Source of the DNA: Sugiyamaella lignohabitans
Taxonomy: Eukaryota; Ascomycota; Dipodascomycetes; Dipodascales; Trichomonascaceae
Length of the DNA: 64,000 nt
NCBI RefSeq assembly: GCF_001640025.1
Contig: NC_031672.1
Location: 2,108,001 to 2,172,000 of the forward strand
Reading direction: 5' to 3'
The notes below the pieces were generated by a model. It was given only the letters and a program-made list of their open reading frames with translations, ran no database searches and was not told the DNA's origin. The position numbers were made by a program, and so were the translations under genes. Shown here one piece after another: positions 1-64,000 of this stretch. Numbering within the stretch: position 1 is the first letter of the stretch; every line of letters starts with the position of its first letter.

Positions 1-37
1 AGGCCAGCAGAACTTGTGCCAGTAGCGCCGACGATCG

Positions 38-442
38 GTGCAGGCACCAATCGCTGCTGTTTTGAGTGGTGGTTGGTTAAATTATCAGATTTTTTATCTG
101 ATCCGACGCTGCTGGTGCTGCTGCTGGAGTGGTGGTGTTCGATGCATGTCGTTGGTGACGCAATATTATTTTGATGCCCACGGTTATTTTATTTTTCTCG
201 CAGTAGTTGGTCGCCCGTTTTCTACCGTTTGGCCAAGCATTGCTCGCTCCTGCTCGCTTTTTAAAACCCGTTCGTTTTCGGACACCGGAACTCCCTCCCA
301 ATCTGGTATCGACAGGCCCCATCTTGTCATTCCAGTAGATCTTTTTGATCTAAAAGATCAATCTGATAAAAATCAGTCGACTTCTCAAAAGGGACCAGCC
401 AAGCGTTCGCGAAGTCCATTCGGTGATGTACTCGTAGTTTGA
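38..442 (+). CDS. Possible 3' exon of a gene entering from the left (uncertain)
   Basis: An open frame runs to a TGA at 440-442. Its last 60 or so codons look like real protein: charged and Ser/Pro-rich, ending KRSRSPFGDVLVV. The 5' part is not protein-like, and an in-frame stop at 23-25 closes it. If it is coding, it would have to be an exon entered through a splice site; an AG near 204 is possible, but no good CTAAC branch site precedes it. I recognise no family. It may be non-coding. Confidence 0.2.
   Translation: MQAPIAAVLSGGWLNYQIFYLIRRCWCCCWSGGVRCMSLVTQYYFDAHGYFIFLAVVGRPFSTVWPSIARSCSLFKTRSFSDTGTPSQSGIDRPHLVIPVDLFDLKDQSDKNQSTSQKGPAKRSRSPFGDVLVV
82..102. promoter_or_regulatory. Two ATCWGATAA sites (minus strand)
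   Basis: TTATCAGAT at 82-90 and TTATCTGAT at 94-102 are reverse complements of the ATCWGATAA motif bound by fungal iron-responsive GATA repressors of the SreA/Sfu1/Fep1/Urbs1 family. They lie far from FTR1 and could serve a gene to the left. Confidence 0.4.
361..369 (+). promoter_or_regulatory. ATCWGATAA iron-GATA site
   Basis: Exact ATCTGATAA. It overlaps the weak ORF at 38-442, so either the ORF is not coding or the site is incidental. Confidence 0.3.
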
Positions 443-1422
443 AATATTAGGAAAAAATACAAATAAATAAAGTAGCTTGCTAGGGTGAATTTTTCCATTT
501 CTATGGAACCACTTGCAGGTGTAGCCGTTTATCAGTGGTTCGTCATGCCACGACTCATCCGACCGTTAGTGTTAGTGTTTGAATGGGTTTCATCAGAGAC
601 AATCCGTCTATCAACTCAACCAACTCAGCTCAGGATCAGCGATGGGAGTGTGAATGTGTGAAATGTTAAACTGCGTATATCACAGTGGTTGCGAAACTAT
701 ATAGAGAAAATGATGAAGTAAGAAACTGTATATAGAAGTATCTCCAGCAACAACCACGGAGCTACCCTTTGTTTGGAGCAATTGAGCTAGTGTAGCTAGC
801 TTGTAGTTAGCTTGTTTGTGTGCTTGTGTGTTTTGTTATTGAGCGACAGCTCGTACATAGTTAGAGACGAATGTACTACGTCTACCCTCAATTGTACTAT
901 GTTACCTTGCAATTGTATTACGTTAACCTACTACAGAAGCTCCACTAACAGCTGAGACACAACTTCTGACATCAGATATCAGACATCCAACATCCATCAT
1001 CAGACAACAGCCAAGACTAAATAACCAAACCAATCAGACATCGCGTTCCACCTCCAGTTCGGCCTCCGGTTCGGATCCAACATTCTATACAAAGTAAGAG
1101 CTCCAGTGATCACATGCAACTCTATCGACAGTTGAGGTAGACGTAGAATAGACAGTAAAAATATTGCACCACCAACAAACTCTAATAGAACCGGGACGAA
1201 CTCGGCTAAATACTTGGCATACAGCCCTCTAACTACACGAGGTAATACGGATGTGTTAATCCGACCACGCCCGAACGAACCCCTGACAAGACAAGCCAAG
1301 ACCACGACAAGATGACGACAAGCCACGACAAGCCACAACCGGACATGAAAAACCAGGTATAACCTACATCACATATCAACATCATCGTCATAAATAAACA
1401 TTAACCGTAGTAGGAGTCCATT

Positions 1423-1431
1423 TTATCTGAT
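1423..1431 (-). promoter_or_regulatory. ATCWGATAA iron-GATA site
   Basis: TTATCTGAT, the reverse complement of ATCAGATAA. It belongs to the cluster of eight exact matches found upstream of FTR1. Confidence 0.4.
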
Positions 1432-1574
1432 CTATAAAGTTCCTGTTCGAGCCAGATGCATGAAAATGCCAAGGATCGTCAAAGTCTGGCAGCATGCAGA
1501 CGTGTTAAGCTAGGCCGCCGCCAACGTTAAAAATATCAATCAACCACATATTACGGCATTGGGAAAATTTTTCA

Positions 1575-1583
1575 ATCTGATAA
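1575..1583 (+). promoter_or_regulatory. ATCWGATAA iron-GATA site
   Basis: Exact ATCTGATAA followed by an A run. It belongs to the same upstream cluster. Confidence 0.4.
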
Positions 1584-1814
1584 AAAAATCGTTCTTTTAA
1601 TATGCCATGCATGCATCCCCCCATGCGGAGCGAGACCCAACCGAGCTAGATCCGGGCAGCGAATCAGCTTCTCACATTCACCGGTCCGCCAACTGCCATA
1701 GATCTACCACCACCCCTCCATCTGGCTATGAAACATTCTCGCCGAGGCGGATCTCGCAGCCGGGCGACTATCGCCGTTGCGACTCTGGCAGATCCGCCAG
1801 CGGGAGTCGGGCTC

Positions 1815-1970
1815 TGCCTCCGGCGGCTGGGGCTCCGCCCCAGACCCTGGTTGCTCCTCTCGCTTCGCTCGAGTCGGGCGTCGAGGTCCAATCCACTCCA
1901 GGGTCCTCGCAAAATCTCCTGCGAAGCAGGAGCCACGGGGTCTGGGGCAGAGCCCCAGCCGCCGGAGGCA
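1815..1970. repeat. GC palindromic element, inverted pair
   Basis: The forward arm starts TGCCTCCGGCGG and has tip hairpin TCTCGCTTCGCTCGAG. The reverse arm has tip CTCCTG-CGAAG-CAGGAG and ends CCGCCGGAGGCA. The element is open in five reading frames, which gives several meaningless overlapping ORFs. Confidence 0.95.
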
Positions 1971-1987
1971 GTAGGCCCCCCTCCCAG

Positions 1988-1996
1988 TTATCAGAT
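1988..1996 (-). promoter_or_regulatory. ATCWGATAA iron-GATA site
   Basis: TTATCAGAT, the reverse complement of ATCTGATAA, a few bases after the palindromic element. Confidence 0.4.
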
Positions 1997-2475
1997 TTGT
2001 CCTAAACGAGGGAGGGGTCTGGAGCAGCACGTTCCTTTGTGGGACGGGTGCAGGGATCTCAACCGCCAATTGTGGTGGTATGCAAAGTGCCAATCATCAG
2101 TGGGAGCAGAAAAACAAAAAAAAAACATTCGTGGTGCTTCCCCACCGTTGCTGCTGTGATGCCAGATGGTAGTCGAACGTTCCTTGTTTTCAGATGCATG
2201 TCCAAGACTTCTCTTGTTTCGTGAGATCGGCCGGTCCAGTCTGGTGCTGCTTCCGCTCACTTTAACCATAAATCATTCTACGCCCTGAGAATCCAGAGCT
2301 TCTGCTATGGTGTGTGGGGGCTGTCACCCAGCCAGAAGCCCCTCCTTTTGTCCCCTCACCCCTCCCCCATAGTCCTCCCGGCTCGCCCCCCCTCCACCAG
2401 CAGCTCCTCCACCAGCCGCTGCCCCTGCTGCTCTCCCATTGTCGACCCGTGTAATACTCCATAGCCAGCCCTTGA

Positions 2476-2874
2476 ATGAAGCGAGATGGTCGGCCGGGCA
2501 TGAGCAGTCCGTCAGAAATATCCCAGCCTGAGAATCAGCATCAGCCTCTCAGCGGCAGAAGCATCAGCAATGGAAGCAGCTCTTACAGCAGGGTTCCAAA
2601 TGTGTTTCAGCTGGCACAGGCTGGTTTGACGTCAATGGGTGCGATGCTGCAGCCGTTTTTTCCCTACGGCAAACCCGACCAGCAGCCATTCCTGTTTCCT
2701 CTCCCACAGACCGAACTCACCACCCACACACACACTCAAAGTCAGACTTCGCACCACCGCCAACCCCCAACTCAACTCAATCCCGAGTCTAACTCTCCTG
2801 CGAAGCAGGAGCAACCAGGGTCTGGGGCGGAGCCCCAGCCGCCGGAGGCACACCCCGTCCCCCCCAGTAATTGA
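2476..2874 (+). CDS. Short hypothetical ORF with a repeat-derived C-terminus (uncertain)
   Basis: An ATG-initiated frame of 132 codons. The first 95 or so residues have a believable composition: Ser/Gln-rich, then a hydrophobic stretch around VFQLAQAGL, then Pro/Phe-rich. The C-terminal 25 are simply the translation of a reverse-arm palindromic element (2795-2850). I recognise no homologue or domain. It could be a small lineage-specific gene whose end was replaced by the element, or chance. Confidence 0.25.
   Translation: MKRDGRPGMSSPSEISQPENQHQPLSGRSISNGSSSYSRVPNVFQLAQAGLTSMGAMLQPFFPYGKPDQQPFLFPLPQTELTTHTHTQSQTSHHRQPPTQLNPESNSPAKQEQPGSGAEPQPPEAHPVPPSN
2795..2850 (-). repeat. GC palindromic element, solo arm
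   Basis: Single reverse arm with tip hairpin CTCCTG-CGAAG-CAGGAG, the GGGGC-GGA-GCCCC hairpin and the CCGCCGGAGGCA end. Confidence 0.93.
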
Positions 2875-3258
2875 CTCCCCTCCCACCGCCCAACGACCCC
2901 GAGTAAAGTTGATCCCGGTCGTTATCGTGGGAGAGAGTAGGGTGAGAATGGTTTGCCAGTTTGGGCGTGAGACATGGTTGCTTTTTTGGGAAGCATTGCT
3001 TTTTGTTCAGAGATTGACCTTGGACTTGCATAGTTTAGGTTTAACGAGCATCACTGCCTAAAAAGGAACATTACTATTACCAGCAGGGCAGATCCTCAAG
3101 CACTGATCGGAACCTTTCAGTAACGTTGATGATAAAAAAAAAGTCCACCCGTCTCCTGTACACCATAACCAGAAAGGGGCAGGCATCAGGTCTTAGTTGT
3201 ATCGTCCCGACTTGTATATAATTAGACGCTCATCCCAGCCAGCATCCGTGGAGATTAG

Positions 3259-3267
3259 ATCTGATAA
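3259..3267 (+). promoter_or_regulatory. ATCWGATAA iron-GATA site of FTR1
   Basis: Exact ATCTGATAA, 283 bases before the FTR1 start codon and therefore in normal promoter range. Iron-replete repression through a GATA factor of the SreA/Sfu1/Fep1 class is the established function of this motif; its use here is inferred. Confidence 0.6.
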
Positions 3268-3384
3268 AAATTTTGTGTTGTTTGTTGTTAGTGAAAAGGT
3301 TGGTTTGGTCGATCGGATTATAACCTACTTAGCTACAATCGGGTCTTCTATCATATCAATCAATCAATCAATCATATCAATCTG

Positions 3385-3393
3385 ATCAGATAA
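3385..3393 (+). promoter_or_regulatory. ATCWGATAA iron-GATA site of FTR1
   Basis: Exact ATCAGATAA, 157 bases before the FTR1 start codon. With the site at 3259 it forms a proximal pair, 126 bp apart. Confidence 0.6.
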
Positions 3394-3456
3394 GTCTGTT
3401 TTTGGTTGTGTTTGGTATTTGATATTTTCGTTGATATTAGAACTGTTCAAACATTG

Positions 3457-3528
3457 AGAGGACATTGACTGTTCAGAACTCCGACAGGACATTTACAGTT
3501 CAGACTTTGACAGGACATTGACTGACGG
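3457..3528 (+). repeat. Three tandem ~26-bp repeats in the FTR1 leader
   Basis: Three consecutive copies of a unit built on GACAGGACATT(G/T)AC, two of them with the GTTCAGAC-like tail, begin at about 3457, 3483 and 3509. They end about 20 bases before the FTR1 ATG, probably inside the 5' UTR. Confidence 0.7.
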
Positions 3529-3549
3529 AAGACATAAACCTACGGCACA

Positions 3550-4638
3550 ATGACCAACGTCTTCTCGGTGGAAATCTTTTTCATCACATTCAGAGAGTCT
3601 CTTGAGGCATCTGTGATTATCTCAGTGTTGTTGGCATTCATCAAGCAGGGTCTTGGTGGTCCCAACAATGACCCGAAACTGTATCGGAAACTGATTTGGC
3701 AGGTATGGATAGGTGCGTTCTTGGGTCTGTTCATCTGTTTGGCCATCGGTGGTGGTTTTATCGGTGCTTTCTACTCTCTTGGTAAGGATATCTGGTCGTC
3801 TTCTGAAGATTTGTGGGAAGGTATCTTCTCTCTGATTGCTACTATTATGATCACATTCATGGGTTTGGCTATGTTGAGAGTCAACAAGATGAAGGAGAAG
3901 TGGAGACTCAAGATTGCTCAAGCTATTTTGAGTAGTGAAGAGGGCTCCAAGTTCAAGATCAAGAGATGGTTCCAAAAGTATGCTTTGGCTCTTCTTCCTT
4001 TTGTCACCACTTTGCGTGAAGGTGTTGAAGCCATTGTTTTCATTGGTGGTGTTTCTCTTGGTACTCCTGCTACTGCTTTCCCCCTGGCTGTTATCTGTGG
4101 TCTTATCTGTGGATGTGGCATTGGTTACATTATCTACCGTGGTGGTAACATCATGTCTATTCAATATTTCTTGATTGCCTCTACCTGTTTCTTGTATTTG
4201 ATTGCTGCTGGTCTGTTCTCCAAGGCCGTTTGGTACCTGCAATTCCACCACTTCTCATCGATTGTCGGAGGAGACGTTGCCGAGGCCGGTGACGGTCCTG
4301 GTTCATACAACATCAAACAGTCTGTTTGGCACGTCAACTGCTGTAACCCCGAGACTTCTGGTGGTTGGGAAATCTTCAACGCCCTTTTCGGTTGGCAAAA
4401 TTCAGCCACTTATGGCTCGGTCATCTCATACAACGTGTACTGGATCTTCATCATCGTGGTGGTGCTGGCCCTTCTGTACCAAGAGAAGCGAGGCTCGCTG
4501 CCCATCATCTCGCGCTTCAGCAAGAAGAAGGTCGACCACACCGAGAGAGACGACATCATCCAAAGAGCCGAGCAACTTGCCAGCAAGAAGTACACAGAAA
4601 AGGCCCCCGTCTCTGCCACCCCCACCGACTCGGTCTAA
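3550..4638 (+). CDS. FTR1: High-affinity iron permease Ftr1
   Basis: Plasma-membrane Fe(III) permease that imports iron oxidised by a multicopper ferroxidase (Fet3 family). The 362-residue intronless protein has the two diagnostic REXXE iron-coordination motifs: RESLE at residues 15-19 in the first membrane segment and REGVE at 156-160. It has about seven hydrophobic segments and a hydrophilic C-terminal tail after residue 310. The length is close to other yeast Ftr1 proteins. The start at 3550 places the first transmembrane segment at the extreme N-terminus, as is normal. No ferroxidase gene is next to it in the window; one could lie to the left. Two exact ATCWGATAA sites in the promoter point to iron repression. 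The converging neighbour is the methyltransferase at 4897, with a palindromic element between the two stop codons. Confidence 0.97.
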   Translation: MTNVFSVEIFFITFRESLEASVIISVLLAFIKQGLGGPNNDPKLYRKLIWQVWIGAFLGLFICLAIGGGFIGAFYSLGKDIWSSSEDLWEGIFSLIATIMITFMGLAMLRVNKMKEKWRLKIAQAILSSEEGSKFKIKRWFQKYALALLPFVTTLREGVEAIVFIGGVSLGTPATAFPLAVICGLICGCGIGYIIYRGGNIMSIQYFLIASTCFLYLIAAGLFSKAVWYLQFHHFSSIVGGDVAEAGDGPGSYNIKQSVWHVNCCNPETSGGWEIFNALFGWQNSATYGSVISYNVYWIFIIVVVLALLYQEKRGSLPIISRFSKKKVDHTERDDIIQRAEQLASKKYTEKAPVSATPTDSV

Positions 4639-4748
4639 TCCTCTCTCCTTTCTATACCAAAAGATGTATTAATGATGACGCTGATGATATTTTCACGCCC
4701 TATATACTAATGTAATGTAATGACTCTATTTCTTTCGGGAGAGGACAC

Positions 4749-4886
4749 TGCCTCCGGCGGCTGGGGCTCCACCCCAGACCCCGTGGCTCCTCTCGCTTCG
4801 CTCGAGTCGTTGCGTCGACAGTCCCAGCACTCTCTTGCGAAGCAAGAGCCACGGGGTCTGGGGCGCAGCCCCAGCCGCCGGAGGCA
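4749..4886. repeat. GC palindromic element, inverted pair
   Basis: Lies between the convergent ends of FTR1 and the methyltransferase gene, ending 11 bases from the latter's stop codon. The forward arm carries a mispaired middle hairpin (CTCCACCCC). The reverse arm has tip CTCTTG-CGAAG-CAAGAG. Confidence 0.95.
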
Positions 4887-4896
4887 CAGGGGGGAC

Positions 4897-6127
4897 TCAC
4901 AGTTTGCGGGCCACCCAGTATTCGCAGCGGTAGAGGAAGCCGCCCATGGCGTCGCTGCTGCCCGAGGTGTAGCGGGTAGGGATGTCGGAGCGGCGTTTGA
5001 CGAGCTCGAGGCCGAAGTTCGGGATCAGGGCGATGAGGTCCGAGAGTGAGAGCTCGAATCCGCAGCTGCGGTCGTCGTCGTCGTCGAGAGAGGTTGCCAC
5101 ATCCTCGTAGTGCCAGAGAAGAGGCCCGAAATTGATCCACAGTCCGCCCGGAACAAGTGTGTCGGAGATGGCTTTGAGAGTCTGGAAAATGTTGGGCGCC
5201 GTGTCTATGAAGAAGACGGTGGTTATGACGTTGAATAGCGATCCGTCTTTGCTGGGGTATATCTCGTCGAAGGAGCCTGCTGTCATGGAGAGAAGCCCTT
5301 CTTCGGGGATGGTAGGATCCATTTGTCTGTGTTCTGCGAGAACATGTGGACTGATATCAGGAACAAGCACTTCTTTGATCTGGTTATCTCGAGTGCGATG
5401 GTGTGAAAACGAGTGGATATATGGGTGAATTCGGAACATGTTGCGGGAATCACACATGTTCATGATGAGGTTGGATGTGAATAGCATATGAAACGAGAAC
5501 TCGTTACCCTGAGCCTCGAATCCTAGAGCCGCCAGATCAAACGGTAGTCGTCCAAGACCACATCCAGGCACGAGAACCCGGATTTTATGCCGGTCTTCAA
5601 TATTGGGATATAACTGTTGTAACTCTTCTAGAATGACTCCATAACTTTGAGCCCGCTCTTCTGCACCTTCGGTCGACCATTCTCGGGCCACCTGACGTAG
5701 CGTCGACTGTACTTTATCCATATCAGTCGACGAACAGCCTGACCAGGTCGCCGGATCCTGAACCGTTTCATCCTCACTGAATGCAAATACAGCTGTATCT
5801 TTGACTTGGCTGAGGAAAAAAGCATTGTCTTCAATAGCGTTCTCAATCTTGTCTAGATGGGCGAGGAAGAACGAGTCGATGTAGCTCCTGTACTTGTCGT
5901 CCAAACGAGCATATCTAGCACGTCGGGGCTCTACCAAATTGCGATGAGCCGCTTTTCCATACACCTTGAATGCGTTTCTAGCGAGGTTAGCGAGGTCAGC
6001 TTCCAAACACCCTCCTCCATCTCCCATTTGTCTCCCATCTGTATCTCACTGTATGCCGCTGCTGCTGCTGACAGCCGACTGCCACTTACAAAGTCGCCGT
6101 CAGTACTCGACGCTCCTCCGGATCCAT
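4897..6127 (-). CDS. Carnosine N-methyltransferase family protein (N2227-like)
   Basis: SAM-dependent methyltransferase of the CARNMT1/YNL092W family, which methylates histidine-containing dipeptides and protein histidine. Two exons on the minus strand: 6090-6127 and 4897-5977, encoding 372 residues. The intron (5978-6089) starts GTAAGT and has CGCTAAC 8 nt before its AG. Splicing creates the family's N-terminal pattern (MDPEERRVL, then NAFKVYGKAAHRN), which the ATG at 6027 would miss. The SAM-binding motif is LVPGCGLGRLPFDLA, followed by QGNEFSFHMLFTSN. Later conserved blocks are MTAGSFDEIY, FFIDTAPN and GGLWINFGPLLWHYED. It converges on FTR1. The family assignment is firm; the exact substrate in yeasts is not. 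Confidence 0.92.
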
Positions 6128-6809
6128 CCTCTTTCCGCTGTTGTTTCTGTCCTCTTAACAGAATAATTTCGATACCAGAACGTCGAAATTCGCAACTGTC
6201 AGTTCACAGATCAAACTGCAGTTCACGTCTCTATGCTGTGTATTCGAGGTATATATACTACATATCCGGCAGACATATCCTGCTGCAGGGCGAACAGCCT
6301 GCAGTCACACCAACTTTCTGGAACCACACCCCCTCCTCCAACTACCACAATTATTTCTAAAAACAAATAAAACCGGTCACGGAGGACCCATAACTGCCGG
6401 GGGAGGGTTCTGCCTCCGGCGGCTGGGGCTCCGCCCCAGACCCCGTGGTTCCCGCTTCGCGGGAAAGAACGTGGGTCTCCCAGCGCTAGAAGGGACCCCA
6501 ACGCCCGACTCGAGCGTAGCGAGAGAAGCCACGGGGTCTGGGGCGGAGCCCCAGCCGCCGGAGGCAGCGGGGGACCAAGTACCCCTGAATTTCCCCATTC
6601 CAGAGATGGTGTGTCGAGGAAAGTGAAAAATGGGCCCTAGCCCTGGGAAGTCGCATAGGCGCATGGCATGCGTGTAAGTTCGGCCAATTAGAGCCGTGTT
6701 ATTCCAATAAACTGGTGAAAATCGTACCTGTCGTGAACCTACATTGCGAATCGAATCTTCGACGACAATACCGTGGGCAGCGCTCGAGATATAGCACAGT
6801 CCGAACAGA
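6128..6809. other. Divergent intergenic region with one element
   Basis: Shared upstream region of the methyltransferase and NDUFB9 genes. It contains the palindromic pair at 6411-6566. I see nothing else beyond short T/A-rich patches. Confidence 0.6.
6411..6566. repeat. GC palindromic element, inverted pair
   Basis: The forward arm has the rare tip stem TTCCCG-CTTCG-CGGGAA. The reverse arm carries core GCGTAGC. It lies in the divergent promoter region between the methyltransferase and NDUFB9. Confidence 0.95.
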
Positions 6810-7412
6810 ATGTCAGCAGCCATTGATAACAAGAGGATTGTGACCTCGTTGTACAGACAGTCGCTTAGACTGTCCAAGAGTTGGATTAACCGACGCGACA
6901 TTTGGAGAGCAAAGGCATTGGAGATCCGACAGGAGTTCGACAACAACAAAGATATTTCCGACGTTCGTCAGGCACAGGTAAGCATATCTCCACTTCACGA
7001 CTTAAAAGAATCAGAGTTGGGTACTGGTTTTTTTTCAGTGTTTGTACTGGAAAAAAGCTGGATGCCAGTATGCGATGCTGGTTACCCCAGACCCTGGTCT
7101 TACTTCTGAGTTCATGTCATTCATCACCTAAAATGAACTTTAATATCATTTTGTGTTTCAGTTCTATGGATTTAGCACTGGTGTGCACAGTACAGATGCT
7201 AACAAGGCTGCAGAATCTCATCAACACTACACAATCGCTGCTGAAAAGATACACCCACCCAGATCCCATCATCCCCCCCTGTCGACCAGGCGGTACCAAG
7301 TTCGAGAGAAACATCCCTCCTCCTCCATTGCATTATCAATGTAAGTATTTTATCTCTCCAACCGTACCAGGGAACCACCACTAACAGCACAGACCGCGAG
7401 GGCCAAGACTAA
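6810..7412 (+). CDS. Complex I subunit NDUFB9/B22 (LYR protein)
   Basis: Accessory subunit of mitochondrial NADH:ubiquinone oxidoreductase, known as NDUFB9 in animals and, I believe, NI2M in Yarrowia. Three exons: 6810-6977, 7214-7340 and 7393-7412, encoding 104 residues. Intron 1 runs GTAAGC to GCTGCAG with TGCTAAC 10 nt before the AG. Intron 2 is 52 nt, GTAAGT to GCACAG, with CACTAAC 7 nt before the AG. The N-terminal SLYRQSLRLSKSWINRR contains the LYR motif of mitochondrial Complex1_LYR proteins. The second exon carries the conserved HPDPIIPPCRPGGTKFER block. The ATG at 7196 is not a start: it lies in the intron, as part of the branch site. The gene converges on MED14. It shows that this yeast keeps complex I. 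Confidence 0.9.
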
Positions 7413-7477
7413 ACCACGTCGCCCGCTGGTATGTAATTATTAAAATAGATTTTCACGAGCACTTTTCCCGGGGTCTT

Positions 7478-7614
7478 TGCCTCCGGCGGCTGGGGCTCCG
7501 CCCCAGACCCCGTAGCTCTTGCTTCGCAAGAGATTGCTGGGACCGTGGAGTAACGACTCGAGCGTAGCGAGAGGAGCAGCGGGGTCTGTGGCGGAGCCCC
7601 AGCCGCCGGAGGCA
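7478..7614. repeat. GC palindromic element, inverted pair
   Basis: Fills the space between the convergent stops of NDUFB9 (7412) and MED14 (7684). The forward-arm tip is CTCTTG-CTTCG-CAAGAG; the reverse arm has core GCGTAGC. Confidence 0.95.
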
Positions 7615-7683
7615 TGACCCCCAGAAAAGTAGTACAGTAAATAAATAGTATACGTTAAGTGCTAGTGTTACATGGCAGGAGGT

Positions 7684-10680
7684 CTATGTAGCGGTGGCGA
7701 GTGTTTGCACGACTTTGGTGAGGACCGTGCCAACTTCGTCGGGTGGACAGACTGCTCCGTCTGAGAGCGGGACGATCGAGGGGTGTGAGAACCGCTCTTT
7801 CCAGATGCCAGCTGTTTTTAGGGGCGAGGCCCAGTCTGGTTCGGGGACAGATGTAGCGGTATCGGCGAGCTCTTTGACGTAGACAACGTCGGTTTTGTGT
7901 CTTTTCATGAGTCGAAGTTCGAGACTGGTCCGGCGATTGGGGAACATTATACGGATATCAACCACCGAACGTGCGACTATGAGAACCCGGACAGGAGAGG
8001 TCTGTTCGAGCTGTTTGAGGGATTGGTAGATGGGAAGTGATGTTCGCAGCAGCCACACAACAGGGAGTAGCCCTCGTTCGTCTAATAGAGCCTGTAAATG
8101 AGGTGCTACAATGTTATGAGGACTGTTGGAACTCAGTTTGAAGGTAATTTTGGGCGGTGTAGTACTGTCAACCGGATCACTGTCGTGGAGAAGAACAGTG
8201 GCCGTCAGGTCGGGTCCATATTCGAAAGAGATCTTCGTCATCGACGCTTCACGCAGTTGAAGTGACATGGACTTGATAAGCTCAACATAGCTCACCATTC
8301 GCTCGATTTTTGATAGTTTAGAGACCACAGTCGAGATGAATTTACCCTCTTCAGTCGACAGGGGAATGTGAAGAAGAAACCGGCCAGTAGACGGGTCGAT
8401 ATTCACACTGCCAGTTGCCGAGACTGTTTGAGATGAACTCGTTGGGTCAACTGTGACTGAAGAAGAAGATGTGGTGGTAGGGTCTGCTGGTTCAGATGTG
8501 TCAAGAATAGGATCGAATGAGAGTGGGTTCTTAGTTCGTCCTTGAAGAACAGCTACACCCTTCGTAGGGTCTAATACAATCAAGAGAGAAGAATGAGCCC
8601 ATGAGTTTTTGGTTAATGTGCTGAGATTAACAAGAATAGCCGGCCGTTTATTTCCAGAGTCGTCGGTACCCTGTAGCAAGCTGTACTTGGCCTTTTTGCT
8701 GTCGAGATCATGACAAATGCCATTTATCATGAAACGTGAAGTGATGAATTTGGACAACTGGTCAAATAGACGGTAGTCTGGAACGGCCAGAGCATCTTCT
8801 AGGTTGACGTTTAATGTTTCGAGGAACAGCACAGTCCATAGTTTGTCTTTAGACTCAAGTCGACTCATGTACCATTTGGGATGTCTGTTGCGTCCCAGTG
8901 ACACAAGTAAAAACCAAGATGGAGCCCATTGGGGCAGTCGAAGTGGGAAAACACTCACGGTATTAGGATCCTTGTCGTAAAAGTGACGTTTCATGTCATC
9001 AGATGAGATATTAATGTTGTTATTAGCGACCCAGCCAGCGGCTTTAGCGCGTTGTGTAATTTCTTCTTGTAGAGAGATGTATCGTAGTTTGAAAAAGATG
9101 TCAGGACCCTGGCTCACTACATCAGCAAGCTCATTGAGGTTCTTTTCGGCCGAAAGAATAAGTTGTGTAGGTGTTTGAAGCACGCATTTACCTCCTAATG
9201 GGTCAATTGAAAAGGTGATGTATTTTAATCCACACAGTTGGATCTTGATCTTGTCTGGAGACAACACCACGACAGATGCAGTCTCAGACTGGTCTTCACT
9301 TCGATCAGTAGTATTGGCAGGTCCACTCGAAGCACTGACGTCGTTACTTTGATTGGTGTTATGCCCAGATGCAGTAGAAATGCCCGTGCTGCTCACATTG
9401 CCAGCTCCAGATCTGCTAGATGTTGTTAATCCAGAACTACTATCAGCCTCTTCGAGAGCATTGTAAATGTGTTCAATGATATAATGAATATGAAGAGAAA
9501 TGATCTCGTTTAGCAGTGCCTCGACATTCAGATCATATTGGCCAAAAGAAGAAACCACAGGTGAGCTTTGAAGTAATGAATCGGCCACATCTCGACCCTC
9601 TCTTTGCCAACAGACCATGATTTTGTGTGCCTTAGAAAGACCAATGCGAATAATGTTTCTAGGCCCCGGTCTGCCAGTCCAGTAATTAACAATTAGCAGT
9701 GATTTATCAGGATAAAACTGGTGAGTAAGAACTCCACTCCAAAGACCCCGTTCTAAAGTAGCCAACTGATCATTAACAATGCTGAGTTTATAGTTCAAGG
9801 TAAACCGTAGAAGCCAATGGAAAACATCGGTCAAGGATTTCGTTTTATCAGCCAACATTGAATTAACAATCTTCTCCAATCTCGAGCTCACATTCAGAGG
9901 CGGTACAATCTTATTAGTGCCTTCAAAAGAGAACCGGAAATCAATAAAGAAAAACTGTGCATCTACACTATCATCGGCAACACCCAATCCCACTATAAAC
10001 GAATCACCAATAGTAAACTTGACCCTGCCATCGGAAATTTCATAATTCCTATACTCGCTAGGCAAGTCCTCACTCAAAGCCAGACGAATGGATAATAACA
10101 CATTCAAATCATGAAGCGTACTTAATACCAATTTTGGAGATAATGGTTTTAAAGGAACGAAATCATGATAGCCTTTTTGTAGAGGTTTACCGAATTTCAG
10201 CACTTCTAAAGCGGTTTCGATGTCTGGGTCTCTCATTTTCGCACCTCCCAGACCTCGTTCTATGGTGTAAAGCACGTTGACGACATTATTAAAACAGTTT
10301 TGTTGGCCTGTTAACCACGATACCACATCAATACACTGGGAAATATCTTTACTAACATTAGTCCATTTCGACAGAACATAGAGTTTTACAAACTCCCTTC
10401 GCGATTTGACCAGATAATCCAGCAGTCGGCGTTTTTTGGCGTGATCCGACTTGACTGACGGGAGGGTTTCCAAGACATTCTGCAATTCAGCATGTGAATG
10501 AATAGTCAGACTGGCAATTATCTGGGACAATGGGACATAATTCGAGGTGATATGAGGGATTTCAGGAGGGCCGGCCTGTTTATGATTGAGATTCTGGTCA
10601 ACGAGAGCATGGTCTGTTGAGTCGCCCGGGACAATGCCGTTCTTTTTGAGCGGCGAAACCACCGAATCCGGTTCAGTCAT
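7684..10680 (-). CDS. MED14: Mediator complex subunit 14 (Rgr1)
   Basis: Backbone subunit of the RNA polymerase II Mediator, joining head, middle and tail. 998 residues in a single exon. The N-terminal region is typical of Med14/Rgr1: VPLSQIIASLTIHSHAEL, then KKRRLLDYLVKSRREFVKLYVL, then WTNVSKDISQCIDVVSWL and KPLQKGYHDFVPLKPLSP. After that come long moderately conserved blocks (LARE..WTGRPGPRNIIRIGL-type) and a Ser/Thr-rich low-complexity insert near residues 430-480. The start is the ATG at 10680; six codons upstream remain open but begin with TTG. The protein is shorter than some Rgr1 orthologues but has both conserved halves. It is convergent with NDUFB9. Confidence 0.9.
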   Translation of the reverse strand: MTEPDSVVSPLKKNGIVPGDSTDHALVDQNLNHKQAGPPEIPHITSNYVPLSQIIASLTIHSHAELQNVLETLPSVKSDHAKKRRLLDYLVKSRREFVKLYVLSKWTNVSKDISQCIDVVSWLTGQQNCFNNVVNVLYTIERGLGGAKMRDPDIETALEVLKFGKPLQKGYHDFVPLKPLSPKLVLSTLHDLNVLLSIRLALSEDLPSEYRNYEISDGRVKFTIGDSFIVGLGVADDSVDAQFFFIDFRFSFEGTNKIVPPLNVSSRLEKIVNSMLADKTKSLTDVFHWLLRFTLNYKLSIVNDQLATLERGLWSGVLTHQFYPDKSLLIVNYWTGRPGPRNIIRIGLSKAHKIMVCWQREGRDVADSLLQSSPVVSSFGQYDLNVEALLNEIISLHIHYIIEHIYNALEEADSSSGLTTSSRSGAGNVSSTGISTASGHNTNQSNDVSASSGPANTTDRSEDQSETASVVVLSPDKIKIQLCGLKYITFSIDPLGGKCVLQTPTQLILSAEKNLNELADVVSQGPDIFFKLRYISLQEEITQRAKAAGWVANNNINISSDDMKRHFYDKDPNTVSVFPLRLPQWAPSWFLLVSLGRNRHPKWYMSRLESKDKLWTVLFLETLNVNLEDALAVPDYRLFDQLSKFITSRFMINGICHDLDSKKAKYSLLQGTDDSGNKRPAILVNLSTLTKNSWAHSSLLIVLDPTKGVAVLQGRTKNPLSFDPILDTSEPADPTTTSSSSVTVDPTSSSQTVSATGSVNIDPSTGRFLLHIPLSTEEGKFISTVVSKLSKIERMVSYVELIKSMSLQLREASMTKISFEYGPDLTATVLLHDSDPVDSTTPPKITFKLSSNSPHNIVAPHLQALLDERGLLPVVWLLRTSLPIYQSLKQLEQTSPVRVLIVARSVVDIRIMFPNRRTSLELRLMKRHKTDVVYVKELADTATSVPEPDWASPLKTAGIWKERFSHPSIVPLSDGAVCPPDEVGTVLTKVVQTLATAT

Positions 10681-12855
10681 TGGAATCAGTAATACCAACA
10701 GACAACTAAAAACCCCAACAGATCATACAAACGGCACCCAAAAATAAAATCAAAATACAATTTTCTGACCTAAACCGAACACAGCAGATTTAAATAAAAC
10801 AGTCGAAGATGACGAGAGAATGAATTCAGCCCAAAACAGATCAACGAGACCCAAAATAAGCCGGACGAGTAAGTTAATATCAAGCACAAAACCACAAATG
10901 CAAAAATCGAAGTTTAAAGAGACCTAGCCGGACAGATCTCAGAGTCGAGAGTTAGAGTATCGGCACGGAATGGGTTATCCGTTGTCGAAAAAGACCGTCG
11001 AAACTGCCAATTACAATAAAAAAACCCGCAATAAAAAACAAGCAAGCGATACCGCAGGCGATATACGCGCAAAAAAACTGTACAGTTGGACCCGTCCAAA
11101 CGAACAAGCGTGCAATAAACAAATACAAACCCACCTCAGCGGTAGACGACCAGCAATAACATTACCGAGCGAGCGCCATAGTAAATTAATGGTCATTTGG
11201 CGAACCGACTTGCATACAGCCGTGCCAAATAGCCGTGCCGCATCTCATCCCACCACCACCACCCCCAGCGGCATCCTCTCGGATCCCTCCCTCACCTCCT
11301 CATCTTTTCCGAAACACTCCACGGTCCCAGCAATCTCCTGCGAAGCAGGAGCCACGGGGTCTGGGGCGGAGCCCCAGCCGCCGGAGGCCGGGCCAGGAGT
11401 GGGGGTGTGCCTCCGGCGGCTGGGGCTGCGCCCCAGACCCCGCGGCTCCTCTCGCTTCGCTCGAGTCGGTGCGTGTGGGGTGTGTGGAGGTTGGGGAGGT
11501 GGGCAGGAGGAGGAGTGGGTGGGAGGAGGGGGGAGAGTTGGTGGACCCTGGATGGACAGGGGCGTGCGGCTATGGGGTTTTAAAGTTACACTGCAGGGGA
11601 GGTGACAGATAGGGGATGCGGGGCTGGTGATTTAACATGGAGGCCCTAAACCTGTAATTAATTTCGAGATTACTGGAGTGTCTCAGAGGAGTTGTTGATA
11701 GAGTTCATTGTGCAATTGAGACGGATGTCGTGTGCTGCGGCGTAGAGACAAACTGACCAGCTCGAAACACGCCTTGGATTTCAGCCACCAGGTTTTTTTA
11801 AACGCCTGTATCTGCCAGCAGGATCCACCAATGCTGGTATCAGCACCAGCCACCAGATTACCTCGTTGAGTGCCGTAGATTACAAACCTTTTTGGGAACT
11901 GATTGAGATAAGGAGTTGTAGAGACCTCGAGAATTGGTTACTGGAGCTCTTGAATGATTTTTTTGGTTTATTTATGGATTTTTTTGTGCTCATTTTGTTG
12001 TCAATTTATAGACAGCCCTACAGCATATATCAGTAGAGTTACCCCACTGTGCATATTACATTTGATACACATATTATAAGAGCAGGTGTGGCTTTCTCAC
12101 TGAGTAGTTTTACTGTCGCTGACCTGACAGACAATTTTGTTTTTTCTTTGGTCTGTGACCCTGGTTGAGTTTTTTTGTTTTTGGTAGAGTTGATTGTTAA
12201 GAGTCGGTTGTTGGAGTATTGGCTGCCATTTCATCAACAGTAGCGAGCAGTAATCTTCCTTGCTTTTTCAGTATGCACAACAAACCGAAGTAATAAAATC
12301 CAGATATTATACTGCATCACTGAGGGAATCGTCAGCTTTATCAACCCAACTTTTTATTAACTCCAACGTTCATACGATAGATATTGTTTGAACTAGCAAA
12401 TACAGAAAGAGATTTTAGGGCCAATAGTGCTAGATTCAATTGTCAAATCAGATTGTGAAGTCGACTGGTCACTGGCATATCAGTGCCTGCTATAGATCAT
12501 TTGCAGCCATTGTGAGCGATATATTATCTCATCACCTCGATCTCTCTCCGATTCACGCGTGGATCTCTTTGATCTGATCTCGGTTTGTATGGCGTTCAGT
12601 GGTGATATATTATTTATTTCGACAGTGTGTCGACTTCTAAATCATTCCTGGACAACATATTTGTCAAGTATCCATTGAACCGGGTCATCGCGTCCTCTTA
12701 CGTGAGGTATATTTCATTTGACATCCGAACATCGCTACTAGAGCTCTTCGTATCACAGGTTTAACTTTTTCACCACGTTCTTCTATTAGTCAGTCGTATT
12801 TGTTAGTTCTGGATCGGGTGCCATCCCGTGTATCCAATCTAACCTCACCCTTCTC
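10681..12855. other. Long divergent intergenic region, MED14 / PRR1-like kinase
   Basis: 2.2 kb. The MED14 side is A-rich. The middle holds the everted palindromic pair (11335-11468). The last 1.2 kb before the kinase is T-rich, with many short pyrimidine tracts, and looks like a long promoter and leader. I see no gene. Confidence 0.6.
11335..11468. repeat. GC palindromic element, everted pair
   Basis: A reverse arm (11335-11388) comes first and a forward arm (11408-11468) second, so the GCCTCC ends face each other and the tip hairpins point outwards. This is the opposite of every other pair in the window. The tips are CTCCTG/CAGGAG and TCTCG/CTCGAG. Confidence 0.93.
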
Positions 12856-15800
12856 ATGTCGAACGTTCACTATAGTGGTACTGGGGCCTATGAACGGCAA
12901 AAGAATCCACCACTGACCCAGTCAGACTTGAATTCAGATAATGCCACGAAAGTTGAAAGTAGTGGAAGCGCTGAGAGTGCTGGGAGCACTCTCAGCATTG
13001 ACGGCACTGACAGCAGTGTAGAACGAGATAGCCATAGTTCAAGCGCTCATGATGGTACAGGTACGGGTTCCACTGTCGATACTACTGGTCAGTTTCTAAG
13101 TAATGTTTCTGGAAAACACGAAATGGACACTGCTGAGCCTGTTTCTGATGTTGAGATGGATGAAGCAGATGATACCAGCTCTATTCAATCAACTCCTCCA
13201 TCATACAGTACCAACAAATTTGTGTCTGATTCGATAACAGCCAACTCTGGGTCTGATCCGCTTTCAAACCTCATTTCGTCATTATCTACCGATTCATCAC
13301 CCATAGCCCCGTTTCCAGGTCGAGGTCCTGCACCAACAAACCCCATAATACCTACAACTGTGCCGCCAAGCACTCTTGGAGAAGACACCAACCTGTCTCA
13401 TACTGTTAACCAGATTCCCATACAATACTCTAATGAACCCAACATTGTCTTTACCTCTTCATCTCAATCTTCTGATAATACTAATAACTATGCAGGAAAA
13501 AAATCTGTTCGAGAACCGCTCAAACTGCAGATTCCTCCAACCTCATCCACCTCATCCTACCCATCATCCTCTACATCATCATATTGGGACCAACAGTTAG
13601 CCAGTCCATTTGAAGTGGTACCTTTTCCATCGCCATTAATTGGTCCTTCGGAAGGTGAAGACTATGATTCAATGGCCCTCTTTCGTGCCTTTAATGGCAG
13701 AAGCTCACCCATGTCAGCAACTGTATCAAGAGCTTCTTCTATTCGTAGACCGACAAGTATGTCTCCACAAGATAAATTGTCTATATCCAGCCCTTCTCCA
13801 ATTGCTCCCATAACAATTGCAGCCGCTAGTGCTGCCCTGTCGTCACTAAAACGACAGCAGTCGTTGTCAAAGGGCCAGCTGTCGTCATCGATACAATCAC
13901 AAGACGGACTAATCCCGTCAGCTACAATCAACACACCAAGTACCCCTCGTGAGAAGCGTATAGTGAGTGAATACGTACCTGTAGCGAATAACCCAGCCAA
14001 CAACATCTTACCGCCGCGACTACCTGGAATCCTAGCTGACAAACCAAGTCGACTGCTTCCACCAGCAGATATGACGTCTTCTCTTACTGGTACTCTTCTC
14101 CCACAACCACCGCATCAGTCGCCAATTCCACTTCCTTTATACACGACCCACGGAGACCAGCCAATAATTATAAAGAAACGAGATGACCAGCAACAGCAGG
14201 ATAATGTTAACAGATCTCGTTCAAACAGTGATCTTAAAACTCCACCTCTTCGTCCTCTATACGGTCGTTCATCTTCGAGCGAGCATGTCCGTCTTATCGA
14301 AAAACTTCACCGAGAACGGATTCCGAACCTTGCTCTTCATACGGCCACTAGTTCCTCTAGTTCGTCGGGCCAAAGTTCAAATTTGAATGCTGGCTCTGGA
14401 CTTGTGAGTTTGTTGCCAACAAGTTATGAAAAAACGAGTCCTCTTTCAAAGTCATCTTCCACTGCTTCTGAGGCAAGCCGTCTTTATTCATCTGCCTCTT
14501 CAACCTCTAGTCAAGAACTTGATCGTGACGTAGACTCTGAGGAAACAATTAGCACGGTGGGTCATAAACAACGTACTTCAGAAGTGAAAATCGAAGACAC
14601 GACATCAACCGGAACCAAAGAGACAACTTTAACTGTTCCGAACCAACTTTCAGAAACTGTTACCAGTCCACCAGCAACTGGAAGAATTTATGAAGCATAT
14701 GATATCAAGAAAAGAAGGTCGACTTGGCGAGAAATATCGCTACTTGGTCGAGGAGCTTTCAGCAGGGTCGTGCTTGCGAAGCCCGTTGAACGATTTGTCA
14801 TTCCCTCTTACCGTGAGAAAGTCGACTCAATTCTTGTGGCCATCAAAATTGTAGAGCTCGGAGCTGCTGGAGGAGGATCCCGCGAACGGATCGAGTCTGG
14901 TCTTGGCAGAGAAATCGAAATATTAAAGGTTTGTATACCATCATTATTATCTTAACCCTGTATGGAACTAACTGTGAACTATAGACTGTGAACCACCCAT
15001 CCCTGATATCACTCTATGGGTTTAATATGGACCAAAGCAAGGCGCTGATGGTATTATCCTACTGTCGCGGAGGAGATTTATTTGATCTCGCAGCCAAGCA
15101 CCGAGACAAGCTGCGACCACAGATGGTGCGTCGAATCTTCGCCGAGCTGGTCAATGCCGTAGCGTACCTCCACAACAACAACATAGTCCACCGAGACATC
15201 AAACTGGAAAGTAAGTTCTACAGTTCTCGCCACGACTCGACTCGAGCGCAGCGAGAGGAGCAGCGGGGTCTGGGGCGGAGCCCCAGCCGCCGGAGGCAGG
15301 ACCCCCAAAACCAGGACCTAACAAATCCCAGATGTGCTGTTGAACATGCCAGTTGAAGAACTGCTGTCGCTGGACGACCCAGCACACTATAAACGGCCTC
15401 TGGCTACCTTGACAGATCTCGGTCTGTCGAGAAAGATCGATCCCGAGAACCCTCAACTTGTGACGAGATGTGGGTCGGAAGACTACGTACCGCCAGAGCT
15501 GCTGATGGGCCAGCCATATGACGGGAGACAGACAGACTCATGGGCTCTTGGAGTGCTGCTTTACGCTGTAATGGAAGGACGCCTGCCTTTTGACCCGCCG
15601 AAGAACGTGGGTGGAGGACGGTCGCGAGGACGGACCGCGCATAGAATCGCCCGTGTCGAGTGGTCGTGGATCGCGTTTAAAAACGATCCACCCCAGGAGA
15701 AGCTGCCATACAGCGAGGAATGGGTCGGCGGAATGGAAATTGTTGAGGGGTGTCTACAAAAGCGAGACCTCCGTTTGCGAGCAGTGGATATAGCCGAGAT

Positions 15801-15882
15801 GCCCTGGGTCAAAAAAGCAGTCTGCGAACTCGAACGCAGCGATTTATTGCCCGTCAGCGACATCTTCGTTGACGGTGACTAA
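12856..15882 (+). CDS. Ser/Thr protein kinase, Prr1-like
   Basis: Three exons: 12856-14928, 14985-15210 and 15332-15882, encoding 949 residues. The N-terminal 610 or so residues are Ser/Thr/Pro-rich and disordered. The kinase domain spans about residues 620-915: glycine loop LLGRGAFSRVVLAK, VAIKIVEL lysine, catalytic HRDIKLEN (split across intron 2), DLG in place of DFG in TDLGLSRK, GSEDYVPPELLMGQPYDGR activation and APE-like region, then DSWALGVLLYAVMEGRLPFDPP. The C-lobe resembles yeast Prr1 (YKL116C), a kinase that dampens pheromone MAPK signalling; that orthology is inferred. Intron 1 (56 nt) has AACTAAC 12 nt before its AG. Intron 2 (121 nt) contains a palindromic element, with CCTAAC 9 nt before its AG. 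It converges on YTH1. Confidence 0.88.
15236..15298 (-). repeat. GC palindromic element, solo arm inside a kinase-gene intron
   Basis: Reverse arm with core GCGCAGC. It occupies about half of the 121-nt second intron of the Prr1-like gene, leaving the 5' splice site, branch site and AG outside the element. Confidence 0.95.
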
Positions 15883-15996
15883 GGCTGACAACGATACCCT
15901 CTGGCTACGAGGACTTGATGATGTGATGAATATAATGATGTGTACTATGAATTACTAACTAGAAACTAATTACTCTTTTGATATACGAACGGGACC

Positions 15997-16052
15997 TGCC
16001 TCCGGCGGCTGGGGCTCCGCCCCAGACCCTGGTTGCTCCTGCTTCGCAGGAG
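15997..16052 (+). repeat. GC palindromic element, solo arm
   Basis: Forward arm with tip CTCCTG-CTTCG-CAGGAG, between the convergent kinase gene and YTH1, 114 bases after the kinase stop. Confidence 0.95.
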
Positions 16053-16290
16053 ATTCCGGACGGGATATAGACTGGGGTCCGTGTCAGGATCAAAATTTAC
16101 CGTCACGGACAGTGAAGTTCTGAATTCTGCTTCATCAGATTCACTCCTTTCAACAGGAATGGACAGCTCTAAAGTGTATTGGACTGAGCCCATACACTTT
16201 CACCAGATATACACTAGAACATACGCAAAATCATCGTATTAATAAATAAATTACATCAATCTATGCAGAGAACCTAACAGAACAGAGCAC

Positions 16291-16999
16291 TCACTGCCGT
16301 TTCCAGCTCGGCAGTGGGTCGTATTCTTTAGCAATCCGCATGTCGTCCGTAATACCCACAAATCGTGGATGGCCCATACTACAAGTAGGACCTTCGGGAC
16401 AGAATCCTGTCAGGTATTTAGGACAGAAAACCCTGGTAACGTGCCTTCGAGGACACTCGGGACCCAGTCTACAGAAACCACGGTCGTAATTAGGACATGG
16501 CGGGATCTTGCTCTGTGGATCAATATGAAGATAGAGACAATCGGGTGATTGTGTACAGTATCCATTTCTGAAAAGCCTGTTAGTAACTGATCTGATCATT
16601 CTCTGTGATGGCAGCCATGCCTCCGGCGGCAACCTCGAGCTTCGCTCGAGGAGTTCTGCCATGATTATCTCATCATCTCTTGTGAAGATAGTGTCTCGGT
16701 ACTTACTTAGAAAAGAACGTGCACTCGGGCATCTTTCTTAAATTGTATTCGTGGAGAAACTCACAGGCATCTCCCTTTTTACAAAGACCTCTCAGCCAAT
16801 GCTTACAAACAATCTTGTTTGAATAGTTGGGTAGAATGTGTTTGTCTGGACATGTCTTGCCTCGTGGACATTGACCCGCCGCGAAATATCGGCAAATGGG
16901 AGCATTAGGGTCAATTCCAAATCGAAACTCATCCTTCAGGAACTTATCGAACTTGAACTTCACGTCCGAAGTATCTGGGTGCACGATATCTACCGGCAT
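16291..16999 (-). CDS. YTH1: mRNA cleavage and polyadenylation factor Yth1 (CPSF30)
   Basis: Subunit of the nuclear cleavage and polyadenylation factor that recognises the poly(A) signal region of pre-mRNA. Two exons on the minus strand: 16707-16999 and 16291-16567, encoding 189 residues. It has five consecutive CCCH zinc fingers: CRYFAAGQC.., CKHWLRGLC.., CTFFSKNGYC.., CPNYDRGFC.. and CPKYLTGFC... The intron (139 nt, GTAAGT to TTTTCAG, TACTAAC 11 nt before the AG) interrupts finger 3 between FFSK and NGYC. Slightly shorter than the 208-residue S. cerevisiae protein. The intron holds a cut-down palindromic element. Confidence 0.95.
16618..16653 (+). repeat. Internally deleted GC palindromic element in the YTH1 intron
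   Basis: Only the GCCTCCGGCGGC end and a perfect tip hairpin CTCGAG-CTTCG-CTCGAG remain. The middle hairpin is missing, leaving about 36 bp. Confidence 0.85.
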
Positions 17000-17179
17000 C
17001 TTGTGCTATATTTCAGTCCAAGTTGTTCTGATGTTCTATCTTCCTACTCTCCTCCTATATATACATCTATATATGCGTGAGGCGCTGAGCCCATTACTAA
17101 GCGGCTCAAAAAGGGTCACATGACTGCTCTGCTTTATCAGCGTCGATCATTCGAATCAGGAGACTTCAGGGGTCGGTTC

Positions 17180-17254
17180 TGCCTCCGGCGGCTGGGGCTC
17201 TGCCCCAGACCCCGTGGCTCTGCCCCAGACCCCGTGGCTCCTGCTTCGCAGGAG
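17180..17254 (+). repeat. GC palindromic element with internal 20-bp duplication
   Basis: Forward arm in which the 20-bp segment between the middle and tip hairpins (TGCCCCAGACC.. to ..GTGGCTC) is repeated in tandem. Tip CTCCTG-CTTCG-CAGGAG. It lies between the YTH1 start and the RHB1 end. Confidence 0.93.
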
Positions 17255-17497
17255 TTACTCCGGGTGTCGAGGTCACTGTTGTACTCTGAATTATGTCTCA
17301 CAAAAGCCAAAAAATGAAAAAATTTCACCTCAGAGTGAAGTGTCAAATTCTGTTCCAGGGTAGAACAAAAAACGGCCTTTCAGCGATTATTGAAACAAAT
17401 CTAGTTGAATTTATTCAGTTTCATTACATTACATACTCATTATCAGTCATAACATCGCGAAACGCGCAAGTAATTACAGCCCCGTCCATCTTCATCA

Positions 17498-18463
17498 TCA
17501 TTGCACAGTACAGCTGCTTGTCGTCTCTTGAACGGGGTTCTGCTGTCTCTCAATTTCTGCTAATAAAAGCTCAAATGCTCGATCTGGCCCTAGTTAGTAC
17601 CCACAATCTCTACGGGAACACTTCTGCCTCCGGCGGCTGGGGCTCCGCCCCAGACCTCGCTGCTCCTCTCGCTGCGCTCGAGTCGAGCTTGGATAGTGCA
17701 GCAGCATTTTAAAGACGACAAAGCTACTTACTGACGTTCTCGTTGTGCCGAGCCGACGCCTCGACAAACCCGCAACCGAGATCTTTCGCGAGCTTGCGGC
17801 CCTCTTCCTCGCTGACCTGTCGCTGGATATGCAAATCTGACTTGTTTCCCACAATCACCGCTGGCACTTTATCCGTCCCCTACTCTCGTTAGTCACCACA
17901 TCCTCCAGGGCATACCGACGCAACGACTCGAGCGCAGCGAGAGGAGCAACCAAGGTCTGGGGCGGAGCCCCAGCCGCCGGAGGCACACCCCTCTCCCCCA
18001 GAACACTTACCATGTTATTGAGAATCTTGTCGAGCACGATGCGGATCATTTCGAACGTCGACCGCGATGCCACTGAGTACACTAACAGGTACCCGTGGAT
18101 GCCAATCAGATGTTTCTGGTTGATGATGCTGAACTCGTCCTGGCCGGCGGTGTCGAGGATCTCTATCGAGAACTCCTGGCCCCGGTATCGAATGGTTTTC
18201 GAGAACTGGTTCTCAATGGTCGGGTAATAACTCTCTACAAAGTGGTCTTCCACGTACTGCAGTGTCATCGACGACTTGCCTGTGTAAAGCGGTTAGTGGG
18301 TACAAACGGGGGTGGGGTGTGCCTCCGGCGGCTGGGGCTCCGCCCCAGACCCTGGTTGCTCCTCGAGCTTCGCTCGAGGAGATGCTTGGGGAAGGCCATT
18401 TCACTTACCTACGGCTCGGGATCCGACGACCGCTACTTTTCGCACTCGGGGTGGTCCTGCCAT
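17498..18463 (-). CDS. RHB1: Rheb-family small GTPase Rhb1
   Basis: Ras-superfamily GTPase of the Rheb branch, which acts on TORC1 and amino-acid uptake in fungi. Four exons on the minus strand: 18409-18463, 18011-18279, 17732-17879 and 17498-17583, encoding 185 residues. P-loop GSRAVGKSS has Arg where Ras has Gly12, and switch II DTAGQDE has Asp; both are Rheb hallmarks. Base-binding motif NKSD and the SA motif (EASA) follow. The C-terminus CTVQ is a CaaX box predicted to be farnesylated. All three introns (129, 131 and 148 nt) start GTAAGT and have CTAAC 8-12 nt before the AG. Each contains one solo palindromic arm. The 3' AG of intron 3 was taken as the CCAG, not the TAG immediately after the branch site; it restores NENVNRAFELL. 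Confidence 0.95.
17625..17684 (+). repeat. GC palindromic element in RHB1 intron 3
   Basis: Forward arm (reverse relative to the gene) with core GCGCAGC on its complement, inside the intron at 17584-17731. Confidence 0.95.
17924..17985 (-). repeat. GC palindromic element in RHB1 intron 2
   Basis: Reverse arm (forward relative to the gene) with core GCGCAGC, inside the intron at 17880-18010. Confidence 0.95.
18320..18381 (+). repeat. GC palindromic element in RHB1 intron 1
   Basis: Forward arm with the perfect tip CTCGAG-CTTCG-CTCGAG, inside the intron at 18280-18408. Confidence 0.95.
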
Positions 18464-19795
18464 TCTGTGTTCGGTGTTTTTGGGTGTTTTAAACTCTGTT
18501 GCCTGTGTAGTTCACTTTGTAACAGTTAACAGGAGTATTTTGAACAAAGTAATTTTGGGCTCGGAAAGTGGGTGTGAATGTGTCTTTAATATGTGCGATT
18601 TTTCTGGTCGTGTGCCTGTTTTCACTGCTTATATGGCTCTTATCACCTGTGAAGTAGTGTCGTCTTCTCGAAAATCAAGTAACTAAGACTGATATGAAAT
18701 CAATAATCTTTTCCGCACCAAAATAGCTCTAGTGAGACCTTATCAGTAGCGCAAGTTCAATGGCGATATCAAGGTTTCACGCGACGTTGTAGATACCCAA
18801 TTCTAATGCTAGATTTATTGACAACAGGGTCCTTATCTTTTAGATCCTCGATTGTCGGTGTGGACTGGCTGTGAAATTATGTTCAGTGGCTTCGGCAAAA
18901 TACTTTTGTTTTCTCACAAACAAAATTTTTTCATTAAACTTCACTGATAACTGTTGTTGATATGTTGCTGGATTTAACCTTTAATGAAGATGGCAGTGGT
19001 GGTGACAATGCGTTTTGTCCTTATCCCCGCAGCTCAGTTATATTTACCTATCGTAGCCTCGTCTCTTATCTACTGAGGGTTGCTTCTGCGGCGTCATGAT
19101 ATCACTGCGCGTCTGTCAGGCACTTAATATTTTACAGCTTACAAACATAAACAGCTAGCGTGGCTCATTTAAAGTTAAGCATACAATAAGCGCGTCGATC
19201 CACTGCAGTAAAACAAGTCCTTTATGACTGTCCATTGTTAGTGGGGGTATTGTCGTGTATCGAATAGGTTAGTATGACTCGAACAAACCAATTGTAATCT
19301 GCTTAAAGTTAATGGTTTAATAGCAATTGGATTTAATTGGTTTCATAAGCAATGCTTTAAACATCGTACTCAGACTCAGAACCTGACTTAGAGCGCACAA
19401 CAGAGAACCTGAACTCAGAACTCAGAACCAAACACAGCACTCAAACCTTACAGCTGTCCCTAGTTTTTTTCTCGGCTTTAGAAGGAAAACAATCCGTACT
19501 CCTCCCAACAGCTTTTTCAAACCACTCTAATCCTACCACTCGAAAATAACCGGTTCAAAAAATGCATCGAGCATGCACCTCCGATTGTCTGTAATTAGGC
19601 CCGTGTCTCTCAACAGTCACCCAATACCACCTGTATCGCCCAACGGCGTGTTTAATTGGCTGTCGATCCACAAACAGATCTCTTTCCCCGACACTCTTCG
19701 CAGCTGTGCCCGGGATTCTCCGCTAATCAGTGTTCTTTCGACGGTGGGAGACATCCACTGATAATGCACCAGCCGGAACAATTGAAGGACGGGTG

Positions 19796-19858
19796 TGCCT
19801 CCGGCGTCTGGGGCTCCGCCCTAGACCCTGGTTGCTCCTCTCGCTGCGCTCGAGTCGT
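19796..19858 (+). repeat. GC palindromic element, solo arm, decaying
   Basis: Forward arm with substitutions in the first hairpin (CCGGCGTCT) and the middle one (CCCTAGACC), and core GCGCAGC on the complement. Confidence 0.88.
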
Positions 19859-20154
19859 TGCGTCCGCGATCCTAGGAGAACCGATATGGCCCCGATACCG
19901 AGAAACTGGAGCACAGCTTCCACCTCGGAAGAATCACGGCCGCAGAACGGACTTCAAAAGCACCAAATGCTCTGAACACGGAGAAGACATCTGACCAACC
20001 GAAGAACTGGCTGTGGAACCACAACCACCTCCAGCAGTACCCATGAGCACTCGGATGGCCGTTTATTTATTTCCTGACAGAAGCACCCTCATCTCAGAAC
20101 AGATATTTCACCTCCCCTCACTCACTCCCCCAGCTGCCGGCACCCCCACGCCGG

Positions 20155-20213
20155 ACTCGAGCGAAGCGAGAGGAGCCGCGGGGTCTGGGGCGGAGCCCCA
20201 GCCGCCGGAGGCA
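20155..20213 (-). repeat. GC palindromic element, solo arm
   Basis: Reverse arm with core GCGAAGC and intact middle and end hairpins. Confidence 0.93.
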
Positions 20214-21145
20214 CACCCCCCTCCAAAGAAACCCCCGTCCAGAAAAAAACCTGAGGACAAACTCAGGGGTAGCGGGTCCATGAGAGAGAGATGCATACCC
20301 GCGGCTGAGCGGGTGCCGGCAGTTTGTACATCCGGGCGGTGGGTGGGAGAGGGAAGACACCGAGATTAGATTAGATTGGGATCAGGGTCAGGAGGGGTGC
20401 TGCATGAGTCCGTCCGGGAAAGTCGGCATTAAAAGTAAGTTCTTGGCAGAACGAATACCCCTGTAAACGAGGGTTTATGGGTGAAATTTGAATTATTTTG
20501 TACCCCGGATGTCCATTTCTCACAGTGTCTTGGTTTTTGATTGAACTTGAAGTTAAATGGGACTGAATGAGTCAGGCGGAGGTCGAGACAGCCGACTCTC
20601 GAGGGCAGGGGTAGAGTTCCTATCGCACACCAGAAGCAGGAATCAATTAGATCTTGCAGACATCCTAACCGGAACAAGCAGACGGCAGCAGAAAAGTCAC
20701 TTAACCCACCTCCTGATTTGACTTGACAAGGCCCTTCTCCGCATGGATCTTTAGACTTTGAGCTGACTGATGATTATTCATTGACCCTTGATCGCTGGCT
20801 GGCGCCAATTTTCAGGTTTGATCAGTTCGTATTCCGCAAACGAACGCACTCGAACATGTGAAAGCCATTCTTCGAGCCGACTGATCTGGTCTACACGAGG
20901 TCTCGTCTCTACCGGCCAACCATTCACCCATCCACCAACTGACACCAGTCTATCAAACCTCGAGTCTATAAACGATTCCTGTATTGAGTTTAGACAACAA
21001 AGAGCCCTGCTCGCCAGACCACACCGGCATCGGATAAACCGGAGCCGTTCATCGATGCGCAAGTCATAACAGCGACCACGAAATCTTAAACGTCGTCAAC
21101 CGAAAAGTGCTCACTCTCACTCACTGACGCACGGGTCGATGGGTG

Positions 21146-21287
21146 TGCCTCCGGCGGCTGGGGCTCCGCCCCAGACCCTGGTTGCTCCTGCTTCGCAGGA
21201 GAGGATGGTGGGGCCCCCGACGAAACGACTCGAGCGAAGCGAGAGGAGCCACCAGGGTCTGGGGCGGAGCCCCAGCCGCCGGAGGCA
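21146..21287. repeat. GC palindromic element, inverted pair
   Basis: The forward-arm tip is CTCCTG/CAGGAG and the reverse-arm tip is of CTCGAG type; the two arms carry different tips. About 24 bp of unrelated sequence separates them. Confidence 0.95.
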
Positions 21288-22270
21288 CACCCCGACCCGT
21301 ACGTCGAGCCCTGGTGTCATGTGTGAGGGTGACAGTTGCTCGCTCAGTAGAGTTTGGATGTCATGGGCGTGGTTTTTTGCATGTAATTTCTGGACAAGGT
21401 TTGGGGGACACTGATTAAAGTTTTACAGCAAGCCATGGGAATAAACCTTGGTTAACTAGCAGCTTTTGGATAGTGTTGAAGGTGTGATGGTTTCCGTTAC
21501 AGCCGTAAAAGAAATATATGCTGATCGCCAGATTAGTAAATGCACCATAAGGACCGATGGCGGAGAAAATGTATCCATGAGTATATAAACTAGCACATAT
21601 GTATATTATCGAATTTGATCTGTCTTGTTTTTTTTGTTCACCATCACTTATTGCTATTAGTTATCAACAGATATATCAGTGGTTTGATTCTGGTTGATCT
21701 CGATATTACTTGTATACAGTCGTCTTGATCTGTCGGTTAGCAGATTATCGTTATCGATCGCATCGGTTACTTATTGTCGCATACAGTGTGTTTATTACGA
21801 GCTAGACTATATATCGCTATATCAAGTACTAGGTGGACTTGATTCGGAGATAACGGGTTAGCAGGCAGCGGGATTTGTCAACTGATAATTTGTCATCTTG
21901 AACAGGAATAGTCAAGTAGTGACTGGATTTGCTTGATTTGTCATTTTTGTTTGCCAGGAAGATCAACTGGCGACGTACTGGTCTGGTTGGCTGGCTGACT
22001 GGCTGACTGACACATTGATTTAGTCCCGTTACTTTTTCCCACTTTTATACATAAGAAGACTTCACTGTCACGATCCCTTGGGGGTGTGTTTTTAGCTGTA
22101 TCTCGTGTGATCAGTAGGGTTTCGGGGTTGTTCATTAGCTTTTTAATTCAGTGTTTTAATTGGTTTTAATTGGTGATTAGTTGGTTATTGATTTGGTTGT
22201 TAATTGGCAATTAGTTGGTAGTTGATTCGTTCTTGTAGTCAGATTGATTCACCAGCAGACGAATCGCAAA

Positions 22271-23218
22271 ATGAAATCCCTCTTTGCTGGATGGAGGGCT
22301 TGCCTGTGCCAATGTCTGATAGCTATTTGCTTGTTTGATCTGGCGGCATGTGTTGTTCAGGAGCATATGAGTACAGACTCGGGCGGGTCGCTGAGTCCTA
22401 TAATCTCGACCCGTGTTGGCGTGGAGGGCCCTATTAATCATCGTGGCTTACTTACAGTCATGGCCAGCCATAAAACTACTCTCAAATCACATAAAACAAA
22501 ACAGATTGTATCACAAGCTGTCACGAACTTTTATTTCACGTACGACATTCTCGCTTCTGCTGATGTCACCACTCTTCCAGGCCTACCATTAAAACTATAT
22601 CCATCCGGGGAGTCTAAACAATCAATGTTTGCAACTTTTCTACCTCAGGAGGCAATTGGATACTTCAGTGCTGCTGAAGGTACCAGTTCAAATGAAGACG
22701 ACGATGAACATGTAGAGCCTCTACTTTGGGATGGACACCAACAAAACTTTGAAGCTAAGTCCGAGGCTTTAGTAGAATCTCGTCCTGAAGATGATTTCCA
22801 CGAGGCCGTAATAAAAGTATGGATCAATTCTGTAGAGCTACAGGAGCTAAGGATCAAACTCCCCAGTCTACCAAGAGAGGAACAAGCCCCGACAGAATCA
22901 GAAAAGGTCTTGCTACCAGCATCAGCTGAATCCTCAGCGGCTTCTGAATCTTCGATCAAAAACGTCATGCTTCACTACTACCGCGGTCACAAACTCGAAG
23001 GCTCGCGCTACACTGCTCTTCAGGAACTCTACGACTACTTCCGCACCATGTTGGTTTCTGTTCTGTCTCCATTTGTTCTTCTCGGCATTTTACTCATCTC
23101 TACTGCTGTATGTGTGTTCGTCTGGCTCCATGTGCTATATAACCTGGACGAATCCGAGGCAGAGGAGGACGAGAATAACGTGCCTTACAACGAGAAGGGC
23201 GCCATTTTCCTGGTCTAA
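22271..23218 (+). CDS. Unrecognised secretory type I membrane protein
   Basis: I do not recognise the family. The ATG at 22271 (context GCAAAATGA) gives 315 residues and puts a signal-like stretch (FAGWRACLCQCLIAICLFDL) at the N-terminus. Nine upstream codons are open but start with TTG. The middle is a soluble, presumably lumenal or extracellular domain: FYFTYDILASADVTTLPGLPLKLYP, an acidic Asp/Glu patch, and VIKVWINSVELQELRIKLPSLP, which may be beta-rich. A single membrane span near residues 262-290 (SVLSPFVLLGILLISTAVCVFVW) precedes a short acidic tail ending GAIFLV, possibly an ER-export hydrophobic end. ER or Golgi residence is a guess. Coding composition and the clean frame make it a real gene. 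Confidence 0.8.
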   Translation: MKSLFAGWRACLCQCLIAICLFDLAACVVQEHMSTDSGGSLSPIISTRVGVEGPINHRGLLTVMASHKTTLKSHKTKQIVSQAVTNFYFTYDILASADVTTLPGLPLKLYPSGESKQSMFATFLPQEAIGYFSAAEGTSSNEDDDEHVEPLLWDGHQQNFEAKSEALVESRPEDDFHEAVIKVWINSVELQELRIKLPSLPREEQAPTESEKVLLPASAESSAASESSIKNVMLHYYRGHKLEGSRYTALQELYDYFRTMLVSVLSPFVLLGILLISTAVCVFVWLHVLYNLDESEAEEDENNVPYNEKGAIFLV

Positions 23219-25100
23219 ACCCGACCCTTGTTTATCTATTTGCTTTGTGTTTTCTTTACGATGTTATTTATTTAATGCCTATTTATCTCATTTCCTCTCT
23301 GCCTCCGGCGGCTGGGGCTCCGCCCCAGACCCTGGTTGTGCTTCGCTTCGCGAAGCTGATGGGGTGTATAACGGACTCGGGGGTTGTGTGAAATACGAGA
23401 TAGAGTAACCCTCCGTTTACTATTAGCATTGGCCAGCTGCTGAACTTGCTACTTGCGTTGATATCAATTAACATATATAGGGCAGATCTAACAGTATGAG
23501 TGGACTGACGTATGCTTTCACTGCCGCAGTATTCTAGATAGAAGTATAGCACTTTATACGACTGATTCGTAGGTTCGTATGGCAGAGCTCTTAGATTGTT
23601 TGATGTTAAGACAGTATCTGTCCAGCTTAAATCTCATGGCAGTACTTTTAGAGTGCCATCAATGGTCATCCGATACCGGATCTTGAAGTTACCCAGGTCT
23701 TAGCTGAAATTTCATTCGATTGGTCTACGTTGCCAACCTTTCGTCCCCTAACTGAGCAGAAGCTTGTCAGCTGATAATTTATCTCACCATATTGAACTCC
23801 CTACTTGTCTGGTTACCCTTTTGACAGTTTTAGCTTTCTCGATCACATGCTCCGTGGACAAAGGTTTAGAGTAGCATTTGCAGCACTTGGCACCAAAGTC
23901 AATTTATTATTCATCAAATTAGATATTTAATTAGCGTGATGAACGAAATGTTAGAGATCATCATTCTAATGACCCCAGGCTACGAAGAGGGGTCTCTATT
24001 CTGAATAACTCGGTCTACAAAATGCACTGATCCTCGGCGGGTACATTGCATTGCATGAACATGATCATTAAACCTGATTCTGCTGGAATATTTCCTGTAT
24101 AATCAGCTGTAAAACGTATTATCATCACTACAGAAACCAGGCTCGGGGATATACCATAGGGAGATTCCAAGATGGCAACGTGAGAGACTGGCCATTGAGG
24201 GGGCCAAGAACGTGGGATAGCTTTCAATTAATGGTAAAAGGTCGGTTCATAGCTAGCTGTATAAATCTTTACCAATATGCAATTGTACAGAGACTGATAA
24301 CTGTATTTCAGGTTATAATGATCCTGATTCTCAAAAAGATAATTATTACTCACTCTAACATTTAGAACCATCTTTGCAGAGAGATGCAGGTGATCTATGC
24401 CTTTTGATGCAGAGTAATGTTAAGATCTGAGATGGACGAGAGGCAGGCGTTGGACCTTGCATGCAGAAGTATGGGCATGATTGCAAGTGTACCTGGATGA
24501 CACTTGTGATGAACTGCTGAGCTATACAAAGCAAAATCCATATGATATATTTACATCAATTATTTAAATCGGGTTTCAACTTTTATATCTTAGAGATCGA
24601 TGTCCCGATGCAATAATATTTCCAGTTATTCTATATTGAGTATAGAGATAAGATAACGGATTGATAGAGTCATTTCAGGAACTATAGCTAGGTTCAGTTA
24701 GAAGTCATATACCAAGCGACCATCGCATGTTATTTATAAGATCCTTTCAAATAAGCAATGTTTTTAATACTAATGTCATAGTTGATTGTAATAAGTGTCA
24801 TGCGAGTAATAGTTAGCGGAATTTTATATTCTTCGAATGCCCCTACCTAGTAGTACCTATAAGACCAAGAGGGTATGGAATTCCACTGAGTACTAACAAA
24901 ATCATCAGGCCGCGAGTTAAAAAAAGGTGCTATGAAGAATATACCAAACAATTTATATTTCAAAGAATAGCTACATTTAACTAAGTAGATAAAGCAGACG
25001 TGGTATGCTCAGACGTTGCCACACGCTAACTAAACTCATTTCTATACACTAGAAGTGAATGGCCGAGTGTCACTCACATACTCTAATCAAGAATACTGGT
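23219..25100. other. 1.9-kb spacer between convergent genes
   Basis: Apart from the palindromic arm at 23300 I see no gene, tRNA or recognisable repeat. The sequence is AT-rich, with only short ORFs. Confidence 0.6.
23300..23356 (+). repeat. GC palindromic element, solo arm
   Basis: Forward arm with tip stem GCTTCG-CTTCG-CGAAGC, unique in the window, 81 bases after the membrane-protein stop. Confidence 0.94.
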
Positions 25101-26204
25101 TCATTCGACAATTGGAACGACAATCTTCACACCCGAGTTCTTACCCGCCTTGACAAGTTCCAGACCCTCGGGTATGGCGTCAATGCCACCTTTAAGAATC
25201 TTTACGGGCATGTGTTGCAAATATTGGGGATTTTTAGCCCAATTGTCGTTGACAGTTTTAATAGCCTGAATAGTACTTTCAAAGAGACCGTCAGGAGAGT
25301 GCTGAATACCTTCAATGTCCTTCTTCTTATCAATAGCCAAGTAAGCCAAAGGAAACTTTATCGAAACTTTGGGATTGGGTTCTTTAACAGTAGACGCATC
25401 AAAAGGTAGCGAAATAAACAAAGTGCTCTCACGGTCCTTAGGCAAGACAGAGTAGACATTAATAGTAGTTGGAGGGGCGGTGATAGTGTCATAAGCATAA
25501 GCAAGCTTGCCACCAGTGTACTTCTTAATCTGATCAAGAACATCGTCATCGTGGTAGTCAAAACACTTTTCAACAAACAGCTTGTCCAAAGTTTCAAAAT
25601 TGTGTTTAGAAGCAGTGGCAATGACTTTGAAACCCACTTTTCTAGCAATCTGAATGACCGCTTGGCCCAGCGATGATGAGCCTCCCCAGACAAGAAAGTA
25701 TTCATCATGAAACTCTGGATGGTCTTCAATTGAGATCTTACCATAATAGTTAAAGGCCATAAGAGCAGTATACAATCCAACAGGTAACGAAGCAGCACCC
25801 TCCCAGTTAATAACAGGACCCACAGGAAGGTCAGATCCAGAATGAGTGAACTTGACACTGGCCTTCAAAGTGCGATTGGCAATGAGTCGAGCATACTCAG
25901 CAAACGCTCCATTATCAGGGGAGAACCTATTAGCACCAGAAACAAGTCCAAAAACCTGGTCGCCAGCCTTAAAATCACGAACGTCATCTGCAACGTCTAC
26001 AACCGTACCGGCAACATCGCAGCCAACCACAGCTTCCTCACCAATATCAAACCCAATGTGCTTCCAATCGGTAGGATTAATAGCTACAGCCTCTACCTTG
26101 ATGAGAATCTCACCAGCACCAATCTTGGGAACAGGAATTGTCTTGAACACACCTTTGGTGCCTTGAACGACGTAAGCTTTGTGAAAAGTGGGAATTGACG
26201 GCAT
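25101..26204 (-). CDS. Zinc-less MDR-family oxidoreductase (trans-enoyl reductase-like)
   Basis: Medium-chain dehydrogenase/reductase. 367 residues from the ATG at 26204; the five codons upstream start with TTG. An N-terminal GroES-like fold (EILIKVEAVAINPTDWKH, GCDVAGTVVDVADDVRDFKAGDQVFGL) is followed by a Rossmann NADPH domain with LVWGGSSSLGQAVIQIARKVG. The catalytic-zinc ligands of true alcohol dehydrogenases and the structural-zinc Cys cluster are absent, which fits the enoyl-reductase or quinone-reductase-like group common in fungi (similar to stand-alone trans-enoyl reductases). No PKS or other biosynthetic gene lies nearby, so a secondary-metabolism role is not supported. The substrate is unknown. 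Confidence 0.9.
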   Translation of the reverse strand: MPSIPTFHKAYVVQGTKGVFKTIPVPKIGAGEILIKVEAVAINPTDWKHIGFDIGEEAVVGCDVAGTVVDVADDVRDFKAGDQVFGLVSGANRFSPDNGAFAEYARLIANRTLKASVKFTHSGSDLPVGPVINWEGAASLPVGLYTALMAFNYYGKISIEDHPEFHDEYFLVWGGSSSLGQAVIQIARKVGFKVIATASKHNFETLDKLFVEKCFDYHDDDVLDQIKKYTGGKLAYAYDTITAPPTTINVYSVLPKDRESTLFISLPFDASTVKEPNPKVSIKFPLAYLAIDKKKDIEGIQHSPDGLFESTIQAIKTVNDNWAKNPQYLQHMPVKILKGGIDAIPEGLELVKAGKNSGVKIVVPIVE

Positions 26205-26656
26205 GACTGAACCTAACAAATGTTAACCAAATAAATCTTATAGAGGTAAGAAAGAACTCAACTGAATTGAACAACGAGCTCTTGAATTGTAGAATAAAAC
26301 ACCAAAAAAACATCTCAACTCTGCCAACTTAAGTGATATTTATACACATCAGAATAACAGACGGTTGCTCGGTAGTCGAGCAACCGATTTGTGATCAACG
26401 GTCACACACGACCCTGTCACAATGGACCGGATCACCGACGGCTAGCATCTCACCCGTTGCTTACCTACACTCTGGACCATGAGCGGCCTCGACCACCGCC
26501 GTGACAACCTCTCATTTGCTAGTTTCTCCGGATCAGGCACATAAGCCCAGCAAATTTCACCCCTGCAGCGATCTCCCGACGTTGGCACCCGCAGCTCGAT
26601 TAGCTAATTATGCAGCTACTGACTAAAGAAATCCGGTTCATATCCGGGGGCCGGCG

Positions 26657-26817
26657 TGCCTCCGGCGGCTGGGGCTCTGCCCCAGACCCCGTGGCTCGTC
26701 TCGCTCCGCTCGACTCGGACCGTGTCGGGACTCTAACAGTAGGGGTCCCAGCGAATCGACTCGAGCGAAGCGAGAGGAGCAGCGGGGTCTGGGGCGGAGC
26801 CCCAGCCGCCGGAGGCA
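26657..26817. repeat. GC palindromic element, inverted pair
   Basis: The forward arm has a diverged tip (TCTCGCTCCGCTCGACTC). The reverse arm has core GCGAAGC. The middle hairpin of the forward arm is GGGGCTCTGCCCC. Confidence 0.94.
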
Positions 26818-27209
26818 GACCGGCCCCCGGAGATGAACCTGCCACTGTTCGGAGACGTGTGGTTGATTTGATAAGCAGCCCGCGTCGATGCCGATGACCA
26901 ATAGAAGCATCTGTAGGGGATGCTTCGATGCGGGCTGGTGCCGTTTTAGGAAGCTTCTCGGTGTGGAACCTAGGTAAGCACGGGCCTTTAGCACACTGAC
27001 TGAGTAGAAGGATTGGTAATAGGGTTCATTTGCTTGTCACAGCGTGGAAAACGGGTTTGAAAACCACATATTAATTGCTCACATTTCCGCTCATCGGCCG
27101 GCCAGCCAACCTATTACCAAATCATAAGATAAGCATCACGTGACCATCAACATACTTCCCTGTAAACCTTTTTTCCGACCTCTAAAACCTCACTACCGGC
27201 ACCCCAGTC

Positions 27210-27263
27210 GCTCGCGAAGCGAGCACCACGGGGTCTGGGGCGGAGCCCCAGCCGCCGGAGGCA
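27210..27263 (-). repeat. GC palindromic element, solo arm
   Basis: Reverse arm with tip GCTCG-CGAAG-CGAGC and an intact remainder. Confidence 0.93.
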
Positions 27264-28086
27264 CATCTGACCCCTCCAAGAGCCCCCCTCCAATAGGGCC
27301 CTGATTGCTGAAAGATCTCGTCGCTATCTTTGTGCAGAACCCTAGCCCACAGATAACTACGTAATCTGGTAAGTACCTGGATCTACACTCCCAACAGTAG
27401 AAATGAGAATGATAAAGCGCTTGATAACAATCTCTTTATCGCAGCTTTAAAAATCTTTTCAAATCTGATTGCAGCATTTGCAGTCGGACGACTATCGACA
27501 CCACCCGACAGACATTCGATTATCAGGTGAAAAATCTGGTTGACCTTTACTTGGCCAGTTGCGTGTTACACAATAACCAAAAAAAATTATATTCAATTTT
27601 TTTTATTTTATATCCAGTGACTCGAAATTTTGTTGATTTTATTTTATTTTTATTTCCTGTTTGGTGAGAAGATTGTGATATATTGGGCTTCGGCTGATTG
27701 TTAAAAGATAAAGCCACACACTACTCTCACTATCTTTCAGTACGCGACATTTTTACCATCGACAAGGTTTAAGACTGAGAATTTGTTGAAAACTTTTTGT
27801 TTATATCTTTTAATTGTGTCGACTGATACTTGAGATATTCACGGGTTGTTTTTGATTTGTGGATTTTTTGTCTCAGTGCAACTCGTTTTGAGGTAATTTT
27901 GGCTGATTAGATATCGCTTTTTCCAAAAGATAAGATAAAGAAGAAAAAAAGAAAAAGCCCCTCAAAATTTTTGCAAAGGTAATAACATTGGTATATGTTT
28001 AATGTCTTTGTAATCGATCGATTTGTGCCGACTGAACTGATTAATTTGAACGATAATTAAATCTCATTGAAAAGGTATCTTGACCA

Positions 28087-29976
28087 ATGTCGGATAGTAA
28101 AGGTGACGTTCTGCTGCGCAAGCCGCAGGTTCAAGATGTCCTCGGAGATGACAAGATGAACGTTGATATTAGTAGTGGAGTGAGTTCTACTGTTAATGAG
28201 GTTCTTGATTCTGGTGTTGAGGATTCTGGTGAAGTTGCTGTTGACAGTACAGATGCTGTCGACAGTACAGATGCTGGTGCTGATGTTAGTGAAGCAGGTG
28301 CAGCTAGTGAAGTCCGTACTGTAGCCGGCTCTGAAAATGCCGCTACCTCAGGCGATAACACTGGTGATGTTTCTGAAAGCGTCGTGGCTTCCGATTCTGG
28401 TGCTGTTGAAGGTACCAGAGATGTCACTGCTGTAACTTCGTCTGTAGACGATGTGGCCGATATTGTAGCGACCGCTGCTGCTGCTACTGCTGCTGCTGCT
28501 GCTACTGATGCTGGTCTTGTGGACTCTGCTAGTAAAGACGATAAGGACAATTCCCAGATTCCACAGTTGCCTCATTTCAGTTCTCTTGCTCAAGGAGTCA
28601 ACCAGCCCGATCAGCCGAATCATGACCAGTACCAGTTTGCTGGACAGCACCAACAACAGCAACAACATACATCTGCTACTCGTGACGAGTATCCTTCTAA
28701 ATCTCTTCATATCCACGGACCAGGTTCTGGTTCCGGGAATGGCAGACATCATGGCAGTCATCATGGAACTGGTACTCAGTGTCAGAACTGTCACACTGAA
28801 AACACTCCTCTTTGGAGAAGAGATGAATCTGGTCAGGTTTTGTGTAATGCCTGTGGTCTTTTTCTCAAACTTCACGGCCGCTCACGTCCTATCTCCCTGA
28901 AAACTGATGTTATCAAGTCACGAAACAGAGTGCGAATCAGTGTCACTCCTAATGGCGCTACAGTTACACCAGTCGGTGGGTTGGATGCTAATGGGTATTC
29001 TCAGGGATCTCCTATGGGATATCCCGGTCAAGTTACTGAAAACGGTATTAAACGTAAGAGATCAGGCAAATCTCGTGGATCATCAAGAAACGCTTCACCA
29101 GCTTTCACTGCTCAAGGAGAACCTTTGTATGGCGGTAGTTTACCTCCTATGGTCGACCCCAATTACGGCAGTTTACCTCCTCCACATCCTCGTCAGTACA
29201 TGGGATATCCTCCATCTGGTGTACCACCCGGTTACATTCCCGGTACTCCTCAGTACAACGGAAACGGTGGTGTGATTCCCATGACGAGTCCACTTATGAC
29301 GCCAAACAACCCTTCGGGTCAACCACATACTGGGTACCGAAACGGGTCAACTGGCTCTGTTGATGGAAAAGACGGTGGTCTGTCGGTTCTAGACCAGCTT
29401 TCTGCTGCTGCTTCTGCCTCGCCATACCTAGCAGCTGGTCAAGAGGGCAAGAAACCCAGTGGTTCAAGCACCTCGTCTCCTACCAAGTCCAACTCCAATA
29501 GCGAGCCTTCTTCACCCCATGTACTCCAATCGATCTCGGCCAAGGCACTTGAAGACGCGTCAGCTCGGGCCCGAGCTGCTGCTGCTGCCACTCCTGCTCC
29601 TAAAGACCCACTTGCCGAACTTCAATTATTACGGACAAGGGTTTCTGAACTAGAACTTGTCAACGATCTGTATAGAGGAAAGATTGGTGAGCTGGAAGCG
29701 TTAGAAGTGTCACGCCGGAAGTCTGAGGAGTCGCTACAGAAGAAAAACCATCTCCTGAGCAAGCAATTAGAAGAAATGAAGTCGCTGAACAAGGAGTCTG
29801 AAGACGGTACCTTAAAGCCCAAGACTAAAACTGCCGAAGTCAAGAAAGAAACCGCTACAACCGACAAACCAGCGACCACCCGAGAAACCCGCTCTTCCAA
29901 AAAAGACACCCACGACGACGAGTCCGACGACAGCGAAAACAAGAGAAAGAAACTCAAAGTTTCCGACCTCTTATAA
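28087..29976 (+). CDS. GATA zinc-finger transcription factor, Gzf3/Dal80-like
   Basis: 629 residues, one exon. A single GATA finger C232-x2-C235-x17-C253-x2-C256 is followed by [24 protein letters not shown]. This post-finger signature is typical of the Gzf3/Dal80/AreB nitrogen-catabolite GATA factors. The C-terminal region (about 505-570) forms a heptad-rich coiled coil ([17 protein letters not shown]...), as in the leucine-zipper GATA repressors of that group, and the tail is basic. The N-terminus is acidic with an Ala tract (about 128-140) encoded by GCT repeats, plus a short Gln run. Iron-type GATA repressors have two fingers with a Cys-rich linker, which this protein lacks, so it is unlikely to be the regulator of FTR1. 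It converges on the DUF1479 gene. Confidence 0.92.
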
Positions 29977-30178
29977 TCCCGCACCCGACACACCTCCGGA
30001 CCACGGAATAATGAACTACAAGGAAAAGAGAAAAAACGTTGTCATTTCTAAAACATTTTCTTCACAAGAAAACATTATTTATTTTTTTCTGTTACCAAAT
30101 GACTTTGTTATACATGACTATCTATCGTGTCCTATAATGTAATATTACTGAATGTGTTTCTAACTCTCGCGGCCCTGC

Positions 30179-30337
30179 TGCCTCCGGCGGCTGGGGCTCT
30201 GCCCCAGACCCCGTGGCTCCTCTCGCTTCGCTCGAGTCGTTGCGCCGACGTTCCCAGTAGCTTCGTGGACCCTCTGACCACACGATCCAAGCAACTCCTG
30301 CGAAGCAGGAGCCACGGGGTCTGGGGCGGAGCCCCAG
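30179..30337. repeat. GC palindromic element, inverted pair with truncated second arm
   Basis: The forward arm is complete. The reverse arm stops after GGAGCCCCAG and lacks the CCGCCGGAGGCA end. It lies between the convergent GATA and DUF1479 genes, 39 bases from the latter's stop. Confidence 0.94.
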
Positions 30338-30375
30338 GATACAGGGTGTCCTGTAAATAATTTATTCGCTACAGT

Positions 30376-31812
30376 TTACTCGAGGAGGATCTCGTTGGCC
30401 ACTTCGTATATGGCGTTGCCAGTGGTGTCGTAGGGGACACCGTCGAGAAGTCCCATGGCTCGGCGGCCGGTGACGATATCGGCGTCGGTGGAGTGGCCGG
30501 TGAAGTTCTTTTCGCCGTCTCCGCCAGGGAAGTCGGGGGGTGGAACGAGTTCGCGGAAAGTAGCTCGTTGGCGGGAAAGATACTCGAGATTAAGGCGGGT
30601 CATGGGTGTTGCTGGAATGTACATCACAGAAGAGTCTCCCTGGCCATCATGTTTGCTCTCAACAGCATGGATTCCATCACAGTGCCAGACGACGTAGTCT
30701 CCAGGGTTGACAGTGGGCATCGAGATCATGGTTTTGTCGAGTTGAAGATGTGGATGTGTATGGGTATTCAGTTCTTGGCATCCACCCATGGTGGCATTGG
30801 GGAACACATGAGCAGGTCCTACAAACTCCCATGGCTCGCTGAGGTTGTCAACTGTCTCATCATAAAACGTTTCAGACTTGATAGCAGATTTGGGTGCGAA
30901 AAAAGGTCTCAGAATTAGATACGCAGTTGCGTGTTTAATCATAGGACACACTTTCAAAGTCCCTTCTCCAGGTCCAGTATGCGACATGGCTACCCATCCT
31001 TGAAACATTCGCATCATCGAACAAGCACTTGCTCCTTGATACAAATCATACACAGCATCCAATCGATGGGTATAATCAAAGGGATCATAATCACGCCAGT
31101 TTCCTCCGAGAATTGCATCGTACACTTTGGCATAGACAGGATCTTCCCATCTCTCGACGGACCCGCCGTCAACATGAGGACCCAGTGCGAACTTGGCATC
31201 ACCAGGAGGTCTGATTCGAAATCGGTCGGCATATGACAGAGGGTCTTTAGTAGAAATAAGACCCTTTCCATGCCACATTTGCATTAAAGCAGACTGTGTT
31301 TTCAACAAGTTAGGGTGACTACGAGCTCGTAACTGGCTTTTGGACCAGTAAAGTTCATAAACAGAGGGCTTGTCATTAGGGAATCCTTTGACATCGGGGT
31401 TTTTGGCAATAAACTCGTCTAAATCGTATTTATACTGACGAGCTTCTTTCTCCGGGATGACATTCTTAATTACAGCAGCACCTGTTTTCTTGATCAATTC
31501 TTCAGTTTTTGAAGAGAACCTGCCAGTTGCAGACGAGATCTCTGAGTAGTCAATCTCCGGAATCACCTTTGGATTATTAGCGATATTTTCCACTTCTTTC
31601 TCGAGATCCACCAGCAGACTGTTCCAAGATGTTTTAATCGCCTCCTCTCTTCCAGAAATCAGTTTCCTCTGAACATCAGTGAACCTCTCTGGCAGCGGGA
31701 CAAATGGCACTCCACTAAGAGACGGGAACACCGACGAAATATCCCCCGCTGCCTTGGCTTTCATAGCAGTAGCACCACTACGGACCGCTGATGCTGCTGG
31801 CTGTTTAAACAT
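30376..31812 (-). CDS. DUF1479 (YbiU-like) protein, possible mitochondrial dioxygenase
   Basis: 478 residues from the ATG at 31812; the codons upstream begin with TTG. It belongs to the DUF1479 family, shared by bacteria (E. coli YbiU) and fungi, a cupin-fold group related to Fe(II)/2-oxoglutarate oxygenases. Recognisable blocks are ELYWSKSQLRARSHPNLLKTQ, ALGPHVDGGSVERWEDP (His-x-Asp pair), ARMFQGWVAMSHTGPGEGTL and VVWHCDGIHAVESKHDG (second His). The N-terminal 25 residues (MFKQPAASAVRSGATAMKAKAAG) are basic, Ala/Ser-rich and free of acids, like a mitochondrial presequence. The reaction is unknown. Patchy distribution makes ancient transfer from bacteria plausible for the family, but nothing here shows a recent event. 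Confidence 0.88.
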   Translation of the reverse strand: MFKQPAASAVRSGATAMKAKAAGDISSVFPSLSGVPFVPLPERFTDVQRKLISGREEAIKTSWNSLLVDLEKEVENIANNPKVIPEIDYSEISSATGRFSSKTEELIKKTGAAVIKNVIPEKEARQYKYDLDEFIAKNPDVKGFPNDKPSVYELYWSKSQLRARSHPNLLKTQSALMQMWHGKGLISTKDPLSYADRFRIRPPGDAKFALGPHVDGGSVERWEDPVYAKVYDAILGGNWRDYDPFDYTHRLDAVYDLYQGASACSMMRMFQGWVAMSHTGPGEGTLKVCPMIKHATAYLILRPFFAPKSAIKSETFYDETVDNLSEPWEFVGPAHVFPNATMGGCQELNTHTHPHLQLDKTMISMPTVNPGDYVVWHCDGIHAVESKHDGQGDSSVMYIPATPMTRLNLEYLSRQRATFRELVPPPDFPGGDGEKNFTGHSTDADIVTGRRAMGLLDGVPYDTTGNAIYEVANEILLE

Positions 31813-32071
31813 TCTTGCCCAAATCAATCAGTCAATCACTTTGACCTCTTTTTTTTAGCTTTCAAACCAGTCAGGCCATGGCATTTATATATTTCTGGAA
31901 ACGGAAAACCTCGTGGGGGAACCGACACTCCCCGGCGCCATCTGATGCAAGCCGATCTCAGATTAAGTTCGTGGGGTACATCTGCCGTCAGGTACCACTT
32001 CCAGTTTCGGAAACACGTCGCCTCAGTTTCTCCGTACACTCTCGGGTCCGGTTAATCGGAGGTTGTCGGAC

Positions 32072-32209
32072 TGCCTCCGGCGGCTGGGGCTCCGCCCCAG
32101 ACCCTGGTTGTGCTCCGCTTCGCGGAGCTCCTCACACGCCCGGAGAAACGACTCGAGCGGAGCGAGAGGAGCAGCGGGGTCTGGGGCGGAGCCCCAGCCG
32201 CCGGAGGCA
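32072..32209. repeat. GC palindromic element, inverted pair
   Basis: The forward-arm tip is GCTCCG-CTTCG-CGGAGC; the reverse-arm core is GCGGAGC. It ends 30 bases from the COG4 stop codon, between two tandem minus-strand genes. Confidence 0.95.
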
Positions 32210-32238
32210 GCGAGGGGATCAAAGATTGAGGTGTATTT

Positions 32239-34908
32239 TTAGCGGTCTACACGGATTTGACGGGCCCGTTGACGGTCCGAGTCGGACAGGATCCAGTCGA
32301 TGTCGTCCTGTTCGTCGTCGATGTCGTCGAACCCGACGATGGTGACGATTTGGGCCACTCGCACGAACTTGTCGCGCACTTTGTATCGGCCGTCGGTTAG
32401 AATGCCGATGATTTTGGAGATGTCGCGGTCGAGACGGATGGCCCCGAGTTCGTTGACTTTGCCTTCGAGCGACCAGATCCATTTCTCGATGGTTCGTGAT
32501 AATGACGTGGCCACGAGTGCGATGAGTTTGTTGTAGTTGTCCGGTGATAATGTGTGTGCATACCCTGCCATGAGCGAGTTCCAGTCGTAGGCAAAGTTGG
32601 CACTGATGGAATGGTTTCGAGATGAACTGCGATGACTGCTGCTGGTGTAGTCGTCTTCGGTATCAGTTTCTTCGGGTGATAACATGTAATCAGCGTCGCG
32701 GAACATGGCCGAACAAATAGTTCGTAGTCGGGGGTTGATGACAGTGGTGAACACTACTTGTACTCCGTCGTTGATGAGATCGTTACAACGGGCTCGGAAG
32801 TTGGTGCTCAGTGATTCAAGTGTATCGGTAACAAGCTGGGCATCGTCGTCAAAATGCAATTGTCCTTCCACATCCATTGATCGCAGAATACGGTTCGTGT
32901 AATCAGCTGTTACTGATAGTGTGTTGAGATAGATGAGAAAGATTCGCAACTTGCGTTCTTCCATAATGGGAATACCAAAAGATGGAGCCACGGTGGTGCT
33001 GGAGCCTAGAGCTGGGTTGCCAAGTCCTGAACTAGTCGATGGATTGGCGGATGATGTGCTCATGCTCATGTTGGCAGTAGGTTTTCTGGCTAGTGGTGTA
33101 GCGACTCTAGCAGGTGTAGATGTCGCTAGTTGTTGTTTAGGTGCTTCGTCTCGAAGTTTTCGTTGTATAATACCTACAAAATCCGACTCAAGAATCCGTC
33201 GGAAACTGCTGATAACTGTTTTGATGAAATCAGTTTGTCCTGTTGATAGCACTTGTTGAGTTAGGGTGTTTAAAATGTACATGACATCGTCTACAACAGA
33301 CGTCACGACAGGAATCTCTGGAGTGAATTTTTGTGTCAAATCAGGAAGGTCTTCCAGTTGAAAAGCCTTTTCAACAGACCGTCTAAACACAAATACTGCT
33401 AGCGACTCCATTGCCGGGTTGACTATAGTGTCGACTTTTTTCTTGAGTTGAGATGACACAATCACACTTGGTACGTGAAGAGTACTCGAAGTTGTTGTTT
33501 GTTCATCGGATACTGGAATAACTGTACCAGACGAGGACGACGAAGACCCAGGTATGGTATTTATGCTGCCATTGTGGCTGGTACCTGGAATCAGACTACC
33601 AGGAGTAATGATATGAGTTGAAGATCTTGATGGTGTTGGTGTAGCTGTTGGAGTCGATGCTGATGCTGGTGTCGATGCTGTTGTTGATGCTGAAGCTGAT
33701 ACTGATGCTGATGCTGATGCTGATACTGACGCAGGAGCCTGGTCTATTAGCGAAAAGCTGTCCCAACGAACAGCCAGGAAATTACAATAAAGATTCCATC
33801 TGTTCAACATAACCGACATCTCATTCACAAATCCAGCCACCTGTTTCAAATCAACACCCTCATCTTCACTTCTTCGAGGCTGATATTGTGCATCTAGAGA
33901 CGGACTGCCACTTCTAGCGGCACCAGCCATTCGTCCTGAACTAGTAAAACTGCTTACAAGATACGAATAAGCATACGACTTGACTTCCGATACAACTTTA
34001 TTAATCCGTTGTTCGTCCCAAAACGTATCAATAATAAGTCCACCCTGACTATCAGCCACATTCTGAATACTGTCCACCACTCTAGCCATTCGTCCTGTAC
34101 CGTAATGCTTCTCAACTATCGGAGTATGCTTTTCTACAATTGACGCAATATTCTCAAAAAGTCTCGACATTGCAAATCCATAGATCATAGATCCATCAGA
34201 CGGCCGAGATTGGATCAATTGTCTGCTCTGAGTAGTGATAATTCCACACACAAACTTGCCGTAGACATCCAGACCCTGAGTCTCTTCTCCGATCAAAGGA
34301 AACAGTCGAAAGTACCGACTAACATTATCCATATCTCTAATTTTTGTAGCTTTATCGAATTCTCGTAAAAACAGCTGACATAGCGAGTCACAGGCTTCAG
34401 TGAGACTCTCTTGAGGGTAGTTAGGCACCTCACTAGTCGGGATCATGAGCTTGGCAAATTGACCATTAATCAGTTCTTTCGGCAACTGGCGAGCTTTACT
34501 AGCATAATTCGCCGCCCGTTCCCAGTCCCGTGTATCCATTGCATCTCTAATTCCGAGAATACTCGATTTCAGCAGTTGAATATCCTGGACATATTTCAGA
34601 GCCTGTTTAACCCTACTATGCTCATTATCAATACTCCTGACTTTCGACGAAATCCTAAGTGCTACAAACGACGCACCAGCCAAACTCGACCCCAGTTCTC
34701 GCGAACTACCTAAAGCAGTAGCCAACTGGCCCCTCAACGATTCAAGCCGTTTCAAACTATGATTCTGAGCAGCCCTTCCACCAGCCACAACCTCGTCCAA
34801 TTCAACACTAACCTCGTCACTCGCATGTTTAACCCTCCTCAACACCTCTACCAGCTCTCCCTCACTCCCACACTGCCTCAATTCCTTCCACAGCTCGTCC
34901 CCTGACAT
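32239..34908 (-). CDS. COG4: Conserved oligomeric Golgi complex subunit 4
   Basis: Lobe A subunit of the COG tethering complex, which tethers retrograde intra-Golgi vesicles and contacts SNAREs and Sly1. 889 residues, one exon; the start is taken at the ATG at 34908. The N-terminal helical region (HNSLKRLESLRGQLATAL...SKVRSIDNEHSRVKQALKYVQDIQLLKSSILGIRDAMDTRDWERAANY) matches Cog4. The domain continues through FREFDKATKIRDMDNVSRYFRLFPLIG and the C-terminal FDDIDDEQDDIDWILSDSDRQRARQIRVDR. A low-complexity Ser/Ala/Thr/Pro insert of about 60 residues (near 390-450), encoded by GATGCT-type repeats at 33640-33735, interrupts the family domain and is probably a lineage-specific loop. Divergent from ADE8. 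Confidence 0.93.
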   Translation of the reverse strand: MSGDELWKELRQCGSEGELVEVLRRVKHASDEVSVELDEVVAGGRAAQNHSLKRLESLRGQLATALGSSRELGSSLAGASFVALRISSKVRSIDNEHSRVKQALKYVQDIQLLKSSILGIRDAMDTRDWERAANYASKARQLPKELINGQFAKLMIPTSEVPNYPQESLTEACDSLCQLFLREFDKATKIRDMDNVSRYFRLFPLIGEETQGLDVYGKFVCGIITTQSRQLIQSRPSDGSMIYGFAMSRLFENIASIVEKHTPIVEKHYGTGRMARVVDSIQNVADSQGGLIIDTFWDEQRINKVVSEVKSYAYSYLVSSFTSSGRMAGAARSGSPSLDAQYQPRRSEDEGVDLKQVAGFVNEMSVMLNRWNLYCNFLAVRWDSFSLIDQAPASVSASASASVSASASTTASTPASASTPTATPTPSRSSTHIITPGSLIPGTSHNGSINTIPGSSSSSSGTVIPVSDEQTTTSSTLHVPSVIVSSQLKKKVDTIVNPAMESLAVFVFRRSVEKAFQLEDLPDLTQKFTPEIPVVTSVVDDVMYILNTLTQQVLSTGQTDFIKTVISSFRRILESDFVGIIQRKLRDEAPKQQLATSTPARVATPLARKPTANMSMSTSSANPSTSSGLGNPALGSSTTVAPSFGIPIMEERKLRIFLIYLNTLSVTADYTNRILRSMDVEGQLHFDDDAQLVTDTLESLSTNFRARCNDLINDGVQVVFTTVINPRLRTICSAMFRDADYMLSPEETDTEDDYTSSSHRSSSRNHSISANFAYDWNSLMAGYAHTLSPDNYNKLIALVATSLSRTIEKWIWSLEGKVNELGAIRLDRDISKIIGILTDGRYKVRDKFVRVAQIVTIVGFDDIDDEQDDIDWILSDSDRQRARQIRVDR
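33640..33735 (-). repeat. Imperfect GATGCT microsatellite within COG4
   Basis: A run of GATGCT/GATACT-type hexamers encodes alternating Ser/Ala/Val/Thr residues in frame in COG4. Length variation between strains would be expected. Confidence 0.85.
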
Positions 34909-35007
34909 CACTGACCGCTCTACTACTTCTCACTCCCTCGAACATCACCCGTCCCCTACTTCACCACCTCTACGTGTCACCCGCCCCCGCGGCTACCAGG
35001 GTCGACA

Positions 35008-35147
35008 TGCCTCCGGCGGCTGGGGCTGCGCCCCAGACCCCGCGGCTCCTCTCGCTTCGCTCGAGTCGTTTTTCGAGGGTTCCCGACGCCGCTCCGCGAA
35101 GCGGAGCACAACCAGGGTCTGGGGCGGAGCCCCAGCCGCCGGAGGCA
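35008..35147. repeat. GC palindromic element, inverted pair
   Basis: Lies in the 361-bp divergent promoter between COG4 and ADE8. The forward middle hairpin is GGGGCTGCGCCCC and the reverse-arm tip is GCTCCG-CGAAG-CGGAGC. Confidence 0.95.
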
Positions 35148-35269
35148 GACCCCCAGAGCGTGGTGGACCCTGGTGCGGCGTAGATAAGATAAGGAAAAAA
35201 TGTGCATATGCAGAGAGTCCGAACGAATTGCACGAAGAGAGTCATCAGAACACAGACTGGGTGAAAAAT

Positions 35270-35923
35270 ATGGCTGGTAAAAAGAAGATTCTGGTTCTGA
35301 TTTCGGGGTCGGGCACGAATTTACAGGCCCTGATCGATGCGTGTGCTGCTGGCAAAATCGATGGGGAGATTGTGAAAGTGGTTTCGTCGTCACCCGATGC
35401 GTATGGCTTGACTCGGGCCAGTAATAGCTCGATTCCGACTCATGTTCACGATCTCCAAGGTCAATATTATAAGAATATCCCCAAAGAAGACAAAAAGGCT
35501 CGAAAGCAAGCTCGCGATAAGTTCAATTTAGACCTTGCTGAGTACATTGTGCGTCCAGAGAACAAACCCGATTTGATTGTATGTGCGGGTTGGATGCTGA
35601 TTTTATCACGAGATTTCCTTCTGGAACTCGAGAAACACAAGGTTCCTATTATCAATCTCCATCCAGCACTTCCTGGTGCATTTGCAGGAATCAATGCCAT
35701 TGAACGGGCATGGCAAGCAGGCCAGAACGGCGAAATCTCCACTGCTGGAGTCATGATTCATAAAGTTATCACCGAGGTCGACGAAGGTGAACCACTCGTC
35801 GTCAAAGAGTTCCCACTCATCCGCACCGAGTCGCTCGAACAATACACCGACCGCGTGCACTCGGTCGAACATATCGCCATCGTCGAGGGTACCCAAAAGG
35901 CCCTCCAAACGCTCGTCCTGTAA
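35270..35923 (+). CDS. ADE8: Phosphoribosylglycinamide formyltransferase (GART)
   Basis: Third step of de novo purine synthesis: transfers formyl from 10-formyl-THF to GAR. 217 residues from the ATG at 35270 (AAAATATGG); the open codons upstream start with TTG. Motifs: ILVLISGSGTNLQALIDA for phosphate binding, the catalytic INLHPALPGAFAG segment with Asn and His, and the Asp in HKVITEVDEGEPLV. Length and order match S. cerevisiae Ade8 (214). It diverges from COG4 across a palindromic pair and converges on PUP1. Confidence 0.97.
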   Translation: MAGKKKILVLISGSGTNLQALIDACAAGKIDGEIVKVVSSSPDAYGLTRASNSSIPTHVHDLQGQYYKNIPKEDKKARKQARDKFNLDLAEYIVRPENKPDLIVCAGWMLILSRDFLLELEKHKVPIINLHPALPGAFAGINAIERAWQAGQNGEISTAGVMIHKVITEVDEGEPLVVKEFPLIRTESLEQYTDRVHSVEHIAIVEGTQKALQTLVL

Positions 35924-35951
35924 ATAACCGTCTCACACACCCGATGTTCGC

Positions 35952-36141
35952 TGCCTCCGGCGGCTGGGGCTCCGCCCCAGACCCTGGTTGTGCTCGCTTC
36001 GCGAGCTTCTGGGGCTGTCAGCAGCTGTTTTTCCCGTGGAAAATGGACTCTGGCAGCGAATTCGACCCCTCCATACGGTCCAAGCCGCTCGCGAAGCGAG
36101 CACAACCAGGGTCTGGGGCGGAGCCCCAGCCGCCGGAGGCA
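35952..36141. repeat. GC palindromic element, inverted pair
   Basis: Both arms carry the GCTCG/CGAGC tip. It lies between the convergent ADE8 and PUP1 stops, beginning 29 bases after ADE8. Confidence 0.95.
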
Positions 36142-36191
36142 GACCACCCTCCACACGTGAGTCAGTAAATATAATATTAAAAGCTGGAAAA

Positions 36192-36986
36192 CTAAGCATC
36201 GACTTCCATAGATTGGGGAGTGGTTTCGATGACATCGACCAGGGACCGCACCGATTGTGCGAGAACGGCCGTAGTGCCGCGGGGGAAACGGTACGACTTT
36301 TCTTTCTGGGCCCGCTCGTTGGGTTTGCGGTAGTTTCTGTACATTTTAGCGGGCTTGTCTTGCTCCATAACACACATGTCAACATTGGATCCCGATCCCA
36401 GATCGTTCCAAATACCAGACTCAATGGCATCAGCACACAGTTGCATGGCCTCTTCTTTAGTCAAGTCTTTTTTCCAGCGTGATTCTAAAACAGCCATAGC
36501 AGCCATGGATCCCGATCCCAATGAGAGGTAGAATCCAACATCAGTAGATCCGTGAGCATGGATTGAGAAAAGTTTAGGACCGGTAGGGTCGACTCCCGCC
36601 ACAATCAGATACGCTCCAATATGGCCCTGGTACTTGAATAAATGCTGTTTCAAATGAGTCAATACAGCAACCACACGTGGTTGACGACCTGTACTAAGAG
36701 CATGGAGCTCGACATTCGACGATTCTAGTTGCGTGACCATCTCGGTGTCGGCAGCAGTGCCTGCTCCAGCACACCAGATATTGGGCGAGATCCGGTGTAA
36801 TTTCTCGCAATTCTTGTCAGCAACAATATCTCCGGCCGTGGCTCGTGTATCTGCAGCAATTACAACCCCGCCATTGAACCGACAACCCACAATTGTCGTA
36901 CCAGTCGAGGTGGCGGTCGGCATAGGCACTCCATGGTCCGCCAAATATTGGTTCCGTTTATAATTATCGAATCCCAGTCCCGGCAT
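36192..36986 (-). CDS. PUP1: 20S proteasome subunit beta 2 (trypsin-like)
   Basis: Catalytic beta-2 subunit of the 20S proteasome, cleaving after basic residues. 264 residues. A 29-residue propeptide ends in TSTG, and autocleavage would expose the nucleophile Thr30 (TTIVGCRFNGGVVIAADTRAT), exactly as in S. cerevisiae Pup1. GTAADTE, the KLHRISPNIWCAGAG block, SIHAHGSTDVGFYLSLGSGSMAAMAVLE and the C-terminal extension YRFPRGTTAVL that wraps the neighbouring beta-3 subunit are all present. Single exon. I did not find a clear proteasome-associated control element upstream. Confidence 0.97.
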   Translation of the reverse strand: MPGLGFDNYKRNQYLADHGVPMPTATSTGTTIVGCRFNGGVVIAADTRATAGDIVADKNCEKLHRISPNIWCAGAGTAADTEMVTQLESSNVELHALSTGRQPRVVAVLTHLKQHLFKYQGHIGAYLIVAGVDPTGPKLFSIHAHGSTDVGFYLSLGSGSMAAMAVLESRWKKDLTKEEAMQLCADAIESGIWNDLGSGSNVDMCVMEQDKPAKMYRNYRKPNERAQKEKSYRFPRGTTAVLAQSVRSLVDVIETTPQSMEVDA

Positions 36987-37545
36987 TCTTCTTTCTTCTT
37001 CTTTCTTCTGTTTCTAGTCTCTATAGAATTGGTCCTTCTGTGGTCTGCAAACTGTATAAAAACCTGCAAAATCCCCGTCAAAACTCCTGTAAACAAACGA
37101 ACCGCTGTCTGATCTCCACTGGTACTTGTCTACATCGCACCTCTCCCACTGCTTATTGATATCTTCGCCATCTACACAGCCGCACCTCATCTACCACCCC
37201 GCTAACACGATACACTCACCTAACGGGGTTGGCTCTTCAGGGGAAATTAAGGGATCAGGGGGATTTTCCAGGGGGCCCTGCCTCCGGCGGCTGGGGCTCC
37301 GCCCCAGACCCCGCTGCTCCTCTCGCTCCGCTCGAGTCGGGCATGGGGGTCCCTGGCAGCGGGTTTTCCTCCAACAACCCCGGTATCTCCGTCCCATCCC
37401 CACGCCGCTCCGCGAAGCGGAGCACAACCAGGGTCTGGGGCGGAGCCCCAGCCGCCGGAGGCAGACCCCCGACCCGCAGATAGACAGATATATTCGTGAC
37501 TACAAGCTATAGACAGCGACAGGTCACTGTAGAGAGGACACGGTC
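36987..37545. other. PUP1 promoter / COF1 3' region
   Basis: Contains a palindromic pair at 37279-37463. The PUP1-proximal 100 bases have a TTC/CTT repeat next to the start. Nothing else recognised. Confidence 0.6.
37279..37463. repeat. GC palindromic element, inverted pair
   Basis: The forward arm has GCGGAGC on its complement; the reverse-arm tip is GCTCCG-CGAAG-CGGAGC. Spacer about 65 bp. It lies between tandem minus-strand genes PUP1 and COF1. Confidence 0.95.
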
Positions 37546-38800
37546 CTAACGGGAGAAAAGAGTGGCCTTCTCGAGAACGGTGTCGTAAGCCACTTCAGAG
37601 AAATCGGTTCCTTGGACCTCGGCAGCAACTCCGTTGAGTGCACGACGAAGTGCCTCTTTAGACGAGGCAATCAACATACGGCCCTTGACAGAAGCAGAGT
37701 CGGGAGCCCAGATGAAAAACAGGATCTTAGATCGCTTGCCCTCGCCCGACTTGAGTTCGTACTCGAAGTCGTAGACAGCGTAACGGCATTCGTTTTCAGG
37801 CAGCTCGGCAACAAAGTCCTCGTAGTTGGCAGAATCAGAAGTCTTCAGCACCTCGATCTTGGTGGCGTCCTTGCTGATGCCATAGATGATGTATTTGTAC
37901 GACTTGCCAAGCTTAAGCTTCTCAAAAGCAGGGACAACTTCGTCATCCAAAGCAACTCTGTTCCGGGTTAGTAATGTGGTGGGGGTCTGCCTCCGGCGGC
38001 TGGGGCTCTGCCCCAGACCCCGTGGCTCCTCTCGCTTCGCTCGAGTCGGGCGTCGACGGTCCCGGTCTCTCCTGCGAAGCAGGAGCAACCAGGGTCTGGG
38101 GCGGAGCCCCAGCCGCCGGAGGCAAAACACGTGGCACGGGTGTCAACGTACCCAGATCTAGACTGTCAGGACGTTAGTTGCTGTTTCGTGCGAGGTTGGC
38201 GGCTGTAGAGGGAGGAGGGCAGGGGAACGATTGGGCGGTTTGCGGGTGTTGGGTGGGTAACAAAACGGTCCTGGGACAGAGATTGAGCTCAATTGAGAGG
38301 ATTGAAAGCTCTCGTGGAGTGTCCAACTCGTGTCACTGGTGAAGTTCTGTGTACTGAACTAGAGAGGGGGTTCGTGTTTGGTTGTCGTTGATGATGACAT
38401 ACCTGTTGGTTGTCAACTGTTTTCAATGTTTTCAATGCTCAATTGCTATTAAAATCGCAAATTCGAGCCTAGAATTCAATTGCCAGAACCACTTCTTTAT
38501 TCAATCAGACAGTAAAACAGGTTCGGACTTGTTCACCGTCAATTGCTGTCCTTAGACCTCGGAGATGTCATGAGACTTTTGTTCGATGCCAAATTTTCTA
38601 ATCATTTCATTTCCTCTCATTGCCTCTTTGCAAACAGCTGATTCAGTTGCTGCTTGATTGAAATCGCCCAATCGCCCCTTGATTTCTGTCGCGAGTCGAC
38701 CGAGTCACTTGTAGCTTGCCATGGTCCGCTCGGTGTCTGCTCTCCGACTCAACTCCCTCTCTATCAGCCTGTTTCTTCGCTTTTTCACTATACTAACCAT
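37546..38800 (-). CDS. COF1: Cofilin, actin-severing protein
   Basis: Binds and severs actin filaments at cortical patches. Proposed exons on the minus strand: 38798-38800 (ATG only), 38152-38162 (11 nt) and 37546-37957, encoding 141 residues. The 11-nt exon and the following intron give SRSG|VALDDE, the exact N-terminus and intron position known for S. cerevisiae Cof1 (SRSGVAVADE). Intron 2 (194 nt) carries a palindromic pair and TACTAAC 9 nt before its AG. The 11-nt exon is preceded by AACTAAC 10 nt before its AG, so an upstream exon must supply the start. The best candidate is the ATG at 38800, followed at once by GTTAGT and preceded by an A run. The ADF domain is complete: KLGKSYKYIIYGI, ENECRYAVYDFEYELKSGEG, KRSKILFFIWAPD, SSKEALRRALNG. 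The ATG exon is the uncertain part. Confidence 0.88.
37988..38124. repeat. GC palindromic element, inverted pair, inside a COF1 intron
   Basis: The only pair found inside an intron; it occupies 137 of 194 nt. The tips differ between the arms (TCTCG/CTCGAG and CTCCTG/CAGGAG). Confidence 0.95.
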
Positions 38801-39129
38801 TTTTTTTTCGTGTGGAAATCTTCAAAATAATGGGAAGGATAAAAATAAACCCTTTTCACAATAGAAACTTCAATTTAAATTCACCCGTCAAAAGCGAACT
38901 TATACGTGCGTACGTGAGTGTGTTCAAACCAAGTGGCTATGAGCCCGATTCGAAATCGCTGCTGCTGCAACACCACCTGCCAACCCGCGTTTGCCACGCC
39001 GTGCCTCTCGACTCTGCCCCCATTCCTCGCAGCCGCTTGCGGTAGGGTAACTCTTCTACAGATGTTAGGGTCACAGGTCTTATTTATAGGTTTTTGGGGT
39101 CGTTTTATTTGCTGGGTGGCCATTTTGGT

Positions 39130-39181
39130 TCCAGCGGCTGGGGCGCTGCCCCAGATCCCATTTTACTCCGCTTCGTGGAAC
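39130..39181 (+). repeat. Decayed GC palindromic element
   Basis: Recognisable only by CAGCGGCTGGGGCGCTGCCCC and CTCCGCTTCGTGGAA. The end hairpin is lost and the tip stem has a mismatch. Confidence 0.75.
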
Positions 39182-39406
39182 CTTTTTGGGGGGCCAATGG
39201 CCGGTTTCTGGTGGTGCCGTGTGATGCTACGGCTGACGAGACCTCTGACAGGCCACGAACGAGGATCACCACTGGACCTGACTCAGACTGACTCAGTGAG
39301 ACTCTAAGGAGGCAATTGCACTTGTTTTCTCTCTCGAGGGGCTATTTTACGGCTCGTGTGCACTCTTGGCACGGTTTTGCCACCGCCACGGGCTTGGCAC
39401 CTGCTT

Positions 39407-39629
39407 CCTCCGGCGGCTGGGGCTCCGCCCCAGACCCTGGTTGTGCTCCGCTACGCGGAGCGACGTGGCGAACCCCCCAAAAGCCGACTCGAGCGAAGCG
39501 AGAGGAGCAGCGGGGTCTGGGGCGGAGCCCCAGCCGCCGGAGGCACAACACCTGACGCCCCGAAAAACCGACTCGAGCGGAGCGAGAGGAGCAGCGGGGT
39601 CTGGGGCGGAGCCCCAGCCGCCGGAGGCA
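39407..39629. repeat. Three-arm GC palindromic element cluster
   Basis: A forward arm with tip GCTCCG-CTACG-CGGAGC and a small insertion at its end, a reverse arm (GCGAAGC) and a second reverse arm (GCGGAGC) follow in series. The two reverse arms are nearly identical outside the tip, as if one had duplicated. Confidence 0.94.
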
Positions 39630-39692
39630 CGACCCGCTCCCCTGAAAAAATAAGGGAAGGTGATTATAAATACATTAGAAAAGTGGTGGGGG

Positions 39693-42600
39693 CTAGAAGT
39701 CCAGCATGTGTTTGGTGGGGAACGGTTTGATGACGGGTAGTGGGAGAGGGTCGAGGTAGTAGACGTTGCCGTCGTCGTCGTAGCGTTCGCGGTCTTTTTC
39801 TGAGAGGGTGAATATTTCTTCGACCACGTCGGAAACGTCTTGGAGCACTTGTACGAACATGGCTTGGACTTGGTAGGCGTGACTGCGCATTTTGCGTCGG
39901 ATCAGTCCTTCAATGAGTCGGGTGGCTTCAGGTTGGGTCTCGTGAAGTCGGTCAATCAGTCGACCCATGGAATTCACGAGATACTCTTCTTCATAGACAC
40001 TGCCCTTCTTACCACGAGCTCGCTTCCGTTCTTCACGACGTTTGTTTTTAGCAGTTCGTCGAGATGCTCCTGTTTGCGCGGTTCCAGCTGTCTTACCGGT
40101 ATATCTGGTGAAGAATGATGGTGCTGTAGACGACTCGGTAGGTGCGATTGATACGTTATCAGGGGTATCATCTTCAGGGCCACCGCCGAAAAATCCTAGT
40201 GGATCAGCGGCTTTTTTAGTTCGAAGTTCTCGGATTCGGTTGACTTGTGACTTGACTTGTGATTTACAATCAGACACAAGCTCCGAGATCTGTCCGAATC
40301 CTTCTAACAGACCAGAATCAATAATCAACTCGAGATACTCAGGGTGGTTATGAAGTGTCACTACTCGTATAGCTTCGTCGTATAAATGTCCTTTACAGAG
40401 GATTCGTGCTGCTTCCTTTATATCTTTAAGATAGTCGAGCTGGATTGTAGCTGCGGCTTGGTACTGATGAGCGTCATAGGCCAGTTCTCCCAGGTGTTGA
40501 GCCGTCTCAATGAGCTTGTCTTCATTAAACAGAGACTTGTGTTCGCTCAAAATAGCCAATGCTGCACTCCAGTCTCCGGATAATTGATACACGTCTACGG
40601 CATCTTCGAATTTGCCAAGTGCTTCATATGCCAGAGCTGCTTCTGAGTAGTTGGTTTGTCCTTGAAGGAATGAAGCGTACAATTCGAGGATTTGGTCTTG
40701 TTTGCCCGCGTCGTATTTGTAGATGGATAACGCTGGCTTGTATAGCTGGTGTTCAACAACGTAGTCCAGTAACTCGTCAAATGCTTCTTCACCTAGTTGA
40801 GAAAGGTGCAGCAAGGCTTTTTCATAGCGCTTGAGATGTGTATCAATAAGGAATTTACCTCGTAATGGTGTTTGTAACTGGATGTTTTGTAAGAATGGCA
40901 GGTATTCTTTAGGATCCTTTTGAGACTGTTGTGCAACCAAAAGAGTCAATTCAAGGTCATAAAGACCGAGGGCAGTTCTGTAAAGAAGTTCGACGTCTTG
41001 TAAGAAACATAGGTGCTGAACAGCTGTTTCGGCCAAGTTGGTTGTTGAAGACTTAACTTCAGAGCCGGAGTTAGGTTTCTTGCTTGGGAATAGTTCCTTT
41101 GCAAGAAGCAATGCCGCCTCAAGATCAGGTGGTGATTTACATGCGTGGGCTGTGAGGATGCTTTGCAAGTATGTAGTTCTGCGATCAGGCGTATCCAAGA
41201 CCGATATCAATGCGTCACAAATACGGTTGACTTTGTTGGACTCACCAGTAGCACTGGATCCAGTGGCATTGGGACCACCAGAAACAACTGGAGCTGCTGT
41301 TTCGGCTTCTTGATCATCAAGCTTGAGTTTGGCAATTCCCTCAGTGATAGTCTCTTTGTACATTGTTTGAGACACATCTGCCTCTTTGAGTCCTGATAGA
41401 AACAAATCGATATACTCGACACTAGCCAGTTGGTCAACAAATGTATCGAGATTATCGTAAAAGGTTTGAGGAGAATAGTCATGAAGCAAGTTGAGATCGA
41501 TCCGGTGAACTCGACATGACTTGAATGCAAGGTCGTAACGGATAGCGTCGATGTTCCTACGGACCTCACTCAAAACCATGATACGAGGATGAATAGTCTC
41601 TAAATTGCCCCGTGGAGCTTGCAAAATGAGAGCTGTTTTGGATGGAATAACCGAAACAATTAAAGAACCACGTTCAATTGACCGGCATCGCTCATCTGAC
41701 TGTTGGTCTTCATCAGATGGAACGGTGATTTCATCAACGTCGGCACTCAAATGACAGAATTTGAGATAATGCTGAGCCGTTGTAAAGATGACATGGCTCT
41801 CACTGATAGTCAATGAGGTAACTGATCCTGAAAGCTGTTTTTGATTGGCATATAATCGACCCTTGCCAGAAAGACCATAAGCAGTGGGTGTTGCAAACAC
41901 AGCAACTGGACCTGAAGCTTCAATATCATCATTTTCATAGTCAACTGCCTTTTGCTCAACCTCAATAGCCTCGCTAACTCCACTGTCAACCTCAAATGCA
42001 ATACAGCGCTCTGGGAATCGGGCAATATCAGCTTCAATCACTTCCAAATCATACGGAGACAACCGATGAACCTTGGCATCGACCGTCTCAAAAACAAATG
42101 CACCGTAGTCGGATTGAGTCTTCAAAATAAATACATCTGGAACAATATTGTGCACAGCAGCCACTGAATACTCCAGCTGTGTCTCGTCGTTCTCATCGAT
42201 TTCATTCACCAGCTCTAATACTACCATTGTCGAGCCGACAACTTCATCTACTACAATAGCAACCAAGTTGTTAATAAATGCTAACTGCTTGGGAACCGTA
42301 TCATCCGGTAGAACTGCTAATAATGGAATCTCTTTTACAATCTGTGGAGTCTTTACTTTTCTTCCTTCTGCAGACAAATTCCATTCAGCAATAAGAATCC
42401 TCGACCTTGTCAAAATAGCCAGTGTATCATTAGTATTGTTCACGGCAGCATGCAAAACTGTCTCGTTCTTATCAATAGTACAAGTTCTAAATGCCATTGG
42501 AGGTGGTGTATTGGCGATTTTTAGTGGTGTAATTTTGATATCTGACCCATCCAGAATAACTGTCGTACCCAAATCATTGGGTTGTTGTGAAGGTCCTGAT

Positions 42601-44083
42601 ATCAGTGACCACAGTAAAGTATGTGTTTCTAATCGGAAAACACAACCTGATTCGATTTCATAGCACACAAGCAAACTCAATGGCTTCTCAGGATGCCATC
42701 TGATCCACTTTATATGCCCTTCATGGCCACCTCGAGGCAGGATCTCCTGCTTCAAATGCCAAGCATAGTTGCTAACTGTCCACAACTGAACTGTATTCTC
42801 AAACACCACTGCCAACACATCTGAATCAATATTCCACGCAAGCCCTTTAACAGCAGGCGCATGTGATATTTCTGTTGGAGGAGCAGTACTTGTATGTTCG
42901 CCAGAACTAGCTCCACCCACGGCCGTGAGATTCTCTCTTCTCAATGAGAACTCTCCTCTTCTCAAACCATTTCTCTCAAAAAATACTAGATCCTGACCAG
43001 ACGGCTTATTCTGTACACCTGCGATAAGATTTCCTGATGGTCTCCAAGAAATCTCCCCCTCGAGCCAGTCCACTGGCTCTGAGACGCTATTTAATGATCC
43101 ATCCCGGCCATAAACTCGAACAGTACGTCTTCTTAAACCACCTTCAACCTCATCAATGGTGCTAACTGCCACAAATTCACCATCGCCTCTCCAACTTATC
43201 CTCGTGAACTGACCAGAGTCACTCTCTACAGCAACACCAGAGTCAACCTTGGCCGGCATGGTGGGATCTCGCAAAGCCTTGGCTCCCTTTCCCTCAAACT
43301 GGGTCTCCTTTTTACCCCATCCAACTGACACATGCTTTGAAATCTTTAAATCGTCTTTTTGAATCGAAGCCTCTGCAATTGACTCGAAAACACGACTTAG
43401 CAGAATCACTGACTTGCTTGTCACAATACTGAGAATCTCCTCATCAGGACTCCAAGCGGCATCAGTCACTCCATCGTCAATTGACCCTACAATCTCCACA
43501 ATGGCTTCTTCACCACTGTCAATTCCTGGTGTAACACTCTCACCATCAGCAGCTGATGAGTAGCTAGCAACTCCAGTCACATTAATCAAATCGCCATTAG
43601 ATAGCACCAAAACCACGTTATCCGTATCGGAAAAATACTTGGAAGAAAGCACTTTAATCACCTCCTCATTCTCATTTTCTTCTTGTGGAAGTTCCCAAGA
43701 TGCAAATACTGATACCTGGCCAGATTTCTGACTCCGTTAGTTCTCGTTCGGGAAGTAGACAATGCCTCCGGCGGCTGGGGCTCCGCCCCAGACCCCGTTG
43801 CTCCTCTCGCTACGCTCGAGTCGTTACGTCTACGTTTTCACCAATTTCTCATCGGAGACCAGACTTTTCGTAGGAGATCAAACCATCCGTGCTATTACTA
43901 AACTCATAGCAAACTTACCGATATCTTCTGGATCTCCACATTTCGGAAGTCAGCACTTGGACCGTAGGTGCAAATCATGGTGTCAGCGAATGGATCGAAT
44001 TCGGACCATGCTAGCGGAAGGTCGGGCACGGTTTCCGAGCGTACGGTGAGTACTCCACGGTGCGCCGTCACTAAATTGCGCAT
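39693..44083 (-). CDS. ELP1: Elongator complex subunit 1 (Iki3)
   Basis: Scaffold of the Elongator complex, which makes mcm5/ncm5 modifications on wobble uridine of tRNA. Two exons on the minus strand: 43919-44083 (55 codons) and 39693-43727, encoding 1399 residues. The first exon starts MRNLVTAHRG, the canonical Elp1 N-terminus. The intron (191 nt, GTAAGT, AACTAAC 8 nt before its AG) holds a solo palindromic arm; splicing joins NVEIQKIS to KSGQVSVFASWEL in frame. WD40-like N-terminal propellers (GVTDAAWSPDEEILSIVT, FTRISWRGDGEFVAVS, KGLAWNIDSDVLAV) are followed by an alpha-solenoid with TPR-like repeats. The basic RREERKRARGKKGS stretch near the C-terminus is the tRNA-binding and dimerisation segment known in Elp1. 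Longer than the 1349-residue S. cerevisiae protein. Confidence 0.96.
43763..43824 (+). repeat. GC palindromic element in the ELP1 intron
   Basis: Forward arm with GCGTAGC on the complement, inside the intron at 43728-43918, close to its 3' end. Confidence 0.95.
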
Positions 44084-45776
44084 TTTGGCCTTTCTATAGT
44101 CTTCAAATCCTCACCTGGTGCTCTGGTTCTCCTTTGCTTGATCTCACGGTCACCTGCCGCTAAAATAAAAAATCTCACCCTGCGTCTCCACACCGCCAGC
44201 CGTGCGACCTAACCCGATGACTTTTGGGTCTTTCAGGGGAAGGCTGTTTAATCCGGCTTTTTGCAAGTCAATTACTAATAAATATTTCTTATATCATAAA
44301 AATGAAGTACTAGATTATAACCTCAGTTATACTTCATTTAAGATGCTTTAATAATTCAATTTTTTATCGTTGAATCAACATATCACTAGTGCGCTATATA
44401 AGTTGATAGTATATCAGTCTAGATCAAAAGTAAAGACTAATTATCTTCCGTGTTTGTTTCGTAATATTGATGCGATGGTTATATTTAATTATCAATGTTT
44501 AAGTAATAGAGTGAGAAAAGCGTTTACAAAGGCTTCCCACTGCATAATACGGTATTTACGTGAATTTACGCAACCTGAGAACCCAACTTCACATCTATCG
44601 GGCGGCTTCACTGTTCTGCAATATTCTTAAAAGAGAGATCTTAATCTGAGTTCACTAGAGCTCCTTTGGCCTAATTCCATTAAAGATTAACTATTAAAGT
44701 CAGTCTCGTCAGTAGTACGATATTTTACCGAGGAAGGCAGGGTAATTGAGACTGGATTCTTCATCATTTGCCAAAAACGCAGCGTCAGTCAACCGAGCTA
44801 TTATTATCTGTAGCTGGGACGGAAAGTATTCATATAATTTCAATTATTCAGCAAATATCCTTACTGAAATGGTGCAGCGTTGTTAAACTCATCAATTTTT
44901 TCGGCCACATTCAAAGCCATTTTGTAATATTGTATGAAATGGCCCACGAATTGCAAACTAATATTATTTTATAATAAATCTAAGCCGGGTAATTTTAAAT
45001 TATTAAGTATGTTAAGAACGAAATTCGCAGAGTCAGTATATGCAGTAGAGGATCCAGGATGAAACATTCAAACCGATATCTCCAGCTAATAGCGCACTCA
45101 ACTAGTATACCGTCAGCTCGCATAAGTTTAGCTCGTGTAGTTATGTGTGTCAACGAGACAACTGAACTTTGGCCTGATTAAACTGTATACAATGTCATGT
45201 TCATGGTGTATATTCCTAGCTTACCCTACATAACTCTGTATCTTGAAGTAAAGTGACATAAATCGATTATTCAAGAAGTTTGAGGTAGACAATCTTGAGA
45301 ACTGGTTCACTAATACAAACTTTTATTCCCCGGTGACAGTGATACTGCGACGTTCTCTCAACAGGCTAAGAAGCGAACACACTCTATGAGGGCTATAATA
45401 GGCGTCTAATTGGCCCGCATTCCGATGTAACCGAAGAAATATCCTTGTTAAACTCATCCCATCAAGAAATAAAACACTTAATATATATATTTAGTCCTTT
45501 GTTTACGAGCACTCTCTTCAGCTAACATAGGCAAGTCTTTGTTATTGTAGAAAGAATTACCGGTAGCACTCAATGACAGAATTTAGCGACGGACTTCCAT
45601 CTCTATCCTGGTTCTTACATTATTGCGAGTTTGAACTGGTTGCCAACACAGCCGGGCTGCTGTAACAGTTTTTCAGCTACGTCAATAGGTATCCATCCAT
45701 AGTGGTGCACCAGTCTCGGAAACTACCATAGAAGAAATAAGCAGTATCATTAGTATCATTAAATTGTTTTTATATA
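44084..45776. other. ELP1 / RIX7 spacer without palindromic elements
   Basis: 1.7 kb of AT-rich sequence between tandem genes, with no palindromic element. A stretch near 45045-45115 resembles the dispersed decayed repeat seen at 52-54 kb. No gene seen. Confidence 0.55.
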
Positions 45777-48476
45777 TCATGCCGAACGCTGTTTCATGCG
45801 TGAATATTTTGCCCGTTCCGAGTCCGACACACTGGCACGGACTTTCGAAAAGGCTTCTTCAAAATGAGCAGCGGTTACACGGACATCGGCTGGACCGTCT
45901 TCGAAGTTCCCTAACTTTTTACGTGCCTGAATGACAGTACGAAGGGCCAGACCAGCAGCTTCTCGAGTAAGATTGGCCAAGTCGGCACCCGAGAAGTTTC
46001 GGCATCGCTCATCATGACCAATAATTGCGAGATCGACGTCTTCGTGTGTAGGAGTCGTTCTGGTAACAGTCTTGAGGATTTCTACTCGCTCATCGGCAGT
46101 CGGAAGTTCGACATAAAGCTGTTTATCGAGACGACCAGGACGGAGCATGGCACTATCAATCATATCTGGTCTATTCGTTGCAGCAATGACATAAACGCCT
46201 TTGCGGTCTCCGACACCGTCAAGTTCAGTAAGGAGGGTGTTGACTACACGTGATGAGGATTCTGAGTTCGAATCGTCACGGCGGGGTACAAGTGCATCCA
46301 GCTCGTCGAAAAAGATCACACATGGCTCGGAAGCTCTTGCTCGAACGAATACTTGTCGAACTGCTCTTTCGGACTCACCCACATATTTGTTGAGGAGTTC
46401 AGGACCACGAACCGAGATAAAGTTGGCTTGTGATTCATTTGCAACAGCCTTGGCAAGAAGAGTCTTACCACAACCTGGTGGTCCCCAAAGCAAAACGCCT
46501 GATGGTGCCCGGATACCAGCAGCAGCATACAGTTCAGGATTTTTAATCGATTCCACGATAGAGTATTCAAGCTCCTCACGAATGGTGCTCATGGCACCGA
46601 CGTCATCCCAAGTGACATCTGGAACTGTGGTAAAACCTTCACGCTTGGAAGATGGTTGAACAGATGGAAGAGCTGTAAGGAAATCTTCAAAAGTGATAGC
46701 TACTTCAGAAAGTTGTTCAGGAGTCAGGGGATCAGGGTGTGCAGTTAAAAATGATTTAATTTCGTTTGGAGGAATTGAAGTGGTAGATGCAGTATTGCTA
46801 ATTGTTACCTCGGTAGTTACAGGAGGGTTAGCTTGCTCATCTGAAACTTGAGTAATGGTGATATCAATTTGACCAGTGCTACTGTCAACTGAGTCAGGTT
46901 CCATATGAGATCCATTTGCAGTAACTTCTAGTCTCTGCTCTTCGACATCATCCACTTCCATATCATTGACAACGGTATTAGTTTCAGCAACAGTATCCAA
47001 ACTAGTCTTAATATCGTCTTCTTTTGATTGTTCTCCTGGAAGCTTGCTCAAAACTCTCTTAATAGCACATGCACCAGCAGCAGTCACCAGGGCATTCAAG
47101 TCAGCACCAACATAACCAGGGGTGAGTTTAGCAAGACGTTTGAAATTGAAGTTTTCTCCTCCTTGAAGCTTCAACTTTCTGGACATGGTTTCCAAAATCT
47201 TTTGTCTTGCTTCCTGGTCAGGAACACTCATGCAAATCTCACGATCAAACCGTCCACCACGTCGTAGAGCCGAGTCAATAGCATCGGGTCGATTTGTAGC
47301 GCCAATAATCATAACAGGCTTTCCACCAGTCTTCTCCATTGAAACATCGTCCATACAGGTGAGCAGCTGAGCAACAATTCGCCTTTCCATTTCTCTTTGA
47401 GCACTTTCACGTTTAGGTGTAATGGCATCAATTTCATCAATAAATAGTAAACATGGAGCCAAAGTTTTGGCTTCATCGAAAATCTCTCGCAGCTTCTTTT
47501 CTGACTCACCTGACATGCCCGAAACCACAGATGGAGCAGACACATTGATAAAAGCTACCCCAAGATCATTAGCCAATGCGTTAGCGAGCATTGTCTTACC
47601 ACAGCCAGGAGGTCCATGAAGAAGGACACCACGAGGAATATCAGATCCAATCTCAGTATACACTTCAGGGTGTGATAATGGCCAAGCTACCATTTCCAAC
47701 AGCTGCTTGATTACTCTGTCCACACCACCAATATCCGACAGTGAGATATTGATTGCTGGACGGCGGTCGATCTTATCTTTACGCTTCTTATCACTCTCCT
47801 TTTTGGCTTTCTTCTTTTCAGGAGGAAGGTCAGAGCGTGAAGTAGCTACTACTGGAGTTGCTGTTCCACTTCCAGGAAGAGAACTAGCAGCCAGCTTGGA
47901 ACCAAGCTCATTCACACCATCTCCTTTTGAGACTGATTTTGATTCATCTTCTTCACCAGTCTTCAAGCGGGCAATTCTAGCTATTGGTTCTGCTGGAGGA
48001 ATGTCCCATAAGTTGATTACGTTTTTGTTCATCTGGTTGGTATCTTTAACGTCCATAAGAGAATCGATATCAACACCTTCAAAATCACTATCAAGCTGTT
48101 GTTCTTCTTTAAGAGCAGCTTGTTTCTCTCTCTCTTCTTTTCGAATCAATTCAAAAGCCTTTCCTACGGATTCTTCTAAAGCTACTCTCTTAACACGGCG
48201 AAGGCTCAATTCGGCCCTCTGACAAATATCAATAGCTTCAGTAACACGCAACTTCCTCAAGTTGAGCAATAAATTAAGTTCAGCTTCTCGTTTAGCTAAC
48301 AAGCTATCATCATCTTCATTGTCTTCTTCATCATCTTCGCCTGTCAACTCCAGTTGACCCTTCTTTCTAGCGTCATCCAAAGCCTGTTCCTCGAGATATT
48401 CCTTCACCAGTCGGTAAACGGTCTTATCAAGAGACGAGTTGGCAGACCCGGGATTTTTCCGAGGTCTTGGTCTCAT
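45777..48476 (-). CDS. RIX7: AAA ATPase Rix7 (NVL), 60S ribosome biogenesis
   Basis: Nucleolar type II AAA unfoldase that releases Nsa1 from pre-60S particles. 899 residues, one exon. The N-terminal domain (about 1-210) is rich in Lys/Glu and binds the pre-ribosome. AAA domain D1 has Walker A GPPGCGKTMLANALA, Walker B CLLFIDEIDAI and arginine-finger region RRGGRFDREI. A Thr/Ser-rich linker of about 100 residues follows. D2 has GPPGCGKTLLAKAVANE, CVIFFDELDAL and RPGRLDKQLYVELP. Both ATP sites look intact. The order and the KVRASVSDSERAKYSRMKQR C-terminus match Rix7. Divergent from VPS20. Confidence 0.95.
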   Translation of the reverse strand: MRPRPRKNPGSANSSLDKTVYRLVKEYLEEQALDDARKKGQLELTGEDDEEDNEDDDSLLAKREAELNLLLNLRKLRVTEAIDICQRAELSLRRVKRVALEESVGKAFELIRKEEREKQAALKEEQQLDSDFEGVDIDSLMDVKDTNQMNKNVINLWDIPPAEPIARIARLKTGEEDESKSVSKGDGVNELGSKLAASSLPGSGTATPVVATSRSDLPPEKKKAKKESDKKRKDKIDRRPAINISLSDIGGVDRVIKQLLEMVAWPLSHPEVYTEIGSDIPRGVLLHGPPGCGKTMLANALANDLGVAFINVSAPSVVSGMSGESEKKLREIFDEAKTLAPCLLFIDEIDAITPKRESAQREMERRIVAQLLTCMDDVSMEKTGGKPVMIIGATNRPDAIDSALRRGGRFDREICMSVPDQEARQKILETMSRKLKLQGGENFNFKRLAKLTPGYVGADLNALVTAAGACAIKRVLSKLPGEQSKEDDIKTSLDTVAETNTVVNDMEVDDVEEQRLEVTANGSHMEPDSVDSSTGQIDITITQVSDEQANPPVTTEVTISNTASTTSIPPNEIKSFLTAHPDPLTPEQLSEVAITFEDFLTALPSVQPSSKREGFTTVPDVTWDDVGAMSTIREELEYSIVESIKNPELYAAAGIRAPSGVLLWGPPGCGKTLLAKAVANESQANFISVRGPELLNKYVGESERAVRQVFVRARASEPCVIFFDELDALVPRRDDSNSESSSRVVNTLLTELDGVGDRKGVYVIAATNRPDMIDSAMLRPGRLDKQLYVELPTADERVEILKTVTRTTPTHEDVDLAIIGHDERCRNFSGADLANLTREAAGLALRTVIQARKKLGNFEDGPADVRVTAAHFEEAFSKVRASVSDSERAKYSRMKQRSA

Positions 48477-49083
48477 AGTGGCTTGCTGAATTTCTATGCA
48501 AATGCGAATGCAGAATAAATAAATATAAAGCCCGAGCTCACACCTCTAAAGTGTAATGTTGACAGATCCAAAATATTTTCATGATCGACATACCTGTGCT
48601 TATCTTATCAACCAGAAGCCCTAACCTCTATCAAACTCAGGGGGTGGACTGATTCAAATAGTATCTTTCACTCCTTCTGTCAAAATAGAAATACCATTGT
48701 ATTAATTATCACAGAAATCCTAGCAGGCCCACCATGTCGAAATTTATCTGGTCAGCGTGAATCACGGGTTCCCGATGGTGAAATCTCCTGCGAAGCAGGA
48801 GCAACGGGGTCTGGGGCGGAGCCCCAGCCGCCGGAGGCAAAACCCCGATCAGGATTTAACTCTGGATAACCCATTTAGTCTCCCAAATTTTATCTAGCAG
48901 AACTAGCAAAAGATTGTAGGAAGTGTCCTGGCTCGGTGTAGCGCCGCAGGGTCGCCTCGCGCCGTAATCGGCAATGGTGCATCATGTCTGATAGTAGATA
49001 ACGGCCGACCTGTGGACTTGTAGACGGAACCAAACCAGACATTAGAAACCAAGAAACAGAGTTGAGTGCTTGAGAAATCCAGT
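48477..49083. other. Divergent RIX7 / VPS20 promoter region
   Basis: 607 bp with a solo palindromic arm at 48784. No other feature recognised. Confidence 0.6.
48784..48839 (-). repeat. GC palindromic element, solo arm
   Basis: Reverse arm with tip CTCCTG-CGAAG-CAGGAG in the RIX7/VPS20 divergent promoter. Confidence 0.95.
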
Positions 49084-49701
49084 ATGGGGAATAACTCAAG
49101 CAAAGCGACGGCCCAAGATAGGGCGATACTGGATATGAAGATCCAGCGAGACCAACTGCGAAAGTACCAGAAACAGATCACAGTCATCCTGAACCGAGAG
49201 CAGGAGATTGCGAAAGAGTGTCTTCGCAAAGGCGACAAGAGACGAGCATTATTGGCATTACGGAAGAAAAAGTATCAAGAACAGCTACTGATAAAAACAG
49301 ACGGGCAGTTAGAAACACTGGAACAGCTGACCCGTAGCATAGAGTTTGCATTGGTCCAGAAAGACGTTCTATACGGACTTCAGCAGGGCAACCAAGTGCT
49401 CAAGACACTAAACCAAGAAATGTCCATAGAGAAAGTCGAGAAGATCATGGACGAATCAGCCGAGGGCATTGCATACCAACAGGAAGTCACCGACATGCTC
49501 TCACAAACCATCACCAACCAAGACGAGGCCGAAGTCCAAGAAGAACTCGACCGACTGGAACAAGAAGAACTGGCCAAAAAGATGCCAGCCATGCCCGAAG
49601 TGTCAACCGACCAACCTGTACCCGAACTGCCAAACGTCCCCGATACCAAACTCAAGAACCCGCAGTCCGAAGATTCACACAAACAACCGGTGCTGGCGTA
49701 G
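49084..49701 (+). CDS. VPS20: ESCRT-III subunit Vps20 (CHMP6)
   Basis: Nucleates ESCRT-III on endosomes by linking ESCRT-II to Snf7. 205 residues from the ATG at 49084. The N-terminus MGNNSSKAT is a myristoylation signal (Gly2, Ser6), as in Vps20. A basic coiled-coil core (KIQRDQLRKYQKQITVILNREQEIAKECLRKGDK...LALRKKKYQEQLL) is followed by the acidic autoinhibitory C-terminal half and a Pro-rich MIM2-like segment (VPELPNVPD). The start six codons upstream would bury the myristoylation site and is rejected. Converges on HEM2. Confidence 0.95.
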   Translation: MGNNSSKATAQDRAILDMKIQRDQLRKYQKQITVILNREQEIAKECLRKGDKRRALLALRKKKYQEQLLIKTDGQLETLEQLTRSIEFALVQKDVLYGLQQGNQVLKTLNQEMSIEKVEKIMDESAEGIAYQQEVTDMLSQTITNQDEAEVQEELDRLEQEELAKKMPAMPEVSTDQPVPELPNVPDTKLKNPQSEDSHKQPVLA

Positions 49702-49744
49702 CGCTCTTCCTGTATATTTAACTGAATATTAGCATGAATCGGAC

Positions 49745-49880
49745 TGCCTCCGGCGGCTGGGGCGCTGCCCCAGACCCCGTTGTGCTCGCTTCGCGAGCAG
49801 CTTGGACCGTCGAGCCCGCTGAAAACTCCTGCGAAGCAGGAGCCACGGGGTCTGGGGCAGAGCCCCAGCCGCCGGAGGCA
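49745..49880. repeat. GC palindromic element, inverted pair
   Basis: Lies between the convergent VPS20 and HEM2 stops (44 and 46 bases away). The tips differ: GCTCG/CGAGC and CTCCTG/CAGGAG. The forward middle hairpin is GGGGCGCTGCCCC. Confidence 0.95.
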
Positions 49881-49925
49881 GACTGGTACGTCGAAGGTTT
49901 AGAGTGGAGACATGCTTTTGAGTAT

Positions 49926-50960
<1,035 letters not shown>

Positions 50961-51558
50961 TCACCCACTTTGTAAACTGAGATATTCAACTAGAATTAGC
51001 TGTTTATCCAAGAGTGTTATATTTAATCAAAACAGTATATGTTCAAGGGTAGAAAGGCTAAAATGAATGGAAAATAAGGTCCAAGAGCAAGCACACCTGA
51101 TATTTTACAGGAATGGAACTGTTTGAGAAACTGCCGTAAATTCCAATCAGCAGATAACGAAATAAAGCCAAAAATAATGCGAAATCGATGCTATTTAACA
51201 GAAATCAAGTAAATCAGAGCCGAACCGATTCTTGACTAATTTCCTAACCCATCTGAATATGGTGCATTACGGCATAGTTCGAGCCGTGAACCTCGTTTAC
51301 CACCTCGTTTACCTCGTAATACCCAGGTGCTCAGATAATGACCCGGGTCGTGCTACCAGTAAAATTTGAACACCACAACCCACATAAATCTACGATCTAA
51401 ACCCATTGGAACGATTTCTAGGAATATTATCTTGTTTTTTTGGTGAATTTGGGAGACCAGGAAAACTGCCCATAGCAAGCGACCCCGTTGTTACGATATT
51501 CTCCTCTACTGCGTATAGGCGGGGTCATGGCTCTGAGTTCTCTTTCCAGAGCCAAACC

Positions 51559-51614
51559 TGCCTCCGGCGGCTGGGGCTCCGCCCCAGACCCTGGTTGCTC
51601 CTGCTTCGCAGGAG
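51559..51614 (+). repeat. GC palindromic element, solo arm
   Basis: Forward arm with tip CTCCTG-CTTCG-CAGGAG. Confidence 0.95.
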
Positions 51615-52139
51615 ATTTTTAAAGTAAAAATATTTGGCTCAATAGTAAATCGTCCTTTAGACTTGATATCCATTCCAACATTTCATTGAATACCAAAACT
51701 TACGTCCACTCTCCATTCATTCACTAACTCAACTCGGCCAAAAGTAATCGCTTGTCAAGTATTCAATCAATAGTTTCACCGTTTTATTGTGGAGCTTTGT
51801 TAAACTCTTCAATTTTTTATTTATGACTTCGGTCCAGGCATCAACGCCATGTTTTTTTAGGTGAACCAAGGCCATGAATAGTTCACATAATGCATTAATA
51901 AGTGATACATGCCGGGTAACGACTTATGGCCCCCAGTTCAGAGAGCAATATTATTTATTCCAAGTGATAGAAGGAGTCAGATTGTGCCATGAATTGTTCA
52001 GGATAAGTATCTAGACCACTAGGTCCAGCTGATAACGCTATTATTGAGCCCCGGTTCTGTCGGTGTTCTGGGGCTTTCTCTCCAGTTAAATGTGTAGAAT
52101 GAGCTTCCCTTATTAATATCCCCAGACGAGGAAGTTCAA

Positions 52140-52400
52140 GTAGTATATCCATACCAGATCCTCCGCACGATTCGATATTTAGTCGGGTAAACCCATGTCG
52201 AGTCAATTACATCCATGCCAGATCCTACACACCTTCAGATAAGCCCATGGCGAATCATATACATCCATGCCAGATCCTCCGCACGATTAGATATTAGTCG
52301 GATAAGCCCATGTCGAGTCAACTACTCCCATGCCAAATTCTCTGCACGATGTCGAGTCATCTACACCCATGCCAGATCCTCTGCACAATCAGCTGGAGAT
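52140..52400 (+). repeat. Degenerate minisatellite, about five units
   Basis: Units beginning GCCAGATCCTC(C/T)GCAC occur at about 52150, 52218, 52268, 52331 and 52370. They are separated by 39-68 bases and contain GATATTAGTCGG and CCCATGTCGAGTCA blocks. The copies are diverged and of unequal length. Confidence 0.8.
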
Positions 52401-52490
52401 AGTAGTCCGGATATTCGTCCTGGATCCATACTGCCAGCTGGAACTATAACAATATTAAGGGTGGACTGGGGGACGTCACGTGGTCCTTGC
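52315..52490 (-). repeat. Dispersed decayed repeat, inverted copy
   Basis: Its complement matches 53790-53925 with many substitutions: shared blocks include CAATATTGTTAT, CCAGCTGGCAGTATGG, TCCAGG.CGAATATCC and the CCAGCTGAT / GGATCTGGCATGGG end. It partly overlaps the minisatellite. Confidence 0.7.
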
Positions 52491-53404
52491 CAGCAGGAAG
52501 TGGGTGGTGATTGGGAACTTAAAACTCAATGTCCAGAGTAAACTTCATAGACCAGTATCTGAAAATAATACGAGTAAGGAAGTATTTTGTGTGTTGTCGT
52601 ATGAATCTGGCTCGAGTGGTCGCACACGCACACGTTTGTCTCATGCAGGCAAGTACTTACCAGGCTAATACCTCAGAAGATACATTTTACAATTCAATTA
52701 GTATTTCTGGCTTTAGTATATGTATCAGAATCTCTAAGATAAACAACCAAACTGACTTCTTGAGAGTTCTGCGTTCGGCCACTATTTGTCTGCTGCTAGC
52801 AATCTGGACTTTCGATACTCGCATCTTCTCCTGAGATTAGCCAAATTACTATGTACTAAATCTGCCCTGATAATAAGATGACTATCATATATTCTTTCCC
52901 AATTTATTGGGAGAGGGGTTCACCAGGATTGCCCTGGGCCATATTCAATCGACGTTGGTAAACAGCCAACCTGTCCTTCTCTACCAATCGTTTTCGCAGC
53001 TGGTTGGCTGGTTCTGGTGTAGCAGATCAAGTGACCTGTCAAGTTTAGGACTGCTTGGCGTCGTCAATGCTATACTACCAGGACTGCCTTTCTTCATGAA
53101 TGACTTTGACCCTGCCCACTCGGCATTGGGCAAATTGATGCTTCCCCTTTAAAATATGTCTACCCTTGATATCACCAAGTGAGTTCGTCTACTTATCTGC
53201 GGAAAAACCAGGACAAAAACCTGATGTAACAAAATGTCAAGGTTGGTACCAGAACCACAGGTCAAGTCAAGGGCCCATGGGTATAATAGTAACACTATAG
53301 AAAATAGAATAATTTATTTGTCAGCATAATAAAATTAACTGTTATTGGTGAAATAGCTCCTAAAACAAACATAGGGAACAGATCCGAAACGAAAATAATG
53401 AAAC

Positions 53405-53700
53405 ACAAAAGGAAAAACTCAGCTGCGAGCATTCACTGAATGGTGATTTTCTAAACACCGGGTAACAGGTCATTTTTGTGATCACGGAGTCATATTGTCG
53501 CTGGTTTTCATGTCTACCCCGTTCCTTCAGTATTTCTAAGTTTCGGTTTAATTCTTTGGCATTTAATTTCCAATATTCCCTGTAAAGGTTGCTGAGTTTT
53601 TCTGAAGAAAGAGTAAAAAAAACTGAAAAAAAATGCATTTCCAAACAGCAAATGGGGTTACCCGGAAACTTGCGTTGACGTTGATGCGCCCGGAAAATTA
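53405..53700 (+). repeat. Decayed repeat copy 1
   Basis: Shares GCGAGCATTC, TTTCTAAAC(A)CC.GGGTAACAGGT and GGGGTTACCCGGA blocks with 53960-54260, in a different order. Confidence 0.5.
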
Positions 53701-53789
53701 AATTTGATATACTAAAATTTTAAAGACCATTTATGAGCTGAAACCCGAAGGGCCCTAATATTCGCATTCCCAGCTGACAGGGAGCCCGA

Positions 53790-53925
53790 GACGCCCCCCA
53801 GTTCAGGTTTCAATATTGTTATTTCCAGCTGGCAGTATGGGTCCAGGGCGAATATCCAGACTCCTATCTCCAGCTGATCGCGCAGAGGATCAGAGGATCT
53901 GGCATGGGAGTAGTTGACACGACAG
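53790..53925 (+). repeat. Dispersed decayed repeat, direct copy
   Basis: Best copy of a family also seen inverted at 52315-52490 and, as fragments, at 51925-51965 and 45045-45115. Confidence 0.7.
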
Positions 53926-53959
53926 ATGGTCGAATTCAATCAGTATTTCCTTGAATATC

Positions 53960-54260
53960 AGACTCTCGATATTTCTTGACAAATCGCTGAATTTCTCTGA
54001 GCAATGAAATTAAATAAAATAAATTTGTTGAATAAAAAGATAAAATATTTCCCAAATCGTAAAATTGAGGGGTTACCCGGAGTATAAATCAGTAGCTGAG
54101 AGTAGTAATACTGAAAACAGAAGTCGCATTGATAGTATGGCACTTAATATAACTTGGATAAGCGCATCCAAAAGGAATTAGTAGAAATCTGAGAGTAGCA
54201 GCTCAGCGGCGAGCATTCGCGGTATCGTGGTTTCTAAACCCGGGGAACAGGTGGTCCACT
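53960..54260 (+). repeat. Decayed repeat copy 2
   Basis: Contains GCTGAATTTCTCTGAGCAATGA, GGGGTTACCCGGAG and GCGAGCATTCGCGG..TTTCTAAACCCGGGGAACAGGT blocks matching copy 1. Confidence 0.5.
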
Positions 54261-54279
54261 ACCCAACTAATTAGCAATA

Positions 54280-54325
54280 TATAGCAATATATAGCTATAT
54301 GTATATATATATAGATTTATAGCGC
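54280..54325. repeat. AT microsatellite
   Basis: Runs of ATATAGC and TATA units, nearly free of other sequence. Confidence 0.8.
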
Positions 54326-54957
54326 TTCCGTACAGACGAGTGCTGGCTAGAATATTAGTTTTCGGACTTCTGATGATGACAAGCGAGTTAGAGCTTAGTT
54401 TTAATATCATTTAGCTATGAATTACGAGAAATTCTTTGAACTCCTCATGTCGGTTCACTTGCTTGCATAAGCGAATCATCTGCATCCAACTGTTTTGGCC
54501 TGTCTCAGGGGTCCTCCCCTCACGAGTATTATGCCACAGTGTACTGCACTAACTCGTATTTCTGTGATTCAGCTCTCTCAATCGACTCTCCAAGAGGAAT
54601 TGTATCACCCAATACCTCCATTAGATAACCCCCAGATACTATTTCCTTTAATCAGTCCGTTTATATTCTATATACCATAGCTACAATTTTACCAGGTAAT
54701 TGTCAAAAAATTCAACCCACAAACCAGCTTACATTACCGCTGATAATCCACAGCCTGCCAATTTATACACAATTGGTTACTGAGGTTATCTGAAGATTCA
54801 CCAGAAAGAAAATACCCCAACCACAAGTAAACGATTTCCCACGACTGAAAACCGTTCATTCTCCAGACCAGCTATCCCGAAAAGAACTTTCTGGCGAGCA
54901 ATTGGTCCACAACACTTTCATAATCCTCCGCGAGGCATTTTCAGTTCCCAGGAGGTG

Positions 54958-55102
54958 TGCCTCCGGCGGCCGGGCTCCGCCCGGACCTGGTTGTGCTCGC
55001 TTCGCGAGCTCTCGCTCGGCCTACCGCCCCTTACTCCGCCCCCCACTCCCTCCGCGAAGCGGAGGACAACCAGGTCCGGGCGGAGCCCGGCCGCCGGAGG
55101 CA
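54958..55102. repeat. GC palindromic element, subfamily B inverted pair
   Basis: The middle hairpin is CCGGGCTCCGCCCGG instead of CTGGGG..CCCCAG, and the linker is shortened (GGACCTGG). The tips are GCTCG/CGAGC and CTCCG/CGGAG. Confidence 0.94.
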
Positions 55103-55613
55103 CAACCCCCCTCCCCCAGTGAGATTACAATAAATTAATAAAACGAGACTAATAAATTAGAAGGTTCTGGCTCTCAGCCAGTGAGGAGCCGGAAAAAGTT
55201 TAGCCGAGCTTCGTCGGCTCGCACGCCCGCGTTTGCCCGAGTCGGACCACAGCCGTGCGGACCGGATCAATCCTGACGCAGTCGGCTCGTAGGGGTTGGG
55301 GCACATGGGCCAGGTGCGGTGGTAAAAGGATCGGATCGCAGCAGCTATCGCAGTTCGTGGGTAAGGAATCAAAAGAACAATATTTTCTGAGGCCCGTTTG
55401 TTACTTCCTGTACATTTCGCTTTCTTGTATCCCAACAACCAGCGAAAAAGCGACAGTTCAAGACTTTTTTCCGTCGATTTTTGTCAATTTTTGTAAGTCT
55501 CCAGTGCAATTGAGCTTTCATTTCCCAGCCATCACCGCCGTGACCCTGGTTCTCGTGGCTATCGCGGGGTTCTCCTGTGTTTTCACGGGTTTGTCATTGT
55601 CGGCTGGTGGTCG

Positions 55614-55941
55614 TGCCTCCGGCGGCCGGGCTCCGCCCGGACCTGGTTGTGCTCGCTTCGCGAGCGGTTTGGGGGCTGTGAGAGATGTTTTTTTAGGGGG
55701 TTGTGTGAAGAATTGAGGTGGTTCGCGTGAATTTTAAGGTGAATCGCGATCGCGACCGTAGCGGTCCGTCCGAGCCCAAACTGGCGATTTTAAGTCAGTT
55801 TCAACTCGGTTTCAACACGATTTCAAATCAATCTCCCTCCAATATCCAATCCTGAATCACCCTCAAACCGCATCCAAGAACCCCACGCCGCTCGCGAAGC
55901 GAGCACAACCAGGTCCGGGCGGAGCCCGGCCGCCGGAGGCA
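55614..55941. repeat. Subfamily B arms in a wide inverted pair
   Basis: The forward arm 55614-55665 and the reverse arm 55888-55941 have identical tips (GCTCG/CGAGC) and are separated by about 220 bp, far more than in other pairs. The reverse arm ends 44 bases before the LSC2 start codon. Confidence 0.92.
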
Positions 55942-55984
55942 GCACCCCTCCCCCCAAGTCCAGTACTAACACCCCCAGACACAG

Positions 55985-57289
55985 ATGTTTAACGCTACAG
56001 TTCGTCGGGCAGTGGCCCGGGCTGGCCGTCCCGTGGCTGTGCCTAAGAGAAACCTCTCATTACACGAGTACCGTTCGGCCCAGATTTTGAAGGATTACGG
56101 CATTGCTGTTCCTAGAGGAGCAGCCTCGACTACTGCCGAGGGTGCTGAGAAGATTGCTAAGGATTTGGGTCTTGAGGATATGGTTATTAAGGCTCAGGTT
56201 CTTGCTGGTGGTAGAGGTAAAGGTACTTTCGACAGTGGTTTAAAGGGAGGTGTCAAGTTGATTTCTTCTCCTTATGAGGCCAAGATGTATGCTGAGCAGA
56301 TGCTCGGTCACAAGCTTATTACCAAGCAAACTGGTGCTGCTGGTAAAGAAGTCACTGCTGTTTATGTCGTTGAACGTGAGTTTGTTCGTAGAGAAGCTTA
56401 TCTCGCTGTTCTTATGGACAGAGCTACTCAAGGACCTGTTATTGTCGCCTCTTCTCAAGGTGGTATGGATATTGAGGGTGTTGCTAAGGAGACTCCTGAT
56501 GCTATTCATTCCTTCAAGGTCGATATCCACGAGGGAGTTACTGACGAATTGGCTTTAAAGGTTGCTAATTCGCTTGGATTCTCTGCCAAGGCTGTTCCTG
56601 AGGCTGCTGAGACTGTTAAGAAGCTTTATAAGGTGTTCAAGGAGAAGGATGCCACTCAAATCGAGATCAACCCTCTTTCCGAGACTGTTGAGAACAAGGT
56701 TTTGGCTATGGATGCCAAGCTTGGTTTTGATGACAATGCCTCTTTCCGTCAAGAGGAGGTTTGGGGATGGAGAGATTTCACTCAAGAAGATCCTGATGAG
56801 GTCGAGGCTTCGAAGTCTAACTTGAACTTTATCAAGCTCGATGGTAACATTGGATGTCTTGTTAATGGTGCTGGTCTTGCTATGGCCACTATGGATATTA
56901 TCAAGCTCTATGGAGGAGACCCAGCTAACTTTTTGGACTGTGGTGGTGGTGCTACTGCCAAGGCTATTGAGAAGGCTTTCGAGCTCATTACCTCTGAGTC
57001 TAAGGTCACTGCTATCTTCGTCAACATTTTCGGTGGTATCGTGAGATGTGACAACATCGCCAAGGGTCTGATTGCCACCACCCAGAACATGAGTCTCAAC
57101 ATCCCCATCGTGGTCCGTCTGCAAGGAACCAACCTCGAGGAGGCCCAACGTCTGATCTCCGAGTCCGGTCTCAAGATCTTCTCGTTCACCGACCTCGACG
57201 AGGCTGCTCAAAAGGTCTGTCAACTGTCCAAGGTCGTCCAAATGGCCCGTGACATCGACGTCAACGTCTCCTTTGAACTCCCCTTGTAA
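55985..57289 (+). CDS. LSC2: Succinyl-CoA ligase beta subunit, mitochondrial
   Basis: TCA-cycle enzyme that couples succinyl-CoA cleavage to nucleotide triphosphate formation in the mitochondrial matrix. 434 residues. The N-terminal 23 or so residues (MFNATVRRAVARAGRPVAVPKRN) are basic and lack acids, a clear presequence. The mature start LSLHEYRSAQILKDYGIAVPRG and ATP-grasp motif GGRGKGTFDSGLKGGV follow. The C-terminal ligase domain has GNIGCLVNGAGLAMATMD, DPANFLDCGGGA and FVNIFGGIVRCDNIAKG. Codon use is strongly biased (GGT, GCT, AAG), as in highly expressed yeast genes. An AG immediately before the ATG hints at a possible leader intron, but no branch site is evident. Confidence 0.97.
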   Translation: MFNATVRRAVARAGRPVAVPKRNLSLHEYRSAQILKDYGIAVPRGAASTTAEGAEKIAKDLGLEDMVIKAQVLAGGRGKGTFDSGLKGGVKLISSPYEAKMYAEQMLGHKLITKQTGAAGKEVTAVYVVEREFVRREAYLAVLMDRATQGPVIVASSQGGMDIEGVAKETPDAIHSFKVDIHEGVTDELALKVANSLGFSAKAVPEAAETVKKLYKVFKEKDATQIEINPLSETVENKVLAMDAKLGFDDNASFRQEEVWGWRDFTQEDPDEVEASKSNLNFIKLDGNIGCLVNGAGLAMATMDIIKLYGGDPANFLDCGGGATAKAIEKAFELITSESKVTAIFVNIFGGIVRCDNIAKGLIATTQNMSLNIPIVVRLQGTNLEEAQRLISESGLKIFSFTDLDEAAQKVCQLSKVVQMARDIDVNVSFELPL

Positions 57290-57338
57290 TTAATTACCTT
57301 TTATAAATAAATTTTTCTTACTTTCGGGTGGGGGTGGA

Positions 57339-57398
57339 TGCCTCCGGCGGCTGGGGCTGCGCCCCAGACCCCCCAGCTCCTCTCGCTTCGCTCGAGTC
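57339..57398 (+). repeat. GC palindromic element, solo arm
   Basis: Forward arm, subfamily A, with middle hairpin GGGGCTGCGCCCC, 50 bases after the LSC2 stop. Confidence 0.94.
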
Positions 57399-57571
57399 GG
57401 GCGTCGGGGTGCCATGAGGTTGAAGGAGGCAGGGTCTGATCCAGGGTCCTGTTCCTAACCCAGTGAAAAATGCCGATCCTGCTTCACGGCTTTGCGAGAT
57501 GTCGCATTTCAGACATATTTCGACATCAAAAGACTGATCTAAGAGTAAAGAAGCTGTAAAGAAACCGCGGA

Positions 57572-58404
57572 ATGGTGTACTACTTTGAGTCTACGGGCGT
57601 GTCGGGCGAGGTCGACCCCCCTGTGCAGCTTTTTATGGGCAAACACAAGGAAGAGAGTGAGTACGCCCGAGCCATGAACCACATCAGCCAGTCACTAACA
57701 AATCGCAGATGAGGATCTGATCAAATACGGTCTTGACAACGATGTCTGGTAAGTCCTACTCCAGCACACACATCCCTCCCCTCGGCCCACGCAAAATCTC
57801 CTGCGAAGCAGGAGCAACCAGGGTCTGGGGCGGAGCCCCAGCCGCCGGAGGCACTACCCCCCACTAACACACCAGGTTCCACGTCGACAACCTCAGTTCG
57901 GCACACGTGTACTTGAGACTGCCCGAGGACTGGGAATGGGACCAGATCCCGGACGAGATTTTGAACGACTGTGCGCAGTTGACGAAAGCGAACTCGATTC
58001 AGGGCAATAAAAAGGATAATATCACTGTTATTTATACTCCATGGAAGAATCTGCACAAAACAGGGGCCATGGCAGTGGGCCAAGTCGGGTTCAAGAAAGA
58101 CAAACAGGTGAAAAAAGTGCATGTTGAGACCCGGGTCAACGCTATTATTAATCGTTTGAACAAAACGAAAACAGAGTCGTTTCCCGATCTCCAGAAAGAA
58201 CGGGCCGATTACGATAAAGAACAGGCACGAACCGAGGTCGAACGACGACAACAGCGATTAAAGAAAGAAGCCAAATTGGCCCGTGAAAGAAAAGAGCTTG
58301 CTCACCAGAAAAAGCACGCCTATGACAGCATGTTCGACGAGGAACAGGTGCGCCACTCGTCGAACCAGTTCCGACCCGACGACTGGGAAGACGATTTCAT
58401 GTAA
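57572..58404 (+). CDS. CCDC25 homologue (NFACT-R/DUF814 protein)
   Basis: Three exons: 57572-57656, 57709-57748 and 57876-58404, encoding 217 residues, close to human CCDC25 (208). Intron 1 is 52 nt (GTGAGT, CACTAAC 9 nt before its AG). Intron 2 is 127 nt (GTAAGT, CACTAAC 7 nt before its AG) and carries a palindromic arm. Spliced, the protein reads MVYYFESTG, then [55 protein letters not shown] and [18 protein letters not shown]. It ends in a long Lys/Glu/Arg coiled coil and an acidic DDWEDDFM tail. The NFACT-R domain is shared with the Rqc2/NEMF ribosome-quality-control proteins. Fungal function is poorly known. Converges on COX12. Confidence 0.93.
57798..57853 (-). repeat. GC palindromic element in an intron of the CCDC25 homologue
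   Basis: Reverse arm with tip CTCCTG-CGAAG-CAGGAG inside the intron at 57749-57875. The branch site follows it by about 10 nt. Confidence 0.95.
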
Positions 58405-58442
58405 CTCTATAACTTATTTGTTCCTTTTTACGGGAAGAGGTG

Positions 58443-58578
58443 TGCCTCCGGCGGCTGGGGCTCCGCCCCAGACCCTGGTTGCTCCTGCTTCGCAGGAGAC
58501 TGGGACCGTTGAGCAACGACTCGAGCGCAGCGAGAGGAGCAACCAGGGTCTGGGGCGGAGCCCCAGCCGCCGGAGGCA
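58443..58578. repeat. GC palindromic element, inverted pair
   Basis: Lies between the convergent CCDC25-homologue and COX12 stops (39 and 74 bases away). Forward tip CTCCTG/CAGGAG; reverse core GCGCAGC. Confidence 0.95.
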
Positions 58579-58651
58579 GACCTCGAGGCAGACCCCCACA
58601 CCGGGATAAATGACAGGTTGGATTGGTGTATACGATAAATATATCAATCGC

Positions 58652-59804
58652 TTAAATACGGGCAGGGAAGTTGCCGGCAGCTCTTTGGTCGTCCCAGGAC
58701 TCGGTCATGAAGGTGGGGCACAACGAGCTGTAGGCACGGTAGAAGACTTGACAGGGAGCGAAGTCCTCACCCTTGGCCTTGATGCACTTGTGGTAGTCCA
58801 CATAGTTTTGCCAACAGTGCTTGGTCTGGTTCTGTTGGGGGAACCTGCTCGAGTTAGTACGATGCTGGGACTCTGGTATGGGGCTATACAGATGGAATCG
58901 AGTATTCTTTGACCAGACAGTTTGTTAAAAGTTTGAAGAATGTTGATTCAGAGGAGTTTTCTGTTGATATCACATGTTGGTGGTGGTTGCAGCTGCTGAC
59001 GAGGTATGTTGAACGTGTATTTCAGAGTAGTATTATTGTGGTCGACTTATGTCGTAAGTTTATCGATTGTGGTTAATGAGTTTGCAGGTCGTGTATATTT
59101 ATTGGCCGGGTGGTGTTTAATCGAGAAGTAGGTGGCCTGTCGTATAATAGTGTTTGAATTGTCGCTCGGAGTATCAATCGTAAGAGTAGTCGAGATATAG
59201 GCTGTAATATCGCTGGTATTATCGTCGTAAAAACCCGTCATACACTTGTGTGTTGAATAGTCTATAGGATAAGTTGTAGCATTGTTCGTATTATTCTAGG
59301 TACTATTACTGTTCACTCAGGGTTGATTTTGGTTTACTGATACTTGGTCGTGATCGTGATCGGGTGACTACTACTGTCGTCGAATTTACTCAATTCCCTG
59401 TATAACCTTGTAACAATGACTTTTAAAACAAATAATCTTTGATTTGATGCCTTCTCAATCAAGAGATCTGACATTGGCTCTTCAACAACTTACAGAGGGT
59501 TGCCTTGGACTGGTATCGTTAGTATCTAGCTTCAGTCAAAACTTCGTGAGATAACAATATCTATAACCGTTCTCCTTTCACGAGAAAATCCTATTCAAAG
59601 GATTCATATCTCAGCCATAGTTCACTATTGGCAACCATACATCCGTACGATTCCAATATCGATATTGACAAGCGCGACACCTCACGACAGAACCATCAAT
59701 CAATGGCCACGCTATCAACCGAGGAATTCGACAGGTTATCACACAATACACTTCCAGAATAACTTACCAGTCTTTAAAGGAGTCTCCTTGATTTCTTCGG
59801 ACAT
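58652..59804 (-). CDS. COX12: Cytochrome c oxidase subunit VIb
   Basis: Intermembrane-space twin-CHCH subunit of complex IV. Proposed exons on the minus strand: 59768-59804, 59494-59509 (16 nt) and 58652-58844, encoding 81 residues (S. cerevisiae Cox12 has 83). The last exon reads FPQQNQTKHCWQNYVDYHKCIKAKGEDFAPC with CX9C (CWQNYVDYHKC) and CX10C (CQVFYRAYSSLC) motifs. The first exon reads MSEEIKETPLKT. The 16-nt micro-exon is the only segment found that links their phases. It has TACTAAC 8 nt before its AG and GTAAGT straight after it. It encodes VQGNPL where other yeasts have the well-conserved VGFDAR of the same length, which is odd. Introns are 258 and 649 nt. Identity of the gene is certain; the micro-exon is provisional. 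Confidence 0.9.
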
Positions 59805-60170
59805 CTTTATGGTTGATATTCGGTAAGGTGTATATCTCTGTGTACTAATGCGTGAACCAAGATCGCTATATAATACGGTGAAATTTCATACCTGCAATGT
59901 GATTGGCCCACTGTCCCACATCACACCACTCAAAATTTCGTCTCTCTAAATTCAGCCGTGACCTCAGGCACAAAAAATATTTCAGCCGTACGTATATACT
60001 GGGTATGTCGATCTGAAAAATAAATATATTCAACGGTCTATAAAAATATATATTTATTTATATTATCAGTATTTGGCAGATTGTGATCATAAGTTATAAG
60101 TTGAAACAAAACAATTGAAAACTGTGGCACTGCTCTGAAAATCTGTAATTTAAAGTGCAAGCTTGGAAAA
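59805..60170. other. COX12 / GRC3 divergent promoter
   Basis: 366 bp of AT-rich sequence, one of the two intergenic regions without a palindromic element. Confidence 0.6.
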
Positions 60171-62354
60171 ATGAAGAGAAAGTCGGCAGTTAGTGCTCTG
60201 CTAGCTACGAGGAAGAATAAGAATATTAAGCTTGATGATACCGCTTCTTCTACAGCTTCTCCTTCTGAAGGTAGTGAACCTAGTGAACTAGCTAATCCAG
60301 ATGTGTCTGTTATTGAACTGGAAGACAATAGTAATATTGAAGATGAAAATGGTCTGAATCAACAGAGCACCGACGTTGCTGTAGAAGCCACAGTAGTTAT
60401 TGATGAGAATGACGTGAATGCTGGTAATGAGGAAGATGAAGAAATCGACGACGAAGTAGAATTCGCTTCTTTTCCTCCTTCTGGACTCTCGTCTAGACAA
60501 AGATCTAAATCAATTGAGGCTGCAGTCGAGTTCCCCGAAGATTTTATTACTGTTAGCACCTTTAAACAAAATTCACACAACACCGTTAAACTGACGACCG
60601 GTAGTGAAGTTTATGGAATGGTCAAGGGTGAGACGTTGGCTTTTAATGGAGAGTATCAGCTCACGATTCAAAAAGGAGCTGTCCGTATTATGGGAGCTAT
60701 TCTACATGCCAGCAAAAGATCTTACCATATTTCATCGCCCTGTAATGGTACGCATGCCCTACCAGTAATTGAGTGTGTTCAAGTTGAGAACCTCGAGCTG
60801 GTTGAACAGACAACTACAGACTATAACGAGCAACTGATTGATTCATACAGAGCGGTTATTAAAGTTGAATCGGCTCCTACAGGATTGCGCAATGTCGTTA
60901 ACTTGGCACCTAATTTCAAGAACCTCTGGGGACTATCTGAGGGCCCTAATGAAGACTCTCAAACTGATCTTGAAGATGACAAAGAAGAAATACCATTATT
61001 TGAAGACGACGAAGTTAAAAGTATATCAACTGGTAGTACGACACCAGCAAAACCCAGCTTCCAAATAATATACAGAGCGCCAGCCTCGATAGCGCTATTC
61101 AAACCATTCAGATCATGGTATGATATGGCTGCTAAGACTGTAGCCCTTGGATTTGATAATGATCCACCAAAGGTTCTTGTACTAGGACCCAAGTCATCTG
61201 GCAAAAGTTCTTTCTGTCGATTTCTCACAAACTATTTCCTCGCTTCAGAAATAAATCAATGCCATTATCTTGAATTGGACCCTGGTCAGCCCGAATACTG
61301 TCCTCCTGGAACAGTTTCTTTACACTCACCAGAGTTTAACTTTAGCCCATCATTTTCGCATTCTAACTTTCGGAACTCCATCCGTGCCCACACTATTGGC
61401 TCCACATCACCCAAAGATCATCCCAACGTCTACCTGTCTTACTGCCGTGATCTGTATAGAACCTACGAAAAGACTCAAGTAAAAAGTCAATCTCCACTTA
61501 TCATCAATACTCCTGGTTGGACTCGTGGTCTTGGCGTAGACTTACTTGCTGATATCACCTCTATCGTTCAACCTAATATTATAATCAGTCTTGGACCCGA
61601 CGATTCGCAGACCGAGATTCGTGCTGTTCTCTCCCGTCGTACTGACATTCCCGTCACATCCCTTGAATCAGTCCTCTCATACAACTCCAATGCATACTTA
61701 TCTGCTCCCTCATCAGCTGCTAAATACTCAGCCTCTGAACTCCGAGTCCTTCAGACATTAACCTATTTCCACTCTGCATCTTCCCCTATTCATTCACTAA
61801 AGTTCAACTCAACCCACTTAACCGAAACTGTACCATATTCTGTTCCCTACGGTGAAGAATCATCTTCAAACCCATTAGCAATCCAAGGAATAGCTATAAC
61901 TGCTAGTGAAGGAATTAATCCTGAAGATGTTTCTCTCTGTGTCAATGGCGCAGTTGTAGCTGTTATTTCTGTCGACCACGAAACATCTCCTATTCCAATC
62001 CAGCGTACCCCCGACGAATCTCTTCCTTATATTGATCCCAACGATCTGCAATCTGTTCTCATCCCCGACACTTGTAAATGCCTTGGCTACGCTGTCGTCC
62101 AATCCATCGATGTTGCTGACAACACCATTCGTCTCTTAACACCGATCCCACCAAGTGTCATATCGCAAAACGACCGCCAAAAGCTAGTCCTTCTCCGAGG
62201 CAGACTACAACTGCCTCTATGGGAGCTCTGGAACCCCTCTCTCGACGACGCGTCCTCCCCGGCCCCATACCTCTCCAAAAGCGGTCCTGGATCCGCCCCC
62301 GGATCACACCGCTGGCGCGTCCGTCGAAACGTCCTCCGCAGAGGCTACGCATGA
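60171..62354 (+). CDS. GRC3: Polynucleotide 5'-kinase Grc3 (NOL9)
   Basis: Nuclear RNA kinase that acts with Las1 in ITS2 processing of pre-rRNA and in RNA polymerase I termination. 727 residues, one exon, with the ATG after an A run. The N-terminal 120 residues are acidic and Ser-rich with a basic start (MKRKSAVSALLATRKNKN). The domain beginning EVYGMVKGETLAFNGEYQLTIQKGAVRIMG precedes the P-loop VLVLGPKSSGKSSFCRFL (Walker A GPKSSGKS), YLELDPGQPEYCPPGTVSL, and the lid and Walker B-like INTPGWTRGLGVDLL. The C-terminal domain ends in a basic RRNVLRRGYA. Longer than S. cerevisiae Grc3 (632), mostly through the N-terminus. Confidence 0.95.
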   Translation: MKRKSAVSALLATRKNKNIKLDDTASSTASPSEGSEPSELANPDVSVIELEDNSNIEDENGLNQQSTDVAVEATVVIDENDVNAGNEEDEEIDDEVEFASFPPSGLSSRQRSKSIEAAVEFPEDFITVSTFKQNSHNTVKLTTGSEVYGMVKGETLAFNGEYQLTIQKGAVRIMGAILHASKRSYHISSPCNGTHALPVIECVQVENLELVEQTTTDYNEQLIDSYRAVIKVESAPTGLRNVVNLAPNFKNLWGLSEGPNEDSQTDLEDDKEEIPLFEDDEVKSISTGSTTPAKPSFQIIYRAPASIALFKPFRSWYDMAAKTVALGFDNDPPKVLVLGPKSSGKSSFCRFLTNYFLASEINQCHYLELDPGQPEYCPPGTVSLHSPEFNFSPSFSHSNFRNSIRAHTIGSTSPKDHPNVYLSYCRDLYRTYEKTQVKSQSPLIINTPGWTRGLGVDLLADITSIVQPNIIISLGPDDSQTEIRAVLSRRTDIPVTSLESVLSYNSNAYLSAPSSAAKYSASELRVLQTLTYFHSASSPIHSLKFNSTHLTETVPYSVPYGEESSSNPLAIQGIAITASEGINPEDVSLCVNGAVVAVISVDHETSPIPIQRTPDESLPYIDPNDLQSVLIPDTCKCLGYAVVQSIDVADNTIRLLTPIPPSVISQNDRQKLVLLRGRLQLPLWELWNPSLDDASSPAPYLSKSGPGSAPGSHRWRVRRNVLRRGYA

Positions 62355-62398
62355 CATATTTCTCGTATCTTTTATTTATTTATTTTTATCTTGCCTTC

Positions 62399-62450
62399 TG
62401 CCTCCGGCGGCCGGGCTCCGCCCGGACCTGGTTGTGCTCGCTTCGCGAGC
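62399..62450 (+). repeat. GC palindromic element, subfamily B solo arm
   Basis: Forward arm with CCGGGCTCCGCCCGG and tip GCTCG-CTTCG-CGAGC, 45 bases after the GRC3 stop. Confidence 0.94.
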
Positions 62451-63120
62451 ATCCTCAACGCTGTGCTGGATTGCACAACCGGGACTAAATCACTGTCTGA
62501 AAGCTTTGTGCATTGTTCATCGCTATTTCCAGCAAAGTGTTCACTCAATTAGTTTTGACTTTGAAACAAAAAATATTGTATTACCTCCAGTTTCACTTCC
62601 AACTTCAACACTACTTCGCTTCGTAATTCGAAGATCCACATCGGAGGACTTGCTTTTATTGTTTGAAAACCACCTCGAATAACACTTCCCGGCAATCTTT
62701 CTATAACATACCAAAAAACACAATTCTTCTTAAATTACGGTATATTCATGGAAAGTAAGTTGCTGCTCAACTCAGGAAGAGAAAAAATCTGTTCTGAAAC
62801 TAATCGTCAAGGCAAAATGTGTTCAGTGCCCTGTTCAATTTGGACCAACAAAATCAACTGCTTTCTTGTCATTCTGAGTGCAATAAATAGGAACCAACCT
62901 GAGCTGACTGTTGTAATGGTACTCTACAGTAGGTAAATACCTACCGATAATTTATTAACCTATCTAACACCAGTTGAACTCATTACGGCACTGAAGACGC
63001 ATAGATGCCTTGTAGCTCAAGATATGCCTCTACCTTAAGTTAATCTCGTCGGGCCAGAAACTGCTCTAGAGGTTTATATTCCAATACCAGTGTGCTCCGA
63101 GAACTGGAGAGCTGAAGCCC

Positions 63121-63181
63121 GACTCAAGCGGAGCGAGAGGAGCAACCAGGGTCTGGGGCGGAGCCCCAGCCGCTGGAAGCA
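63121..63181 (-). repeat. GC palindromic element, decaying solo arm
   Basis: Reverse arm with core GCGGAGC. The end hairpin is mutated (CGCTGGAAGC) and the tip outer stem has one change (CTCAAG). Confidence 0.88.
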
Positions 63182-63909
63182 GATAACCGTATAGCAGTAG
63201 TGTTTAGTACCCGTATTGGAAGCATCTCTCGAATATGGGAGGTAGAAGAACTTATCTGGTATTACAGGGAAGAAAGAAATAGTCATGCTATAAGCATCCT
63301 GGTGTAATTCAAGCCAGGTTTTTGTAGACTTGCCAGGACCTGTGTAGGGGATTTAGGATGGCCATCATGTGACGACACCTGCAAAGTCCCCCTGAGTTCC
63401 CCTGAGTTCGCCTATTAGAGGCATAAAGTTGCGCGGCTGACATATATCTGAGGAGTAGTTCTGTGTTCAGGCTCTAAACAACCCTGGAAGTTGGGTGGGA
63501 CTATTTTTCGAATTTAAATTCGTTATTTTTATAAGATGGAGTAGGGGACTGTTAAGTCAGAGGTATCTCGAACGAAAACTAGCTCAGTCTACCGGCTAGA
63601 GTGGTAGAGAAGGCAGAGTTGCTGAGGTGACTGGACTTAATCCAACCGTAGCATCAGTCAACACAGTTCTGAAAGAAAAAGTAGTGAAAGTGGGTCTTAA
63701 TTCAGCTTTCTTTAAACTTAACTGTTCGAAAAATGGCATTCGTAGACCTAGTGAAGCATATCAGCCTAACTACTTGCACTGTTAATCTGCCATGGCTGAC
63801 AACCGATTATCTTCCTATAAACTTGTCCTTTCCTCTTAACATATAAAATACTAGTCTTGTCACAACCCAGTATACCTATTTTATTATAAATACTATATTT
63901 CCATAATAA

Positions 63910-64000
63910 TTATATTCCAGTGAATGACACAGTAACCTCTAGCGACGAAGCTGCTGAAACATAGGCACATGCGGCGGTGGTGGTGATGGAGCTGCAGGTC
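63910..64000 (-). CDS. Possible C-terminal fragment of a gene extending right (uncertain)
   Basis: On the minus strand a frame open from the window edge reads a Thr/Ser/Ala-rich stretch (SSITTTAACAYVSAASSLEVTVSF) and ends in TAA at 63910-63912. The composition suits the end of a cell-surface protein, but 30 codons are too few to be sure. Confidence 0.2.
   Translation of the reverse strand, partial: TCSSITTTAACAYVSAASSLEVTVSFTGI

Follow-up and report, generated by a model that had tools for sequence, protein, structure and literature searches.

A REP/BIME-like reading of a high-copy GC-rich hairpin repeat in the nuclear genome of Sugiyamaella lignohabitans

Introduction

Why does a short GC-rich hairpin sequence occur in thousands of near-identical copies in the nuclear genome of the yeast Sugiyamaella lignohabitans? 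The question arose from a stretch of 64,000 nucleotides (the window), in which the first-pass annotation had counted 38 loci with about 57 arms and had suggested that the element is selected or propagated as a folded single strand. Our recount of 55 arms at 34 loci, with arms less than 350 nt apart grouped as one locus, is close to that count (Table 1). The annotation knew of no described yeast element of this design, and our literature searches found none. We tentatively explain the repeat as a non-coding, high-copy, dispersed nuclear element built like the bacterial REP/BIME repeats, which may be constrained and copied as a structured single strand; we consider this a plausible account, although still short of probable. 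In any case, the element offers thousands of natural replicates for asking whether DNA folding is selected in the nucleus.

Results and Discussion

Architecture and copy number

The window contains 119 GCGNAGC motifs, compared to 18.2 expected from shuffles, and 116 matches to GGGGCGGAGCCCC with at most three mismatches, compared to 9.1 expected, many of them counted on both strands since GGGGCGGAGCCCC is nearly palindromic. In the genome, searched as four contigs of 15.93 Mb, the arm core is present in 6,612 copies (3329+3283) at the same threshold, with none for the reversed control, and 2724+2713 copies are perfect outside loop 2 (control 0). The resulting density, about one near-identical hairpin arm per 2.4 kb of a compact yeast genome, is to our knowledge far from that of known yeast repeats.

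The unit is an arm of ~60 nt, consisting of a tip hairpin, a linker, a GGTC box, hairpin 2 and the outer box GCCGCCGGAGGCA. Its near-invariant sequence spans 32 nt, and its outer end is sharp, directly after GGCA (192 arms). There are two tip types, short and long, and in 264 kb sampled nearly all tips have an arm within 25 nt (long, 69 of 70; short, 30 of 32). The positions previously given for tip cores with A, C, T or G at N correspond to starts of elements or arms that contain these cores; GCGGAGC is also found inside hairpin 2, so that it does not always mark a tip. In a CGGGC variant of the arm, hairpin 2 is one pair shorter, with C-G at its base.

Single arms account for 37 of 76 loci and outward-facing inverted pairs for most of the others, with clusters and tandem arms also occurring. 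The typical full element is an inverted pair of 136 nt with one short and one long tip (58443..58578), and such heterotypic pairs are in excess (47 of 62, 31 expected). The inverted ends TGCCTCC...GGAGGCA are present in paired loci only. The center between paired arms is mostly copy-specific: the 18 nt beside the tips have a mean pairwise identity of 0.33-0.34 and are distinct in 146 of 148 cases. The non-loop mismatch to the consensus is 1.7% in 193 sampled arms. Decayed copies are few in the sampled DNA, which is unusual for a mobile family unless its copies are selected or renewed.

Table 1. Arms and elements in the window (positions within the window)
Feature	Position	Strand or arms	Remark
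Inverted pair	1815..1970	1815-1846 -, 1939-1970 +	one long and one short tip
Single arm core	2819..2850	+	short tip at 2795-2811
Inverted pair	4749..4886	.	between convergent ORFs
Inverted pair	6411..6566	.	long tip loop GTA
Inverted pair	7478..7614	.	short tip, compensatory stem CTCTTGC/GCAAGAG
Two facing arms	11358..11439	+ then -	rare order
Two single arms	15267..16028	15267-15298 +, 15997-16028 -	
Arm with direct duplication	17180..17256	-	part of hairpin 2 and linker doubled; adjoins short tip
Three arms	17625..18351	17625-17656 -, 17954-17985 +, 18320-18351 -	last with Watson-Crick long tip
Single arms, grouped apart	19796..20213	19796-19827 -, 20182-20213 +	
Inverted pair	21146..21287	.	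outer flanks inverted-complementary
Single arm	23300..23331	-	arm middle 97 nt beyond ORF stop
Inverted pair	26657..26817	.	inverted-complementary flanks score highest
Single arm	27232..27263	+	tip GCTCGC/GCGAGC
Pair	30179..30349	30318-30349 +	this arm: 9 mismatches, outer box lost, outside the 55
Inverted pair	32072..32209	.	
Inverted pair	35008..35147	.	
Inverted pair	35952..36141	.	between convergent ORFs
Inverted pair	37279..37463	.	
Inverted pair	37988..38124	.	
Four-arm cluster	39126..39629	39514-39545 +, 39598-39629 + (tandem)	39126-39157 decayed (6 mismatches)
Single arm	43763..43794	-	tip loop GTA
Single arm	48808..48839	+	
Inverted pair	49745..49880	.	between convergent ORFs
Single arm	51559..51590	-	
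Inverted pair	54958..55102	.	both arms CGGGC variant
CGGGC-variant arms	55614..55941	55614-55643 -, 55912-55941 +	
Single arms, grouped apart	57339..57853	57339-57370 -, 57822-57853 +	
Inverted pair, typical full element	58443..58578 (136 nt)	.	one tip short, the other long; fold computed
Single CGGGC-variant arm	62399..62428	-	
Single arm	63150..63181	+	two changes in outer box

Genomic position

The element is found on a 5.93-Mb contig that carries a Rix7-like gene and does not reside in mtDNA. Relatives of this gene in Geotrichum, Wickerhamiella and Trichomonascus are ~57% identical, and a second gene on element-bearing DNA is presumably Elp1-like. On a rough map, predicted coding sequence is overlapped by 5 of 76 loci.

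A role at the 3′ ends of host genes is possible, if on balance unlikely. As a terminator, road-block or 3′-UTR hairpin, acting as RNA or as bound dsDNA, the element would be selected gene by gene, and its symmetry would serve both strands of convergent pairs. The positions of the 63 classified loci are consistent with such a role: 17 are located 100–200 nt downstream of the predicted 3′ end of a coding sequence (3.7 expected), 34 are closest to a 3′ rather than a 5′ coding end (34% expected, p=0.002), and 13 are in convergent intergenic space (7.0 expected, p=0.025). Conservation of each copy around mostly unique centers, the scarcity of decayed copies and the two internal G·A loops that RNA folding yields for the long tip (see below) also agree with it. 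However, 19 of the 63 loci fall in divergent intergenic space (26.0 expected, p=0.095), and of 20 stretches of 10 kb taken at even spacing 5 lack an arm, so that many genes do without one. Clusters, tandem arms and single arms resemble dispersal, and the single arms have no clear orientation relative to the nearer gene (11 same and 7 opposite at 3′ ends; 12 and 4 at 5′ ends). Poly(A)-type motifs are not clearly enriched around the loci either (TAAATA 2.22 vs 1.81 per kb, AATAAA lower).

Constraint on the hairpins

All three loops of the arm had been described as GNA closed by C-G. This is true of the consensus and of the long tip, whose loop is GNA in 99 of 100 among the matches listed, with all four bases at N; the short-tip loop is mostly GAA. 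Hairpin 2 is less strict (GNA in 77 of 100 among the matches listed), the other loops among the first 100 listed being AGA (12), AGC (6) and TAC, AAA, TTC, TCT and AGT (1 each). Free departure from GNA, named beforehand by the first-pass annotation as contrary to its reading, is thus partly the case in hairpin 2, whereas the tips do not show it. In the long-tip loop N is free and its neighbors are fixed, the C(GNA)G pattern of GNA mini-hairpins. Excerpts of PMC4686876 name the stable loop class in DNA as GNA or GNNA and give a melting temperature as high as 78 °C for the GCGAAGC DNA hairpin.

The stems of the short tips covary, with 44 double-sided changes compared to 16.7 in shuffles (0/500; 24 distinct short tips), and sliding the structure along the tips abolishes the signal. 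As these tips had first been located by a score that rewards pairing, the analysis was repeated using only the loop to position the tips; the signal persists (35 double changes vs 12.9, 0/1000), even though this placement misplaces some rows. Changes in hairpin 2 are mostly one-sided and uncompensated; variation in hairpin 2 and the boxes is so scarce that these parts carry little information on folding. Watson-Crick pairs alone do not make the long tip a palindrome, and two tandem G·A mismatches have to be allowed for it to pair along its full length; 3249 long tips of this form are perfect outside the loop, compared to 47 sites with a Watson-Crick inner form. The variation supports constraint on local hairpins. 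Of the original folded-strand proposal, the maintenance of local tip hairpins is borne out by short-tip covariation and the free N of the long tip, while a strict GNA loop in hairpin 2 is not.

Two further sources of constancy have to be weighed against these data. The first is that an abundant protein, such as a chromatin or replication factor, binds the palindrome as double-stranded DNA and that hairpins never form. The palindromic layout, the 32 near-invariant nucleotides and the near-constancy of hairpin 2 and the boxes would suit such a site, but the long tip keeps its non-palindromic G·A positions, its loop apex is its only free base, and the short-tip stems change together, which makes this reading very doubtful. 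The second, to our minds equally hard to credit, is that mutation bias, through hairpin-templated correction and short-tract gene conversion, keeps the copies identical without functional selection. Signs of hairpin-linked replication errors do occur, as flipped hairpin 2 loops (TTC, TAC and TCT; 3 of 100 among the matches listed) and internal duplications of the arm (17180-17256 and one further sampled locus), and arm number correlates with GC3 across the 20 stretches (rho 0.56, p=0.010). Nevertheless, template-switch correction would be expected to turn the long tip into the perfect palindrome, which is rare, and no non-loop change is common to both arms in 62 pairs.

Because single changes are not shared, pairing between the two arms was rejected as the conserved fold. 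Other features are evidence that the arms are linked: their linkers are alike (1/2000 shuffles), as is loop 2 (41 of 62 pairs, 36.6 expected, 57/2000), and arms of the CGGGC variant, which the set of 62 pairs leaves out, are found paired with one another. The inverted-complementary flanks at 26657-26817 and 21146-21287 prompted the idea of a long locus-specific palindrome, which was discarded as no more than 8 of the 62 pairs have flanks that score above the 99th percentile for shuffled pairs.

Folding energies show no preference for DNA over RNA. With DNA rules, the tandem-G·A long tip is not predicted (z 0.07) and the whole arm of 62 nt is not unusually stable (z -0.54). With RNA rules, the long tip is obtained with two internal G·A loops (z -0.50), which leaves room for RNA. 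When a full pair is folded as one strand, it forms one long hairpin with an outer run of 44 pairs (-76.6 kcal/mol, z -16.5).

Mobility

The first-pass annotation had also suggested a mobility system, but no hairpin-specific enzyme was detected among the Y1, DDE_3 and Helitron families: Y1_Tnp (PF01797) was not found in the yeast genome (control positive in 5 of 14), nor was DDE_3, the only DDE family searched, and Helitron_like_N had no match in a search whose control was also silent. Target-site duplications did not exceed those of shuffled pairs (2–6 and 8 nt, offsets 0–5, 62 pairs). A link to RAYT, the Y1_Tnp transposase that goes with bacterial REP/BIME repeats and whose gene they flank, was dropped, as PF01797 is absent in the yeast and bacterial Y1 matches lack a neighboring box (none in the stretches fetched for 6 matches, three of five bacteria searched). 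A SINE was rejected for want of a tRNA (ARAGORN, bacterial code), an Rfam match at gathering scores or a target-site duplication; a LINE-like reverse transcriptase is present in the genome. The exact pattern was not found in viral contigs, none of 17 plasmid records covers more than 75% of an arm, and short homologous proteins that might betray the element elsewhere were not found, an uninformative result.

MITEs are short, non-coding and bounded by terminal inverted repeats. The least probable reading, an ordinary MITE of a DNA transposon with TGCCTCC...GGAGGCA termini, would account for the inverted ends, the frequent size of ~140 nt and the high copy number, but not for the single (37 of 76 loci) and tandem arms, the near-identical ends around mostly unique centers, or the lack of detected target-site duplications and DDE_3.

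Proposed explanation and related elements

We read the repeat as a REP/BIME-like hairpin element with a putative carrier and activity and a possible bacterial link. Each arm would be under constraint in a locally folded, single-stranded form, and the C(GNA)G apex with free N and the tandem G·A pairs make DNA a likelier strand than RNA. In this structured form the arm may have been copied into gaps of single-stranded DNA behind transcription units, a route that would not produce target-site duplications. The copying enzyme could belong to host replication or repair, or could be a nuclease-transposase that has escaped recognition. On the other side, the conserved sequence by itself is compatible with a double-stranded protein site, target-site duplications, Y1_Tnp and DDE_3 were not found in the searches above, and decayed copies are few. 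The folding energies, the one long hairpin formed by a full pair, the signs of linkage between paired arms and the mostly one-sided changes in hairpin 2 also speak against this account.

PMC2817692 describes REP/BIME as short, high-copy, extragenic palindromic units in alternating orientation, with suggested roles in termination and chromosome organisation. The yeast element is likewise a high-copy extragenic palindromic unit, single or in alternating orientation, but, compared with that description, it is located in a yeast nucleus with no Y1_Tnp found and has two tip types, conserved boxes and tips compatible with GNA and tandem G·A folds.

Solidesulfovibrio and another genome of the same phylum have intergenic repeats with the same boxes and hairpin layout: the outer box TGCCTCCGGCGGC, an inner GACCC box and, separating the two, a hairpin whose basal pair is usually C-G or T-A. 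In Solidesulfovibrio these repeats also form outward-facing inverted pairs (18 of 23 neighbors <600 nt apart; 100 of 187 places), and a gapped pattern with a seven-base inner box had no match there. Unlike in the yeast, the hairpin sequence varies, with mostly other loops and no GNA tips seen, paired boxes are 133–498 nt apart, and there are 205 and 32 copies rather than thousands. It is conceivable, but in our view improbable, that the shared boxes, hairpin and outward pairs of Desulfovibrionaceae and the yeast nucleus reflect one cross-domain structured ssDNA element, a eukaryotic REP/BIME. It would have crossed from bacteria, or one putative hairpin-recognising enzyme would serve both, and in the yeast it would have acquired hyperstable tips of the GNA and tandem-G·A kinds and multiplied to thousands of copies at the ends of genes. 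The resemblance would mean a cross-domain mobile hairpin if due to descent, and a common physical rule for such elements if due to convergence.

Two organelle repeats are also comparable. The GC clusters of Saccharomyces mitochondria, according to excerpts of PMC4478555, are GC-rich palindromes reported to be mobile, whose units merge and shuffle; as in the yeast element, stems are kept and loops are freer. They are mitochondrial and flanked by AG or ACT direct repeats, and the four most common ones in S288c have 5–25 identical copies, whereas the present element is nuclear, has thousands of copies and has no duplications found. The short palindromic repeats of Volvox organelles, as excerpted from PMC2670323, are also dispersed non-coding hairpins with nested copies, but their loops are mostly TAAA/TTTA and they are AT-rich in mtDNA; a small share is nuclear and is read by those authors as inert.

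Abundance and organization of the element

The dispersed GC-rich triloop-hairpin repeats that the first-pass annotation had claimed for the window are real and far above chance expectation. We conclude that they constitute a genuine element of the yeast nucleus, non-coding, structured and very abundant, and that it would, by analogy, be best described as REP/BIME-like. Sliding the 32-nt core GGTCTGGGGC-GGA-GCCCCAGCCGCCGGAGGCA and its shorter CGGGC variant, in which hairpin 2 is one pair shorter, along the window located 55 arms at 34 loci. The source genome comprises 15.93 Mb in four contigs, and the window lies inside the 5.93-Mb contig. Genome-wide, the core trimmed by five bases at its start and one at its end matches at 3329+3283 sites with at most 3 mismatches (reversed control 0). 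A pattern of 30 nt, of which 27 are fixed and loop 2 is free, has 2724+2713 copies (control 0), and the long tip, also free in its loop, has 1630+1619 (control 0). Contig 1 was sampled in 20 evenly spaced 10-kb stretches (L031–L050), of which 15 contain at least one arm and five contain none. Besides the window and these 20 stretches, the sequence examined in full comprises 30 partly overlapping 3-kb loci around exact copies; contigs 2–4 are represented by copy counts only.

An arm is a unit of ~60 nt consisting of a tip hairpin, a linker, a GGTC box, hairpin 2 and an outer box. Position-by-position comparison of 192 arms showed that conservation stops abruptly past GGCA, with only a weak C-rich tract beyond, while the linker and then the tip lie on the opposite side of the core. 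Tips were classified in 193 arms, none with more than 6 mismatches. The long tip, CGACTCGAGC-GNA-GCGAGAGGAG, was matched with at most 6 mismatches in 104 of these, at least two of which resemble short tips; 86 tips were classed as short, including two chance matches that were removed ahead of the short-tip alignment, and three arms have no tip. Since an arm follows 69 of 70 long tips and 30 of 32 short tips in 264 kb, tip and arm form one unit.

The 76 loci comprise 37 single arms, 33 outward-facing (-,+) pairs and 6 other arrangements. The core-to-core gap in 62 pairs is 68–297 nt, and falls within 71–78 nt in 29 of them. One short and one long tip are combined in 47 of the 62 pairs, compared to 31 expected; thus, the ancestral element was probably asymmetric. 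Rearranged arms and other located features are collected in the Table, where the two internal duplications are of the kind that slippage at a hairpin would produce.

No described yeast element of such design was found in the literature searched, most subscription papers being outside its coverage, which agrees with the earlier statement that none was known. The arm and tip strings are absent from the literature searched by string, and the outer box string appears only in four papers that, judged by title, concern other subjects. Searches by theme (GC-rich yeast hairpins, Sugiyamaella genomes and repeats, nuclear palindromes, and eukaryotic REP-like elements) returned no description, and "palindrom" and "hairpin" are absent from the main text of the S. 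novakii (PMC12232646) and T. vanleenenianus genome papers.

Hairpin structure

The proposal that the tips are maintained as folded hairpins held up: a local hairpin constraint on them is well supported, by covariation in the short tips and by the freedom of the loop apex alone in the long tip. In 24 distinct short tips, located by a score that itself rewards pairing and compared by statistics that ignore relatedness among copies, 89.9% of cells pair (69.9% in shuffled alignments), 44 cells carry both-sided changes (16.7 shuffled), and the covariation score is 0.597 (0.236 shuffled; 0.09–0.19 for slid structures), with none of 500 shuffles reaching any of the three observed values. The number of pairs with double changes and the number of further pair types were not significant (reached by 253 and 163 of 500 shuffles, respectively). 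The signal persists if the loop is the sole guide to short-tip placement, which misplaces some tips: in these 86 arms (25 distinct tips), the five outer pairs form in 72.8% of cells versus 46.7% shuffled, with 35 double changes versus 12.9 (reached by 0 of 1000 shuffles).

The long tip is 94–100% conserved at 22 of 23 positions, the sole exception being the loop apex. Its full pairing needs two tandem G·A mismatches, and this mismatched form has 3249 copies, compared to 47 sites with a Watson-Crick inner part. GNA loops are described as extraordinarily stable in DNA (PMC4686876). By contrast, DNA energy rules did not predict the tandem-G·A fold of the long tip (z 0.07), nor was the whole arm unusually stable under them (z -0.54); RNA energy rules yield both internal loops of the long tip.

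The claim that all loops are C(GNA)G stands for the long tip, where it holds in 99 of the first 100 genome copies listed (GAA 40, GCA 37, GGA 11, GTA 11; AAA 1), but not for hairpin 2, where the loop is GNA in only 77 of the first 100 listed. Stem changes in hairpin 2 are mainly one-sided. Three of its listed loops are reverse-oriented, TTC, TAC and TCT being the reverse complements of GAA, GTA and AGA, suggesting that strand exchange may have occurred at the hairpin.

As further counter-evidence, a complete pair folded as one strand takes a single long hairpin as its best fold. In none of 62 pairs do the partner arms share a non-loop change (38 and 18 changes, CGGGC variant excluded), which speaks for local hairpins. 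On the other hand, paired arms have similar linkers, and the CGGGC variant is found in an arm and its partner alike.

Conservation, genomic position and mobility

Departures from consensus amount to 1.7% at non-loop arm sites, and, loop 2 aside, no mismatch at all is present in 146 of 193 arms. The 18 nt flanking the tips towards the element's centre are distinct in 146 of 148 cases, with a mean pairwise identity of 0.33–0.34, some columns retaining a majority base (up to 75%). Decayed arms are scarce: beyond 250 matches at up to 6 mismatches, only 18 more appear at 7–10, some of them shadows of the palindrome. The contrast between diverged centres and almost uniform arms favours the view that each arm is selected or continually renewed; a recent burst by itself would have duplicated the centres as well.

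Position relative to genes was assessed by mapping coding segments in the window and L031–L050 with a simple codon-based method that models neither starts nor introns. Of the 76 loci, 5 overlap predicted coding segments, 8 have no neighbour on one side, and 63 were classified. For 34 of the 63, the predicted coding end lying closest is of the 3′ type (34% expected, p=0.002), and 17 lie 100–200 nt past a predicted coding 3′ end (3.7 expected), this bin being the highest of 14 and picked post hoc. Convergent space holds 13 loci (7.0 expected, p=0.025) and divergent space 19 (26.0 expected, p=0.095). Among the 20 stretches, those with more arms per 10 kb tend to have a higher GC3 in their predicted coding sequence (rho 0.56, p=0.010), perhaps through a link to recombination. 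The flanks of arm loci in the window and L031–L050 contain more G than C in the outward direction (~0.28 versus 0.20) for at least 300 nt past the C-rich edge.

No target-site duplication of 2–6 or 8 nt was found within 5 nt of the element ends, and longer direct repeats in the 40-nt flanks gave no signal. Y1_Tnp and DDE_3 have no match in the yeast genome, nor does Helitron_like_N, though its control was likewise silent. Reverse transcriptase is represented by 13 RVT_1 matches, several within open frames of more than 1,000 aa; those with identical scores are perhaps young LINE-like copies.

Located features of the yeast genome (L-numbers are stretches outside the window; C1 and C3 are contigs of the yeast genome, G000)
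Location	Positions	Observation
Window	17180–17256	Part of hairpin 2 and linker directly duplicated inside arm
L033	6527–6608	Part of hairpin 2 and linker directly duplicated inside arm
L014	2346–2387	Two arms, head to head, apparently fused via hairpin 2; both outer boxes lost
Window	26657–26817	Outer flanks inverted-complementary over ~20 nt, locus-specific; in few pairs only
Window	21146–21287	Outer flanks inverted-complementary over ~20 nt, locus-specific; in few pairs only
G000:C1	3056215–3056976	RVT_1 match, identical score, 1,145-aa open frame
G000:C3	656590–657351	RVT_1 match, identical score, 1,145-aa open frame
G000:C3	703545–704306	RVT_1 match, identical score, 1,145-aa open frame

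A bacterial look-alike

The 27-fixed-base pattern has no match among viral contigs and matches four contigs among prokaryotic species genomes, from Solidesulfovibrio aerotolerans, a Desulfovibrionaceae MAG, Desulfovibrio sp. and an Acetobacteraceae MAG; ~0.003 matches are expected by chance for independent bases at 65% GC, a figure that hairpin symmetry raises, and the pattern was scanned without a control. The string GCCGCCGGAGGCA occurs 90+97 times in Solidesulfovibrio, 5+5 in the Desulfovibrionaceae MAG and 21+22 in Desulfovibrio sp. (reversed control 0 in each), and 5+8 times in the Acetobacteraceae MAG (reversed control 2+1). In most Solidesulfovibrio stretches examined the layout is TGCCTCCGGCGGC-hairpin-GACCC ... 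GGGTC-hairpin-GCCGCCGGAGGCA, with AATCCC replacing GACCC in some arms. Among 100 of the 187 places, neighbours less than 600 nt apart are (-,+) in 18 of 23 cases and never (+,-). The layout is abundant in two of 118 genomes of this phylum (205 and 32 copies), the others having 0–2 and the controls 0–2. Y1_Tnp is absent from one of the two layout-rich genomes, and no box lies alongside the six bacterial Y1_Tnp matches within the stretches examined. The literature searched yielded no description of Desulfovibrio intergenic repeats of this layout.

The base pair of the bacterial hairpin, in 34 distinct hairpins among those listed, is C-G in 27, T-A in 6 and T/G in 1. The yeast arm alternates similarly, its common form having T-A at this position and its CGGGC form C-G, but the bacterial hairpins mostly have other loops. 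Judged from sequence, the likeness could reflect either descent or convergence. Counted from the base, 24 of the 34 distinct listed hairpins form five or more consecutive pairs, and the other 10 are interrupted sooner. The repeats lying between genes in Solidesulfovibrio and other bacteria (stretches L051, L053 and L055–L062) have the boxes, hairpin position and outward-facing pairing of the yeast arm, and their hairpins are variable, with changes mostly compensated.
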